Shown here piece after piece: positions 1 through 64,000 of a DNA stretch of 64,000 nt. Numbering within the stretch: position 1 is the stretch's first letter; each line of letters opens with the position of its first letter. Origin of the DNA: Onthophagus taurus (Eukaryota > Arthropoda > Insecta > Coleoptera > Scarabaeidae); assembly GCF_036711975.1 (NCBI RefSeq), contig NC_091966.1, forward strand, positions 1,991,501 to 2,055,500. Direction: 5' to 3'. The notes beneath the pieces were generated by a model that was given only the letters and a program-made list of their open reading frames with translations, was not told the origin of the DNA and did not search any database. A program made the translations under genes and the position numbers.

Positions 1-135
1 CCGGTTCTGGTGCGGCGAAAACCACGGCAAAGATTAAAACGAACGCATAAATCTACGAAAAAGAAATGAATTATTTAATATATTAACAAGAAAGAACCGA
101 AATATTATTTTAAAAAAACTTACTGATTTGAACAT
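1..135 (-). CDS. Cuticle-like APEP-family protein, 3' part outside window
   Basis: Exon 1 is 124-135 (MFKS) with donor GTAAG. The intron is 53-123 and exon 2 is 1-52, running off the left edge. The visible protein is MFKS followed by IYAFVLIFAVVFAAPEP, a hydrophobic signal peptide leading into the start of the APEP motif seen in the other family members. The split after codon 4 in phase 0 is the same as in the twelve complete paralogues. A TATATAAG box lies at 224-231. The product is inferred to be a secreted low-complexity structural (cuticle-type) protein; the mature part cannot be seen. Confidence 0.75.
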
Positions 136-534
136 TTTGAAATTTGATTTTTCTTCTTGATATTTGTAATCTTGTGGATTATAAAGTTGTTGGAATACTG
201 ATCTATCATCGAAATAGGAGGATCTTATATAGTAGTCGGAAAATTATCGGTAACAGTTCTACGATTGACCTCAAAATAAAATCGGTCAAAATTATTTATG
301 TTTTTTTCCGTCGTTTATATTTTAATTGATATACTAAATTTTGAATTAAGAAGATTCGGGAAAAGTACCAATTCCGGCTATGTAATTTGATTCAGATTGT
401 AAGCATTTATTTTTAAAATGTTAATCAAAATAAATTTAAATTAATTGAAGATTTGACAACAATGAAAAAAAATTGATTCTTAAACCTCAAAATGATTCAA
501 GTTTATAATACATAAAATTAAGAATGTTACATTG
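136..534. other. AT-rich upstream spacer
   Basis: This is the promoter side of the left-edge gene, grading into degenerate satellite A sequence. No coding sequence is supported; the 61-codon frame at 144-329 has no family signature. Confidence 0.6.
224..231 (-). promoter_or_regulatory. TATA box of the left-edge gene
   Basis: On the minus strand this reads TATATAAG, about 90 bp before the ATG at 135. That position matches the other cluster members. The CCCAC element of later promoters was not found here. Confidence 0.5.
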
Positions 535-3500
535 AAAAATTGATATCTCAAAAACTAAAAGATATTTTTAAAAGCGACCTTTTTCATTGAAAAGCTCATA
601 ATTTGTTTTATAAATGCTGATAATTTCATGACGATTAAAGAATTTGTTGATTTATTACGATTTTTTGAAAATGATTAAAGAAAATTAGTTACTCTTAAAA
701 TGAGAAATTACAATGTTGAATTGAAATATTGATATCTCAAAAACTATAAGATATTTTGGTATGCCGCCTTTTTCATTGAAAAGCTTATAATTTGTTTTAT
801 AACTGCTGATGATTTCATAATGATTAAAAAATAAGTCGACTTGTTATGATTTTTTGAATATGATTCAAGAAAATTGTTTATCCTTCAAAATGAGAAATAG
901 CACCGTTAGAGTTAATAAAGGATATCTCAAAAACTAAAAGGTACTTTGGAAAGTTGTCAGTTTTATTGAAAAGCTTATAATTTGTTTTATAAATGCTGAT
1001 GATTTCATAATGATTAAAAAATAAAGAGATTTATTACGAATTTTTGAAAATGATCAGACAGTGTTAGATTCAAAAATTGATATCTCAAAAACTATAAGAT
1101 ATTTTGGAACGCCGCCTTTTTCATTGAAAAGCTCATAATTTGTTTTATAAATGCTGATAATTTCATAACGATTAAGGAATTAGTTGATTTATTATTCAAT
1201 GTAATCGAAGAAAATTGTTTACCTTTAAAAATGAGAAGTAGCAATGTTAGGTTTAAAAGTTAATATCTCAAGAACTAAAAGGTATTTTGAGGTGTGATCG
1301 CTTTCATTGAAAAGCTTGTAATTTGTTCTATAACTGCTGATGATTTCATAATGATTAAAAAATAAGTCGATTTGTTATGATTTTTTGAATATGATCCAAG
1401 AAAATTGTTTATCTTTTAAAATGAGATATAGCACCGTTAAAGTTAATAAAGGATATCTCAAAAACTAAAAGGTGTTTTGAGGTGTGGTCGCTTTCATTGA
1501 AAAGCTTATAATTTGTTTTATAAATGTTTATAATTTCATAACGATTAGAAAATAAGTTGATTTATTACGAATTTTTGAAAATGATCAGTCAATGTTAGAT
1601 TCAAAAATTGATATCTCAAAAACTAAAAGATATTTTTGAACACCGCCTTTTTCATTGAAAAGCTTATAATTTGTTTTATAACTGCTGATGATTTCGTAAC
1701 GATTAAATAATTAGTTGATTTATTACTGAATGTAATCGAAGAAAATTGTTTACCTTTAAAAATGAGAAGTAGCAATGTTAGGTTTAAAAGTTAATATTTT
1801 AAGAACTAAAAGATATTTTTGCGGTCTTTTTCTTTGAAAAGCTTACAATTGGTTTTATAACTGCTGATAATTTCATAATGATTAAAAAATAAGTCGATTT
1901 GTTATGATTTTTTGAATATGATACAAGAAAATTGTGTATCCTTAAAACAAGAAATTATAGTGTTAGATTCAAAAATTGATATCTCAAAGACTAAAAGATA
2001 TTTTGGAACGCGTCTTTTTCCATTGAAAAGCTTATAATTTGTTTTATAAATGCTGATGATTTCATAACGATTAAAAAATAAGTCGATTTGTTATGATTCT
2101 TTGACTATGACCCAAGAAAATTGTTTACCTTTAAAATGAGAAATAGCACCGTTAGAGTTAATAAAGGATATCTCAAAAACTAAAAGGTATTTTGGAAAGC
2201 GGTCGCTTTCATTGAAAAGCTCATAATTTGTTTTATAAGTGCTGATGATTTCATTACAATTAAAGAATAAGTCAATTTATTAAGATTTTTTGAAAATGAT
2301 TGAAAAAAATTGTGAACCCTTAAAACGAGAAATTACAGTGTTAAATTCAAAAATTGATACCTCAAAGACTAAAAGATATTTTGGAACGCGTCCTTTTCCA
2401 TTGAAAAGCTCATAATTTGTTTTATAAGTGCTGATGATTTGATTACAATTAAAGAATAAGTCAATTTATTACGATTTTTTGAAAATGTTTGAGAAAAATT
2501 GTGTATCCGTCAAACGAGAAATTACAGCGTTAGATTCAAAAATTGATATCTCAAAGACTAAAAGATATTTTGGAACGCGTCCTTTTCCATTGAAAAGCTC
2601 ATAATTTGTTTTATAAGTGCTGATGATTTCATTACAATTAAAGAATAAGTCAATTTATTACGATTTTTTGAAAATGATTGAAAAAAATGGTGTATCCTTA
2701 AAACGAGAAATTACAGTGTTAGATTCAAAAATTGATATCTCAAAAACTAAAAGATATTTTGGAACGCGTCCTTTTCCATTGAAAAGCTCATAATTTGTTT
2801 TATAAGTGCTGATGATTTCATTACAATTAAAGAATAAATCAATTTATTACGATTTTTTTAAATGATTGAAAAAAATTGTGTATCCTTAAAACGAGAAATT
2901 ACAGTGTTAAATTCAAAAATTAATATCTCAAAGACTAAAAGATATTTTGGAACGCGTCTTTTTCCACTGAAAAGCTCATAATTTCTTCTATAAGTGCTGA
3001 TGTTTTCATTACAATTAAAGAATAAGTCAATTTATTACGATTTTTTTAAATTATTGCAAAAAATTGTGTAACCTTAAAACGAGAAATTACAGTGTTAGAT
3101 TCAAAAATTGATATCTCAAAAACTAAAAGATATTTTGGAACGCGTCCTTTTCCATTGAAAAGCTCATAATTTGTTTTATAAGTGCTGATGATTTCATTAC
3201 AATTAAAGAATAACTCAATTTATTACGATTTTTTGAATATGATTGAAAAAAATGGTGTATCCTTAAAACGAGAAATTACAGTGTTAGATTCAAAAATTGA
3301 TATCTCAAAGACTAAAAGATATTTTGGAACGCGTCTTTTTCCATTGAAAAGCTCATAATTTGTTCTATAAGTGCTGATGATTTCATTACAATTAAAGAAT
3401 AAATCAATTTATTACGATTTTTTTAAATAATTGAAAAAAATTGTGTATCTTTAAAACGAGAAATTACAGTGTTAGATTCAAAAATTGATATCTCAAAAAC

Positions 3501-4480
3501 TAAAAGATATTTTGGAACGCGTCCTTTTCCATTGAAATGCTTATAATTTGTTTTATAAATGCTGATGATTTCATAACGATTAAAAAATAAGTCAATTTGT
3601 TATGATTCTTTGAATATGATCCAAGAAAATTGTTTACCTTTAAAATGAGAAATAACACCGTTAGAGTTAATAAAGGATATCTCAAAAACTAAAAGGTATT
3701 TTGGAAAACGATCGCTTTCATTGAAAAGCTTATAATTTGTTTTATATGTGCTGATGATTTCATTACAATTAAAGAATATGTCAATTTATTACGATTTTTT
3801 GAAAATGTTTGAAAAAAATTGTGTATCCTTAAAACGAGAAATTAGTGTTAGATTCAAAAATTGATATCTCAAAGACTAAAAGATATTTTGGAACGCGTCC
3901 TTTTCCATTGAAAAGCTCATAATTTGTTTTATAAGTGCTGATGATTTCATTACAATTAAAGAATAAGTCAATTTATTACGATTTTTTGAAAATGATTGAA
4001 AAAAATGGTGTATCCTTAAAACGAGAAATTACAGTGTTAGATTCAAAAATTGATATCTCAAAAACTAAAAGATATTTTGGAACGCGTCCTTTTCCATTGA
4101 AAAGCTCATAATTTGTTTTATAAGTGCTGATGATTTCATTACAATTAAAGAATAACTCAATTTATTACGATTTTTTGAATATGATTGAAAAAAATGGTGT
4201 ATCCTTAAAACGAGAAATTACAGTGTTAGATTCAAAAATTGATATCTCAAAGACTAAAAGATATTTTGGAACGCGTCTTTTTCCATTGAAAAGCTCATAA
4301 TTTGTTCTATAAGTGCTGATGATTTCATTACAATTAAAGAATAAATCAATTTATTACGATTTTTTTAAATAATTGAAAAAAATTGTGTATAATGTTATAA
4401 GTGCTGATGTTTTCATTACAATTAAAGAATAAGTCCGATTTTTTGAAAACGTTTGAAATGTTTACTACTTACCCTTAAAT
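535..4480 (+). repeat. Satellite A, array A1 (about 188-190 bp unit)
   Basis: Some 21 tandem units, each carrying a gatatctcaaaaactaaaag core followed by cattgaaaagctcataattt. Core starts at about 2544, 2733, 2921 and 3109 give a spacing of 188-189 bp. Units before about 2000 are diverged, and some are short (about 156 bp). Units from 2300 to 4380 are more alike and show a higher-order period of about 940 bp (five units): the variant containing gaataactc occurs at about 3209 and 4150. The array ends 150 bp from the 3' end of the gene at 4637. Confidence 0.97.
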
Positions 4481-4636
4481 TTAAAGTTAAGGTGGCTAAT
4501 ATTCAATAACAATTTTTTTATAATAAAATATTCCAAACATTTATTATTTATCAATATAGCTTATTTTAATACATTTTTATTTTTCAACAAGAAAAATTAC
4601 GCTGACTTACGTATTTCTTACATATGTCTTTACAGT

Positions 4637-4980
4637 TTAGTAGTAATAATTTCTGTGTCCATGTGAATATCCATGGTACGAAGATGGGTAATCGTATCCA
4701 TACGAATATGGGTAGCTGTAACCTGATGGGTATCCATGGTATGCTTGATACCATGGGTATCCTTGATAACCGTAATTATTATACAAAGGAAGACCGTAAC
4801 CATAACCATAACTGTCGTGTCCTACGCTGGGTTTCGGCTTCGGTTCTGCTTTTGGATCGGCATAAACCATAGCCAAAATGGCACAGACGAGGAAAACCTT
4901 AATTAATTAAAAATTTACTTTAATACCATAACAATAACGATTTTAGTATTGATTTGAAAATAACTTACGTATTTGAACAT
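4637..4980 (-). CDS. Tyr/Gly-rich secreted cuticle-like protein
   Basis: Exon 1 4969-4980 (MFKY), intron 4898-4968, exon 2 4637-4897; 90 residues. The signal peptide MFKYVFLVCAILAMVYA is followed by DPKAEPKPKPSVG, a variant of the family linker. The C-terminal half is almost entirely YGYG, GYPSGY and YPYSYGY runs and ends in HRNYYY. It belongs to the Tyr-rich branch, with the genes at 31146 and 59244, rather than the YSAPVV-repeat branch. Such Tyr/Gly-rich secreted proteins are typical of insect cuticle, where tyrosines can be cross-linked. The cuticular role is inference, and there is no Rebers-Riddiford chitin-binding motif. TATA is at 5057-5063. Confidence 0.85.
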
Positions 4981-5884
4981 CTTTGATATTTCTTGAAGTT
5001 GTTCTTCGAACTATTTCAATCAGATCACTGATGTTGTTCTTGCGAATTTGCTACGCTTTTATACGCAAAAAATTAGGGAAGATCTCCGATTATTCAAGGT
5101 TTCCGTTGATGGTCGATTTCTTCTCATTCTCATAAATTTTATAACCGTATTAAAGGACGATTTCGTCAATGTTTACCATAAATTATAATACACCTACTAC
5201 AATTAGTTTGAAATCGATTTTTAATTTATAATTAAACTTTTTAAGAAATCCACAAAAACGATTATATATTGAATTAATTTAAGATAATTTCAACTGTTAT
5301 TGGTCTATTTGTTTTTGTTATTAACCAACAAACAGAGGAAAGGTTGATATACATATTCATTAATAAAAGATTTCTTCATATTTTGCTGGATGACGTAAAT
5401 TTCTATTTAAGTGGCATAAAAAAGTTGTTTATAGTTTCTAACGATTGATACCATAAAAAACATCTAATCTAGAATATCAAAATCTCATTTAGAATTAATG
5501 GCTTTATAAAAATTCTTTTTAATTTTGATTGAGGTTCGTTTTAAATAATAAAGTAGAAGTCAAGGACAAAGAAATCAAAAATACTTTCGCATCTCCTTGA
5601 ACTCGATTTTTTTTTTGATACCGAATCCAACCACCCTTGGAGTCAGGCTCACGATGTCACTGTTCCGGACAAAACGATATCGGACCAAAGACCTTGTATA
5701 GCAATGAACAAGCCGTTATTATTTGCTAAATTTGTGCCTACAGTTTGGTCGATAGCGCTGTTGCAATAGATCTTATGGGGATCAACCTCGCAAAAGCCAG
5801 TTTCATTTCACCCATCGCCAGTCGAAGTCTCATCACATCCGCAACACATCACCAAAAGGTCACCTTTAATAAGCCAAAATCAAA
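4981..5884. other. Shared intergenic region between divergent genes
   Basis: Unique sequence between the minus-strand gene at 4637-4980 and the plus-strand Cys-rich gene at 5885. It should hold both promoters. The minus-strand TATA is clear; no convincing TATA was found for the Cys-rich gene. A GC-richer part at about 5620-5850 is the likeliest regulatory sequence. Confidence 0.5.
5057..5063 (-). promoter_or_regulatory. TATA box of the 4637-4980 gene
   Basis: TATAAAA on the minus strand, 77 bp before the ATG. A CTTCCCTAATTTTTTG tract just upstream only weakly resembles the CCCAC element of later promoters. Confidence 0.6.
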
Positions 5885-6509
5885 ATGACTTTGGATAGAA
5901 AATACGGCGATTATTACTGGTGGGAATACGATAAGAAATGTGAGTAAAAAATTTCTGATTCTTATCGATTTAATCGACTTCATTGTTCAAAATTGTTTTT
6001 GATTTCTCAAATTTGAGGAGGTTTAATTGAAAGATTTGATCTTGATGGGGAATACACACCATGACATTGAGATCATCGATTCCATAACGGGGAAAGGAAA
6101 GAAATTAAGGGCAACTCGATTCAATTTTGGATAGGACGAAAACCGCCGCATGGCGCAAACGATTAAAGACATCCGATCACGCAATCCTATTTATGCTTTG
6201 TAGGTCTACAAGGTTAGGTTAGGGCCGAAGAATGCGGAAGGTTTAAATTGATTCATGATATAGCTTGAGTGGTTATCACCTGTTCCATTTCATGAAAATT
6301 AATTTCCATCATAAGAATTAATGATTATACGGTAAAATTTTTTATTTATAGATTGTTCTTGCTGCAAATATGGAAGACCAAGCTACAGCTACAGTTGGTG
6401 TTGTAGCACGTGTAGTTGTTATTTATACTGCAGAACGTGCAGACCATGTTCTTGCTCCTGTTATAGATCTTGTAGAAGACATTGTTGGATTTGCAATCCC
6501 TACATTTAA
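5885..6509 (+). CDS. Cysteine-rich small protein, no signal peptide
   Basis: Exon 1 5885-5939 encodes MTLDRKYGDYYWWEYDKK plus the first base of a Tyr codon. The intron is 5940-6351 (GTGAGT...TATAG, phase 1) and exon 2 is 6352-6509, ending in TAA at 6507-6509. The predicted protein has 70 residues. After an acidic/aromatic N-terminus without a hydrophobic leader, the last 51 residues contain 15 cysteines, in a Cys/Ser/Tyr/Arg-rich stretch with pieces such as YCSCCKYGRPSY, CCSTCSC, CRTCRPCSCSC and CRRHCWIC. A poly(A) signal AATAAA lies at 6667-6672. The family is not recognised. Candidates are a metal-binding or disulphide-cross-linked structural protein, such as the Cys-rich sperm proteins of flies. 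The overlapping frame 6370-6558 is a shadow. The gene model rests on splice sites and composition only. Confidence 0.6.
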
Positions 6510-7189
6510 TATAAGGATTATACCGGGATTGGAAGAGGATTGGAAAGAGAGAGGTTAAAATCGATGTATAAAAATTCTTGTAAAAAAGTTAAATTCAATA
6601 CTATTTGAGTCTATTTGATTCAAGTACTTGAGTACTTGAATTGAGTACTTAGCTTCACCAATCCTCAATAAACGATAATGTTATTTTGGAGGAATTGGTG
6701 AAAAAAAATTAATAAGCTTATCTGATTATTATATTGTTTAAAATATAACCTTAATCAGATGCTTTAAATATTAATAATTATTGAAGTAGAGATGTTTTTG
6801 AATTTCTTATAAAATAGTTGCAAAGTAAATAATTAATGATTATAAAACACGACTATCTAAATGTTTGTGTCGATTATAATAAAATTTTAAATCACTGTAA
6901 ATAAATTGCAATATAAATATTATTACTTGTTAAATCACAATTATTTATGATTAAATTAAATCTAAAATTTCTTAATTAGATATCTCGAAACACATTGAGA
7001 TGCACAATTTAAGAATTTAGAATGTATTGTTGTGGGAGGGTATCGCATATTAATAAATATTAAATCAATTTGATGTAATGAAAAATTGATAATTTTGAAT
7101 GTTGAAAATAATTAACATTTTTGTTTTTAAGTGTTCACTAAAGATAGTCCCCAATCTGAATAAGATTATTGGTTGGGTTTAGTTTTGTT
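6510..7189. other. AT-rich spacer with 3' UTR and a palindrome
   Basis: It holds the 3' UTR of the Cys-rich gene (AATAAA at 6667-6672) and a 20 bp near-perfect palindrome at 6620-6639. The rest is AT-rich unique sequence without coding signal, up to satellite A2. Confidence 0.55.
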
Positions 7190-7432
7190 GGAAATGACCA
7201 TTAAAAATCGACAAATTGCAAGGTTAAATTTAAAACTTTATATCTCGTAAACTAAAAGATATTTTTGAAAACGGCCAGGTTTATTGAAAAGCTCATAATT
7301 TGTTTTATAAATACTGATAATTTCATAACGATTAAAGAATTACTTGATTTATTATGATTTTTTGAATTTAACCAAAGAAAATTGTTTATCTTCAAAAATG
7401 AGAAATACCAATGTTGTATTGAGAAACTAATA
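7190..7432 (+). repeat. Satellite A, array A2 left fragment
   Basis: A little more than one unit of the A family. It is cut at about 7432 by the LINE insertion and resumes at 8764 in the same register: ctaatat on the left joins atatctcaaaaac on the right. Confidence 0.9.
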
Positions 7433-8765
7433 TTCTATTCTATTCGGGTTCTATTCTTGGCCCAATTCTGTTTTCAATTTATACTTCCCAACTGTGTTTG
7501 GCTGTAAAGCACTGTACTGCGCACATGTATGCTGATGATATTCAATTATACTACACTTTTCCAACATCAAATCTAGCTGTGGCTGAAAGTAATATTAATG
7601 CTGACTTGAAGGCCTTGGTCAATACTGCTAATGAGCACAGCTTAAGGATAAATCCATCTAAGTCATCGGTGATGGTCTTTGGGAGCCGGGGTGTTTTGGA
7701 CGAAGTCAGGGATAGGTTGAGCTTGAAGATTGACTCTGATGTTTTGCAGGTTGCTGAAAGTGCAAGGAATTTGGGTATCATTATTGACAGTAAACTTAGA
7801 TTTGACTCGTACATTGGTAGTCTACTGCGTCGTGCATATGCAGCGTTAAAATTGCTCTATAATAGTAGGCATTTATTGGAACAGCAACTGCGGATACGCT
7901 TGTGTGACGCCCTGGTTCTCTCGATCTTTAATTACGGTGATGTATTATATGGCCCTTGTATTGATAATATTCACAAGGTAAGAATTCAAAGAGTTCAGAA
8001 TGCGTGCTTACGTTTTATTTATGGCATTAGGAAATATGCGAGTATCTCATACACCTTAAAATGGGTGGGCTGGTTGAATATGTCACGTCGTAGGGCCCTT
8101 CACTCTGCTTGCCTCTACCATAAGGTTCTGACTACCAAATGTCCACCATATTTATACAACAAAATTCAATTTCGAACAGACGTTCATAATATTAATATTA
8201 GGCACAGACATACGTTAACAATACCCCAGCATCGACTGGAAATTTTTAAAAGATCTTTCACGTATTGTGTGCCTAATCTGTTGAATAACTGTCCACTTTC
8301 GGTCTTGCAGGAATCTGAGCGGGTTTTCAGGGTGATATATAGGTCTGAGTTATTGAATGAGCAGAATTGTGATGACATATGAATCAATTTTTTTTTTTTT
8401 TTTGTTTTTTCTCTTTTTTCTTTCTTTTATTGTTTTTTCGTGTTTCTTCTCCTTTCCTTGTCTTAGCTCTTCTTATTTACTAGAAAGCTAGTCTTACTAT
8501 TATGTATAATTGGTATTAATTTTAAGTTTTTGGTAACAACTAGTCTTTCTATTTCCGTTTGCCGTCATGAAGTTTAAGTTTATTTATACAAAATGTAGAA
8601 AAAGGACCAATGAAAAACAGCTGACCCACTGGGAATGCTGACGTGGTCCTTTTTAACTCATGGCATTTCATTTTGGTTTTATTTTAGTTTTTAAGTATTT
8701 TGTTATTGGGGTTTATAATGGTGCTATGGGTTAATAAACATTATTATTATTATTATTATTATTAT
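7433..8765 (+). mobile_element. 5'-truncated non-LTR retrotransposon (LINE) inserted in satellite A
   Basis: An open frame from about 7441 to the TGA at 8380-8382 encodes the C-terminal half of a LINE reverse transcriptase. It begins in SGSILGPILFSIY, followed by the catalytic MYADD motif (near 7528), the INPSKSSVMVF region, LGIIIDSKL, and the thumb/C-terminal part with RVQNACLRFIYGIRKY. The 3' UTR has a pyrimidine run, an 11 bp stem-loop (8599-8654) and a terminal (ATT)n tail. The coding part has no internal stop, so the copy is fairly young. It resembles Jockey/CR1-type elements; the clade is not certain. Being 5'-truncated it lacks the endonuclease and cannot move by itself. Confidence 0.9.
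8599..8654 (+). other. Stem-loop in LINE 3' UTR
   Basis: AAAAAGGACCA at 8599-8609 pairs perfectly with TGGTCCTTTTT at 8644-8654 around a 34 nt loop. In several LINE groups a 3' structure is recognised by the element's reverse transcriptase; that role is inferred here. Confidence 0.6.
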
Positions 8766-11700
8766 ATCTCAAAAACTAAAAAATATTTTTGAAAACGGCC
8801 AAGTTCATTGAAAAGCTCATAATTTGATGTATAAATACTGATAATTTCATAACAACTAAAGAATTAGTTGATTTATTATGATTTTTTGAATTTAACCAAA
8901 GAAAATTGTTTACCTGCAAAAATGGGAAATGACAATTTTGTATTGAAATACTGATATCTCAAAAAGTAAAAGTTATTTTTAAAAGCGCCTTTTTTCATTG
9001 AAAAGCATATAATATGTTTCATAAATGCTGATAATTTCATTACCATTAAAGGATTTGTTGATTTATTATGATTTTTTGAATTTGATCGAAAAAAATTGTT
9101 TACCGTCGAAAATGAGAAATAACAATGTTGTGATGAGAAGGTGATATCTCCAAAACTAAAAGATATTTTTGAAAACGGCCAAGTTCATTTAAAAGCCCAT
9201 AATTTGTTGTATCAATACTGATGATTTGATAACGATTAAAGAATTAGTTGATTTATTATGATTTTTTGAATTTGACCGAAAAAAATTGTTTACCTTCTAA
9301 AATGAGAAATAACAATGTTGTATTGAGAAACTGATATCTCAAAAACTAAAAGATGTTTTTGAAAACGGCCAAGTTCATTGAAAAGCCCATAATTTGTTAT
9401 ATAAATACTGATAATTTCATAACGATTAAAGAATTAGTTGATTTATTATGATTTTTTGAATTTAACCAAAGAAAATTGTTTACCTTTAAAAATGAGAAAT
9501 ACCAATGTTGTATTGAGAAACTGATATCTCAAAAACTAAAAGATATTTTTGAAAACGGCCAAGTTCATTGAAAAGCCCATAATTTGTTATATAAATACTG
9601 ATAATTTCATAACGATTAAAGAATTAGTTGATTTATTATGATTTTTTGAATTTAACCAAAGAAAATTGTTTACCTTCAAAAATGAGAAATGAAAATGTTG
9701 TATTAAGAAACTGATATCTTAAAAACTAAAAGATATTTTTAAAATCCGCCTTTTTCATTGAAAAGCTCATAATTAGTTTTACAAATACCGATAATTTCAT
9801 AACGATTAAAGAATTAGTTGATTTATTATGATTTTTTGAATTTAACCAAAGAAAATTGTTTACTTTCAAAAATAAGAAATGACAATGTTGTATTGAGAAA
9901 CTGATATCTCAAAAACTAAAAGATATTTTCGAAAACGGCCAAGTTGATTGAAAAGCTCATAATTTGTTGTATAAATACTGATAATTTCATAACGACTAAA
10001 GAATTAGTTGATTTATTATGTTTTTTTGAATTTAACCAAAGAAAATTGTTTACCTTCAAAAATGAGAAATGAAAATGTTGTATTAAGAAACTGATATCTT
10101 AAAAACTAAAAGATATTTTTAAAATCCGCCTTTTTCATTGAAAAGCTCATAATTAGTTTTACAAATACCAATAATTTCATAACGATTAAAGAATTAGTTG
10201 ATTTATTATGATTTTTTGAATTTGACCGAAAAAAATTGTTTACCTTCTAAAATGAGAAATAACAATGTTGTATTGAGAAACTGATATCTCAAAAACTAAA
10301 AGATGTTTTTGAAAACGGCCAAGTTCATTGAAAAGCCCATAATTTGTTATATAAATACTGATAATTTCATAACGATTAAAGAATTAGTTGATTTATTATG
10401 ATTTTTTGAATTTAACCAAAGAAAATTGTTTACCTTTAAAAATGAGAAATACCAATGTTGTATTGAGAAACTGATATCTCAAAAACTAAAAGATATTTTT
10501 GAAAACGACCAAGTTCATTGAAAAGCCCATAATTTGTTGTATAAATACTGATGATTTCATAACTATTAAAGAATTAGTTGATTTATTATGATTTTTTGAA
10601 TTTAACCAAAGAAAATTGTTTATCTTCAAAAATGAGAAATACCAATGTTGTATTGAGAAACTAATATCTCAAAAACTAAAAGATGTTTTTGAAAACGGCC
10701 AAGTTCATTGAAAAGCCCATAATTTGTTATATAAATACTGATAATTTCATAACGATTAAAGAATTAGTTGATTTATTATGATTTTTTGAATTTAACCAAA
10801 GAAAATTGTTTACCTTCAAAAATGAGAAATGAAAATGTTGTATTAAGAAACTGATATCTTAAAAACTAAAAGATATTTTTAAAATCCGCCTTTTTCATTG
10901 AAAAGCTCATAATTAGTTTTACAAATACCGATAATTTCATAACGATTAAAGAATTAGTTGATTTATTATGATTTTTTGAATTTAACCAAAGAAAATTGTT
11001 TACTTTCAAAAATAAGAAATGACAATGTTGTATTGAGAAACTGATATCTCAAAAACTAAAAGATATTTTCGAAAACGGCCAAGTTGATTGAAAAGCTCAT
11101 AATTTGTTGTATAAATACTGATAATTTCATAACGACTAAAGAATTAGTTGATTTATTATGTTTTTTTGAATTTAACCAAAGAAAATTGTTTACCTTCAAA
11201 AATGAGAAATGAAAATGTTGTATTAAGAAACTGATATCTTAAAAACTAAAAGATATTTTTAAAATCCGCCTTTTTCATTGAAAAGCTCATAATTAGTTTT
11301 ACAAATACCAATAATTTCATAACGATTAAAGAATTAGTTGATTTATTATGATTTTTTGAATTTAACCAAAGAAAATTGTTTACTTTCAAAAATAAGTAAT
11401 GACAATGTTGTATTGAGAAACTGATATCTCAAAAACTAAAAGATATTTTCTAAAACGGCCAAGTTGATTGAAAAGCTCATAATTTGTTGTATAAATACTG
11501 ATAATTTCATAACGACTAAAGAATTAGTTGATTTATTATGTTTTTTTGAATTTAACCAAAGAAAATTGTTTACCTTCAAAAATGAGAAATGACAATGTTG
11601 TATTGAGAAACTGATATCTCAAAAACTAAAAGATATTTTCGAAAACGGCCAAGTTGATTGAAAAGCTCATAATTTGTTGTATAAATACTGATAATTTCAT

Positions 11701-13055
11701 AACGACTAAAGAATTAGTTGATTTATTATGTTTTTTTGAATTTAACCAAAGAAAATTGTTTACCTTCAAAAATGAGAAATGACAATGTTGTATTGAGAAA
11801 CTGATATCTCAAAAACTAAAAGATATTTTTGAAAACAGCCAAGTTCATTGAAAACCCCATAATTTGTTGTATAAATACTGATGACTTCATAACGATTAAA
11901 GAATTAGTTGATTTATTATGATTTTTTGAATTTAACCAAAGAAAATTGTTTACCTTCAGAAATGAGAAATGACAATGTTGTATTGAGAAACTGATATCTC
12001 AAAAAGTAAAAGTTATTTTTGAAAGCGCCTGTTTTCATTGAAAAGCTCATAATATGTTTCATAAATGCTGATAATTTGATTACCATTAAAGGATTAGTTG
12101 ATTTATTATGATCTTTTCAATTTATTCAAAGAAAATTGTTTACCTTCAAAAATGAGAAATGACAATGTTGTATTGAGAAACTGATATCTCAAAAACTAAA
12201 AGATATTTTTAAAAACGGTCAAGTTCATTTAAAAGCCCATAATTTGTTGTATAAATACTGATGATTTCATAACGATTAAAGAATTAGTTGATTTATTATG
12301 AATTTTTGAATTTAACCAAAGAAAATTGTTTACCTTCAGAAATGAGAAATGACAATGTTGTATTGAGAACCTGATATCTCAAAAACTAAAATATATTTTC
12401 GAGAATGGCCAAGTTCATTAAAAAGCTCATAATTTGTTTTATAAATGCTGATAATTTCATAACGACTAAAGAATTAGTTGATTTATTATGATTTTTTGAA
12501 TTTAACCAAAGAAAATTGTTTACCTTCAAAAATGAGAAATGACAATGTTGTATTGAGAAACTGATATCTCAAAAACTAAAAGATATTTTTGAAAACGGCC
12601 AAATTCATTGAAAAGCTCATAATTAGTTTTATAAATACCGATAATTTCATACCGATTAAAGAATTAGTTGATTTATTATGATTTTTTGAATTTAACCAAA
12701 GAAAATTGTTTACTTTCAGAAATGAGAAATGACAATGTTGTATTGAAAAACTGATATCTCAAAAACTAAAAGATATTTTGAAAACGGTTAAGTTCATTGA
12801 AAAGCTCATAATTTGGTGAGTAAATACTGATAATTTCATAACGATTAAAGGCTTAGTTGATTTATTATGATTTTTTGAATTTGACCGTAGAAAATTGTTT
12901 ACCTTCAAAAATGAGAAAAACAATGTTAGGTTTAAACATTAATATATCAAAAACTAAAAGATGTATTTGAAAGTGGCTTTTTTTATTGAAAAGCTTATAA
13001 TTTGTTTTATAATTTTTTGAATTTGATCGAAGAAAATTATTTACAGAAATTATTT
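8764..13055 (+). repeat. Satellite A, array A2 main part (190 bp unit)
   Basis: About 22 units with an exact 190 bp period in the middle (core starts near 9333, 9523, 9713). A variant reading tatcttaaaaactaaaag...aaaatccgcc recurs at about 9713, 10093, 10853 and 11233, so a block of about 1140 bp (six units) has been duplicated. The last units before 13055 are degenerate, as expected at an array edge. Confidence 0.97.
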
Positions 13056-14337
13056 CAGAGACGTTCAAACATCTTTCAGAATCAAAGGTACTAAAGTTAT
13101 TGATGTCTTACAATCTTAAAATAAGTAGACTTTTAAAGTTAATAAAACCCGAGCTAGAATTAGATTGAATAATTTCTTAATATAAGTATTTGATATAGAT
13201 TGTGTTATCAATGCATTTATTATACAGCTGTAACTGAAATTTAAATAATATAAACTAAAATAATAAATATTTTTTTTTTATTTTATTCTTGGTGCGTTAT
13301 AACTCATTTAACGTTCCTTCTTCTTCCTCTCTATTTAAGACAATATCTCATTTTTTATGCTTTATCAGGCCTCTTCGATTGCTGAAGTCCTTTTCGACTC
13401 TAAAATGAGGACAGGCCTCATGGTCTCTCCAATATCTCGCTCATAAAAAACGCAACATCAAGCACCCTCAGTGTTCTCATTTCTGTAGCTCTTAACATGC
13501 TTGTGGTTTTTGATATATCCGCCCAAGTTTCTGATATATAAGTCAGTATGTCGTTTTGTAGATGCTCTCTTAAAGATATCTGGAACCTTTCTTGCCTTAA
13601 CTTCTTGATGAAATTTCTGCACTTAGAGTTGTCAATGCTAATAAATTATTTAGCGTTCCTTTAATAATTAATTATTGCAACTATGTTAACGATTTCTTTC
13701 ATGTTGATAACAGCACATTAACAGTTGTTTGTGCCTTACAATTAGTGATAATTGTTTGTTTAAAGGTGGATTATGTTTGTCTATTATTACGTCTATTATT
13801 ACAATATATTGCTCTTTTGGCGAATTTTAACTGGATTTTCATTCAATATTTCAATAGAAAATTGCGTCAGCGTCGTATTTAAAAAACTAAAACGGTCAGT
13901 TCAACGAGCTCAATTGCAACGGTCGCAATTGTCCTGCCGATTACAATGCGGTCCATCCATAAAGATGAGCGCACGCGCTTGGCAGAACGAACTTGCGGTT
14001 ACATAATCTCGCAGCTACCGGTATTCTTTTGTATTATCGTGCGCTCGTGACAAAACAAAATCTATTTAGTTCCGTTTTCCACCCACAAAAAACCCACCCT
14101 TATTTAGGTTATATCTCGCCCTATTTTGCAATTAATTTCGAAACTGTTAGTATAAAAATCACACATTCATTTTCAAATCGCAAATTTATTTTTTTCTATA
14201 TAAACCTACATTGTTTTTGTCTTTTTTAATTTTTTTTTTTTGGTATAAGTCTTAGTCCGGAGTCTTTGTCTAAGTCATCGTTAAAGAATGTGGTAGTAAG
14301 TAATGTCAGTCTTGGTGGTCAAGTTTTCAAGTCCCGT
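13056..14337. other. Spacer with a decayed LINE relic
   Basis: Unique AT-rich sequence. A LINE relic lies at 13360-13620. The segment 13880-14060 is richer in GC but gives no recognisable protein. Frames at 13773-14006 and 13993-14229 have no family features. Confidence 0.5.
13360..13620 (-). mobile_element. Decayed RTE-like LINE fragment
   Basis: On the minus strand one frame reads ILTYISETWADIS, then SMLRATEMRTLRVL. This is the ...Y.SETW... ...EMR.LR... pattern found just after the reverse transcriptase domain of RTE-type LINEs. Stops follow on both sides, so only a short, old fragment remains. Confidence 0.55.
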
Positions 14338-14635
14338 CTAGAAATATGTATAAGCAGCGGCAGCGTAAGGATAAGAATAACTCGAAACGTATCCGTTATA
14401 ATACGGAGAAACGTAACTGCTGTAGGCTAATGGTGCTGTATAAGCTGAATAAGCAACAGGCGCTGACACAAGCGGTGATGTAACTAAAACGTCCGGTTTT
14501 GGTTTTGGGCTTGGAGCTGCGAAAGCCATCGCGAAGATGATGGTGAAGATGAATATCTAAAAAAAATAAAATATTTAAGCACTTTTTTTTTTAAATTATT
14601 AACTACAAAATTAATAACTTTACCGATTTGAACAT
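14338..14635 (-). CDS. Cuticle-like protein, Tyr/Ser/Ala-rich
   Basis: Exon 1 14624-14635 (MFKS), intron 14557-14623, exon 2 14338-14556; 76 residues. The signal peptide MFKSIFIFTIIFAMAFA is followed by APSPKPKPD, the divergent form of the family linker. The mature part mixes the two branches: SAPVAYSAYTAPLAYSSY, then SYSYPYAAAAYTYF at the C-terminus. It lies alone between satellite arrays A2 and A3. TATATAAG at 14706-14713 is 71 bp before the ATG. A structural cuticle role is inferred from composition and secretion; there is no chitin-binding R&R motif. Confidence 0.85.
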
Positions 14636-15124
14636 GTTGATTGTTTGTGTTTACTTTGGTCGAATGAAACCCGAAAAACTGATGCCCGATTGGAAAAACC
14701 AATGACTTATATACACAATGTGCCCATCGATGAAGCGATATTAAGTGTAAGCATACCAAAAAGCCCCATGAATACCAATTACCCTGCGGTGATCTTGTCC
14801 CATTTGATGCAATGCGAAGTCGGTGGCGGCATACCAAATTAATCGAGGTTGTGTGTTGTAGGTGTTGGCCAAGTATCAATTCTTCAATATCGTTTTGTAA
14901 CTCATTTGTGTCGAATTTCTAATTAAATTCAATTTACAAATTCTTATATAATATTATAAACTCTATTATTTTTAACATTTATATATAAAAACAAAACAAT
15001 AAAATTAAATTATTCGTTTCGTTTTGAAATTTAATTTGAATTAAAAATAAGAAGCTTTTAAATTACCTATTAAGATTAAAGTCGTACTATTAACGCGAAA
15101 TTGCGGATTATTACAAATTCTAAC
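14636..15124. other. Upstream spacer of the 14.3 kb gene
   Basis: Contains the TATA box at 14706-14713 and otherwise AT-rich unique sequence. The frames on both strands here (14484-14879, 14645-14842) overlap the promoter and have no family resemblance. Confidence 0.5.
14706..14713 (-). promoter_or_regulatory. TATA box of the 14338-14635 gene
   Basis: TATATAAG on the minus strand, 71 bp upstream of the start codon. No CCCAC element was seen just upstream. Confidence 0.55.
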
Positions 15125-15173
15125 ATCATAATGATAATGAAATCATAATGATTTTATGTATTAGGTTCAGCTG
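15125..15173 (+). repeat. Left 49 bp direct repeat enclosing satellite A3
   Basis: The same 49 bp occur at 20287-20335 with one difference (tattagg against tattggg). It contains atcataatgataatgaaatc and ends in ttcagctg. The array starts at the next base. Confidence 0.9.
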
Positions 15174-18100
15174 ATATTTTTGAAAACGGCCAAGTTCATT
15201 GAAAAGCTCATAATTTGTTGTATAAATACTGATAATTTCATAACGATTAAAGATTTAGTTGATTTATTATGATTTATTGAATTTAACCAAAGAAAATTGT
15301 TTACCTTTAGAAATGAGAAATAACAATGTTGGATTGAAAAACCGATATCTCAAAAACTAAAAGATATTTTTGAAAACGGTCAAGTTCATTTAAAAGCCCA
15401 TAATTTGTTGTATTAATACTGATGATTTCATAACGATTAAAGAATTAGTTAATTTATTATGATTTTTTGAATTTAACCAAAGAAAATTGTTTACCTTCAA
15501 AAATGAGAAATGACAATGTTGTATTGAGAAACTGATATCTCAAAAACTAAAAGATATTTTTGAAAACGGCCAAGTTCATTGAAAAGCTCATAATTTGTTG
15601 TATAAATACTGATAATTTCATAACGATTAAAGATTTAGTTGATTTATTATGATTTTTTGAATTTAACCAAAGAAAATTGTTTACCTTTAGAAATGAGAAA
15701 TAACAATGTTTGATTGAAAAACCGATATCTCAAAAACTAAAAGATATTTTTGAAAACGGTCAAGTTCATTTAAAAGCTCATAATTTGTTGTATTAATACT
15801 GATGATTTCATAACGATTAAAGAATTAGTTAATTTATTATGATTTTTTGAATTTAACCAAAGAAAATTGTTTACCTTCAAAAATGAGAAATGACAATGTT
15901 GTATTGAGAAACTGATATCTCAAAAACTAAAAGATATTTTTGAAAACGGCCAAGTTCATTGAAAAGCTCATAATTTGTTGTATAAATACTGATAATTTCA
16001 TAACGATTAAAGATTTAGTTGATTTATTATGATTTTTTGAATTTAACCAAAGAAAATTGTTTACCTTTAGAAATGAGAAATAACAATGTTGGATTGAAAA
16101 ACCGATATCTCAAAAACTAAAAGATATTTTTGAAAACGGTCAAGTTCAATTAAAAGCCCATAATTTGTTGTATTAATACTGATGATTTCATAACGATTAA
16201 AGAATTAGTTAATTTATTATGATTTTTTGAATTTAACCAAAGAAAATTGTTTACCTTCAAAAATGAGAAATGACAATGTTGTATTGAGAAACTGATATCT
16301 CAAAAACTAAAAGATATTTTTGAAAACGGCCAAGTTCATTGAAAAGCTCATAATTTGTTGTATAAATACTGATAATTTCATAACGATTAAAGATTTAGTT
16401 GATTTATTATGATTTATTGAATTTAACCAAAGAAAATTGTTTACCTTTAGAAATGAGAAATAACAATGTTGGATTGAAAAACCGATATCTCAAAAACTAA
16501 AAGATATTTTTGAAAACGGCCAAGTTCATTTAAAAGCCCATAATTTGTTGTATAAATACTGATGATTTCATAACGACTAAAGAATTAGTTGATTTATTAT
16601 GATTTTTTGAATTTAACCAAAGAAAATTGTTTACCTTCAAAAATGAGAAATGACAATGTTGTATTGAGAAACTGATATCTCAAAAACTAAAAGATATTTT
16701 TGAAAACGGCCAAGTTCATTGAAAAGCTCATAATTTGTTGTATAAATACTGATAATTTCATAACGATTAAAGATTTAGTTGATTTATTATGATTTATTGA
16801 ATTTAACCAAAGAAAATTGTTTACCTTTAGAAATGAGAAATAACAATGTTGGATTGAAAAACCGATATCTCAAAAACTAAAAGATATTTTTGAAAACGGT
16901 CAAGTTCATTTAAAAGCCCATAATTTGTTGTATTAATACTGATGATTTCATAACGATTAAAGAATTAGTTAATTTATTATGATTTTTTGAATTTAACCAA
17001 AGAAAATTGTTTACCTTCAAAAATGAGAAATGACAATGTTGTATTGAGAAACTGATATCTCAAAAACTAAAAGACATTTTTGAAAACGGCCAAGTTCATC
17101 GAAAAGCTCATAATTTGTTGTATAAATACTGATCATTTCATAACGATTAAAGATTTAGTTGATTTATTATGATTTTTTGAATTTAACCAAAGAAAATTGT
17201 TTACCTTCAAAAATGAGAAATGACAATGTTGTATTGAGAAACTGATATCTCAAAAACTAAAAGATATTTTTGAAAACAGCCAAGTTCATTGAAAAGCTCA
17301 TAATTTATTGTATAAATACTGATCATTTCATAACGATTAAAGATTTAGTTGATTTATTATGATTTTTTGAATTTAACCAAAGAAAATTGTTTACCTCCAA
17401 AAATGAGAAATGACAATGTTGTATTGAGAAACTGATATTTCAAAAACTAAAAGATATTTTTGAAAACGGCCAAGTTCATTTAAAAGCCCATAATTTGTTG
17501 TATAAATACTGATGATTTCATAACGATTAAAGAATTAGTTGATTTATTGCGATTTTTTGAATTTAACCAAAGAAAATTGTTTACATTAAAAAATGAGAAA
17601 TAACAATGTTGTATTGAAAAACCGATATCTCAAAAACTAAAAGATATTTTTGAAAACGGTCAAGTTCATTTAAAAGCCCATAATTTGTTGTATAAATACT
17701 GATGATTTCATAACGACTAAAGAATTAGTTGATTTAATATGATTTTTTGAATTTAACCAAAGAAAATTGTTTACCTTCAAAAATGAGAAATGACAATGTT
17801 GTATTGAGAAACTGATATCTCAAAAACTAAAAGACATTTTTGAAAACGGCCAAGTTCATCGAAAAGCTCATAATTTGTTGTATAAATACTGATCATTTCA
17901 TAACGATTAAAGATTTAGTTGATTTATTATGATTTTTTGAATTTAACCAAAGAAAATTGTTTACCTTCAAAAATGAGAAATGACAATGTTGTATTGAGAA
18001 ACTGATATCTCAAAAACTAAAAGATATTTTTGAAAACAGCCAAGTTCATTGAAAAGCTCATAATTTATTGTATAAATACTGATCATTTCATAACGATTAA

Positions 18101-20286
18101 AGATTTAGTTGATTTATTATGATTTTTTGAATTTAACCAAAGAAAATTGTTTACCTCCAAAAATGAGAAATGACAATGTTGTATTGAGAAACTGATATTT
18201 CAAAAACTAAAAGATATTTTTGAAAACGGCCAAGTTCATTTAAAAGCCCATAATTTGTTGTATAAATACTGATGATTTCATAACGATTAAAGAATTAGTT
18301 GATTTATTGCGATTTTTTGAATTTAACCAAAGAAAATTGTTTACATTAAAAAATGAGAAATAACAATGTTGTATTGAAAAACCGATATCTCAAAAACTAA
18401 AAGATATTTTTGAAAACGGTCAAGTTCATTTAAAAGCCCATAATTTGTTGTATAAATACTGATGATTTCATAACGACTAAAGAATTAGTTGATTTAATAT
18501 GATTTTTTGAATTTAACCAAAGAAAATTGTTTACCTTCAAAAATGAGAAATGACAATGTTGTATTGAGAAACTGATATTTCAAAAACTAAAAGATATTTT
18601 TGAAAACGGCCAAGTTCATTTAAAAGCCCATAATTTGTTGTATAAATACTGATGATTTCATAACGATTAAAGAATTAGTTGATTTATTGCGATTTTTTAA
18701 ATTTAACCAAAGAAAATTGTTTACCTTCAAAAATGAGAAATGACAATGTTGTATTGAGAAACTGATATCTCAAAAACTAAAAGATATTTTTGAAAACGGC
18801 CAAGTTCATTGAAAAGCTCATAATTTGTTGTATAAATACTGATAATTTCATAACGATTAAAGATTTAGTTGATTTATTATGATTTTTTGAATTTAACCAA
18901 AGAAAATTGTTTACCTTCAAAAATGAGAAATGACAATGTTGTATTGAGAAACTGATATCTCAAAAACTAAAAGATATTTTTGAAAACGGCCAAGTTCATT
19001 GAAAAGCTCATAATTTGTTGTATAAATACTGATGATTTCATAACGATTAAAGATTTAGTTGATTTATTATGATTTTTTGAATTTAACCAAAGAAAATTGT
19101 TTACCTTCAAAAATGAGAAATGACAATGTTGTATTGAGAAACTGATATTTCAAAAACTAAAAGATATTTTTGAAAACGGCCAAGTTCATTTAAAAGCCCA
19201 TAATTTGTTGTATAAATACTGATGATTTCATAACGATTAAAGAATTAGTTGATTTATTGCGATTTTTTAAATTTAACCAAAGAAAATTGTTTACCTTCAA
19301 AAATGAGAAATGACAATGTTGTATTGAGAAACTGATATCTCAAAAACTAAAAGATATTTTTGAAAACGGCCAAGTTCATTGAAAAGCTCATAATTTGTTG
19401 TATAAATACTGATGATTTCATAACGATTAAAGATTTAGTTGATTTATTATGATTTTTTGAATTTAACCAAAGAAAATTGTTTACCTTCAAAAATGAGAAA
19501 TGACAATGTTGTATTGAGAAACTGATATTTCAAAAACTAAAAGATATTTTTGAAAACGGCCAAGTTCATTTAAAAGCCCATAATTTGTTGTATAAATACT
19601 GATGATTTCATAACGATTAAAGAATTAGTTGATTTATTGCGATTTTTTAAATTTAACCAAAGAAAATTGTTTACCTTCAAAAATGAGAAATGACAATGTT
19701 GTATTGAGAAACTGATATCTCAAAAACTAAAAGATATTTTTGAAAACGGCCAAGTTCATTGAAAAGCTCATAATTTGTTGTATAAATACTGATGATTTCA
19801 TAACGATTAAAGATTTAGTTGATTTATTATGATTTTTTGAATTTAACCAAAGAAAATTGTTTACCTTCAAAAATGAGAAATGACAATGTTGTATTGAGAA
19901 ACTGATATTTCAAAAACTAAAAGATATTTTTGAAAACGGCCAAGTTCATTTAAAAGCCCATAATTTGTTGTATAAATACTGATGATTTCATAACGATTAA
20001 AGAATTAGTTGATTTATTGCGATTTTTTAAATTTAACCAAAGAAAATTGTTTACCTTCAAAAATGAGAAATGACAATGTTGTATTGAGAAACTGATATCT
20101 CAAAAACTAAAAGATATTTTTGAAAACGGCCAAGTTCATTGAAAAGCTCATAATTTGTTGTATAAATACTGATGATTTCATAACGATTAAAGATTTAGTT
20201 GATTTATTATGATTTTTTGAATTTAACCAAAGAAAATTGTTTACCTTCAAAAATGAGAAATGGCAATGTTGTATTGAGAAACTGAT
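15174..20286 (+). repeat. Satellite A, array A3 (190 bp unit, 380/760 bp higher order)
   Basis: About 27 units (5113 bp), the most uniform A array. Units alternate between a gaaaagctca type and a taaaagccca type, which gives a 380 bp dimer through most of the array. Between 17061 and 18580 a 760 bp four-unit block is repeated almost exactly; its marker aagacatttt is at 17071 and 17831. The array begins and ends in mid-unit, directly against the two 49 bp repeats. The high uniformity points to recent amplification. Confidence 0.97.
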
Positions 20287-20335
20287 ATCATAATGATAAT
20301 GAAATCATAATGATTTTATGTATTGGGTTCAGCTG
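20287..20335 (+). repeat. Right 49 bp direct repeat enclosing satellite A3
   Basis: Matches 15125-15173 at 48 of 49 positions. It lies between the last A3 unit and a LINE fragment. Confidence 0.9.
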
Positions 20336-20339
20336 TGAA

Positions 20340-20760
20340 ATAAATCCATACTGAGTATTTGTATTAACCTCAAAACAGAAACTAAATACCTAGGGGTAAT
20401 ACTTGACAGTAAACTAAACTGGAACTCACACTTAGATAAGGTGAGGAAAAAGGCCATCATGGCAAACCAGATCTGCCGCAGGCTCCTAGGAAGGAACTGG
20501 GGTCTCAAACTACGAATGGCTCATTGGGCCTACGTAGCAATAATCAGAACCATGGTCGCCTACGCCTCATTGATTTGGTGGCCAAAAACAGCTGGCATAA
20601 ATCCAGCGGTTAGCATGTCTTAACATAACGGGTGCAATGAGATCCTGTCCGACGGCTGCTTTGGAAGCCCTACTCGGTCTCACACCGCTCCACATATATA
20701 TACAAAAGGAGGCAGCCTTAAGTGCCTTATCACTAAAAACAGTTTCTTCACTCAAGTTAT
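20340..20760 (+). mobile_element. LINE reverse-transcriptase C-terminal fragment
   Basis: One frame (about 20345-20623) reads ETKYLGVILDSKLNWNSHL, CRRLLGRNWGLK and VAYASLIWWP, the post-catalytic region of Jockey/I-type LINEs. The frame then changes and continues from 20617 as CLNITGAMRSCPTAALEALL, then GLTPLHIYIQKEAALSAL. A few expected residues between the two parts are missing, so there is at least one small deletion with a frameshift. The element is truncated at both ends and not functional. Confidence 0.85.
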
Positions 20761-21460
20761 TATTATTATGCAATATTTTGTTTGTCTTTTCAGACATTGC
20801 TTGGTCTCTTTCTTCTATTAACGACTTCCCACACTTCTGCCCAGCCTCTTTTTTTAACTCTGTTTTTTCTCCTTTCTGACCAGTCATTTTTCAATACCTT
20901 TCATCTCTGCCAAGTATTATATCTCTATTCAATCTATGCTCAGGTTTATTTATCTAATACTACTCTCTTATCAACCTTACACCTTTCTAAGCAGTCTGTT
21001 TCTTGTCATTCCAGTCTCCACTCAATTTCTTTCCTCCCTTACTAGTCTCTTGTCAATCCCGCTTTTTCTGCTGAGTCACTTTCCAGACTCCATTCAATTT
21101 TTTTCTTCTATAACCAGTCCTTTTCGACACTTTGTACTTCATTCAGTGTCTTTTTTGTGTTTCCAGTCTCTGTTCACCCTCTTTTTAGTATTACTAATCT
21201 CTCCCCAGTTTCACGCCTTTCTGCCCACTCGGTTTCTGGTCTTTCCAGTCTGTAATCATTTTCTTTTTCAGTTTCCAACCTCTTATCAGTCTCCTAATTT
21301 GTTTTCCAATCATTTGTATGTGATTCCAGTATTGATTCAGATTCTTTCTGCTTTTCCTAGTCTCTTTCAGTCTCCAGTCTCACTCATTTTTTCTTGCCTT
21401 TCTAATTTACATTCCTTCTGTTTCATATTTGCCAAGTTATGTTTTTCTTCTTACACCATA
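20761..21460. repeat. Pyrimidine-rich degenerate repeat block, copy 1a
   Basis: A C/T-rich strand with recurring motifs such as ccagtctc, ctttcc and cattcagt. The part at 20790-20960 is clearly homologous to 29010-29160, sharing cgac(t/c)tcccaca and cagtcatttttcaat. It continues beyond the TIR element at 21461-21976. Reading frames on either strand reflect low complexity and are not called genes. Confidence 0.7.
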
Positions 21461-21976
21461 CAGGGTGTTAATGAACGACGCGACGTGCAGATATTTCAGG
21501 TGATGACGGTAGTACTCGACAAAATAGGAGAAAAATGCTAATAAACATGTGGTCTAAAATGTTTTTCTTCGGTGTTTTTGTGAATAATTATTTCAAATTT
21601 GGTATACACCTCATGTTTATAAATCTCTACAATAAAATGACAAAATCGTGAGCCACACTACCAAGGTGTCCCATTGTTTCGTGTACCTAATTTTTATACC
21701 ATCGGCAAGCTTTTGTTTGAACAGCCTGTATAATATATATAGTCATTTTGATATCGTATTTAAACTCCTTATGCTTTTCTTCAACTCTTTGGTCTAATGC
21801 GTTATTCTCGTATCTGTCACCGTTTTCAAGATACCTTAGGAAAATAGCCATAAATGTATAAAGTAAACCACTCTGTAGTGACGCATTTTTGACCACATGT
21901 TTATTAGTATTTTTCTTCTATTTTGTCGCGTACTACCGCCTCCTGAAATATCTGCACGTCATTCATTAACACCCTG
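21461..21976. mobile_element. Non-autonomous TIR element (MITE), 516 bp
   Basis: The ends are inverted repeats of about 90 bp. The left arm starts CAGGGTGTTAATGAA at 21461; the right arm is its complement and ends CCCTG at 21976. Both arms contain a GTGCAGATATTTCAGG segment. It is bounded by TA on each side (21459-21460 and 21977-21978), as expected for a Tc1/mariner-type target duplication. No transposase is encoded, so movement would depend on a transposase elsewhere. It is inserted in the pyrimidine-rich block. Confidence 0.85.
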
Positions 21977-21978
21977 TA

Positions 21979-22500
21979 TTTTGCATTTACAGCACCTGCT
22001 CTATCTATTTCTACCACTATCAGTTTTGATCCATTCACTCGCCATTCCGCTCAGCTGTTTTGTGGTCTTCCCTGACTTTGGTTAGCTTTTGCTCAGTATA
22101 TTCCTTGTCCTTCTAGTCTCCGTTCGACTTTCTTTACCCTCTTTCATCTCTGCCAAGTTATATTTCACTTTCCAGTCTCGATTCAGTTTCTTTCCTCTAT
22201 TAGCTATCTTTACCCAGTCTTCCTCTTCCTTGTCCAAACTCTATTTTGTCTTTCCAGTATCTTCTCAGTCCTTTTCTACTATTATCACTTATATTATCCA
22301 GTCTACCGCATTTCTGTCAAGCTATTTTGTGGTCTTCCACACTTTGTGCAGTATCTTTGCAATCTTTTTCTTCTGTACCATCATTATTTTGCTTTTCATT
22401 CTGTATTCAGTCTATTTCTAGTCATCCTCTTTTTTGTTTAGTTTATTTATTGACGTTCCATTCTCCATTTAGTCTGATTTCAGACTTACTTATTTTTGCC
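21979..22500. repeat. Pyrimidine-rich degenerate repeat block, copy 1b
   Basis: Continuation of the same C/T-rich repeat after the MITE, with further ccagtctc-type motifs. No gene is seen. Confidence 0.6.
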
Positions 22501-22559
22501 TAACTGTTTTTCATTTAATTTCAACATTTAGTGCATATTTAGTACAGAATGAGAAATAA

Positions 22560-22790
22560 GTGAAAGTCCTGAGAGAATAATACATGGAGAACAAGATATA
22601 TCCAAGAACATTTTCAGAATACATGAAGATCCAAAGATTGCAATGAGGACATGTGGTCAGCATGAAAGAAGGAGCGATACAGAAGCAACTTCTTAACAAG
22701 AGAATGTAAAGAGGAGCCTTGGGGAAAGGTCTAGAGCGGGATTGCAAAAAATGGGGGAAAACCCAACGAATCTTCAACAATTCCCTAAAG
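22560..22790 (+). mobile_element. Decayed LINE 3' fragment
   Basis: One plus-strand frame reads MKIQRLQ, stop, GHVVSMKEGAIQKQLLNKRM, and later GALGKGLERDCKKWGK. This resembles the C-terminal ...L.W.GHV.RM... ...GRP..RW... tail of RTE-like LINEs. It contains stops and is old. The minus-strand frame at 22511-22780 is a shadow. Confidence 0.45.
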
Positions 22791-23087
22791 ATTTATCAAA
22801 AATCGTTTTTATTCAAATTGTTGTATACGATGTCATCGTTTTGTTATATTATAACAAAAAGTGCAACTTAAAACGCATTTATCTAAGAGTTATTTTTAAA
22901 CTTGCTTCTTATTCAACATATTATGATAATTACTTCTTAAAACAATCAGAAAAATTTCACTTGACCTGGGTCGAGCCGGTACAAAAATTTCTCTGGTCCA
23001 AGGACAAAAGAAAGACCACCGAGAGTGATTATTACGTTACATAAGTTACGTAACACTTTCTTGTCGTTATATATTTATTATTATATG
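22791..23087. other. Upstream region of the cationic peptide gene
   Basis: AT-rich sequence with a perfect 10 bp palindrome GTTACGTAAC at 23045-23054 and a related attacgttac just before it. The 100-codon frame at 22742-23044 is not supported as a gene. Confidence 0.45.
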
Positions 23088-23130
23088 ACCCCCACTTTTC
23101 GCGAAAAATTTCGACACCTCCGAGTATAAA
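23088..23130 (+). promoter_or_regulatory. Core promoter of the cationic peptide gene
   Basis: ACCCCCACTTTT at 23088-23099, followed 26 bp later by TATAAA at 23125-23130. The first element is shared with eight cuticle-like genes of the cluster. Confidence 0.65.
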
Positions 23131-23215
23131 GAGAGTTGAAAAAAAGTTCGAGAGCACATCTTCATTCAACCCGATTCATACTCAATTTAGTGCTTTATTA
23201 ATCTAATTATCAAGA

Positions 23216-23388
23216 ATGAATCTCAAAGTGGTACGTTAAATCAAAGAAAAGTGTTTAATTATTTAATTTTATTGCTTTTTTAGATTTTGGTTGTTGTCGC
23301 TCTTGTTGCTTCAATTGGGATGGTTAATTCGGCACCGAGAAGAAAATTTAAGCCGATTAAAATTCTTTTAAAATTATTTAAATTTTAG
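23216..23388 (+). CDS. Small secreted cationic peptide, antimicrobial-peptide-like
   Basis: Exon 1 23216-23230 (MNLKV) with donor GTACGT, intron 23231-23283, exon 2 23284-23388 with TAG at 23386-23388; 39 residues. Residues 1-21 are a classic signal peptide (MNLKVILVVVALVASIGMVNS). The remaining 18 residues, APRRKFKPIKILLKLFKF, carry seven basic and no acidic residues; K10, K14 and K17 fall on one face of a helix and I/L/F on the other. Known linear amphipathic antimicrobial peptides look like this, but activity is inference. TATA is at 23125-23130 and the poly(A) signal AATAAA at 23441-23446. The tiny phase-0 first exon and the upstream CCCCCAC element match the neighbouring cuticle-like genes, which suggests common origin. 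It is convergent with the next gene, 212 bp away. Confidence 0.7.
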
Positions 23389-23600
23389 ATATTATAATGT
23401 TAGCTTAATTTTTTACGATTTCTTTTGTACTAATTTATAGAATAAAAACTCCAAAAATTGAATGAAGGAAAGGGTTTTATTTCAAAATCATAATTTTACA
23501 CGGATTTTCAGAAATTATTTACAAATCATTTACAATTTCCTATGAAACTAAATGAAACTAAAGAAAAAGAAGAAGGGTAGACATCATCGAAGAAAGAATT

Positions 23601-23903
23601 TTAACCAACAACGACTGGGGCGTGATAAGCGGCGGCTACAGCTGGTGCTACTCCATGATAAGTTGATACAACTGGTGGAGTGTATGCAGAAACAACTGGT
23701 GCTGAATAAGGGGAAGAATAACTAGAATAAGCCAAAGGAGCTCCAACAAATGGTGCGGAATATGCAGCAGCTACAAGTCCTGGTTTTGGTTTGGGTTCGG
23801 GGGCGGCAACAGCCAAAGCCAAAAAGGCAGCGAATACAATCTTAAAAAAAAATAAAATAATAAATTTAATAATAATAAAAAAAGAACTTACAGCTTTGAA
23901 CAT
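23601..23903 (-). CDS. Cuticle-like APEPKPKPG protein with YSAP repeats
   Basis: Exon 1 23892-23903 (MFKA), intron 23841-23891 (51 bp), exon 2 23601-23840; 83 residues. The signal peptide MFKAIVFAAFLALAVA is followed by APEPKPKPGLVAAAYSAP and then repeats of the type YSSPYSAPVVSAYTPPVV, ending in STYHGVAPAVAAAYHAPVVVG. This is the main branch of the cluster, close to the proteins at 32801, 40386 and 50163. The intron is a multiple of three without stops, so an unspliced message would also read through (100 residues). Spliced sites match all paralogues and are preferred. TATA is at 23972-23977. A secreted structural cuticle role is inferred from composition. Confidence 0.88.
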   Translation of the reverse strand: MFKAVSSFFIIIKFIILFFFKIVFAAFLALAVAAPEPKPKPGLVAAAYSAPFVGAPLAYSSYSSPYSAPVVSAYTPPVVSTYHGVAPAVAAAYHAPVVVG

Positions 23904-23971
23904 TTTGAGATGATTGTTATTGTTCTACTTTCTGGTTGAACTATAATACAAAAACCAAAATAAATGCTCTA

Positions 23972-24012
23972 TTTATACCAAAATTTTGTTCCTTTTCGAA
24001 GTGGGGTAGACA
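23972..24012 (-). promoter_or_regulatory. Core promoter of the 23601-23903 gene
   Basis: On the minus strand, CTACCCCACTTCG at about 23999-24011 is followed by TATAAAT at 23971-23977, 68 bp before the ATG. Confidence 0.65.
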
Positions 24013-24362
24013 CAATTCGAAATTCATCATGAGTACCTACATTCAAAATACGTTTGCTATTACGAAAACGCAAACAAGTGGGTTAAAACAAGATTTTTTA
24101 TGTTAAATGTCATTGCGAACACGTTAAGAAGAAAAAAAAAACGGTTTTCATACAGATCCCAATCGCAGATTAGACTCTTTTTTCGGACACAGGTTGCAGC
24201 ACTTAACCATTGACGGACATAAATGTCAACTATCTTTTACACTTGAAACACAACACGTTTCTTAAACTCATTTACATTCGTCCTTTGTTGTCCCGATCTG
24301 ATTTCGTAATCACAACAACAGAAAAAACTGCGCTACCGAAACAAAGTGACTTGCAGGTTTAC
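24013..24362. other. Divergent intergenic region
   Basis: Unique sequence between the divergent genes at 23903(-) and 24434(+). It should carry regulatory sites for both; no gene is seen. Confidence 0.5.
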
Positions 24363-24368
24363 TATAAA
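24363..24368 (+). promoter_or_regulatory. TATA box of the 24434-24750 gene
   Basis: TATAAATAGG, 66 bp before the start codon. No CCCAC element was found just upstream. Confidence 0.6.
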
Positions 24369-24433
24369 TAGGTGACCGAAAATTTTTGTGAATCATACTT
24401 CGATTCGAAGCTATACTAAACAAATCAACCAAA

Positions 24434-24750
24434 ATGTTCAAAGTTGTAAGTTGATTAAGTTTTAATTTTGGGTTTGATTTAATTAATTTATTTTTTTTTA
24501 GATTGTTTTTGCTGCTATCTTGGCTTTAGCCGTCGCTGCTCCAGAACCAAAACCAAAACCGGGAATTGTTACTGCAGCTTATACTGCACCAGTTGTTGGA
24601 ACTCCATTGGCTTATTCATCTCCCGTTGTATCTGGTTATACATCTCCAGTAGTGTCTGCTTATACAGCTCCAGTTGTTTCTAGTTATAGTACTTATCATG
24701 GAGCTGTTCCAGCTGTTTCTGCTTACTCTGCTCCTGTTGTTTATGCCTAA
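24434..24750 (+). CDS. Cuticle-like APEPKPKPG protein
   Basis: Exon 1 24434-24445 (MFKV), intron 24446-24501, exon 2 24502-24750; 86 residues. The signal peptide MFKVIVFAAILALAVA is followed by APEPKPKPGIVTAAYTAP and repeats of the PVVSGYTSP / PVVSAYTAP type, ending in AVPAVSAYSAPVVYA. It is divergent from the gene at 23903, about 530 bp ATG to ATG. A poly(A) signal AATAAA is at 24761-24766. The 3' flank is duplicated about 650 bp downstream (25404 onward) without its coding part, which suggests a former tandem copy that has lost its gene. Secreted structural role inferred. Confidence 0.88.
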
Positions 24751-25005
24751 ATCATGATTGAATAAAATATTAATTTTGCAAAAATAAATCTTTGTTTCTA
24801 TATTAATTATAAAATTGTATGCTGAACCAATCTCCACATGAACGTGCAAATAGGCTTTTTTTTTCTATATTAAGTGTGATGACTTATTGTTGTAAGTTGC
24901 TCAGCTGATCTACTCTAACTTAAGGGTATTATAATGCGATATCAAAAAAAAATAATCGAGTCTTCAAGGTATGCCAAGAGATATCCAAGACTCTTAATTT
25001 TATAG
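24751..25005. repeat. 3' flank of the 24434 gene, duplicated downstream (copy 1)
   Basis: Contains atgattgaataaaatattaa, gacttattgttgtaa and cttaattttatag, which recur in the same order at 25404-25785. Confidence 0.75.
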
Positions 25006-25009
25006 CACA

Positions 25010-25400
25010 CTCCGTCCCCTCACAGGAGCTCTGTTAGATGATAATTATGTTCGCCCCATTTGCGCTGAGTCTATGCTTCTAAATCCACTATAAGTTTCGC
25101 TGTCCATCTATCTTGCAAGTTCCACCTCGCTTCCTTTTGGGTTCCATCCTGTACTTTATTTCTTTCTCATGAATAGCGCTCCTCTCTTCCACCAGCAAGT
25201 CCATTGGAGGCATGCTTGTTATCGCCCAAACACTCGCAGTGGATACGGTTTAGTAGGCTCACGTCACTAAGAAAATGATCCATTTCTCCCCATCCTCTCA
25301 GCCTTATTCTGGTCCTGACTTCTTGATTGGCCCATCCCTTTTGCCAGTTCTTCATTACATTTGATCCTGCTTCGAGTTTGCAGCCTTTCACTTTTATCAT
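25010..25400 (-). mobile_element. R1/Jockey-like LINE C-terminal relics
   Basis: The minus-strand frame 25167-25400 includes NVMKNWQKGWANQEVRTRI and GWGEMDHFLSDVSLLNRIHCE. This resembles the W+..W....GRWT..LIP....HGE++++LTQ region downstream of the RT in R1-like LINEs. A second, more decayed piece (about 25015-25165) reads DRWTAKLIVDLEA, stop, TQRKWGEHNYHLTELL. Two related relics therefore lie next to each other. Both are broken and old. Confidence 0.65.
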
Positions 25401-25403
25401 ACA

Positions 25404-25785
25404 ATCATGATTGAATAAAATATTAATTTTGCAAAAAATAAATCTGTTTTTTTATTTTTATATAAATTGAAACAAGATGATATCTATCGGGTAAATTACA
25501 CAGATAAATCTACACGATCCTGCAAACCTGCTTATTATTTCTAAATTAATTGAAGCCAGAGATGACTTATTGTTGTAAATTCTATGAAAACGCCATAAAG
25601 ATACAAGGTGATCGGCTGATTCACTCCCACTTCGTGGTTTTTAATGCAATTCCATTTCCTCGATCAACATTTAACACCGAATTAAGCCTAAGGTCCTAAA
25701 GCATGATAAGATGTTATCCAAAGATATAATCGAATCTCCAAAACATTTCAAAGATTACCCAATCTTCTTAATTTTATAGATAATG
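25404..25785. repeat. 3' flank duplication, copy 2
   Basis: Homologous to 24751-25005: the poly(A)-signal segment, then gacttattgttgtaaattc, then the cttaattttatag end. It contains about 100 extra bases compared with copy 1 and no coding sequence. Confidence 0.75.
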
Positions 25786-26394
25786 TTGTGAATGTGAAGT
25801 CAGCTTGAGTTTTTTCCTCATATTGACTCAAATATTTGGACGCTTGACGATAAACATGTTTTTATTGAAGCTATATAGAATAGTGGTTGTAATTATTATG
25901 TTTATAACTATAAAGAGAATCATAGTGTAGTCTTATTGAAATTTGTTGATCATTGCAGTTAGCAGTAATGAAAAAGTAACTGTTATGAAAACATATCCAT
26001 TTACTAGCCAAGGTTCTATGAAAAACACTTTTGAGTTGTTTGGTTTCAAATACCCTTAAGTCCAAATTTTTCGATTTTGAGAAAACGGCAAAAAAGTATT
26101 TTGGGATGATTTTGGCGTTAATAATTCAAACATAATTTATTTGTTATTAGAAGACTTACTGAAGTTTCAAAAATTCTATAACCACGTCTTTTGAAATAGA
26201 TATAAAAATCACAAAGTGGATTTAAAAATGGTGTTTGGTTGCGTTTGCTACCAAACTGTGGATTAAGGCTCATTTGAATCTGAACAAAATGGATTAGGCA
26301 TGAATTGAAAGTGAATCAAATCTCTTTGTAGCTAATAACAGGAAACTTTATTTTTTGAAAGATATGTTATTTAAAAACTGTACTTAAAAACCTC
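25786..26394. other. Spacer before the DUF7869-like gene
   Basis: AT-rich unique sequence. The complement of 26347-26352 is an AATAAA signal, 43 bp beyond the stop codon of the minus-strand gene. The 64-codon frame at 25871-26065 is unsupported. Confidence 0.5.
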
Positions 26395-27600
26395 TTAAAC
26401 TGTAACATCAGGTATATTTTCGGTTGATTCACATAAACTAGGCTCTTCGTCCCCACTGTCTTCTCGAGAATCGCCAGGAATATTATTGTTCTGAAATTTT
26501 CCCAATACATCTCTATAATAAGCCAAATTTTCTACCGCTCTCCAGTTCTTTCCATAATGTTTGGTTAACAAGTTATTTACATCTCTCATTTTCAGATCTT
26601 TTGGTTTCACTCCGGTAGGAATTTCTTTTGGCTGGATATTCATGACGGTTTGGTTTTTCCTAAAAACTCCTTTGAATGATCCGGTGTCTGAACGGTAAGA
26701 TAACTCACCTCCAATGGTGATGGCGTTTTTTTTGCCACGTCGTATAATATATCTCTTACATTGGTTAAATTTAAAATGCCACTGAGACACTGGCTTAAGG
26801 ATTTTTTGACCAGCACGTTTCCAATCACTATCGGGAACATCTTTTCCAAGTTTAAAAACAGTAGCATGTTCTTGAAAAATATTTATGTACTCTTCTGGCA
26901 TTACAATTACTTCTTTCTTTCTTATTTCTTTTTCGATAGTAGCAAAAACCCTGTCAGGTGGAATGTAGGAGTGCCCAACCACTGGGAATACCAGCTCGAT
27001 TGTTCTAATAGAACTGCTTATACTACTTAGCCATTTGAACAACATACATATCATAATGGTATTTTTATTTTGGCCGCCGCATCCATCGGCGACCAATCGA
27101 AGTGTATCTATTCCCTCTAAGTTACTATTGTTTAAAGTGTAAAAGACGCAGCTTGCGATTTCGTTGGCGCCCTTGGCATGTTCATCTTCAGTCCACGTGA
27201 AAATTTTAACATTATCTTTTGTTAACGGAGCATGTGAGTGCCCCACTACAGTAGTGAAGTTGTAAATGTACAGTTGTCTACTATAATAGGTACTTTGATC
27301 TGGTATTTTGGGCAATACCAAGTTTTTCTGCCAATCAAAAGAAATTGTCAGAAGGCCGTCCCGTTTCTCTTTTAGCTGTTCAAAAAATGCTTTGGCCCTG
27401 AGCTTATGTATTCGGTATTCTGTAGTTAGCACTGTTTTAATAGATGCAACCTTTTCATTTTTAATTTTTTCCCGGAGTTCAAGACACTTAGAGCAAACAT
27501 CGGTGCTAGGAGATCCAAAGCCGATGTTGAAGGAAGTATTAAAAATAAATCGAAAGTAGCTCTCTTTAATATCTAAAGGCTGTCTATTTGATTTGAATTT
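26395..27600 (-). CDS. DUF7869-like protein, 5' end not identified
   Basis: An open minus-strand frame of about 401 codons with stop at 26395-26397 and an upstream in-frame stop at 27601-27603. The first part reads SYFRFIFNTSFNIGFGSPST, then DVCSKCLEL. Next comes a linker rich in charged residues, and then ISFDWQKNLVLPKIPDQSTY, YYSRQLYIYNF, KGANEIASCVFYTL, LVADGCGGQNKN, VVGHSYIPPDRVFATIEKE and a basic C-terminal part. This order (FD..Q, RQL..YN, NEIASC, D.C.GGQNKN, GHS..P.D..F..IE) matches the insect DUF7869 family as I recall it. The family occurs in many copies, and I suspect it derives from a DDE-type DNA transposon. No start Met lies in frame near the 5' end, so an upstream exon or a lost start is likely. 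There are no internal stops over 1.2 kb, and a poly(A) signal lies just after the stop. Confidence 0.7.
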   Translation of the reverse strand, partial: KFKSNRQPLDIKESYFRFIFNTSFNIGFGSPSTDVCSKCLELREKIKNEKVASIKTVLTTEYRIHKLRAKAFFEQLKEKRDGLLTISFDWQKNLVLPKIPDQSTYYSRQLYIYNFTTVVGHSHAPLTKDNVKIFTWTEDEHAKGANEIASCVFYTLNNSNLEGIDTLRLVADGCGGQNKNTIMICMLFKWLSSISSSIRTIELVFPVVGHSYIPPDRVFATIEKEIRKKEVIVMPEEYINIFQEHATVFKLGKDVPDSDWKRAGQKILKPVSQWHFKFNQCKRYIIRRGKKNAITIGGELSYRSDTGSFKGVFRKNQTVMNIQPKEIPTGVKPKDLKMRDVNNLLTKHYGKNWRAVENLAYYRDVLGKFQNNNIPGDSREDSGDEEPSLCESTENIPDVTV

Positions 27601-28430
27601 TTAAGGGATTCGCGCGTTTTTTAATACAAATCATTGAGTATTTTATAGAAAACAACTTTTTCTAACAGATGGCGTATATATCTCATTTTTGCCCAAAAAT
27701 GGATTTAGGGGATATTGAAACCAGACAACTCTTTTGATCTTATAGGATATTTAGTATTCTTTTTTGATAGGATATTATAAGCTACTTATAGGATATTTTG
27801 GTAACCGTTTTCTTCTTTCTAAAAAGTGTGAGGTCTATAACTTCGCAAGGTTGAATAATTGACATAATTGAGTCAATTAACCCATACTCATGTAAAAAAC
27901 AACATAATAAGCTTTTGTTAAAATTGGTTATGATTTATAACAAGGGTAAACCAAGAAATATCTAAGCCAACCCAACTCAATGCAACTCAGCCCACCTAAA
28001 AACAAAACTACAATTTCTTTTTTTATTGCGGAGGAGATTAGAAAATTTGCTAGACAGACACCCAACCTATGGATCTTATGCGGCCAGATAGTGTCGGGTT
28101 GGAAACTCTCCTCTGGAAACCGCCCATTCTTTCTTAACTCCTTTCTCTTCACTCTCCAAACACTTCTTTCCTCTTTTCTCTTATCCTCCTTATTTCCTCT
28201 TCATCCCGTCCTGGTCTGTTCTTCACCTTATCTCTTTTTCATCTCTTCCTCATCATATCATGTTTTCTCCTCTTCATCTGCTACTTTCCATCTGGTCTCC
28301 TATCATTTTAACAATAAGGAAATACCTACTTCTTTTTCTTTAATCTCCTGTCCTTGCTCAGTGTATCACCTGTAAACATATCCGTTTGAGGAGTGACAAA
28401 AATATTTACTCCCTCCTCCGATTCATCTTA
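27601..28430. other. Spacer, possibly holding the 5' part of the DUF7869-like gene
   Basis: AT-rich to 27950, then a pyrimidine-rich part (28130-28360) homologous to 29890-30010. No further exon of the DUF7869-like gene could be recognised. Confidence 0.45.
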
Positions 28431-28860
28431 CCCTTTGGGCATATTTATTTGTTTTTGTTTTGTCATTCCAGCCCTTATTCATATTCTCCCTTAATTCTCA
28501 AGATCTCATTCACTATCTGTCCAACATGTATCTTACCATCGTGGTTAAATTAATCATTCTTCTGTACTGTGCTTCGCACCTCGTTCTAATATTGGTAAAC
28601 TCTTTGCGCAAAACTCAAGTCCGTTGTGTTGGTTTTTTACAGATGTGTTTTGAAGATGCAGTGTCTACTCAAAGCTTGCTTCAGGAAGTGATTAACTTTT
28701 CCCCATCTTTTCAGCACCCTCTTTTTTACAGCAGGGATTAGTAATCTGGTCCAGCCTTCCTGATTGGTCCATTCCTCTTGCCAGTTCTTCATGACATTTT
28801 CGAGAAAATGTATGTTAAGTATCTTCAAAATCAATGAGATTTCCTCAAACAAAAATTAAA
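28130..28860 (-). mobile_element. R1-like LINE 3' relic, copy 1
   Basis: The minus-strand frame at 28637-28852 reads NVMKNWQEEWTNQEGWTRLL, IPAVKKRVLKRWGKVNHFLK and QALSRHCIFKTHL, the region after the RT in R1-like LINEs. A further piece near 28500-28600 reads MINLTTMVRYMLD, with stops beyond. The 3' purine-rich tail lies at 28130-28360. It is homologous to 29890-30425, so this is a repeated family or a local duplication. Not functional. Confidence 0.7.
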
Positions 28861-28959
28861 ATCCATAAAAATTGATTCAAATCTTGTGAAGAACTAAAAG
28901 TGATTTTATATTTATCTATGTGAGAGTTGAATGTACAGAACCATTGTAATAACACAATT

Positions 28960-29870
28960 GAGTTCATCTTCTATTTCCCGTATCTTCCAATCTATGCAGT
29001 ATTTTGTTTGTCTTTGCAGACTTTGTTCGCTCTTTTTTCTATCAACGACCTCCCACATTTTTGCCCAGCCTCTTTTTTAACTCTATTCTTCTTCTTTTCT
29101 GATCAGTCATTTTTCAATTCCTTTCATCTCTGCCATAATGATATCTCTAATCAATGTTCAACCCTATGTTCATGTTTAACCTATGTTCAGCTTTATCTCT
29201 GCAGTTTGTTTCTAGTCATTCCAGTCTCCACTTCAGTTTCTTTCTTCCGTTACTAGTCTCTTGTTAGGCCCACTTTTTTTAACAAGTCACTTTCCAGACT
29301 CCATTCAGTTTTTTTCTTTTTTGATCAGTCCCTTTCGAATCTTTCTACTGTTTTCAGTGTTTTTTTTGTATTTCCAATCTCTGTTCAACCTCTTGTTAGT
29401 ATTACTAATCTCTCCCCAATTACACGCCTTATCAGTATCTTACTTTTTTGCTCAATTATTTTTATGTGATTCCAGTATTGATTCAGATTCTTTCTGTTAT
29501 TCCTAGTCTCTTTCAAGTTTGCCCCATTTCTCCCCATTATCGTCCGTCTTGCTGTCCAGCATATTTTTTGTATTTCCAATTTCTTTCTTGCCAATCTTCC
29601 ACTTTTCTGTTTAGATCCATTCTTATCTTCCTAGTCTCTATTTGACCTCTCTTCTTTGTTACTAATTATTTTCTCGTCTTCCTCTTTTCTGATCAGGCTC
29701 TTTCTTATACTATCAGTCTGTATTCAGTCACATTTCAATGTTATTCCTCTCTACCTTGTATTATATCTGTTTTCAGTTTATTATGTTTATTTCCAGGCTC
29801 CCTTCGTTCCGCCCAATCTATTTCCTATCTTTCCTGTATCAAAAATTAAAAAAATAAAATAAAACCAAAT
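28960..29870. repeat. Pyrimidine-rich degenerate repeat block, copy 2
   Basis: C/T-rich and homologous to 20780-21440: both contain cagcctctttttt, cagtcatttttcaat and ttccagtctcc in the same order. Low-complexity frames occur on both strands and are not called as genes. It lies between two R1-like LINE relics. Confidence 0.7.
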
Positions 29871-29889
29871 TATATATAATTATCCCCAA

Positions 29890-30425
29890 ATTAGTCCGTC
29901 CTCGTCTGTTCTTCATCTCATCTCTTTGTCATCTCTTCCTCATCATTTTATCTTTTCTCCTCTTCATCTGATACTTCCCATCTGGTCTCCTATCATTTTG
30001 ACAATAAGGAATCAGAGGATTACCTGTAAACGTATACGCTTGAGGAGTGACAAAGATATCTCTTCTCTCCTCCTCTTCATCTTACCCTTTGAGCATATTT
30101 ATTTGTTTTTGTTTTGTCATTCCAGCTCTTGTTCATATTCTTCCTTAATTCTCAAGATCTCATTCACCATCTGTCCAACATGTGTCTTACCATCGTGGTT
30201 GGATTAATCATTCTTCTGCAATGTGCTTCGAGAAAGATGTGTTTTGAAGATTCAGTGTCCATTCAAAGCTTGCTTCAGGAAGTGATTACCTTTTCCCCAT
30301 CTTTTCAGCACCCTCTTTTTCACAGCAAGGATTAGTAATCTGGTCCAGTCTTCCTAATTGATCTATCTTGCCAGTTCTTTATTACATTTGTTCTTGCTTC
30401 CAGTCTTTTTCTTTTCGCAAACAAG
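29890..30425 (-). mobile_element. R1-like LINE 3' relic, copy 2
   Basis: Homologous to 28130-28860: the same pyrimidine-rich tail (catctggtctcctatcattt), the cattcaccatctgtccaaca segment, and a decayed KNWQ...GEKV region near 30260-30400. More decayed than copy 1 in its coding part. Confidence 0.65.
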
Positions 30426-31050
30426 TCTCTTCTTTCTTCTACTGTCGATACTGCAGGTTCTATAGGCTAATGTTATGCTTAAAAATTGTAGCAAATTTTA
30501 TTATAAATAACATTGCTCTTTATCACTTTTGCTCTCACAATCAGATGCGAAAAGAAGTGTAAAAATTTTATGAAATCGTTATTTCACATTATATTGATGG
30601 TTGCGCAATGTATTCAGAACATATTAAAAAAAAATTTTAATATAAAAGTTGTGTCAATATTAAAAAAAAAATTTTAAGTTATAAATATATATATTTATTG
30701 AATTATTAATTAAATTTTTTTGCTATATCTCATAAATAATGCCTACAATTTAACCTTGAATTAGATCATTATCTCGTTGAATTTCTTCTTCCAATTCTGC
30801 AAGCAACGCGCGATCGATACGAATCGCCCAAAATGTATGCACATAAATAAGTAATTGAATTCCAGAAATAGGTCCAACCTCATATAAATAAGTTATTCAT
30901 TCATACGTTGTTGCACAACCACTCCGACACATTTGGTCTACGATCATCATCGCGCACTTCCATTTATGATCCGGTAATTAATGTCAATGTCAATCCATCT
31001 TTTCAGCTGTTTGTATCAATTGTTATGCCGCGACTGTCTTCATTTGAACG
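30426..31050. other. Spacer upstream of the 31146 gene
   Basis: AT-rich to 30740. At 30750-30896 a 48-codon minus-strand frame has coding-like composition (see findings). A TATAAATA at 30884-30891 on the plus strand has no gene that I can attach to it. Confidence 0.4.
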
Positions 31051-31056
31051 TATAAA
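31051..31056 (+). promoter_or_regulatory. TATA box of the 31146-31380 gene
   Basis: GTATAAAAACC context, 95 bp before the ATG. No CCCAC element was seen upstream. Confidence 0.6.
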
Positions 31057-31145
31057 AACCGATCGTTGTAAATTATTTATTGTCAATACATCAACGACTT
31101 CCTCAGTATTTACTTCACTGTCTATCTAAGTTCTACGACTCTGAA

Positions 31146-31380
31146 ATGTTTAAATTGGTGAGTTTTTTTATTTCTTATTAATAATTAAATTAATTTTTGT
31201 GTATTATTTTAGATCCTTCTTTTTGCTGCTCTCTTCGCGGTTGCTTTCGCAGCACCTAAACCAGATTTGTTTTATTCATCACCATTAGGTTACGCCTCTC
31301 CATATTATGGATATTACCCGTACGCCTATTCTTATGGATATCCATATTATTATGGATACGGTGGTTACGCTTACATATGA
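31146..31380 (+). CDS. Short Tyr-rich cuticle-like protein
   Basis: Exon 1 31146-31157 (MFKL) with donor GTGAGT, intron 31158-31212, exon 2 31213-31380 with TGA at 31378-31380; 59 residues, the shortest of the family. The signal peptide MFKLILLFAALFAVAFA is followed by APKPDLFYSSP, where the EPKPKPG linker is reduced to PKPD. The mature part is YASPYYGYYPYAYSYGYPYY, then YGYGGYAYI, about 45 per cent Tyr. It belongs to the Tyr-rich branch with 4637 and 59244. A poly(A) signal AATAAA is at 31406-31411. It is convergent with the gene at 32032(-). Structural cuticle role inferred. Confidence 0.85.
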
Positions 31381-31738
31381 TTTATCTCCAGATGAATCGA
31401 CAATTAATAAAGCGATGTAACATACTCATGTAACCGTGAAGTTCAATACAACTTTTTGTTTTGTATACGCGTGGATGTAATAAAAGAATTTTACGTCACC
31501 CTCGAGTTTATTGTTTTAATAATTACCTTTACCTAACAAGTGTATATGTTTCGGACATATTTATAGATAATGAGAATTTTTTGGTGTTATGCATTAATTT
31601 AGTTGAAAATAGAACAGAATGAAAATAGACATTTGAAACTAACTTAAACCTTTATTATTAAATTCTGCAAATTTCGTAATCACAATCCAAATTAACATTT
31701 TGATATAAAAGAAATGTTCGTAATTAAGTGTTTGCAAA

Positions 31739-32032
31739 TCAATAGACGTAATGAGCCCCGGCGTATCCATAAGAATAAGGATAATGAGCAGCGTAGGCGT
31801 ATGGAGCTGAATAGGCTGAGTAAGATGAGTAAACTGGAGCAGAATAGGCTGTATAGGCTGGTGCAGAGTAAGCGGTGTAGGCTGGGGCGGAATACGCAAG
31901 ATATCCTGGTTTAGGTTTTGGTTCTGGAGCGGCTACTGCCAAAGCCAAAAGGGCGGCGAAAATTACCTAAAATTATTATTTAAATTAAAAATCGTTAATA
32001 AAGAAAATAATGATACTTACAGCTTTAAACAT
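31739..32032 (-). CDS. Cuticle-like protein with YSAPAYTA repeats
   Basis: Exon 1 32021-32032 (MFKA), intron 31967-32020, exon 2 31739-31966; 79 residues. The signal peptide MFKAVIFAALLALAVA is followed by APEPKPKPGYLAYSAP, then three near-repeats of AYTAYSAP, and a Tyr/His-rich end (AAHYPYSYGYAGAHYVY). It combines the two branches of the cluster: repeat-type middle and Tyr-rich tail. It is divergent from the gene at 32801, with about 770 bp between start codons. TATA is at 32095-32101 with a CTCCCCAC element behind it. Plus- and minus-strand frames overlapping it are shadows. Secreted structural role inferred. Confidence 0.88.
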
Positions 32033-32094
32033 TTTGAGGTTAGTATTTGATTGAGAACGAATCAAACTATGCCTACCAAGCAAAATTGAGGGCC

Positions 32095-32144
32095 TTTTAT
32101 ACTAAAAACACAGGAATTATTTGAAGATCGCGTGGGGAGAACTG
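32095..32144 (-). promoter_or_regulatory. Core promoter of the 31739-32032 gene
   Basis: On the minus strand CCAGTTCTCCCCACGCG (about 32130-32144) is followed by TATAAAA at 32095-32101. Confidence 0.65.
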
Positions 32145-32657
32145 GATCACTTGAATCCGAGAATAACGCCAATATTCCGGAGGTTTTTTTAATTTATTAT
32201 TTGCATTTAGTACGGAACTCGTTTTCTTGACGACCGTGGATTTTTTATAGGCCTTATTTGCTATTAATTTGCTTGATGAGTTGTAGCAACATTCCTTATT
32301 TTAAACAAAGAAGATCATGAATCAATTACTTAAAATATATGAAATTATATTTGATTTGATTTAAAGCATTAAATTCTAAAATTACATAATTACATAATAA
32401 TATAATCCTTGAGATTATTCAAATAAATATAATTAAAAATTAACAAGAGAATATTTTAAAAATATTACGACGTACCTTTATCGATTGCCAAATTTACATA
32501 AAACCCGAACCTGAACCAGAACAAGGAACTAAATACCTATGTGGTTGTAGGTCATTGCGAAGCGAGCCAAAACTGGTTTCGATCGAAGAATAATCGCCCA
32601 CATTTCGTCCATTAGGACATTACAAGTGTTACCACTTGAACTTGAAATTATATCTAG
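32145..32657. other. Divergent intergenic region
   Basis: Unique AT-rich sequence between two divergent cluster genes. It contains cacttgaacttgaaat near 32634; similar gaacttgaa motifs lie upstream of the genes at 40760 and 46584. Confidence 0.45.
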
Positions 32658-32731
32658 GACCCCTCCTTTTTGTAACACATTGAAAAAAAAAGTTGTTTGC
32701 TATTTGCTACATGATACAGATTTAGTATAAA
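32658..32731 (+). promoter_or_regulatory. Core promoter of the 32801-33160 gene
   Basis: GACCCCTCCTTTTTGTAAC at about 32658-32676, and TATAAATA from 32726, 75 bp before the ATG. A catagttc start-site-like motif follows at about 32756. Confidence 0.65.
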
Positions 32732-32800
32732 TACCGGCCCGAATTTATCTATGATCATAGTTCAATTTGTAACAGAACAATCAACTCCTCAACTTTCAAA

Positions 32801-33160
32801 ATGTACAAAGCTGTAAGTAAAATTTTTTTTATACAAATTTATTTATTTCGATTTAATTTTTGTTATATTTTTAAGATTGTATTCGCCGCCTTCTTGGCTT
32901 TGGCCGTTGCTGCCCCTGAACCAAAACCAAAACCAGGTCTTGTAGCTGCTGCTTACTCTGCTCCAGTTGTTGGTGCTCCATTGGCTTATTCTTCTCCAGT
33001 TGTATCCGCTTATTCCGCCCCGGTTGTTTCTGCTGGATACACTGGATACACTGCACCAGTTGTGTCTGGATACTCAGCTTACCACGGAGTTGCTCCAGCT
33101 GTAGCTTACCACGGAGGCGTCCCAGCAGTTGCTCCATACCACGCTTCAGTTGTTTATTAA
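32801..33160 (+). CDS. Cuticle-like APEPKPKPG protein
   Basis: Exon 1 32801-32812 (MYKA), intron 32813-32875 (63 bp), exon 2 32876-33160; 98 residues. The signal peptide MYKAIVFAAFLALAVA is followed by APEPKPKPGLVAAAYSAP, then VVGAPLAYSSPVVSAYSAP repeats, and a His/Val-rich tail with AYHGVAPAVAYHGGVPAV. Only this member has Tyr at position 2. The intron is in frame and free of stops, so an unspliced message would give 119 residues; splicing is preferred because sites and phase match all paralogues. It lies just before satellite B1. The minus-strand Q/L-rich frame at 32871-33197 is an antisense shadow. Confidence 0.88.
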   Translation: MYKAVSKIFFIQIYLFRFNFCYIFKIVFAAFLALAVAAPEPKPKPGLVAAAYSAPVVGAPLAYSSPVVSAYSAPVVSAGYTGYTAPVVSGYSAYHGVAPAVAYHGGVPAVAPYHASVVY

Positions 33161-33429
33161 ATGGAAATGATTTGGAGAAAAGATATGGTTTGAACAATTC
33201 TGATGAAGATAAATAAATTTAAATGAATTTTTATTATTATTTTGGAAAATTATTTTAATTATTAACTGTGATTGGCAAAATAAATTTGATTCTAACATAT
33301 AAACAAATTTGCTTTAATATTTATTTATTCTTATACGTTTTATTGTTTCTAATCATATATTACCTAACTGTATTTGTATCAGGTATTGGTAATACTTGAC
33401 TAAATTTATATTATAATTAACAAAATTAA

Positions 33430-36400
33430 AAAACGTTGCGATATAACATTTTTGATATCTCACGAATAATTACCGCTAGAATTATATATGACATATCATT
33501 TTCAAGCTAAAAGTGTTTACTTTATTTTATTTTTATAAGTTATTGTTCTAAATTTACTGGTTCATTAGGAAAAAAAATCTCAAGTTGATTATGTATAACT
33601 TAAAATGTAAACGATTTTCAGAAAACCTCCTGATATAAAATTTCAGATATCTCATGAACACATTTGTCTAGAATTATATATGATACATCATTTTCAAGCT
33701 AAATGTGTGTACTTTATTTTATTTTTATAAATTGTTGTTCTAAATTCGTCGGTTCATTAGAGAAAAGTTCTCAAGTTTAGGTTAAAAATAACAAATTTTC
33801 AAAAAACGTCTTGATATTCAATTTCGATATCTTACGAACAAATATCGCTGGAATCATATATGATATATCATTTTCAAGCTTAAAGTGTGTACTTTATTTT
33901 ATTTTTATAAATTATTGTTCTAAAATTATTGGTTTATTAGGTAAAAATATTTTAAGTTAATTAAGCATAAGTTAAAAACAATAATTTTCAAAAAACGTCA
34001 TGATATAACATTTCCCTTATTTCATGAACACATATGTCTAGAATCATATATGATATATCATTTTTAAGCTAAAAGTGCGTACTTTATTTTATTTTTATAA
34101 ATTGTTGTTCTAAATTTGTCAGTTCATTGGAGAAAAGTTCTCAAGTTTAGGTTAAAAACAACAAATTTTCAAAAAAGTCTAGATATTAAATTTCGATATC
34201 TCACGAACAGATATCGCTAGAATCATATATGATATATCATTTTCAAGCTTAAAGGATGTACTTTATTTTATTTTTATAAATTATTGTTCTAAAATTATTG
34301 GTTTATTAGGCAAAAATATTTTAAATTGATTAAGTATAAGTTAAAAACAATAATTTTCAAAAAACGTCATGATATAACATTTCCCATATCTCATGAACAC
34401 ATATGTCTAGAATCATATCTGATACACCATTTTCAAGCTAAAAGTGTCTACTTTATTTTATTTTTATAAATTATTGTTCTAAAATTATTGGTTTATTAGG
34501 CAAAAATATTTTAAGTTAATTAAGTATAAGTTAAAAACAATAATTTTCAAAAAACGTCATGATATAAAATTTCCCATATTTCATGAACACATATGTCTAG
34601 AATCATATATGATATATCATTTTTAAGCTAAAAGTGCGTACTTTATTTTATTTTTATAAATTGTTGTTCTAAATTTGTCGGTTCATTAGGAAAAAATGTT
34701 CAAGTTTAGGTTAAAAACAACAAATTTTCAAAAAACATAATGATACAGTATTTCTGATATCACTTGAACAAATATCGCTAGAATCATATATAATATATCA
34801 TTTTCAAGCTTAAAGTGTGTACTTTATTTTATTTTTATAAATTATTGTTCCAAATTTGTTGGTTCATTAGGGAAAAAATTCTCAAGTTTAGGTTAAAAAC
34901 AACAAATTTTCAAAAAACGTCTTGATATTAAATTTCGATATATCACGAACAAATATCGCTAGAATCATATATAATATATCATTTTCAAGCTTAAAGTGTG
35001 TACTTTATTTTATTTTTATAAATTATTGTTCCAAATTTGTTGGTTCATTAGGGAAAAAATTCTCAAGTTTAGGTTAAAAACAACAAATTTTCAAAAAACG
35101 TCTTGATATTAAATTTCGACATATCACGAACAAATATCGCTAGAATCATATATAATATATCATTTTCAAGCTTAAAGTGTGTACTTTATTTTATTTTTAT
35201 AAATTATTGTTCTAAAATTATTGGTTTATTAGGCAAAAATATTTTAAGTTAATTAAGTATAAGTTAAAAACAATAATTTTCAAAAAACGTTATGATATAA
35301 CATTTCCCATATTTCATGAACACATATGTCTAGAATCATATATGATATATCATTTTTAAGCTAAAAGTGCGTACTTTATTTTATTTTTATAAATTATTGC
35401 TCTAAATTTGTTGGTTCATTAGGGAAAAAATTCTCAAATTGAGGTTAAAAATAACAAATTTTCAAAAAATGTCTTGATTTTAAATTCCAATATCTCACGA
35501 ACAAATATCGTTGGAATCATATATGACATATCATTTTCAAGCTAAAAGTGTGTACTTTATTTTATTTTTATAAATTATTGCTCTAAATTTATTTATTCAT
35601 TAGGGAAAAATTCTCAAGTTTAGATTAAAAACAACAAATTTTCAAAAAATGTCTTGATATTAAATTCCAATATCTCACGAATAAATATCGCTGGAATCAT
35701 GTATGATATATCATTTTCAAGCTAAAAGTGTGTACTGTATTTTATTTTTAGAAATTGTTGTTCTAAATTCGTCGGTTCATTAGACAAAAGTTCTCATGTT
35801 TAGATTAAAAACAACAAATTTGCAAAAAACGTCTTGATATTAAATTCCAATATCTCACGAACAAATATCGTTAGAATCATATATGATATATCATTTTCAA
35901 GCTAAAAGTGTATATTTTATTTTATTTTTATAAAGTATTGCTCTAAATTTGTTGGTTCATTAGGGAAAGAATTCTTAAATTTAGATAAAAAAAAACAAAT
36001 TTTCAAAAAACAATGATATAATATTTCTGATATCTCATAAACACATATGTCTGGAATCATATATGATACATCATTTTCAAACTAAAAGTGTGTACTTTAT
36101 TTTATTTTTACAAATTATTGTTCTAAATTCGTCGGTTCATTAGACAAAAGTTCTCATGTTTAGATTAAAAACAACAAATTTGCAAAAAACGTCTTAATAT
36201 TAAATTCCAATATCTCACGAACAAATATCGTTAGAATCATATATGATATATCATTTTCAAGCTAAAAGTGTATATTTTATTTTATTTTTATAAAGTATTG
36301 CTCTAAATTTGTTGGTTCATTAGGGAAAAAATTCTTAAATTTAGATAAAAAAAAACAAATTTTCAAAAAACAATGATATAATATTTCTGATATCTCATGA

Positions 36401-38990
36401 ACACATATGTCTGGAATCATATATGATATATCATTTTCAAGCTAAAAGTGTGTACTGTATTTTATTTTTAGAAATTGTTGTTCTAAATTCGTCGGTTCAT
36501 TAGACAAAAGTTCTCATGTTTAGATTAAAAACAACAAATTTGCAAAAAACGTCTTGATATTAAATTCCAATATCTCACGAACAAATATCGTTAGAATCAT
36601 ATATGATATATCATTTTCAAGCTAAAAGTGTATATTTTATTTTATTTTTATAAAGTATTGCTCTAAATTTGTTGGTTCATTAGGGAAAGAATTCTTAAAT
36701 TTAGATAAAAAAAAACAAATTTTCAAAAAACAATGATATAATATTTCTGATATCTCATAAACACATATGTCTGGAATCATATATGATACATCATTTTCAA
36801 ACTAAAAGTGTGTACTTTATTTTATTTTTACAAATTATTGTTCTAAATTCGTCGGTTCATTAGACAAAAGTTCTCATGTTTAGATTAAAAACAACAAATT
36901 TGCAAAAAACGTCTTAATATTAAATTCCAATATCTCACGAACAAATATCGTTAGAATCATATATGATATATCATTTTCAAGCTAAAAGTGTATATTTTAT
37001 TTTATTTTTATAAAGTATTGCTCTAAATTTGTTGGTTCATTAGGGAAAAAATTCTTAAATTTAGATAAAAAAAAACAAATTTTCAAAAAACAATGATATA
37101 ATATTTCTGATATCTCATGAACACATATGTCTGGAATCATATATGATATATCATTTTCAAGCTAAAAGTGTGTACTGTATTTTATTTTTAGAAATTGTTG
37201 TTCTAAATTCGTCGGTTCATTAGACAAAAGTTCTCATGTTTAGATTAAAAACAACAAATTTGCAAAAAACGTCTTGATATTAAATTCCAATATCTCACGA
37301 ACAAATATCGTTAGAATCATATATGATATATCATTTTCAAGCTAAAAGTGTATATTTTATTTTATTTTTATAAAGTATTGCTCTAAATTTGTTGGTTCAT
37401 TAGGGAAAGAATTCTTAAATTTAGATAAAAAAAAACAAATTTTCAAAAAACAATGATATAATATTTCTGATATCTCATAAACACATATGTCTGGAATCAT
37501 ATATGATACATCATTTTCAAACTAAAAGTGTGTACTTTATTTTATTTTTACAAATTATTGTTCTAAATTCGTCGGTTCATTAGACAAAAGTTCTCATGTT
37601 TAGATTAAAAACAACAAATTTGCAAAAAACGTCTTAATATTAAATTCCAATATCTCACGAACAAATATCGTTAGAATCATATATGATATATCATTTTCAA
37701 GCTAAAAGTGTATATTTTATTTTATTTTTATAAAGTATTGCTCTAAATTTGTTGGTTCATTAGAGAAAAAATTCTCAAATTTAGATAAAAAAAAACAAAT
37801 TTTCAAAAAACAATGATATAATATTTCTGATATCTCATGAACACATATGTCTGGAATCATATATGATATATCATTTTCAAGCTGAAAGTGTGTACTGTAT
37901 TTTATTTTTAGAAATTGTTGTTCTAAATTCGTCGGTTCATTAGACAAAAGTTCTCATGTTTAGATTAAAAACAACAAATTTGCAAAAAACGTCTTGATAT
38001 TAAATTCCAATATCTCACGAACAAATATCGTTAGAATCATATATGATATATCATTTTCAAGCTAAAAGTGTATATTTTATTTTATTTTTATAAAGTATTG
38101 CTCTAAATTTGTTGGTTCATTAGGGAAAAAATTCTTAAATTTAGATAAAAAAAAACAAATTTTCAAAAAACAATGATATAATATTTCTGATATCTCATGA
38201 ACACATATGTCTGGAATCATATATGATACATCATTTTCAAACTAAAAGTGTGTACTTTATTTTATTTTTACAAATTATTGTTCTGAATTCGTCGGTTCAT
38301 TCGACAAAAGTTCTCATGTTTAGATTAAAAACAACAAATTTGCAAAAAACGTCTTAATATTAAATTCCAATATCTCACGAATAAATATCGTTAGAGTCAT
38401 ATATGATATATTATTTTCAAGCTAAAAGTGTGTAGTTTATTTTACTTTTATAAATTATTGCTCTAAATTTGTTGGTTTATTAGGGAAAAAATTCTCAAAT
38501 TTAGGTAAAAAAAAAACAAATTTTCAAAAAACAATAATAGAATATTTCTGATATCTCTTGTACACATATGTCTAGAATCATATATGATACATCATTTTCA
38601 AGCTAAAAGTCTGTACTTTATTTTATTTGTATAAATTATTACTCTATATTTGTTGATTCATTAGGAAAAAAATTCTCAAGTTAAGGTTAAAAACAACAAA
38701 TTTTCATAAAAACATAATGATATAATATTTCTGATATCTCATGAACACATATGTCTAGAATCATATATGATACCCCATTTTGAAGCTAAAAGTGTGTACT
38801 TTACTTTATTTTTATAAATAATTTTTCTAAATTCATTGGTGTATTAGAGAAATGGTTCGCAATTTGATTAAATTTGAGCTGAAAACTATACATTTTCAAA
38901 AAACATCGTTATACGCAATATTCGATATCTCATAAGTAAATAAACCTAGAATTATACTTACTCTACATTAGTTTCAACCTAAAAGTGTGT
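33430..38990 (+). repeat. Satellite B, array B1 (180 bp unit, 720 bp higher order)
   Basis: About 31 units with the core atatctcacgaacaaatatcg, then gaatcatatatgatatatca and cattttcaagct. The period is exactly 180 bp in the middle (for example 36241, 36421, 36601). From about 35820 to 38400 a 720 bp block of four unit types is repeated nearly identically (35821, 36541, 37261, 37981). Edge units are diverged. Confidence 0.97.
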
Positions 38991-40385
38991 ACTGCATTCT
39001 ATGTGTAGTACCTAAAGGTATTAGGAGTGTTATGAGGAGCTTTGATGGTTGACGATCTATCTTTTATTTAAGCATTCAACCACCGATTATGCAGATGGAA
39101 CATCTCCTTCATTCTTCTTATTGACGATGATTATCGTGAATAAATAGCCAAAATGACTTGGTTGAATTACGATTCACTTCACTTTATCCTAGGCCGATAT
39201 AAGTTCTTACTAATTCCGATAACCCAGGTGAAAATTAATGAGTTTGAATCTATGCTACTGTAACTCTATGCTCTACATAAATTAAGTGCTTTCCATAGAA
39301 GTTATTAATGATCAGGTCCTTATATTTGAAGAATTGTATGTAATGTATTTAATTCTAAATCATCAAATATGATATCAGTTGTGTTCCCAAGAATTAAATT
39401 AAATTTTGCATTTTATTTGCTGAAAATCTTTAAACTTTTTTATAATAAATTCGAGCAGAATTCTCAATTTTTAAATATTCGTGTATATAAAATTTCAAAA
39501 AATTATTATTCATGTAAAGTGGTCCAGCACGCCGGAACAGAGATAAAGAGTGCGGAAGATTTACGTCCTGCTGCATCCGCAGTTTCATAGATAGGGTGTG
39601 TGCAGAGCGAATATTTTAGAGAGGACCGGGCCTACGACCTCGGTAAGGGTCAGGGGTCAACGACATTCACAGTTATCGACCAATGTAAAGTTCACAATTG
39701 GAGCAAACTTCGTTTAACGTGCTTGAAAAACAACCGTGTTATTACCTTATAGGTACGAGTAAACAATTTCCTCTACGTACGATTTAATATAATAAAAGAA
39801 ATAAGATAACGTCCTTGAACAGTACATTGTGAAAGTGATTTTTGTCCTTTATGTTCTGGAAACCGTCTAAAATTTCAAACCTTATAGTAGTAGTAACAAA
39901 GCGCTCGGAGCGCGAATTGTTTTCTATAAACGCGACTCCCGGTTCCTTCATTCCTTCCTTTTCCGGATCGTTCCACGGGCAAAGCACGTGTTTTCTCAAC
40001 GTGGCCCCCATGCCACCTGCGCTATGCGTTTCTCAAAAGTACCACCAACAAGAATATTTCAAACGAAATCGCGTTCTCGTGCCATGGGATCGAGCAACGA
40101 ACGTGACCGAATGTTTTATAGCCACGTTCCCAATGCAGTAAATATTTTTCCATGTGACTTTTTCAAATAATTGTAAGAATTGAATATTTTTTCTATACAA
40201 ATCGGTTCTATGTTTTACGAAAATAAATGGGGTCACTAACAAGCTGGGGCAAATCAGTCTTTTTGTAACGATGTCTCATTTGGCATAAAAAATCCCTTTT
40301 TTATGCATTAGGTTGATTTTCATAAAAAAATAACTTTTTATATTAAATTTGATTTTATTTTATTCATCAACAATTATCGATAAGT
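38991..40385. other. Unique spacer between B1 and the 40.4 kb gene
   Basis: About 1.4 kb of unique sequence, GC-richer at 39510-39680 and 39890-40120. No coding sequence is recognisable; frames at 39842-40141 and on the opposite strand have no family features. Its function is unknown. Confidence 0.5.
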
Positions 40386-40760
40386 TTAAGCTACAACAAC
40401 AGGTGAAGTATAAGCTGCGACAGCTGGAGCTACACCATGATATGAAGAAACAACTGGGGCAGTATAATGAGCAGCATAAGGAGCAACATAAGGAGCTGTA
40501 TATCCATAAGCACTATAAGCAGAGACGACTGGAGCTGAATAAGCTGCAGGTACAACTGGAGCTGAATAAGCCAAAGGAGTTCCAACAACCGGTGCGGTGT
40601 AGGCGGCAGCTACAAGTCCTGGTTTTGGTTTGGGTTCTGGGGCAGCAACAGCTAAAGCCAAGAAGGCAGCGAATACAATCTATAAAGAAAAAGCAAAAAT
40701 GTTAATATTGTATTTAAGATTCAAATCAAAATTGTCGAAGTAACTTACAACTTTGAACAT
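40386..40760 (-). CDS. Cuticle-like APEPKPKPG protein
   Basis: Exon 1 40749-40760 (MFKV), intron 40680-40748, exon 2 40386-40679; 101 residues, the longest of the family. The signal peptide MFKVIVFAAFLALAVA is followed by APEPKPKPGLVAAAYTAP, VVGTPLAYSAPVVPAAYSAP repeats, a YGYTAPYVAPYAAHYTAP middle and the SSYHGVAPAVAAYTSPVVVA tail. It is closest to the gene at 50163, and the similarity extends into the promoter and 5' UTR. It stands alone between satellite arrays B1 and B2. TATAAATA is at 40821-40828. Secreted structural role inferred. Confidence 0.88.
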
Positions 40761-40820
40761 TTTGATTTGTTTGTTGTTTGCTAGTTCAGTAAACTATGCA
40801 GCTCTTGGATTTAAATTCAA

Positions 40821-40876
40821 TATTTATACTAAAGTTGATGAGGAAAAAGTTTTTTATGCAACAAAAAGTGGGAGTG
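40821..40876 (-). promoter_or_regulatory. Core promoter of the 40386-40760 gene
   Basis: On the minus strand CACTCCCACTTTTTGT (40861-40876) and TATAAATA (40821-40828). The same arrangement, including a CATAAAAAACTT stretch in between, occurs at the 50163 gene. Confidence 0.7.
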
Positions 40877-41039
40877 AAAAAAAAGAAAGGTTGTCACTGG
40901 GAACCAAATTGGTTCAAGTTCAACCAGCGAAAACGTAAACGAAACAATGACGTGCTCCGAATAGAAAAGTAGTTATACTAATTTAAATTTATTAATCCTT
41001 ATTAAAACTTGTTTATATATTTTTACTTGTTTATTATTA

Positions 41040-44000
41040 CAGTAAAACCTCGATATAACGGATTAATACCTAATGATATATATAATATTTAAGCTATAAG
41101 TGTGTACTTTATTTTATTTTTATAAACAGTTGTTCTAAAGTTGTCGGTTCATTAGGGAAAAATTCTCAAGTTTAGGTTAAAAATAACAAATTTTTAAAAA
41201 ATGTCTTGATATTAAATTCTGATATCTAACAAACAAATATCGCTAGAATCATATATGATATATCATTTTAAAGCTTAAAGTGTGTACTTTATTTTATTTT
41301 TATAAATTATTGTTATAAAATTATTGGTTTATTAGGCAAAAGTATCTTAAATTGATTAAATAAAAGTTAAAAACAATAATTTTTAAAAAACATCATATAT
41401 AGATATTAAGTTTCGATATCTCACGAACAAATATCGCTAGAATTATATATGATACATCATTTTAAAGCTTAAAGTGTGTACTTTATTTTATTTTTATAAA
41501 TTATTGTTCTAAAATTATTGGTTTATTAGGCAAAAATATTTTAAGTTGATTAAGTATAAGTTAAAAAGAATAATTTTCAAAAAACGTCATGATATAACAT
41601 TTCCCATATCTCATGAACACATATGCCTAGAATCATATATGATACATCATTTTCAAGCTAAAAGTGCGTACTTTATTTTATTTTTATAAATTGTTGTTCT
41701 AAATTTGTCGGTTCATTGGAGAAAAGTTGTCAAGTTTAAGTTAAAAACAACAAATTCTTCAAAAAACGTCTTGATATTAAATTTCGATATCTCACGAACA
41801 AATATCGCTAGAATCATATATGATATATCATTTTCAAGCTTAAAGTGTGTACTTTATTTTATTTTTATAATTTATTGTTGTAAAGTTATTGGTTTATTAG
41901 ACAAAAATATTTTAAGTTGATTAAGTTAAAAACAATAATTTTCAAAAAACGTCATGATATAACATTTCCCATATCTCATGAACACAAATGTCTAGAATGA
42001 TATATGATACATCACTTTTAAGCTAAAAGTGGGTACTTTATTTCGTTTTTATAAATTATTGTTCTAAATTTGTGGATTCATTAGACAAAAGTTCTCAAGT
42101 TTAGGTTAAAAACAACAAATTTTCAAAAAACGTTTTGATATTAAATTTCGATATCTCACGAACAAATATCGCTAGAATCATACATGATATATCATTTTCA
42201 AGCTTAAAGTGTGTACTTTATTTCATTTTTACAAATTATTGTTCTAAAATTATTGGTTTATTAAACAAACATATTTTAAGTTGATTAAGTATAAGTTAAA
42301 AACAATAATTTTCAAAAAACGTCATGATATAACATTTCCCATATCTCATGAACACATATGTCTAGAATCATATATGATACATCATTTTCAAGCTAAAAGT
42401 GCCTACTTTATTTTATTTTTATAAATTGTTGTTCTAAATGTGTCGGTTCATTGGAGAAAAGTTCTCAAGTTTAGGTTAAAAACAACAAATTTTCAAAAAA
42501 GTCTTGATATTAAATTTCGATATCTCACGAACAGATATCGCTAGAATCATATATGATATATCATTTTTAAGCTAAAAGTGTGTACTTTATTTTATTTTTA
42601 TAAATTATTGTTCTAAAATTATTGGTTTATTAAACAAAAATATTTTAAGTTGATTAAGTATAAGTTAAAAACAAAAATTTCAAAAAACGTTATGATATAA
42701 CATTTCCCATATCTCATGAACACATATGTCTAGAATCATATATGATACATCATTTTCAAGCCAAAAGTGCCTACTTTATTTTATTTTTATAAATTTTTGT
42801 TCTAAATTTGTCGGTTCATTAGACAAAAGTTCTCAAGTTTAGGTTAAAAACAACAAATTTTCAAAAAACGTCTTGATATTAAATTTCGATATCTCACGAA
42901 TAAATATCGCTAGAATCATACATGATATATCATTTTCAAACTTAAAGTGTGTACTTTATTTTATTTTTATGAATTATTGTTCTAAAATTATTGGTTTATT
43001 AAACAAACATATTTTAAGTTGATTAAGTATAAGTTAAAAACAATAATTTTCAAAAAACGTCATGATATAACATTTCCCATATCGCATGAACACATATGTC
43101 TAGAATCATATATGTTACATCATTTTCAAGCTAAAAGTGCCTACTTTATTTTATTTTTATAAATTGTTGTTCTAAATTTGTCGGTTCATTGGAGAAAGGT
43201 TCTCAAGTTTAGGTTAAAAACAACTAATTTTTAAAAAACGTTTTGATATTAAATTTCGATATCTCACGAACAAATATCGCTAGAATCATACATGATATAT
43301 CATTTTCAAGCTTAAGGTGTGTACTTTATTTTATTTTTATAAATTATTGTTCTAAAATTATTGGTTTATTAGACAAAAATATTTTAAGTTGATTAAGTTA
43401 AAAACAATAATTTTCAAAAAACGTCATGATATAACATTTCCCATATCTCATGAACACATATGTCTAGAATCATATATGATACATCATTTTCAAGCTAAAA
43501 GTGCCTACTTTATTTTATTTTTATAAATTGTTGTTCTAAATTCGTCGGTTCATTAGAGAAAAGTTCTCAATTTTAGATTAAAAACAACAAATTTTCAAAA
43601 AACTCTTGATATTAAATTTCGATATCTCACGAACAGATATCGCTAGAATCATATATGATATATCATTTTCAAGCTCAAAGTGTGTACTTTATTTTATTTT
43701 TCTAAATTATTGTTCTAAAATTATTGGTTTAGTAAACAAACATATTTTAAGTTGATTAAGTATAAGTTAAAAACAAAAATTTTCAAAAAACGTCATGATA
43801 TAACATAGCCCATATCTCATGAACACATATGTCTAGAATCAAATATGATACATCATTTTCAAGCTAAAAGTGCCTACTTTATTTTATTTTTATAAATTGT
43901 TGTTCTAAATTTGTCGGTTCATTAGAGAAAAGTTCTCAAGTTTACGTTAAAAACAACACATTTTCAAAAAGCGTGTTGATATTAAATTTCGATATCTCAC

Positions 44001-45913
44001 GAACAAATATCGCTAGAATCATATATGATATATCATTTTCAAGCTTAAGGTGTGTACTTTATTTTATTTTTATAAATTATTGTTCTAAAATTATTGGTTT
44101 ATTAGACAAAAATATTTTAAGTTGATTAAGTTAAAAACAATAATTTTCAAAAAACGTCATGATATAACATTTCCCATATCTCATGAACACAAATGTCTAG
44201 AATGATATATGATACATCACTTTTAAGCTAAAAGTCGGTACTTTGTTTCATTTTTATAAATTATTGTTCTAAATTCGTCGGTTCAAATATGATACATCAT
44301 TTTCAAGCTAAAAGTGCCTACTTTATTTTATTTTTATAAATTGTTGTTCTAAATTTGTCGGTTCATTAGAGAAAAGTTCTCAAGTTTACGTTAAAAACAA
44401 CACATTTTCAAAAAGCGTGTTGATATTAAATTTCGATATCTCACGAACAAATATCGCTAGAATCATATATGATATATCATTTTCAAGCTTAAGGTGTGTA
44501 CTTTATTTTATTTTTATAAATTATTGTTCTAAAATTATTGGTTTATTAGACAAAAATATTTTAAGTTGATTAAGTTAAAAACAATAATTTTCAAAAAACG
44601 TCATGATATAACATTTCCCATATCTCATGAACACAAATGTCTAGAATGATATATGATACATCACTTTTAAGCTAAAAGTCGGTACTTTGTTTCATTTTTA
44701 TAAATTATTGTTTTAAATTTGTGGATTCATTAGACAAAAGTTCTCAAGTTTAGGTTAAAAACAACAAATTTTCAAAAAAGTCTTGATATTAAATTTCGAT
44801 ATCTCACGAACAGAAATCGCTAGAATCATATATGATATATCATTTTCAAGCTTAAAGTGTGCACTTTATTTTATTTTTATAAATTATTGTTCTAAAATCA
44901 TTGGTTTATTAGGCAAAAATATTTTAAATTGATTAAGTATAAGTTAAAAACAATAATTTTCAAAAAACGTCATGATATAACATTTCCCATATCTCATGAA
45001 CACATATGTCTAGAATCATATCTGATACACCATTTTCAAGCTAAAAGTGCCTACTTTATTTTATTTTTATGAATTATTGTTCTAAAATTATTGGTTTATT
45101 AGGCAAAAATATTTTAAATTGATTAAGTATAAGTTAAAAGCAATAATTTTCAAAAAACGTCATGATATAACATTTCCCATATCTCATGAACATATATGTC
45201 TAGAATCATATATGATATATCATTTTCAAGCTAAAAGTGCGTACTTCATTTTATTTTTATAAATTATTGCTCTAAATTTATTGGCTCATTAGGGAAAAAA
45301 TTCTCAAGTTTAGGTTAGAAATAAAAATCTCATATCATCTTGATATTAAGTTCCAGCATCTCACTAATAAATATCGCTAGAATCATATATGATATATCAT
45401 TTTCAAGCTAAAAGTGTGTACTTTATTTCTTTTTTATAAATTATTGTTCTAAATTTATTGGTTCAGTAGCAAAAATATCTCAAGTTAATTAAGTACAAAC
45501 AATAATATTCAAGAAACCTCATAATATAGAATTTCCGATATATCATGAACACATATGTTTAGAAGCATATATGATATATTATTTTCAAGCTAAAAGTGTG
45601 TACTTTATTTTATTTTTATGAATTATTATTCTAAATTTATTGGTTTATTACGGAAAAGTTCTCTATTTGATTAAGTTTAGGTTAAAAACAAAAAATTTAT
45701 AAAAAACATCGTGATATAAAACTTCCGATATCTTTCGAATAAATATAACTAGACTCATGATTGCTACATCATTTTCAAGCTAAAGGTATGTACTTTATTA
45801 TATGTGTAATGGGTTTATCATCCTCTATATACCTCGGAAAATACTCCGAGTTTTTGTGACTTAATAAAATTTTGTTCGTTATATCTCAAGTCCTTTGTAA
45901 CGAGGTTTTACTG
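41040..45913. mobile_element. Satellite B2 array inside Tc1/pogo-like terminal inverted repeats
   Basis: The left end CAGTAAAACCTCG at 41040-41052 continues as ATATAACGGA. The complement of the right end (to 45913) begins with the same 13 bases and continues as TTACAAAGGA, so about 20 of 23 terminal bases agree. TA precedes the left end (41038-41039); the right flank is AC, so the target duplication is not perfect. Such ends are typical of pogo/Tigger-like DNA transposons. No transposase is present: the inside is a satellite array with short flanks. Confidence 0.65.
41075..45815 (+). repeat. Satellite B, array B2 (about 180 bp unit)
   Basis: About 26 units in the same orientation as B1. Two unit types alternate, one with caagcttaaagtgtgtac and one with caagctaaaagtgcctac, giving a dimer of about 360 bp. 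A 444 bp segment (43841-44284) is repeated directly afterwards, out of unit register. Confidence 0.97.
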
Positions 45914-46467
45914 ACCTATTATTTTTTATTAATTTGTAATATAGGGTTTGAAAAAGATAAAAAGAGGTCATCTTTCGACGATCTTATTACGTGAACGAAG
46001 ACTGATGTCAAGGCACGTTATCCTGTGAATTCCTAATGTAAAACCGCAGTGCGCCAGGATGGGTCGGGCCGAATCCTGGATGCACCCTGCATCCTGACGC
46101 GCCCAAAGCGCAACGAGGTCGATGAACTACCCCCGATTCGGACGAGGGTTTGTTGAACCGAAAGCTGAAAGCTCGAAAAGTTTTGGCAACGCCCCAAAAG
46201 CTACCCGAAACCGGGACAGCACTAACCCCCTGAACGGATGCCTTCTATCCTACTTTAAAGATTACCGCAAACTCTCTTTAAACTTTATGTGATTACACGA
46301 TACAAAGAAAACGGGGAAAAAAGCGAAACTTTCGTCATTTTGCAACAAATTCAACGTAATCTTATGCAACGATATAACATTTCTATTCGTCCCACGACTT
46401 TATTAAATCGACGGTTTGAACTTGAAACGAATTTACATCCTAATTCGTATTCTCGACCTTTACTTCT
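45914..46467. other. Spacer upstream of the 46.6 kb gene
   Basis: A GC-richer unique segment at about 46010-46230, then AT-rich sequence. A ggtttgaacttgaaac motif at about 46411 resembles one upstream of the 40760 gene. No gene is seen. Confidence 0.45.
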
Positions 46468-46520
46468 TACCCCACTTATCACAAAAAATCATCGTTTGCT
46501 ACACCTTGTCTTGGTATAAA
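46468..46520 (+). promoter_or_regulatory. Core promoter of the 46584-46910 gene
   Basis: TTACCCCACTTATC (46468-46480), TATAAATA from 46515, then catagtttactcaagtag near the expected transcription start (about 46546). Confidence 0.7.
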
Positions 46521-46583
46521 TATCGAAATCGAATCGAAACAAAGCATAGTTTACTCAAGTAGCAAACAATAAACAAACACAAA

Positions 46584-46910
46584 ATGTTCAAAGCTGTAAG
46601 TCTAAAATAAAATTAATTAAAATTTAATTTTAAAGTTTTTTGTGCTTTCTAGATTGTATTCGCTGCCATCTTGGCTTTGGCTGTTGCTGCTCCAGAACCA
46701 AAACCAAAACCTGGACTTGTAGCTGCCGCCTACACCGCACCAGTTGTTGGAGCTCCATTGGCTTATTCCGCTCCAGTCGTATCTGCATATTCAGCTCCGA
46801 TTGTATCTGCTTATAGCACTTATGGATATACATCTCCTTACGTTTCTACTTATCATGGTGTAGCTCCAGCTGTTGCTGCTGCTTATACTGCACCTCTTGT
46901 TGTAGCTTAA
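46584..46910 (+). CDS. Cuticle-like APEPKPKPG protein
   Basis: Exon 1 46584-46595 (MFKA), intron 46596-46652, exon 2 46653-46910; 89 residues. The signal peptide MFKAIVFAAILALAVA is followed by APEPKPKPGLVAAAYTAP and VVGAPLAYSAPVVSAYSAP repeats, then YGYTSPYVSTYHGVAPAV and an AAAYTAPLVVA end. It is very close to the proteins at 40386 and 50163. A poly(A) signal AATAAA is at 46936-46941. It is divergent from the 40386 gene across satellite B2 and convergent with the 50163 gene across satellite C1. The minus-strand frame at 46630-46833 is a shadow. Structural cuticle role inferred. Confidence 0.88.
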
Positions 46911-47079
46911 ATTTATTTTCTTATTTTGGATGGTTAATAAATATATGATGACACAATATAACATTAATAATTTTATTTTTCGTAAGCAAAGATTTTAACA
47001 ACCCAAATTTTACTTTATTTTATTTATTGAATTCATTTTCATGTCTTGGATGTGGTCTGAATGATACTTGACATTTAAA

Positions 47080-50065
47080 TATGGTTGTTATGATTTATTA
47101 AACCCAACTCTGCATTTGTGATTGTTACAGATTTAAAAGATAGAAATTTAAAAAATTGTATCTTAAGAACGAATTGAAACATAATGATGAAATTACAAAC
47201 CTATTAAAGGAAATTTGATGTGCCATACATCATTCCTTACTTTCCATAAACATGGTTGCAATTATTTTTTTAAAAACTGCATGTTTGATTATTATTTTTA
47301 TAAACACAAAAATTAAAAAGTTATATCTCAAGAACTAAATAAGATATCATCATGAAACAACGAGCACTTTGAAAAGAAATTAATAAAGATTTATTGTGCC
47401 ATAAATAATTTCTTATTATCCATAAACGCCGATGTTATGATTTTTTAAACCCAACTCTGTATATTTGAATGACAGATTTTAAGAGCAAAATTTAAAAAGT
47501 TATATCTCAAGAATGAATTGAGATATAATGATGAAATAACGATCATTTTAAAGCAAATTTTATAAAGATTTAGTGTGCCGTAAATAATTTCTTTATATCC
47601 ATAAACATCGATGTTATGACTTTTTAAACACAACTCTTCATTTTATTAAACAAAGTTTAAAAGATCGTATCTCAAAAACGAATAGAGATATAGTGATGAA
47701 ATAGAAAACAATTTCAAGAAAATTTAATAGAGATTTAGTGTGCCATAAATAATTTCTTAATATCTATAACCACCGATGTTATGATTTTTTAAACCAAACT
47801 CTGTACATTTGAATGACATAGAGTTTAAGAACAAAGTTTAAAAAATCATATCTCAAGAATGAATTGAGATATAATGATGAAATAACGAACATTTTAAAGC
47901 AAATTTAATAAAGATTTAGTGTGCCATAAATAATTTCTTAATATCCATAAACATCGATGGTAAGACTTTTTAAACACAACTCTTAATTTGATTAATATAA
48001 ATTTTAAGAACAAAGTTTAAAAGATCGTATTTCAAAAACTAATTGAGATATAATGATGAAATATATAACATTTTAAAGCAAATTTAATACAGATTTAATG
48101 TGCCATAAATAATTTCTTGCTTTCCATAATCACATTTGTTATGAATTTTTAAATCTAATAATGCATTTTTAAACATATTAAGCTATAATGATGAAATAGA
48201 AAACATTTTGAAAAAAAAATAGTAGAGATTTATTGTGCCATAAATAATTTCTTATTATCCATAAACACCGATGTTATGATTTTTTCAACCCAACCCTGTA
48301 CATTTGAATGACAGAGTTTACGAACAACATTTAAAAAATCATATCTCAAGAATGAATTGCGATATAATGATGAAATAACGAACATTTTAAAGCAAATTTA
48401 ATAAAGATTTAGTGTGCCATAAATAATTTCTTAATATCCATAAACATCGATGTTATGATTTTTTAAACACCACTCTTAATTTGATTCCTATAAATTTTAA
48501 GAACAAAGTTTAAAAGATCGTATCTCAAAAACTAATTGAGATATAATGATTAAATATATAACATTTTAAAGCAAATTTAATATAGATTTAATGTGCCATA
48601 AATAATTTCTTAATATCTATAACCACCGATGTTATGATTTTTTAAACCCAACTCTGTACATTTGAATGACAGAGTTTAAAAACAAAATTTAAAAAATCAT
48701 ATCTCAAGAATAAATCGAGATATAATGATAAAATAACGAACATTTTAAAGCAAATTTAATAAAGATTTAGTATGCCATAAATAATTTCTTAATATCCATA
48801 AACATCGATGGTATGACTTTTTAAACACAACTCTTAATTTTATTAATATAAATTTTAAGAATAACGTTTAAAAGATCGTATCTCAGAAACGAATTGAGAT
48901 ATAATGATGAAATATATAACATTTTAAAGCAAATTTAATATAGATTTAATGTGCCATAAATAATTTCTTGCTTTCCATAATCACATTTGTTATGAATTTT
49001 TAAATCTAATAATGCATTTTTAAACATATTAAGCTATAATGATGAAATAGAAAACATTTTGAAAAAAAAATAGTAGAGATTTATTGTGCCATAAATAATT
49101 TCTTATTATCCATAAACACCGATGTTATGATTTTTTCAACCCAACCCTGTACATTTGAATGACAGAGTTCACGAACAACATTTAAAAAATCATATCTCAA
49201 GAATGAATTGAGATATAATGATGAAATAACGAACATTTTGAAGCAAATTTAATAAAGATTTAGTGTGCCATAAATAATTTCTTAATATCCATAAACATCG
49301 ATGTTATGATTTTTTAAACACCACTCTTAATTTGATTAATATAAATTTTAAGAACAAAGTTTAAAAGATCGTATCTCAAAAACTAATTGAGATATAATGA
49401 TTAAATATATAACATTTTAAAGCAAATTTAATATAGATTTAATGTGCCATAAATAATTTCTTAATATCTATAACCATCGATGTTATGATTTTTTAAACCC
49501 AACTCTGTACATTTGAATGACATAGAGTTTAAAAACAAAATTTAAAAAATCATATCTCAAGAATAAATCGAGATATAATGATAAAATAACGAACATTTTA
49601 AAGCAAATTTAATAAAGATTTAGTGTGCCATAAATAATTTCTTAATATCCATAAACATCGATGGTATGACTTTTTAAACACAACTCTTAATTTTATTAAT
49701 ATAAATTTTAAGAATAACGTTTAAAAGATCGTATCTCAGAAACGAATAGAGATATAATGATGAAATAACGATCATTTTAAAGCAAATTTAATAAAGATTT
49801 AGTGTGCCATAAATAATTTCTTAACTTCCATAATTATTGTTGCTATGAACTTTTTTACACAACTCCGCACTTGTAATTGTTACAAATGTGAGGAATAGAA
49901 ATTAAAGAAATCGAATCTCAAGAACGAATTGAGATATCATGATGAAATAAGAAACATTTCAAAGCATATTTAATAAAGATGTAGTGTACCATAAATTATT
50001 TCTTATTTCTCATAAACAAGGTTGTTATGATTTTTTAAACCCAACCCTGCCTTTTGAAGCCATAT
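47080..50065 (+). repeat. Satellite C, array C1 (about 180 bp unit)
   Basis: About 17 units with the core atatctcaagaatgaattg, then gatataatgatgaaataac and cattttaaagca, followed by tgtgccataaataatttctt. Full units are 179-181 bp. A short type of about 131 bp, lacking the atatctc core, recurs. Four full and one short unit form a block of about 850 bp (marker agtagagat at 48221 and 49072). Confidence 0.96.
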
Positions 50066-50162
50066 CGTAATGGTCAAGTTCAAAGAACATATAACAGTTT
50101 GTTAAAGAAAAGAATTTTTTTGGATCATCATCATTTATTCATTAATCATTTCAGGAAATAGT

Positions 50163-50507
50163 TTAGCCTACAACAACAGGTGCAGTATAAGCAGCAGCAA
50201 CACCAGGAGCTACTCCATGATAAGTAGAAACAACTGGGGCAGCATAAGGAGCAGTGTATCCATAAGTACTATAAGCAGAGACGACTGGAGCTGCATAAGC
50301 AGCAGATACAACCGGAGCAGAATAAGCCAAAGGAGCTCCAACAACTGGTGCGGTGTAAGCGGCAGCTACAAGTCCAGGTTTTGGTTTGGGTTCAGGGACA
50401 GCAACGGCTAAAGCCAAAAAGGCGGCGAATACAATCTGTAAAAAATATTAAATTTAAAATTAAATAAAATTAAGAAATGTTTACGAAAATCTTACAACTT
50501 TAAACAT
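50163..50507 (-). CDS. Cuticle-like PEPKPKPG protein
   Basis: Exon 1 50496-50507 (MFKV), intron 50436-50495, exon 2 50163-50435; 94 residues. The signal peptide MFKVIVFAAFLALAVA is followed by VPEPKPKPGLVAAAYTAP, with Val instead of Ala before the PEP motif, then VVGAPLAYSAPVVSAAYAAP repeats and YGYTAPYAAPVVSTYHGVAP, ending AAAYTAPVVVG. It shares promoter and 5' UTR sequence with the 40386 gene, so one is a recent duplicate of the other. It stands between satellite arrays C1 and C2. TATAAATA is at 50568-50575. Secreted structural role inferred. Confidence 0.88.
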
Positions 50508-50567
50508 TTTGATTTGTTTGTTGTTAGCTAGTTGAATAAACTATGCAAGCATTAGTTTTGATGTCAG

Positions 50568-50623
50568 TATTTATACTTACCAAATTACAGGAGAAGTTTT
50601 TTATGTAACAAAAAGTGGGAGTC
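50568..50623 (-). promoter_or_regulatory. Core promoter of the 50163-50507 gene
   Basis: On the minus strand GACTCCCACTTTTTGTTAC (about 50605-50623) and TATAAATA (50568-50575), the same spacing as at the 40386 gene. Confidence 0.7.
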
Positions 50624-51318
50624 GAAAAAAAAGAAACGAAAAGGTCGATTGTTACCATATCTAAAATAGTCCAAGTTCAACCGGCGAAAATGTAAACCAA
50701 ACGGCGACGTGTTTCGAATAAAAAAAAAGAGATAATGTTAATCAATCCAAAAGTATTAAGTACACAATTTCGATTTACGATATGTTTGACCAACAAACTA
50801 GAAACTATCAGAAAACACGATCGCCCTCGTGACCTCTACAAGTTACGACAGGACACTTTACGACGTGTCTACATCTGAAATTGTTAATTCAAATCCTTCA
50901 TAAAACCAGATAGATTAAGTTAACGAAATTGCTAACTTAACGAAGCTTGTGGGATTTCTCAAGAGGAAATAAACGAAAGTGTGAAAGCAAAAACGAAAAG
51001 TTAATAATGCGATGAGCGCACGTGCGATCTTACCCCTTCAATTTTAATTTCTTTCCGCGTTGAGCTGTGGCGATTAGAAAATGCGGTTTTCGATTTCCCG
51101 ACAATTACAGGCCCCGATGAACATAACTGGAAGGGTGCAAAAGTCAAAGGACTTCCGTAACAAGCTTTAGGTACCCGATGACATCGCAGTTCGAAACCCT
51201 TTTGAATTGCTTCCTGGGGTTGTTTACCGCGGTTTGCTTTCTCAATGCGCTGATATAATCGTTAACGAACAACTTGTACATTACCATATCAAAGATGTAA
51301 CAAACCAAATGGAATCTT
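50624..51318. other. Upstream spacer of the 50.2 kb gene
   Basis: The first 80 bp match the upstream region of the 40386 gene (gttcaacc-gcgaaaa, gacgtg, cgaata). The rest is unique and partly GC-richer (51020-51240). No gene is seen. Confidence 0.5.
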
Positions 51319-51382
51319 GCGATTAAGTTGTTTATATTGGTAAAATCCAGCTAAATTTGTTGACGTTGTATATTTGTTTGTA
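51319..51382 (+). repeat. Left direct repeat outside satellite C2
   Basis: Begins gcgattaagttgtttat and is about 80 per cent identical to 55764-55827. Some 170 bp of unique sequence separate it from the array. Confidence 0.7.
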
Positions 51383-51554
51383 AATATATTTAGGGAATTT
51401 CATATATAGCTCGCAATATATGAATGTAGTAACCATAATTATGAAACTTCGACTGTCCCACATAAAATGCATCATAGCTTAATAGTACAGGCATTGAGTA
51501 GTTTTGAAGACACATGGCTAAACCTGAATGTTTTTAGTTCTAGTGTAAGTTGTA

Positions 51555-54500
51555 TTTTTACAGTAGCACGATTTTAAGAACAAAATTTAAAAAATCATAT
51601 CTCAAGAATCAATTGAGATATAATGATGAAATAACGAACATTTTGAAGCAAATTTAATAAAGATTTAGTGTGCCATAAATAATTTCTTAATATCCATAAA
51701 CATCGATGTTATGACTTTTTAAACACAACTCTTCATTTTATTAATATAAATTTTAAGCACAAAGTTTAAAAGATCGTATCTCAAAAACGAATAGAGATAT
51801 AGTGATGAAATAACGATCATTTTAAAGCAAATTTAATAAAGATTTAGTGTGCCATAAATAATTTCTTAATATCCATAAACAGCGATTTTATAACTTTTTA
51901 AACACAACTCTTCATTTGATTAATATAAATTTTAAGAACAAAGTTTAAAAGATCGTATCTCACAAACGAATAGAGATATAATAATAAAATATATAACATT
52001 TTAAAGCAAATTTAATATAGATTTAATGTGCCATAAATAATTGCTTACTTTCCATAATCACATTTGTTATGAATTTTTAAATCTAATCCTGCATTTTTAA
52101 ACGTATTAACCTGTAATGATGAAATAGAAAATATTTTGAAAAAATACTAATAGAAATTTATTGTGCCATAAATAATTTCTTATTATCCATAAACACCAAT
52201 GTTATAATTTGTTAAACCCAACTCTGTACATTTCATTGACATAGAGTTTAAGAACAAAATTTAAAAAATCATATCTCCAGAATGAATTGAGCTAAAATGA
52301 TGAAATAACGAACATTTTAAAGCTAATTTAATAAAGATTTAGTGTGCCATAAATAATTTCTTAATATCCATAAACATCGATGTTATGACTTTTTAAACAC
52401 AACTCTTCATTTGATTAATATAAATTTTAAGAACAAAGTTTAAAAGATCGTATCTCACAAACGAATCGAGATATAATGATAAAATATATAAGATTTTAAA
52501 GCAAATTTAATATAGATTTAATGTGCCATAAATAATTTCTTACTTTCCATAATCACATTTGTTATGAATTTTTAAATCTAATCCTGCATTTTTAAACGTA
52601 TTAAGCTATAATGATGAAATAGAAAACATTTTGAAAAAAAATTAATAAAGATTTATTGTGCCATAAATAATTTCTTATTGTCCATAAACACCGATGTTAT
52701 AATTTTTTATACCCAACTCTGTTTATTTGAATGACATAGAGTTTAAGAACAAAATTTAAAAAATCATATCTCGAGAATGAATTGAGCTAAAATGATGAAA
52801 TAACGAACATTTTAAAGCTAATTTAATAAAGATTTAGTGTGCCATAAATAATTTCTTAATATTCATGAACATCAATGTTATGACTTTTTAAACACAAATC
52901 TTCATTTGATAAATATAAATTTTAAGAATAACGTTTAAAAGATCGTATCTCAGAAACGAATAGAGATATAATGATGAAATAACGAACATTTTAAAGCTAA
53001 TTTAATAAAGATTTAGTGTGCCATAAATAATTTCTTAATATTCATAAACATCGATGTTATGACTTTTTAAATACAACTCTTCATTTGATTAATACAAACT
53101 TTAAGAATAAAGTTTAAAAGATCGTATCTCACAAACAAATAGAGATATAATGATAAAATATATAAGATTTTAAAGCAAATTTAATATAGATTTAATGTGC
53201 CATAAATAATTTCTTACTTTCCATAATCACATTTGTTATGAATTTTTAAATCTAATCCTGCATTTTTAAACGTATTAAGCTATAATGATGAAATAGAAAA
53301 CATTTTGAAAAAAAAATAATAGAGATTTATTGTGCCATAAATAATTTCTTATTGTCCATAAACACCGATGTTATAATTTTTTAAATCCAACTCTGTACAT
53401 TTGAATGACATAGAGTTTAAGAATAAAATTTAAAAAATCATATCTCAAGAATGAATTGAGCTAAAATGATGAAATAACGAACATTTTAAAGCTAATTTAA
53501 TAAAGATTTAGTGTGCCATAAATAATTTCTTAATATTCATAAACATCGATGTTATGACTTTTTAAATACAACTCTTCATTTGATTAATATAAACTTTAAG
53601 AATAAAGTTTAAAAGATCGTATCTCACAAACAAATAGAGATATAATGATAAAATATATAATATTTTAAAGCATATTTAATATAGATTGAATGTGCCATAA
53701 ATAATTTCTTACTTTCCATAATCATATTTGTTAGGAATTTTTAAATCTAATTCTGCAATTTTAAACGTATTAAGCTATAATGATGAAATAGAAAACATTT
53801 TGAAAAAAAATTAATGGAGATTTATTGTGCCATAAATAATTTCTTATTGTCCATAAACACCGATGTTATAATTTTTTAAACCCAACTCTGTACATTTGAA
53901 TGACATAGAGTTTAAAAACAAAATTTTAAAAATCATATCTCAAGAATGAATTGAGCTAAAATGATGAAATAACGAACATTTTAAAGCTAACTTAATAAAG
54001 ATTTAGTGTGCCATAAATAATTTCTTAATATCCATAAACATCGATGTTATGACTTTTTAAACACAAGTCTTTATTTGATTAATATAAATTTTAACAACAA
54101 AGTTTAAAAGATCGTATCTCACAAACGAATCGAGATATAATGATAAAATATATAAGATTTTAAAGCAAATTTAATATAGATTTAATGTGCCATAAATAAT
54201 TTCTTACTTTCCATAATCACATTTGTTATGAATTTTTAAATCTAATCCTGCATTTTTAAACGTATTAAGCTATAATGATGAAATAGAAAACATTTTGAAA
54301 AAAAATTAATAAAGATTTATTGTGCCATAAATAATTTCTTATTGTCCATAAACACCGATGTTATAATTTTTTAAACCCAACTCTGTTCATTTGAATGACA
54401 TAGAGTTTAAGAACAAAATTTAAAAAATCATATCTCGAAAATGAATTGAGCTAAAATGATGAAATAACGTACATTTTAAAGCTAATCTAATAAAGATTTA

Positions 54501-55763
54501 GTGTGCCATAAATAATTTCTTAATATTCATGAACATCGATGTTATGACTTTTTAAATACAACCTCTTCATTTGATTAATATAAACTTTAAGAATAAAGTT
54601 TAAAAGATCGTATCTCACAAACAAATAGAGATATAGTGATAAAATATATAATATTTTAAAGCATATTTAATATAGATTGAATGTGCCATAAATAATTTCT
54701 TACTTTCCATAATCACATTTGTTATGAATTTTTAAATCTAATCCTGCATTTTTAAACGTATTAAGCTATAATGATGAAATAGAAAACATTTTGAAAAAAA
54801 AATAATAGAGATTTATTGTGCCATAAATAATTTCTTATTGTCCATAAACACCGATGTTATAATTTTTTAAACCCAACTCTGTTCATTTGAATGACATAGA
54901 GTTTAAGAACAAAATTTAAAAAATCATATCTCGAGAATGAATTGAGCTAAAATGATGAAATAACGAACATTTTAAAGCTAATTTAATAAAGATTTAGTGT
55001 GCCATAAATAATTTCTTAATATCCATAAACATCGATGTTATGACTTTTTAAACACAACCTCTTCATTTGATTAATATAAACTTTAAGAATAAAGTTAAAA
55101 AGATCGTATCTCACAAACAAATAGAGATATAATGATAAAATATATAATATTTTAAAGCATATTTAATATAGATTGAATGTGCCATAAATAATTTCTTACT
55201 TTCCATAATCATATTTGTTAGGAATTTTTAAATCTAATCCTGCATTTTTAAACGTATTAAGCTATAATGATGAAATAGAAAACATTTTGAAAAAAAATTA
55301 ATAAAGATTTATTGTGCCATAAATAATTTCTTATTGTCCATAAACACCGATGTTATAATTTTTTAAACCCAACTCTGTTCATTTGAATGACATAGAGTTT
55401 AAGAACAAAATTTAAAAAATCATATCTCGAGAATGAATTGAGCTAAAATGATGAAATAACGAACATTTTAAAGCTAATTTAATAAAGATTTAGTGTGCCA
55501 TAAATAATTTCTTAATATCCATAAACATCGATTTTATAACTTTTTAATCACAACTCTTCATTTTATTAATATAAATTTTAAGCACAAAGTTTAAAAGATC
55601 GTATCTCACAAAACAATCGAGATATAATGATGAAATATATAACATTTTAAAGCAAATTTCATATAGATTTAATGTGCCATAAATAATTTCTTACTTTCCA
55701 TAATCACATTTGTTATGAATTTTTAAATCTAATCCTGCATTTTTAAACGTATCAAGCTATTTA
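51555..55763 (+). repeat. Satellite C, array C2 (about 180 bp unit)
   Basis: About 24 units in the same orientation as C1, again with short units reading attaagctataatgatgaaat that lack the atatctc core. Many units have gaattgagctaaaatgatg in place of the C1 form, so the two arrays have diverged since they separated. It ends in mid-unit at the right direct repeat. Confidence 0.96.
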
Positions 55764-55827
55764 GCGATTAAGTTGTTTATGTTGATACAACCTGGTTTAG
55801 TTTGTTGATGTTATATTTTTATGTGTG
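55764..55827 (+). repeat. Right direct repeat outside satellite C2
   Basis: The first 17 bases are identical to 51319-51335; overall about 80 per cent over 64 bp. Confidence 0.7.
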
Positions 55828-57134
55828 TTTTATTACACCGTTTTTTTTCATCTTTATTTTATTTTAAGTATTAAAGGTTTTTTTTTGGTACAAAGAAAAA
55901 CTTTCAACGTTACCTTTAATAATAAAATATAAAAGGAAATTTATGTAGGTACTGGATTTTTTTAGTTCGTGTGTTGTGCGTATTTGGGTTACTAACTAAT
56001 GGAATTAATTTTCTTTTATAATAAAAAATAAATTTAGATCCGTTTTAATCTTATTAAATCTTGTTAAATTATACAAAATTATAAATCCAGTCAAACGAGA
56101 TCGCAGAAAAAGTTTATTTTTTCTTTCTCTTGGGCGTTGGCTACTTTGTTTCTGGTTTAATATTGTTAAACTGGTTCGCCGGGGCTCGATTGCTCTTCAC
56201 CTTGACTGTCGTCTCAATTGCCAAGGTCCACAAAGTCTTTTTATATTTTTTTCGGTTATCGCCCACCAATACAGCTTCCTGTTCGGACCGCACAAGAAGA
56301 CAACAAAGGACTTTCAACACAAAGGTGTGAATGTCTTCAATAGCTAATTACTATTAAATTGAGCGAACAACCTCAAATAGTATTGCATCACCGATTTTAC
56401 CTCTTGAATGAAATAGAAACCTTTGAACTCAAAGGGGTCGTCGCGTCAACGTTGAAACGCATCCAATACGATTCTTAATGTGATATTGCGAAAAGTAATT
56501 ATAATATAGGATGCCAATAACGTCTCATCGGATGTATTTCCTTTTCGAGTGTAAAAATAAAAGTTTTGTGAAAGAACTTGGAGGATTTTGACCCCGGTTG
56601 TAGGAAAAATTTCCCAACACGCGAATGCAATCAGTTTTTTCCTCGCTAACGTCTTCTGCATTAAGGGCCCCTCAACTTTCGATGAATTTCCCTGCTATTT
56701 AATTATACATTCATCCCGTTGGACGACAACAAATTGTTTTAGCATTATTTTCGTTTTTCTCATTTCCTTGTAGACAGTGATGTATTTTCTCTCTTTATAT
56801 ACGGGTTGAGTTGACAAGGTATTGTTGAAAAAGTTATATCAATTGAAACTTCAGCTGGACACGTGCGTACAATAGCTTTAGAGATTAGTTCGGTTAAGTT
56901 TTGTTTCCTGAACAAACTAAATTCAAAGTTTAATTGGATTCAACATGAAACTAGATATAAATATTTACTTCCTCTTATTCGTTGTAATCCTCGTGCTCGA
57001 ACACTTTCATTCAAAAATATCGAAGTTGTAATCAATATTAGGCAAGACGATCAAAATAAACTATTACCAAATTCGATTCTCTGGGCAAAAAGATTTAAAA
57101 CATTAACACGTAATCTTGACCTTTAATTTTAGTT
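55828..57134. other. Unique spacer upstream of the 57.2 kb gene
   Basis: About 1.3 kb of unique sequence with a GC-richer part at 56140-56300. Short frames (56130-56330, 56446-56661, 56863-57126) show no family features and are not called. It probably holds regulatory sequence. Confidence 0.5.
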
Positions 57135-57174
57135 GCCCCTCCTTTTTTAAAAAAATTAACTACCAGTATAAATA
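57135..57174 (+). promoter_or_regulatory. Core promoter of the 57235-57572 gene
   Basis: GCCCCTCCTTTTTT (57135-57148), TATAAATA (57167-57174), then catagtttacagaactag near the expected start site (about 57197). Confidence 0.7.
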
Positions 57175-57234
57175 GGCGAATCAAAACTTGTTAAATCATA
57201 GTTTACAGAACTAGACTACAACAAAACCATCAAA

Positions 57235-57572
57235 ATGTTCAAAGCTGTAAGTCACAAGATTAATTTCTTTTTAAATTATTTATTTATTTTGTTTTTTAGA
57301 TTGTATTTGCTGCCATTTTGGCCTTAGCCGTTGCTGCTCCAGAACCAAAACCAAAACCGGGAGTAATTGCAACATCTTACACTGCTGGAGTTGTTGGAAC
57401 ACCATATTACACAGCCCCCGTTGTTTCTGCTTATTCATCCCCCGTTGCATCTGCATACTCATCTCCAGTTGTATCTGCATACCCATCTCCAGTTGTATCT
57501 GCTTACAGAGCTCCAGTTGTATCTACATATGGCGCAGTTCCAACTTATGGACATTCCGTGGTTGTAGCTTAA
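57235..57572 (+). CDS. Cuticle-like protein with tandem PVVSAYSS repeats
   Basis: Exon 1 57235-57246 (MFKA), intron 57247-57299, exon 2 57300-57572; 94 residues. The signal peptide MFKAIVFAAILALAVA is followed by APEPKPKPGVIATSYTAG, then six tandem copies of an eight-residue unit of the form (A/S)PVVSAY(S/P/R) (57416-57520), and a short GAVPTYGHSVVVA end. The clean in-frame 24 bp tandem repeats show how length varies in this family. A poly(A) signal AATAAA is at 57611-57616. It is convergent with the 59244 gene across satellite D1. The frame in the other plus phase (57367-57567) and the antisense frame are shadows. Confidence 0.88.
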
Positions 57573-57739
57573 TTAATTTTGTGACGATTTGGCAATTACA
57601 CTTTATTACGAATAAAATAAACAATTTAATTGTGAAAAAAATATTTTTTTTAATGTTTTTATCGGGTAAATTAGATCAATCCCATCAAATTATAATATTT
57701 ATAAGTAAATGGTATCGTTATGCTAAAAGATAGTAGTCC

Positions 57740-59105
57740 TCCACTTATTCGACGAGATACCTCAATTACGTTGAGTTAAGAAACGAATTATATCTTAAAT
57801 TAAAGCTTGAAATGTCCTCTTTAAAATAAAGTGTTATAAACTACATGTTAATAATACAGTCTCGGAGGAATACAAATTTGAAATTTGTTGTAAAGTGAGT
57901 AATTGTCGTTTTTTAATATGTAACTTCGAAGATTAATTTCTCATTTATTTCTAAGAGTTAAGAAATAATTTATATATTAAATGAAAGCTTGAAATGTCCT
58001 CTTTAAGATTATGTAATATAACCTATATGTTAATGATCTAGTTTCGGAAGAATACAAATTTGAAATTTGTTGTAAAGGGAGTAATTATCGTTTTTTAACG
58101 GCTAACTTCAAAGATTCCTTTTTTATTTGTTTCTAAGAGTTAAGAATTAATTTATATCTTAAATGAAAGATTGAAATGTCCTCTTTAAGATTATGTAATA
58201 TAACCTATATGTTAATGATCTAGTTTCGGAGGAATACAAATTTGAAATTTATTGAAAAGTGAGTAATTGGCGTTTTTAATATCTATCTTTAAAGAATCTG
58301 TTCTCATTTATTACTAAGTATTAAGAAATGATTGGTATCTTAAATGAAAGCTTGAAATGTCCTCTTTAATATAAAATAACACATCCTGTATGTTAATAAT
58401 ATAGTTTCGCAGGAATACTAATTTAAACTTGTTTCAAGTTAAATTAACTTTTTTTATACATCTAACTTTGAAAAATCACATCTCATTAATTCCTGAGAGT
58501 TAACAAACCATTTTTATCTTAAATTAAAGCTTAAAATGTCCTCTTTAAGATAAAGTATCACAACCTATATGTTAATAAAATGGTTTCGGAGAAATGAAAA
58601 TTTTAAATTTGCTCTAAACCAAATCGAGATCTTTTTTGCATATCTAACTTTGAAAATTCATTTCTCATTTATATCTAGGAGTTAAGAAATAACTTATATC
58701 TTAAATAAAAACTTGAAATGTCCTCTTTAAGATAAAGTAATACAATCTGTATGTTAATAATACAACTTCGGAGGCATACAAGTTTAAAACTTGTTCCAAT
58801 TAAATGGACGCTTTTATTTATACGTCTCATTTATTTCTGAGAGTTAAGAAACAATTTAAATTTTAAATGAAAGCTTAAAATCTCCTCTTTAAGATAAAGT
58901 AATATAACCCACTTGTTACTAAATGATTTCTGAGAAATAACAAATTTTAAATTTGTTGCAAATTAATTTGATGCATTTTTTTAGATATCTAAATTTAAAG
59001 ATTCATTTCTCATTTATTTCTAAGAATTAAGAAACGATTTTTATCTTAAATGAAAGCTTGAAATGTCCACTTTAAGATAAAGCGACTTAATGATATAATT
59101 TTTTG
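57740..59105 (-). repeat. Satellite D, array D1 (about 180 bp unit)
   Basis: About seven to eight units, recognised on this strand by agcttgaaatgtcctcttta and tttcggaggaatacaaattt. It is in reverse orientation to D2 and to arrays A, B and C, judged by the shared boxes. Confidence 0.95.
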
Positions 59106-59243
59106 TTCAAATTTTTTTCTAGGGTATTATAAAAAAACACTTTAATAAATTAAATAAGTTTTATTGAAATCCACATTTTTTTTATCCAAGCAGTCCAAAG
59201 AAAAGTTAATTTAGTATTTCCAATTTCCAAATATACTTATTAT

Positions 59244-59527
59244 TTAATAATAATAGGGATAATCATAAGCATAGGGATAAGCAGCATAGGCATACGGAGA
59301 ATAAGCCGAAACGAGTGGTGATGAATAAGAGGGATAAGAAGCAACATAAGGAGCACTGTAGGCTGAAACAACTGGGCTGACGACGGCCGGTGCAAAAAGT
59401 CCTGGTTTAGGCTTAGGTTCTGGAGCAGCTACGGCGAAAGCCAAGATAGCAGCGAATACGATCTAAATAAAATTAAAACATTAAAAATATATTAAAAAAG
59501 TAATGATAAACTTACAGCTTTGAACAT
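59244..59527 (-). CDS. Tyr-rich cuticle-like APEPKPKPG protein
   Basis: Exon 1 59516-59527 (MFKA), intron 59463-59515, exon 2 59244-59462; 76 residues. The signal peptide MFKAIVFAAILAFAVA is followed by APEPKPKPGLFAPAVV, a short repeat section (SPVVSAYSAPYVASYPSYSS) and a Tyr-rich end (YAYAAYPYAYDYPYYY). It links the repeat branch and the Tyr-rich branch. It lies at the centre of the inverted D1/D2 satellite pair. The TATA box is at 59586-59593 and TTCTCCCACCGATTC lies behind it. Structural cuticle role inferred. Confidence 0.88.
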
Positions 59528-59585
59528 CTTTGTTGTGATTTGATGGTTTCGAATCAAACTGTGACTTTGTTCGATGATATCTTCG

Positions 59586-59625
59586 TTTTTATAGTAAAAT
59601 TTTTGCTGAATCGGTGGGAGAACTC
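59586..59625 (-). promoter_or_regulatory. Core promoter of the 59244-59527 gene
   Basis: On the minus strand GAGTTCTCCCACCG (about 59612-59625) and TATAAAAA (59586-59593), 59 bp before the ATG. Confidence 0.65.
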
Positions 59626-60589
59626 GTCTAATTTTTACAAACTACTTCGACCAGGGCTGATTAACTCAAAACTCGTCCCGAACGACCCTGGACGTTTTAA
59701 AATGGCCAACGACGTGTTCTCTTCAAATATGCTATCGTTAACGTGCTATTGAAATCGTCTCAAAAAAACCAATGTTGACACGATAAATGTATTAGGTAAG
59801 TGTGTTTGATGGCTTTGAATATTAATTAAATTACGTCTAATAGGAATTAAGACATTTATTTTCTAGAAAAAGAAATATGAAGAAACAAAAATGAAGTAAA
59901 AAGTTAGTAAACAAAGAGATTGAAAGCTTTGGAACGTGATTATAATTCATTGAAATTTTTTAATATTCATTTTGTGGAGTGCAAGAACAAAGAAATGTTG
60001 TTACCAAAATCGAGAATTTCATACAAAGGACGTTTACGTTTTCAGTAAATATTCGAAAGGTTACGTATTGTCTTTGAAAATGACCAACTTTCACTTAACA
60101 CCTGACACGAAATTTTTGGTTACACGTAACTTATGGTACGTGAATTAATTAAACATGCTTTTGTTATGTATTTGGAATTTATAATTGAATTTGTTCTAAT
60201 TTTTCTTTTAATTTTTTTGTAGCCGTATAAATAATTATGTCGTAAGATTATAATTGGAATTCCTACAAATATACGTTGGTTCTTTTACTGTGGGGCAAAT
60301 TCCATTTAATTGGAACCCTACGGTTCCGCTCCCATCATTCGCAATTACCAATTTAGAGGACGTTTGTTATCTTGGCAAGGTCGGTACGTTACTCAGGACA
60401 CCATCAACCTGAAGACTTTTCAACTCCGATTATGATAGGTAATCTTGATGATTGGATATTTGGGATGATTGTCGACAATTTCTACGAAATATATCAACAA
60501 CTTTAGAAGTCCGCGTTGTCTTAGGTCAAGATAAAGTCATATTAAACTACTTGAAAATTAAAGAAGTATACGAAATCATTTTATTAACA
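59626..60589. other. Unique spacer
   Basis: About 0.96 kb of AT-rich sequence with a GC-richer part near 60280-60400. No gene or repeat is recognised. Confidence 0.5.
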
Positions 60590-63510
60590 TTAAGTTATAT
60601 CACATTAATTTAAGATATAAATCGTTTCTTAACTCTTAGCAATAAATGAGAAGCGATATTTCAAAGATAAACATTTAAATTGCATCAATTTACTTTACAA
60701 TAAATTTCAAATTTGTATTCCTCCCAAACTATATTACCAACATATTACTATGTCTTGAAGAGGACATTTCAAGCTGTCGTTTAAGATATAAATCATTTTT
60801 TAACTCTTGGAAATATATGAGAAGTCAGTCTTCAAAATTTAAAATTTGTATTCCTTCGAAACTAGATTATTAACATATAGGTTATATTATATAATCTTAA
60901 AGAGGACATTTCAAGCTTTCATTTAAGAAAAAAATCGTTTCCTAATTCTTAAAAATAAATGAGAAATGAATCTTTAAATTTAGATATCAAAAAGGAGTCC
61001 ATTTAATTGAAACAAGTTTTAAGTTTGTATGCCTCCGAAATTGTATTATTAACATACAAGTTGTATTACTTTATCTTAAAGAGGGCATTTCAAGCTTTTA
61101 TTTAAGATATAAGTTATTTCTTAACTCCTAGGTATAAATGAGAAATGAATTTTCAAAGTTAGATATGCAGAAAAGGTCTGAATTTGATTTAGAGCAAATT
61201 TAAAATTTTCATATCTCCGAAACCATTTTATTAACATATAGGTTGCGATACTTTATCTTAAAGAGGACATTTTAAGCTTTCATTTAAGATAAAAATGGTT
61301 TGTTAACTCTCAGAAATTAATGAGATATGATTTTTTAAAGTTAGATGTTCAAAAAAAGTGTTAATTTAACTTAAAACAAGTTTAAATTTGTATTCCTCCG
61401 AAACTATATTATTAACATACAGGATGTGTTACTTTATATTAAAGAGGACATTTCAAGCTTTCATTTAAGATACAAATCGTTTCTTAACACTTAGTAATAA
61501 ATGAGAACAGATTCTTTAAAGATATATATTAAAAACGCCCAGTTACTTACTTTACAACAAATTTCAAATTTGTATTCCTCCGAAACTATATTATTAACAT
61601 ATAGTTTATGTTATATAATCTTAAAGAGGACATTTCAAGCTTCCATTTATGATAAAAATCGTTTCTTAATTCTTAAAAGTAAATGAGATATGAATCTTTC
61701 AATTTAGATATCTAAAAAATGCATCAAATTAATTTGCAACAAATTTCAAATTTGTTATTTCTCATAAATCATTTAGTAACTAGTAGGTTATATTACCTTA
61801 TCTTAAAGAGGACATTTTAAGCTTTCATTTAAAATTTAAATTGTTTCTTAACTCTCAAAAATAAATGAAATGTGATTTTTCAAAATTAGAAATTCAAAAA
61901 AGCGTCCATTTAATTGAAACAAGTTTTAAATTTGTATACCTCCGAAATTGTATTATTAACATACAGGTTGTATTACTTTATCTTAAAGAGGACATTTCAA
62001 GCTTTTATTTAAGATATAAGTTATTTCTTAACTCCTAGATATAAATGAGAAATGAATTTTCAAACTTAGATATGCAAAAAAGGTCTGAATTTGATTTAGA
62101 GCAAATTTAAAATTTTCATATCTCCGAAACCATTTTATTAACATATAGGTTGTGATACTTTATCTTAAAGAGGACATTTTAAGCTTTCATTTAAGATAAA
62201 AATGGTTTGTTAACTCTCAGAAATTAATGAGATATGATTTTTTAAAGTTAGATGTTCAAAAAAAATGTTAATTTAACTTGAAACAAGTTTCAATTTGTAT
62301 TCTTCCGAAACTATATTATTAACATACAGGATGTGTTATTTTATATTAAAGAGGACATTTCAAGCTTTCATTTAAGATACAAATCGTTTCTTAACACTTA
62401 GTAATAAATGAGAACAGATTCTTTAAAGATATATATTAAAAACGCCCAGTTACTTACTTTACAACAAATTTCAAATTTGTATTCCTCCGAAACTAGATTA
62501 TTAACATATAGTTTATGTTATATAATCTTAAAGAGGACATTTCAAGCTTCCATTTAAGATAAAAATCGTTTCTTAACTCTTAAAAATAAATGAGAAATGA
62601 ATCTTTAAATTTAGATATCTAAAGAAATGCATCAAATTAATTTGCAACAAATTTCAAATTTGTTATTTCTCATAAATCATTTAATAACAAGTAGGTTATA
62701 TTACCTTATCTTAAAGAGGACATTTTAAGCTTTCATTTCAAATTTAAATTGTTTCTTAACTCTCAAAAATAAATAAAATATGATTTTTCAAAATTAGAAA
62801 TTCAAAAAAGCGTCCATTTAATTGGAACAAGTTTTAAATTTGTATGCCTCCGAAATTGTATTATTAACATACAGGTTGAATTACTTTATCTCAAAGAGGA
62901 CATTTCAAGCTTTTATTTAAGATATAAGTTATTTCTTAACTCCTAGATATAAATGAGAAATAAATTTTCAAAATTAGATATGCAAAAAAAGTCTCAATTT
63001 GGTTTAGAACAAATTTAATATTTTCATATCTCCGAAACCATTTTATTAACATATAGGTTGTGATACTTTATCTTAAAGAGGACATTTTAAGCTTTCATAT
63101 AAGATAAAAATGCTTTGTTAACTCTTAGAAATTAAGGAGATGTGATTTTTCAAAGTTAGATGTTCAAAAAAAGTGTTAATTTAACTTGAAACAAGTTTAA
63201 ATTTGTATTCCTCCGAAACTATATTATTAACATACAGGATGTGTTACTTTATATTAAAGAGGACATTTCAAGCTTTCATTTAAGATACAAATCATTTCTT
63301 AACACTTAGTAATAAATGAGAACAGATTCTTTAAAGATAGATATTAAAAACGCCCAATTACTTACTTTACAACAAATTTCAAATTTGTATTCCTCCGAAA
63401 CTACATTATTAACATAGAGGTTGTGTTATATAATCTTAAAGAGGATATTTCAAGCATTCATTTAAGATATACATCGTTTCTTAACTCCTGGAAATACATC
63501 AGAAGTGACT
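60590..63510 (+). repeat. Satellite D, array D2 (about 181 bp unit, 907 bp higher order)
   Basis: About 16 units marked by aagaggacatttcaagcttt and tattcctccgaaac. Five unit types follow one another in fixed order: the marker gtctgaatttgatttag recurs at about 61175 and 62082, and in altered form at 62991, which gives a block of about 907 bp. It is the reverse complement of D1. Confidence 0.95.
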
Positions 63511-64000
63511 CTTCAAAATTAGATGTCAAAAACCGACGGACGTAATGCAAAGTTGTTGAACGGAATTCTTCTACTTCGTTAATTCTTTCTTGATAACTAT
63601 TTTTTGTTGTTGACAGCATTTTTTAGGTTTTGATTCAAGCTAAACAACATTCGCGTAATATGTTTATTAAAATTATTAAATTTTTCGTGTATTTGCAACA
63701 TTAGATACAAATCTAATTACAACATCGTGGTAATCTAATATCTCCTTAAAGGTCGCAATAAACAGAGCTAATCAAGTTTCTCATGGTTAAGTGCACTATA
63801 AACTACTCCTTGGTGGTTTAATAATGTTTGTACTAAAGCCTATAAACTAGTTTATAACATTTAAATATAGCTACGATTTGTTTTCGTTTAATACGTGTTT
63901 TGGAAATCGAATTTGTTGGTGGATGGTGATTTGGTGCAAAATAAAATAAGAATTCTTGTAGGCTCACGTGGAATGGCCAACGAAGGGCGTGCGCCGAGCT
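63511..64000. other. Unique right-edge sequence
   Basis: AT-rich, becoming GC-richer in the last 50 bases. No gene is recognised; a feature may continue outside the window. Confidence 0.4.

Follow-up and report, generated by a model that had tools for sequence, protein, structure and literature searches.

Tandem arrays and other features of the window

The window, i.e., the whole analysed stretch of 64,000 nucleotides from Onthophagus taurus, contains nine tandem arrays, whose units of 179-190 bp show the similarity in length that characterizes a satellite superfamily. Genes that we take to be cuticle-protein-like and an alpha-glucosidase-like exon were also noted. Three arrays on the plus strand are of A type: A0 (positions 515-4390; ~189-bp units), an A subfamily missing from the array list of the first-pass annotation; A1 (8764-13012; 190-bp units), which starts with ATATCTC and there adjoins an (ATT)n run; and A2 (15173-20289; 190-bp units), the family A of that annotation. 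These are followed, also on the plus strand, by B1 (33440-38852; 180-bp units with a higher-order period of 360 bp), B2 (41078-45803; ~180-190-bp units), C1 (47306-50049; ~179-bp units) and C2 (51571-55760; ~179-bp units with a higher-order period of 495 bp), and then by two arrays with 182-bp units, D1 (57773-59082, minus strand) and D2 (60835-63532, plus strand).

Array A2 is enclosed by a 49-bp direct repeat on the plus strand, with the left copy (15125-15173) identical to the right one (20287-20335) at 48 of 49 positions. A 24-base piece of this repeat occurs only twice in the genome, both times at the edges of A2, and the repeat is probably a target duplication. Such a duplication is clear for A2 alone among the 19 arrays compared (nine, plus ten with both edges placed); C2 and the arrays at loci L121, L135 and L137 display partial flank likeness, in none of them abutting both edges.

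Two boxes and their 42-nt spacing

The first-pass annotation described families A to D as sharing two boxes, whose starts lie 42 nt apart in A, B and C and 57 nt apart in D, and the pairs that it quoted were all located as reported (A 15535/15577, B 36570/36612, C 49552/49594, D 62118/62175). In the quoted A unit, box 1 (15535-15547, plus strand) is the left half of a palindromic core, and box 2 (15577-15587, plus strand) reads CATTGAAAAGC. When box 1 was counted as [AG]TATCTC and box 2 as [CAT]ATTnnnAAGC in the seven A, B and C arrays, the 42-nt spacing proved to be a property of these families: it was found at 106 of the 133 box-1 sites, the remainder comprising one with box 2 at 41 nt and 26 without box 2 within 75 nt, so that 106 of the 107 sites having box 2 within this distance are spaced by exactly 42 nt. 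By array, 17 of 19 box-1 sites show this spacing in A0 (none having box 2 in the other two), 12 of 18 in A1 (one at 41 nt, five without box 2), 17 of 20 in A2 (three without), 19 of 24 in B1 (five without), 16 of 22 in B2 (six without), 10 of 12 in C1 (two without), and 15 of 18 in C2 (three without). The sole pair at 42 nt outside the arrays of the window belongs to a lone A-type monomer core (7240-7292, plus strand), in which the initial letters of box 2 are altered.

A search of the genome, with spacings of 27-57 nt allowed, placed 962 of 1030 pairs at 42 nt, these pairs being units, many of which share an array, while the reversed control gave none; another 51 pairs lie at 43-57 nt and 17 at 27-41 nt. 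In 38 arrays recovered with box-free queries, 70 of 73 units are spaced by 42 nt, and 35 of these arrays have all their units at this distance. The box-free sample as a whole covered 51 places of the genome. Relatives of B carry both boxes at 42 nt in all 14 units of seven arrays. To evaluate chance likeness, each family's 64-nt box region was moved along both strands of another family (~360-380 offsets). The box register was the single best one for A-C, B-C, C-B, B-A, C-A, A0-B and A0-C, tied best for A-B and B-A0, and second for C-A0, that is, best or tied best in nine of the ten comparisons among A, A0, B and C (A-A0 excluded). In A and C, the length of the 42-nt span itself is no more constant than the 71st-73rd percentile, whereas B reaches the 100th.

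Family D behaves differently. None of its five box-1 sites has box 2 at 42 nt, the pair at this distance being absent from both D1 and D2, and its description as a carrier of the boxes was not confirmed. ATATCTC occurs four times between 60700 and 63800, once (63738) past the end of D2, and nowhere in D1; the D consensus reads TATTCCTCCGAAAC, and box 2 of the quoted D unit is one base shorter. Moreover, box 1 is not kept in 13 relatives of D, and in eight sliding comparisons with D the box register was never among the top four. Conservation of the boxes between otherwise divergent satellites, as originally observed, is a feature of A, B and C, and not of D.

A general enrichment of box 1 was considered and set aside: the string TATCTCnnnAA[CT] was found 36 times in 17 random 10-kb stretches against 3.6 expected, 28 of these sites being in a single locus (L009) and the other eight spread over six loci. 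Six core strings gave no occurrence in the literature searched; ATATCTC-like strings may also be encountered in other insects.

Kinship and conservation of the units

Outside the boxes the units had been considered not to look alike, which is wrong for C and D, doubtful for A and C, and correct for B. C and D are related along the unit: their whole-unit alignment is best in register across all rotations and both strands, and in two profile tests they are best in register downstream of box 2 also. A and C are probably linked, judging from their consensus sequences. In each of them box 1 is followed, after 112 nt, by a third block (TTATGATTTTTT), and the C model scores in register 12.9 bits against the A consensus and 10.8 bits against D, with none of 100 shuffles as high. 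Nonetheless, this link is clouded by likeness on the reverse strand: the C model scores higher on the minus strand of A0 (17.3 bits), the top A-C peak downstream of box 2 is on the minus strand (27.8 versus 15.4 in register), and whole-unit alignment of A with C yields 91.0 on the minus strand versus 90.5 in register. With the boxes masked, the C model reaches 3.8 bits against A (2 of 100 shuffles as high), and two of the profile tests place the A-C register no higher than 28th and 23rd. A and D appear in register in one profile test and not in another.

For B against A or C, two profile tests detected no register outside the box region, and whole-unit alignment only ties. B is tied to the others only through the box region, from which we infer its membership by descent. 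Common ancestry, as it defines a satellite superfamily, is therefore seen pair by pair as similarity along the unit for A with A0 and for C with D, is probable for A with C, and is not apparent for B outside the box region. A gapped pairwise comparison was not relied on, its gap cost being too cheap for AT-rich DNA; in it, shuffles scored as high in 0 of 150 cases for A-A0, 1 of 150 for A-C, 7 of 150 for A0-C, 1 of 150 for B-C, 2 of 150 for C-D, and at least 27 of 150 for the other plus-strand pairs.

Conservation was profiled along the unit in 21 C-type and 10 A-type independent arrays, all found by box-free queries. Box 1, as left half of the palindrome, is conserved in them, ranking at the 96th percentile in C-type and the 90th in A-type arrays, and the right arm of the palindrome at the 98th and 74th, respectively. 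The third block, which is the top 13-nt window in both types, is as conserved as the core, and conservation of box 2 is mild (73rd percentile in C-type, 69th in A-type). Within the window arrays, the per-position conservation proposed as a check gave an inconsistent picture, with box 1 and box 2 at percentiles 95 and 58 in A, 43 and 95 in B, 19 and 50 in C, and 59 and 92 in D. Compensatory change in the palindrome was not detected among 56 distinct cores (29 of the 32 loci scanned), its pairs being mostly invariant or broken, in a set that itself leans to pairing (loose right-arm filter; 11 of the 32 loci chosen by box or core pattern).

The C unit additionally has an inverted copy of box 1 at ~104 nt on the minus strand, which matches box 1 better than any other part of that unit (score 4.7 versus a mean of -20.0, sd 8.6); A, B and D show no comparable inverted copy, and no conclusion is drawn from it. 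As for the limits of the arrays, 45 of 58 edges could be placed, in 29 arrays, and 6 of these 45 fall in the core versus 6.4 expected. Edges located at boxes, as in the Meloidogyne-type junctions, were consequently rejected as a feature of these arrays, the test concerning array edges only. Four of 22 array starts lie within 4 nt of box 1, which was noticed post hoc, and local alignments tend to begin at conserved blocks.

Origin of the shared blocks and comparison with known systems

We favour, with moderate confidence, the reading that these arrays diverged from one another within a single old, dispersed satellite superfamily with units of ~180-190 bp, whose key parts change slowly. The ancestral unit would have carried the palindromic core TATCTCAAGAACTAnTTGAGATAT, with box 1 as its left half, box 2 (CATTnnnAAGC) starting 42 nt from the core start, and, at 112 nt, the third block TTATGATTTTTT. 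In the course of amplification and homogenisation, the rest of the unit would then have changed fast, and the core and the third block slowly. From the pattern of conservation, these slow parts appear to be kept by selection, most plausibly through a putative dimeric DNA-binding protein recognising the palindrome, from which box 2 would stand four helical turns away. Considering (i) the 42-nt spacing and the box register, (ii) the C-D alignment, the third block and the scores of the C model, and (iii) the conservation of the core and the relatives of B, this superfamily reading is supported; it is weakened by the minus-strand likeness of A and C, their low masked score and ranks, the disagreement between profile tests on A-D, B being out of register, the mild conservation of box 2, the modest span constancy, and the lack of compensatory change.

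A rather unlikely alternative is that the module comes from DNA transposons, whose transposases bind it, or once bound it, in the inverted ends, and that such ends gave rise to the satellites when amplified in tandem. It is in line with a mariner-like transposon that has the core TATCTCnnnAACTAnnnGAGATA in its inverted ends, at 34 nt from the outside, with open pieces between these ends that hit DDE_3 at E 0.038 and an HTH profile at E 0.028, both below curated cut-offs, and with a satellite of Tribolium castaneum that resides in transposon ends (PMC10218199). In a further repeat group the two boxes are 43 nt apart around a different spacer, which accounts for 50 of the 51 pairs wider than 42 nt, and a related repeat, L021, with inverted ends ~7.5 kb across, contains tandem 117-bp units. 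The core is shared with the mariner-like ends, and the neighbourhood of box 2 weakly with L021. However, in the stretch examined the mariner-like ends share the core alone, with no CATTnnnAAGC at 42 nt; the likeness of L021 is weak, its units matching the C model only, with 3.9 bits against 1.5 for the highest of 360 shuffles, whereas under the A and B models shuffles score up to 5.7 and 6.9 bits; and among the loci read no transposon copy contains the full satellite unit. It is quite improbable, in turn, that the 25-bp palindrome and CATTnnnAAGC four helical turns away are recognised generally across this genome, both by the transposases of two or more kinds of inverted-end transposons and by a host protein, perhaps a domesticated transposase, whose binding would explain why dispersed gene-near satellites have kept the module.

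Separate recruitment of unrelated satellites for a protein-binding site, in the style of the CENP-B box and without common descent, is likewise unlikely. The A-B-C likeness is indeed centred on the boxes, with B otherwise out of register, and the pair recurs at 43 nt around another spacer, but the unit-wide relatedness of C and D and the third block at equal distance in A and C point to descent. Families A, B, C and D agree with the 17-bp human CENP-B box, an idea invoked in the first-pass annotation, at no more than 12, 10, 9 and 10 of its 17 positions, where the random means are 9.7-9.9; as a unit of 180 bp gives ~9.8 on average by chance, values of 10-12 are by themselves weak evidence, and only the match of A, at box 2, is unusual (6 of 200 shuffles). 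A CENP-B box is accordingly not supported, the likeness being at chance level except for box 2 of A, and some other protein may possibly bind the boxes. A neutral origin, with the boxes as AT-rich remnants of common ancestry kept without selection, would agree with their inconsistent conservation in the window arrays, with box 2 and the span length being only mildly special, and with the compensatory result, but it is very improbable given the ranking of the core in independent arrays found without it. That the boxes act in transcripts, such as by marking sites of RNA processing or of small RNAs, is hardly credible: an Rfam search of the window yielded nothing at the gathering threshold or at E values up to 1, and the unit consensus sequences fold in an ordinary manner (z from -1.85 to +1.37), which together speak against an RNA function, even though tapiR is a satellite-derived piRNA in mosquitoes. 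Thus, among the explanations originally offered for the boxes, common descent with selection on them fits better, and a literal CENP-B box and a processing site are not supported.

Free drift is what one expects of satellite DNA, and families with shared boxes provide a natural test of why parts of 'junk' repeats stay unchanged. Where many diverged arrays, scattered over a genome, retain identical short blocks and spacing, they are near-independent replicates for testing selection on satellites, and also allow one to ask what reads them, the core being a concrete bait for the protein. A core common to transposon ends bears, in addition, on the old question of satellite origin.

Among beetles, the superfamily SF-1 of Adalia bipunctata groups families of 174-179 bp (PMC11394905) which, by their description in the sections consulted, resemble those reported here in being near 180 bp and grouped by common ancestry, following that paper's definition of a superfamily; a shared box or a fixed spacing is not described in those sections, unlike here. 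TCsat23 of Tribolium castaneum forms short tandem arrays in the inverted ends of the DNA transposon Rehavkus-1_TC, where, according to the part consulted, the whole unit is in the transposon ends (PMC10218199), whereas here only short blocks are common to transposon-like repeats. In Meloidogyne nematodes, two short conserved boxes recur among satellites of a single genome that are 32-64% identical, Box 1 being CENP-B box-like (PMC3694981, PMC9673304). On the contrary, the satellites reported here have an AT-rich palindromic core without CENP-B likeness beyond chance, box 2 at a fixed 42-nt offset, array edges not at boxes, and a core also found in transposon ends. Nonetheless, divergent satellites with two short conserved boxes and commonly ~180-bp units are met in both cases, and the Meloidogyne satellites represent a close precedent for divergent satellites that share boxes.

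The box pair and its spacing

Nine tandem arrays with units of 179-190 bp are found in the window, formed by satellite families A (with its subfamily A0), B, C and D. Two boxes, box 1 (ATATCTC followed by roughly AnGAAC) and box 2 (CATTnTnAAGC or close), had been reported in the first-pass annotation start to start at 42 nt in A (15535 and 15577), B (36570 and 36612) and C (49552 and 49594), and at 57 nt in D (62118 and 62175), and all four coordinate pairs are correct in the sequence. The 42-nt spacing is moreover the rule in arrays of A, B and C, seven in all: of their 133 [AG]TATCTC sites, 106 are followed by box 2 at precisely 42 nt and one at 41 nt, and the other 26 lack a box 2 within 75 nt. 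In the suggested search of the genome (291 Mb, 33 contigs), ATATCTCnnnAAC is followed by CATTnnnAAGC at a start distance of 27-57 nt in 479 + 551 cases, against none in either count of the reversed control. Since 51 of these 1030 pairs lie at 43-57 nt and 17 at 27-41 nt, 962 are at 42 nt, these counts being of units, many of which share one array.

So that arrays would not be selected by the boxes themselves, the genome was also queried with sequence of each unit that lies outside the boxes; in each DNA search the scoring covered the 40 best first-look candidates, and 51 places out of many more were fetched. Among the 38 arrays retrieved in this way, 35 show every unit at 42 nt (70 of 73 units), and seven B arrays keep the spacing in 14/14 units. 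The box span is more constant in length than 42-nt spans of these units are on average, ranking at the 71st percentile in A, the 73rd in C and the 100th in B. With the 64-nt box region of one family compared with another family at all offsets on either strand, the box register was the sole best in seven of the ten pairings within the group A, A0, B and C, leaving A-A0 aside, tied best in two and second in one, and was never in the four best in the eight comparisons with D.

The claim that all four families carry both boxes fails for D. ATATCTC occurs four times in 60700-63800, once past the end of array D2, and is absent from D1; no D site has the pair at 42 nt, and box 1 is not kept in 13 D relatives elsewhere in the genome, most of which retain TTTAAGCTTTAATTTAA-like and TGATTTTT-like words downstream. 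The 57-nt pair at 62118 thus amounts to a local likeness.

Conservation and relatedness outside the boxes

Box 1 is the left half of a palindrome, TATCTCAAGAACTAnTTGAGATA, hereafter the core. In 21 C-type arrays from the box-free search, all within this one genome, the mean major-base frequency is 0.877, with values of 0.945 for box 1 (96th percentile of windows of the same length), 0.969 for the right arm of the palindrome (98th), 0.924 for box 2 (73rd) and 0.805 for the stretch between (10th). The corresponding values for 10 A-type arrays are 0.823 on average, 0.919 for box 1 (90th), 0.900 for the right arm (74th), 0.886 for box 2 (69th) and 0.817 for the stretch between (45th). By this per-position check box 1 is among the more conserved parts and box 2 is only mildly conserved, and in the window's own arrays the boxes are not consistently prominent, as would be expected if homogenisation hides selection. 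No convincing compensatory change across the palindrome pairing was found.

The units had been described as unlike each other outside the boxes, which holds for B downstream of box 2 against A or C, is doubtful for A and C, and does not hold for C and D. The latter are related: of all rotations on both strands, their whole-unit alignment scores highest in register (106, against 92.5 for the next peaks, which are shoulders 10-12 nt off), and the stretch downstream of box 2 is in-register best in both profile tests. A and C are probably related as well. A model of C, based on 23 monomers from 10 loci chosen by box or core patterns, matches the A consensus in register at 12.9 bits (shuffles as high, 0/100), and with the boxes masked a weak colinear match of 3.8 bits persists (2/100). 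The top 13-nt window contains the same word in A-type and C-type arrays, and TTATGATTTTTT, the third block, begins 112 nt from box 1 in the consensus of A as in that of C; when other window lengths are used, the palindrome or a neighbouring word comes out on top in C-type arrays. A reverse-strand likeness competes with this link: against the C model the minus strand of A0 scores 17.3 bits, and downstream of box 2 the A-C comparison likewise peaks on the minus strand. A and D are in register in the first profile test and not in the second, and B is tied to A, C and D through the box region, showing nothing in register with A or C downstream of box 2 in two profile tests and only a tie in register when compared with C over the whole unit. 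For the second profile test, 12 of the loci added to the profiles of A and C were chosen by core or A-type core words and are biased towards these words; they are left out of the conservation profile of the box-free arrays.

The core in other repeats and the surroundings of the arrays

The core frame TATCTCnnnAACTAnnnGAGATA occurs 1525 + 1704 times in the genome (reversed control, 0 and 0). The 100 places listed include C-like arrays and 12 plus/minus pairs, 11 with a separation of 1.5-3.3 kb and one of 7.1 kb. Six stretches were fetched (L026-L031), five with both ends and one with a single end, each of these TACAGGGTG ends beginning TACAG(A/G)GTG and carrying the core 34 nt inside. Open pieces lying between these ends give matches to a DDE transposase profile (E 0.038) and to an HTH profile (E 0.028 and 0.054), all below curated cut-offs, and contain the word DGAPAH, which is typical of Tc1/mariner transposases. 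The core is thus common to the satellites and a probable mariner-like transposon.

Similar words were also found in further repeats. Of 51 pairs with more than 42 nt between starts, 50 are spaced 43 nt apart by coordinates, and 24 of the 26 with printed letters are of a type such as ATATCTCGATAACGGTTAGAGATAAATAAGTCGAGTTTGGGTTCATTTTAAAGC, with a spacer unlike A, B or C. A related repeat from the random sample, L021, spans 322-7832, with 640-bp inverted ends (322-961 and 7176-7832, 90% identical) built of 117-bp units carrying GTTTGGACTCATTTTAAAGG; its interior holds a Tc1-like transposase frame (PF01498, 3.5e-24) that has its own inverted repeats on either side. L021 is a common repeat, with 1994 first-look candidates, the best 40 of which were scored and are 96-100% identical. 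Around box 2 its units show a weak match to the C model, 3.9 bits at best where the highest of 360 shuffles gave 1.5, and no match to the A, B or D models; because shuffles score up to 5.7 bits with the A model and 6.9 bits with the B model, the likeness to C is a lead only. In the same sample, 28 of 36 box-1-like words lie in one locus, L009, whose array with 303- and 456-bp periods (482-5629) repeats TATCTC(A/C)nTAATTATTG, and a 152-bp satellite, probably the major one of the genome, entirely fills two of 17 sampled 10-kb stretches (L011:1-10000 and L023:1-10000).

Between the arrays lie short genes resembling one another, with AYSAPVV repeats and in both orientations (23601-23903, 32801-33160, 40359-40968, 46514-46951, 50128-50725, 57165-57476 and 59296-59566), whose products, judged by these repeats, are presumably cuticle-protein-like and gave one weak Pfam match, below cut-off; D1 and D2 are oppositely oriented around one of them. 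Open frames at 26395-27432 (minus strand) and 7498-8382 match DUF7869 (PF25273, 1.3e-9) and, below the curated cut-off, a reverse transcriptase (PF00078, 2.1e-5). A direct repeat of 49 bp lies on either side of array A2 (15125-15173 and 20287-20335, 48/49 identical) and looks like a target duplicated on insertion, since a 24-base piece of it is found genome-wide only at these two flanks. Such a clean duplication is seen for A2 only among 19 arrays compared, and array edges are not enriched in the core (6/45, expected 6.4).

Proposed origin and known satellites

A single ancestral unit is the most likely source of the arrays; it would have spread and then been homogenised array by array, the core and third block being slow to change because something reads them. 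The 25-bp palindrome suggests a putative dimeric protein as reader, and 42 nt corresponds to four turns of B-DNA. The CENP-B box put forward in the first-pass annotation was tested and not supported, and neither were RNA structure or Rfam families.

Divergent satellites with two common conserved boxes are described in Meloidogyne, where Box 1 is CENP-B box-like and junctions fall at the boxes (PMC3694981; PMC9673304). A ladybird beetle has satellite superfamilies whose units measure 174-179 bp (PMC11394905), and in Tribolium castaneum a satellite is described within DNA transposon ends (PMC10218199); in the main text on the Tenebrio molitor satellitome, the terms 'motif' and 'superfamil' are absent (PMC13192020). 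What sets the present arrays apart from these cases is that an AT-rich palindrome is combined with a box pair fixed at 42 nt and that the core is also found in transposon ends.
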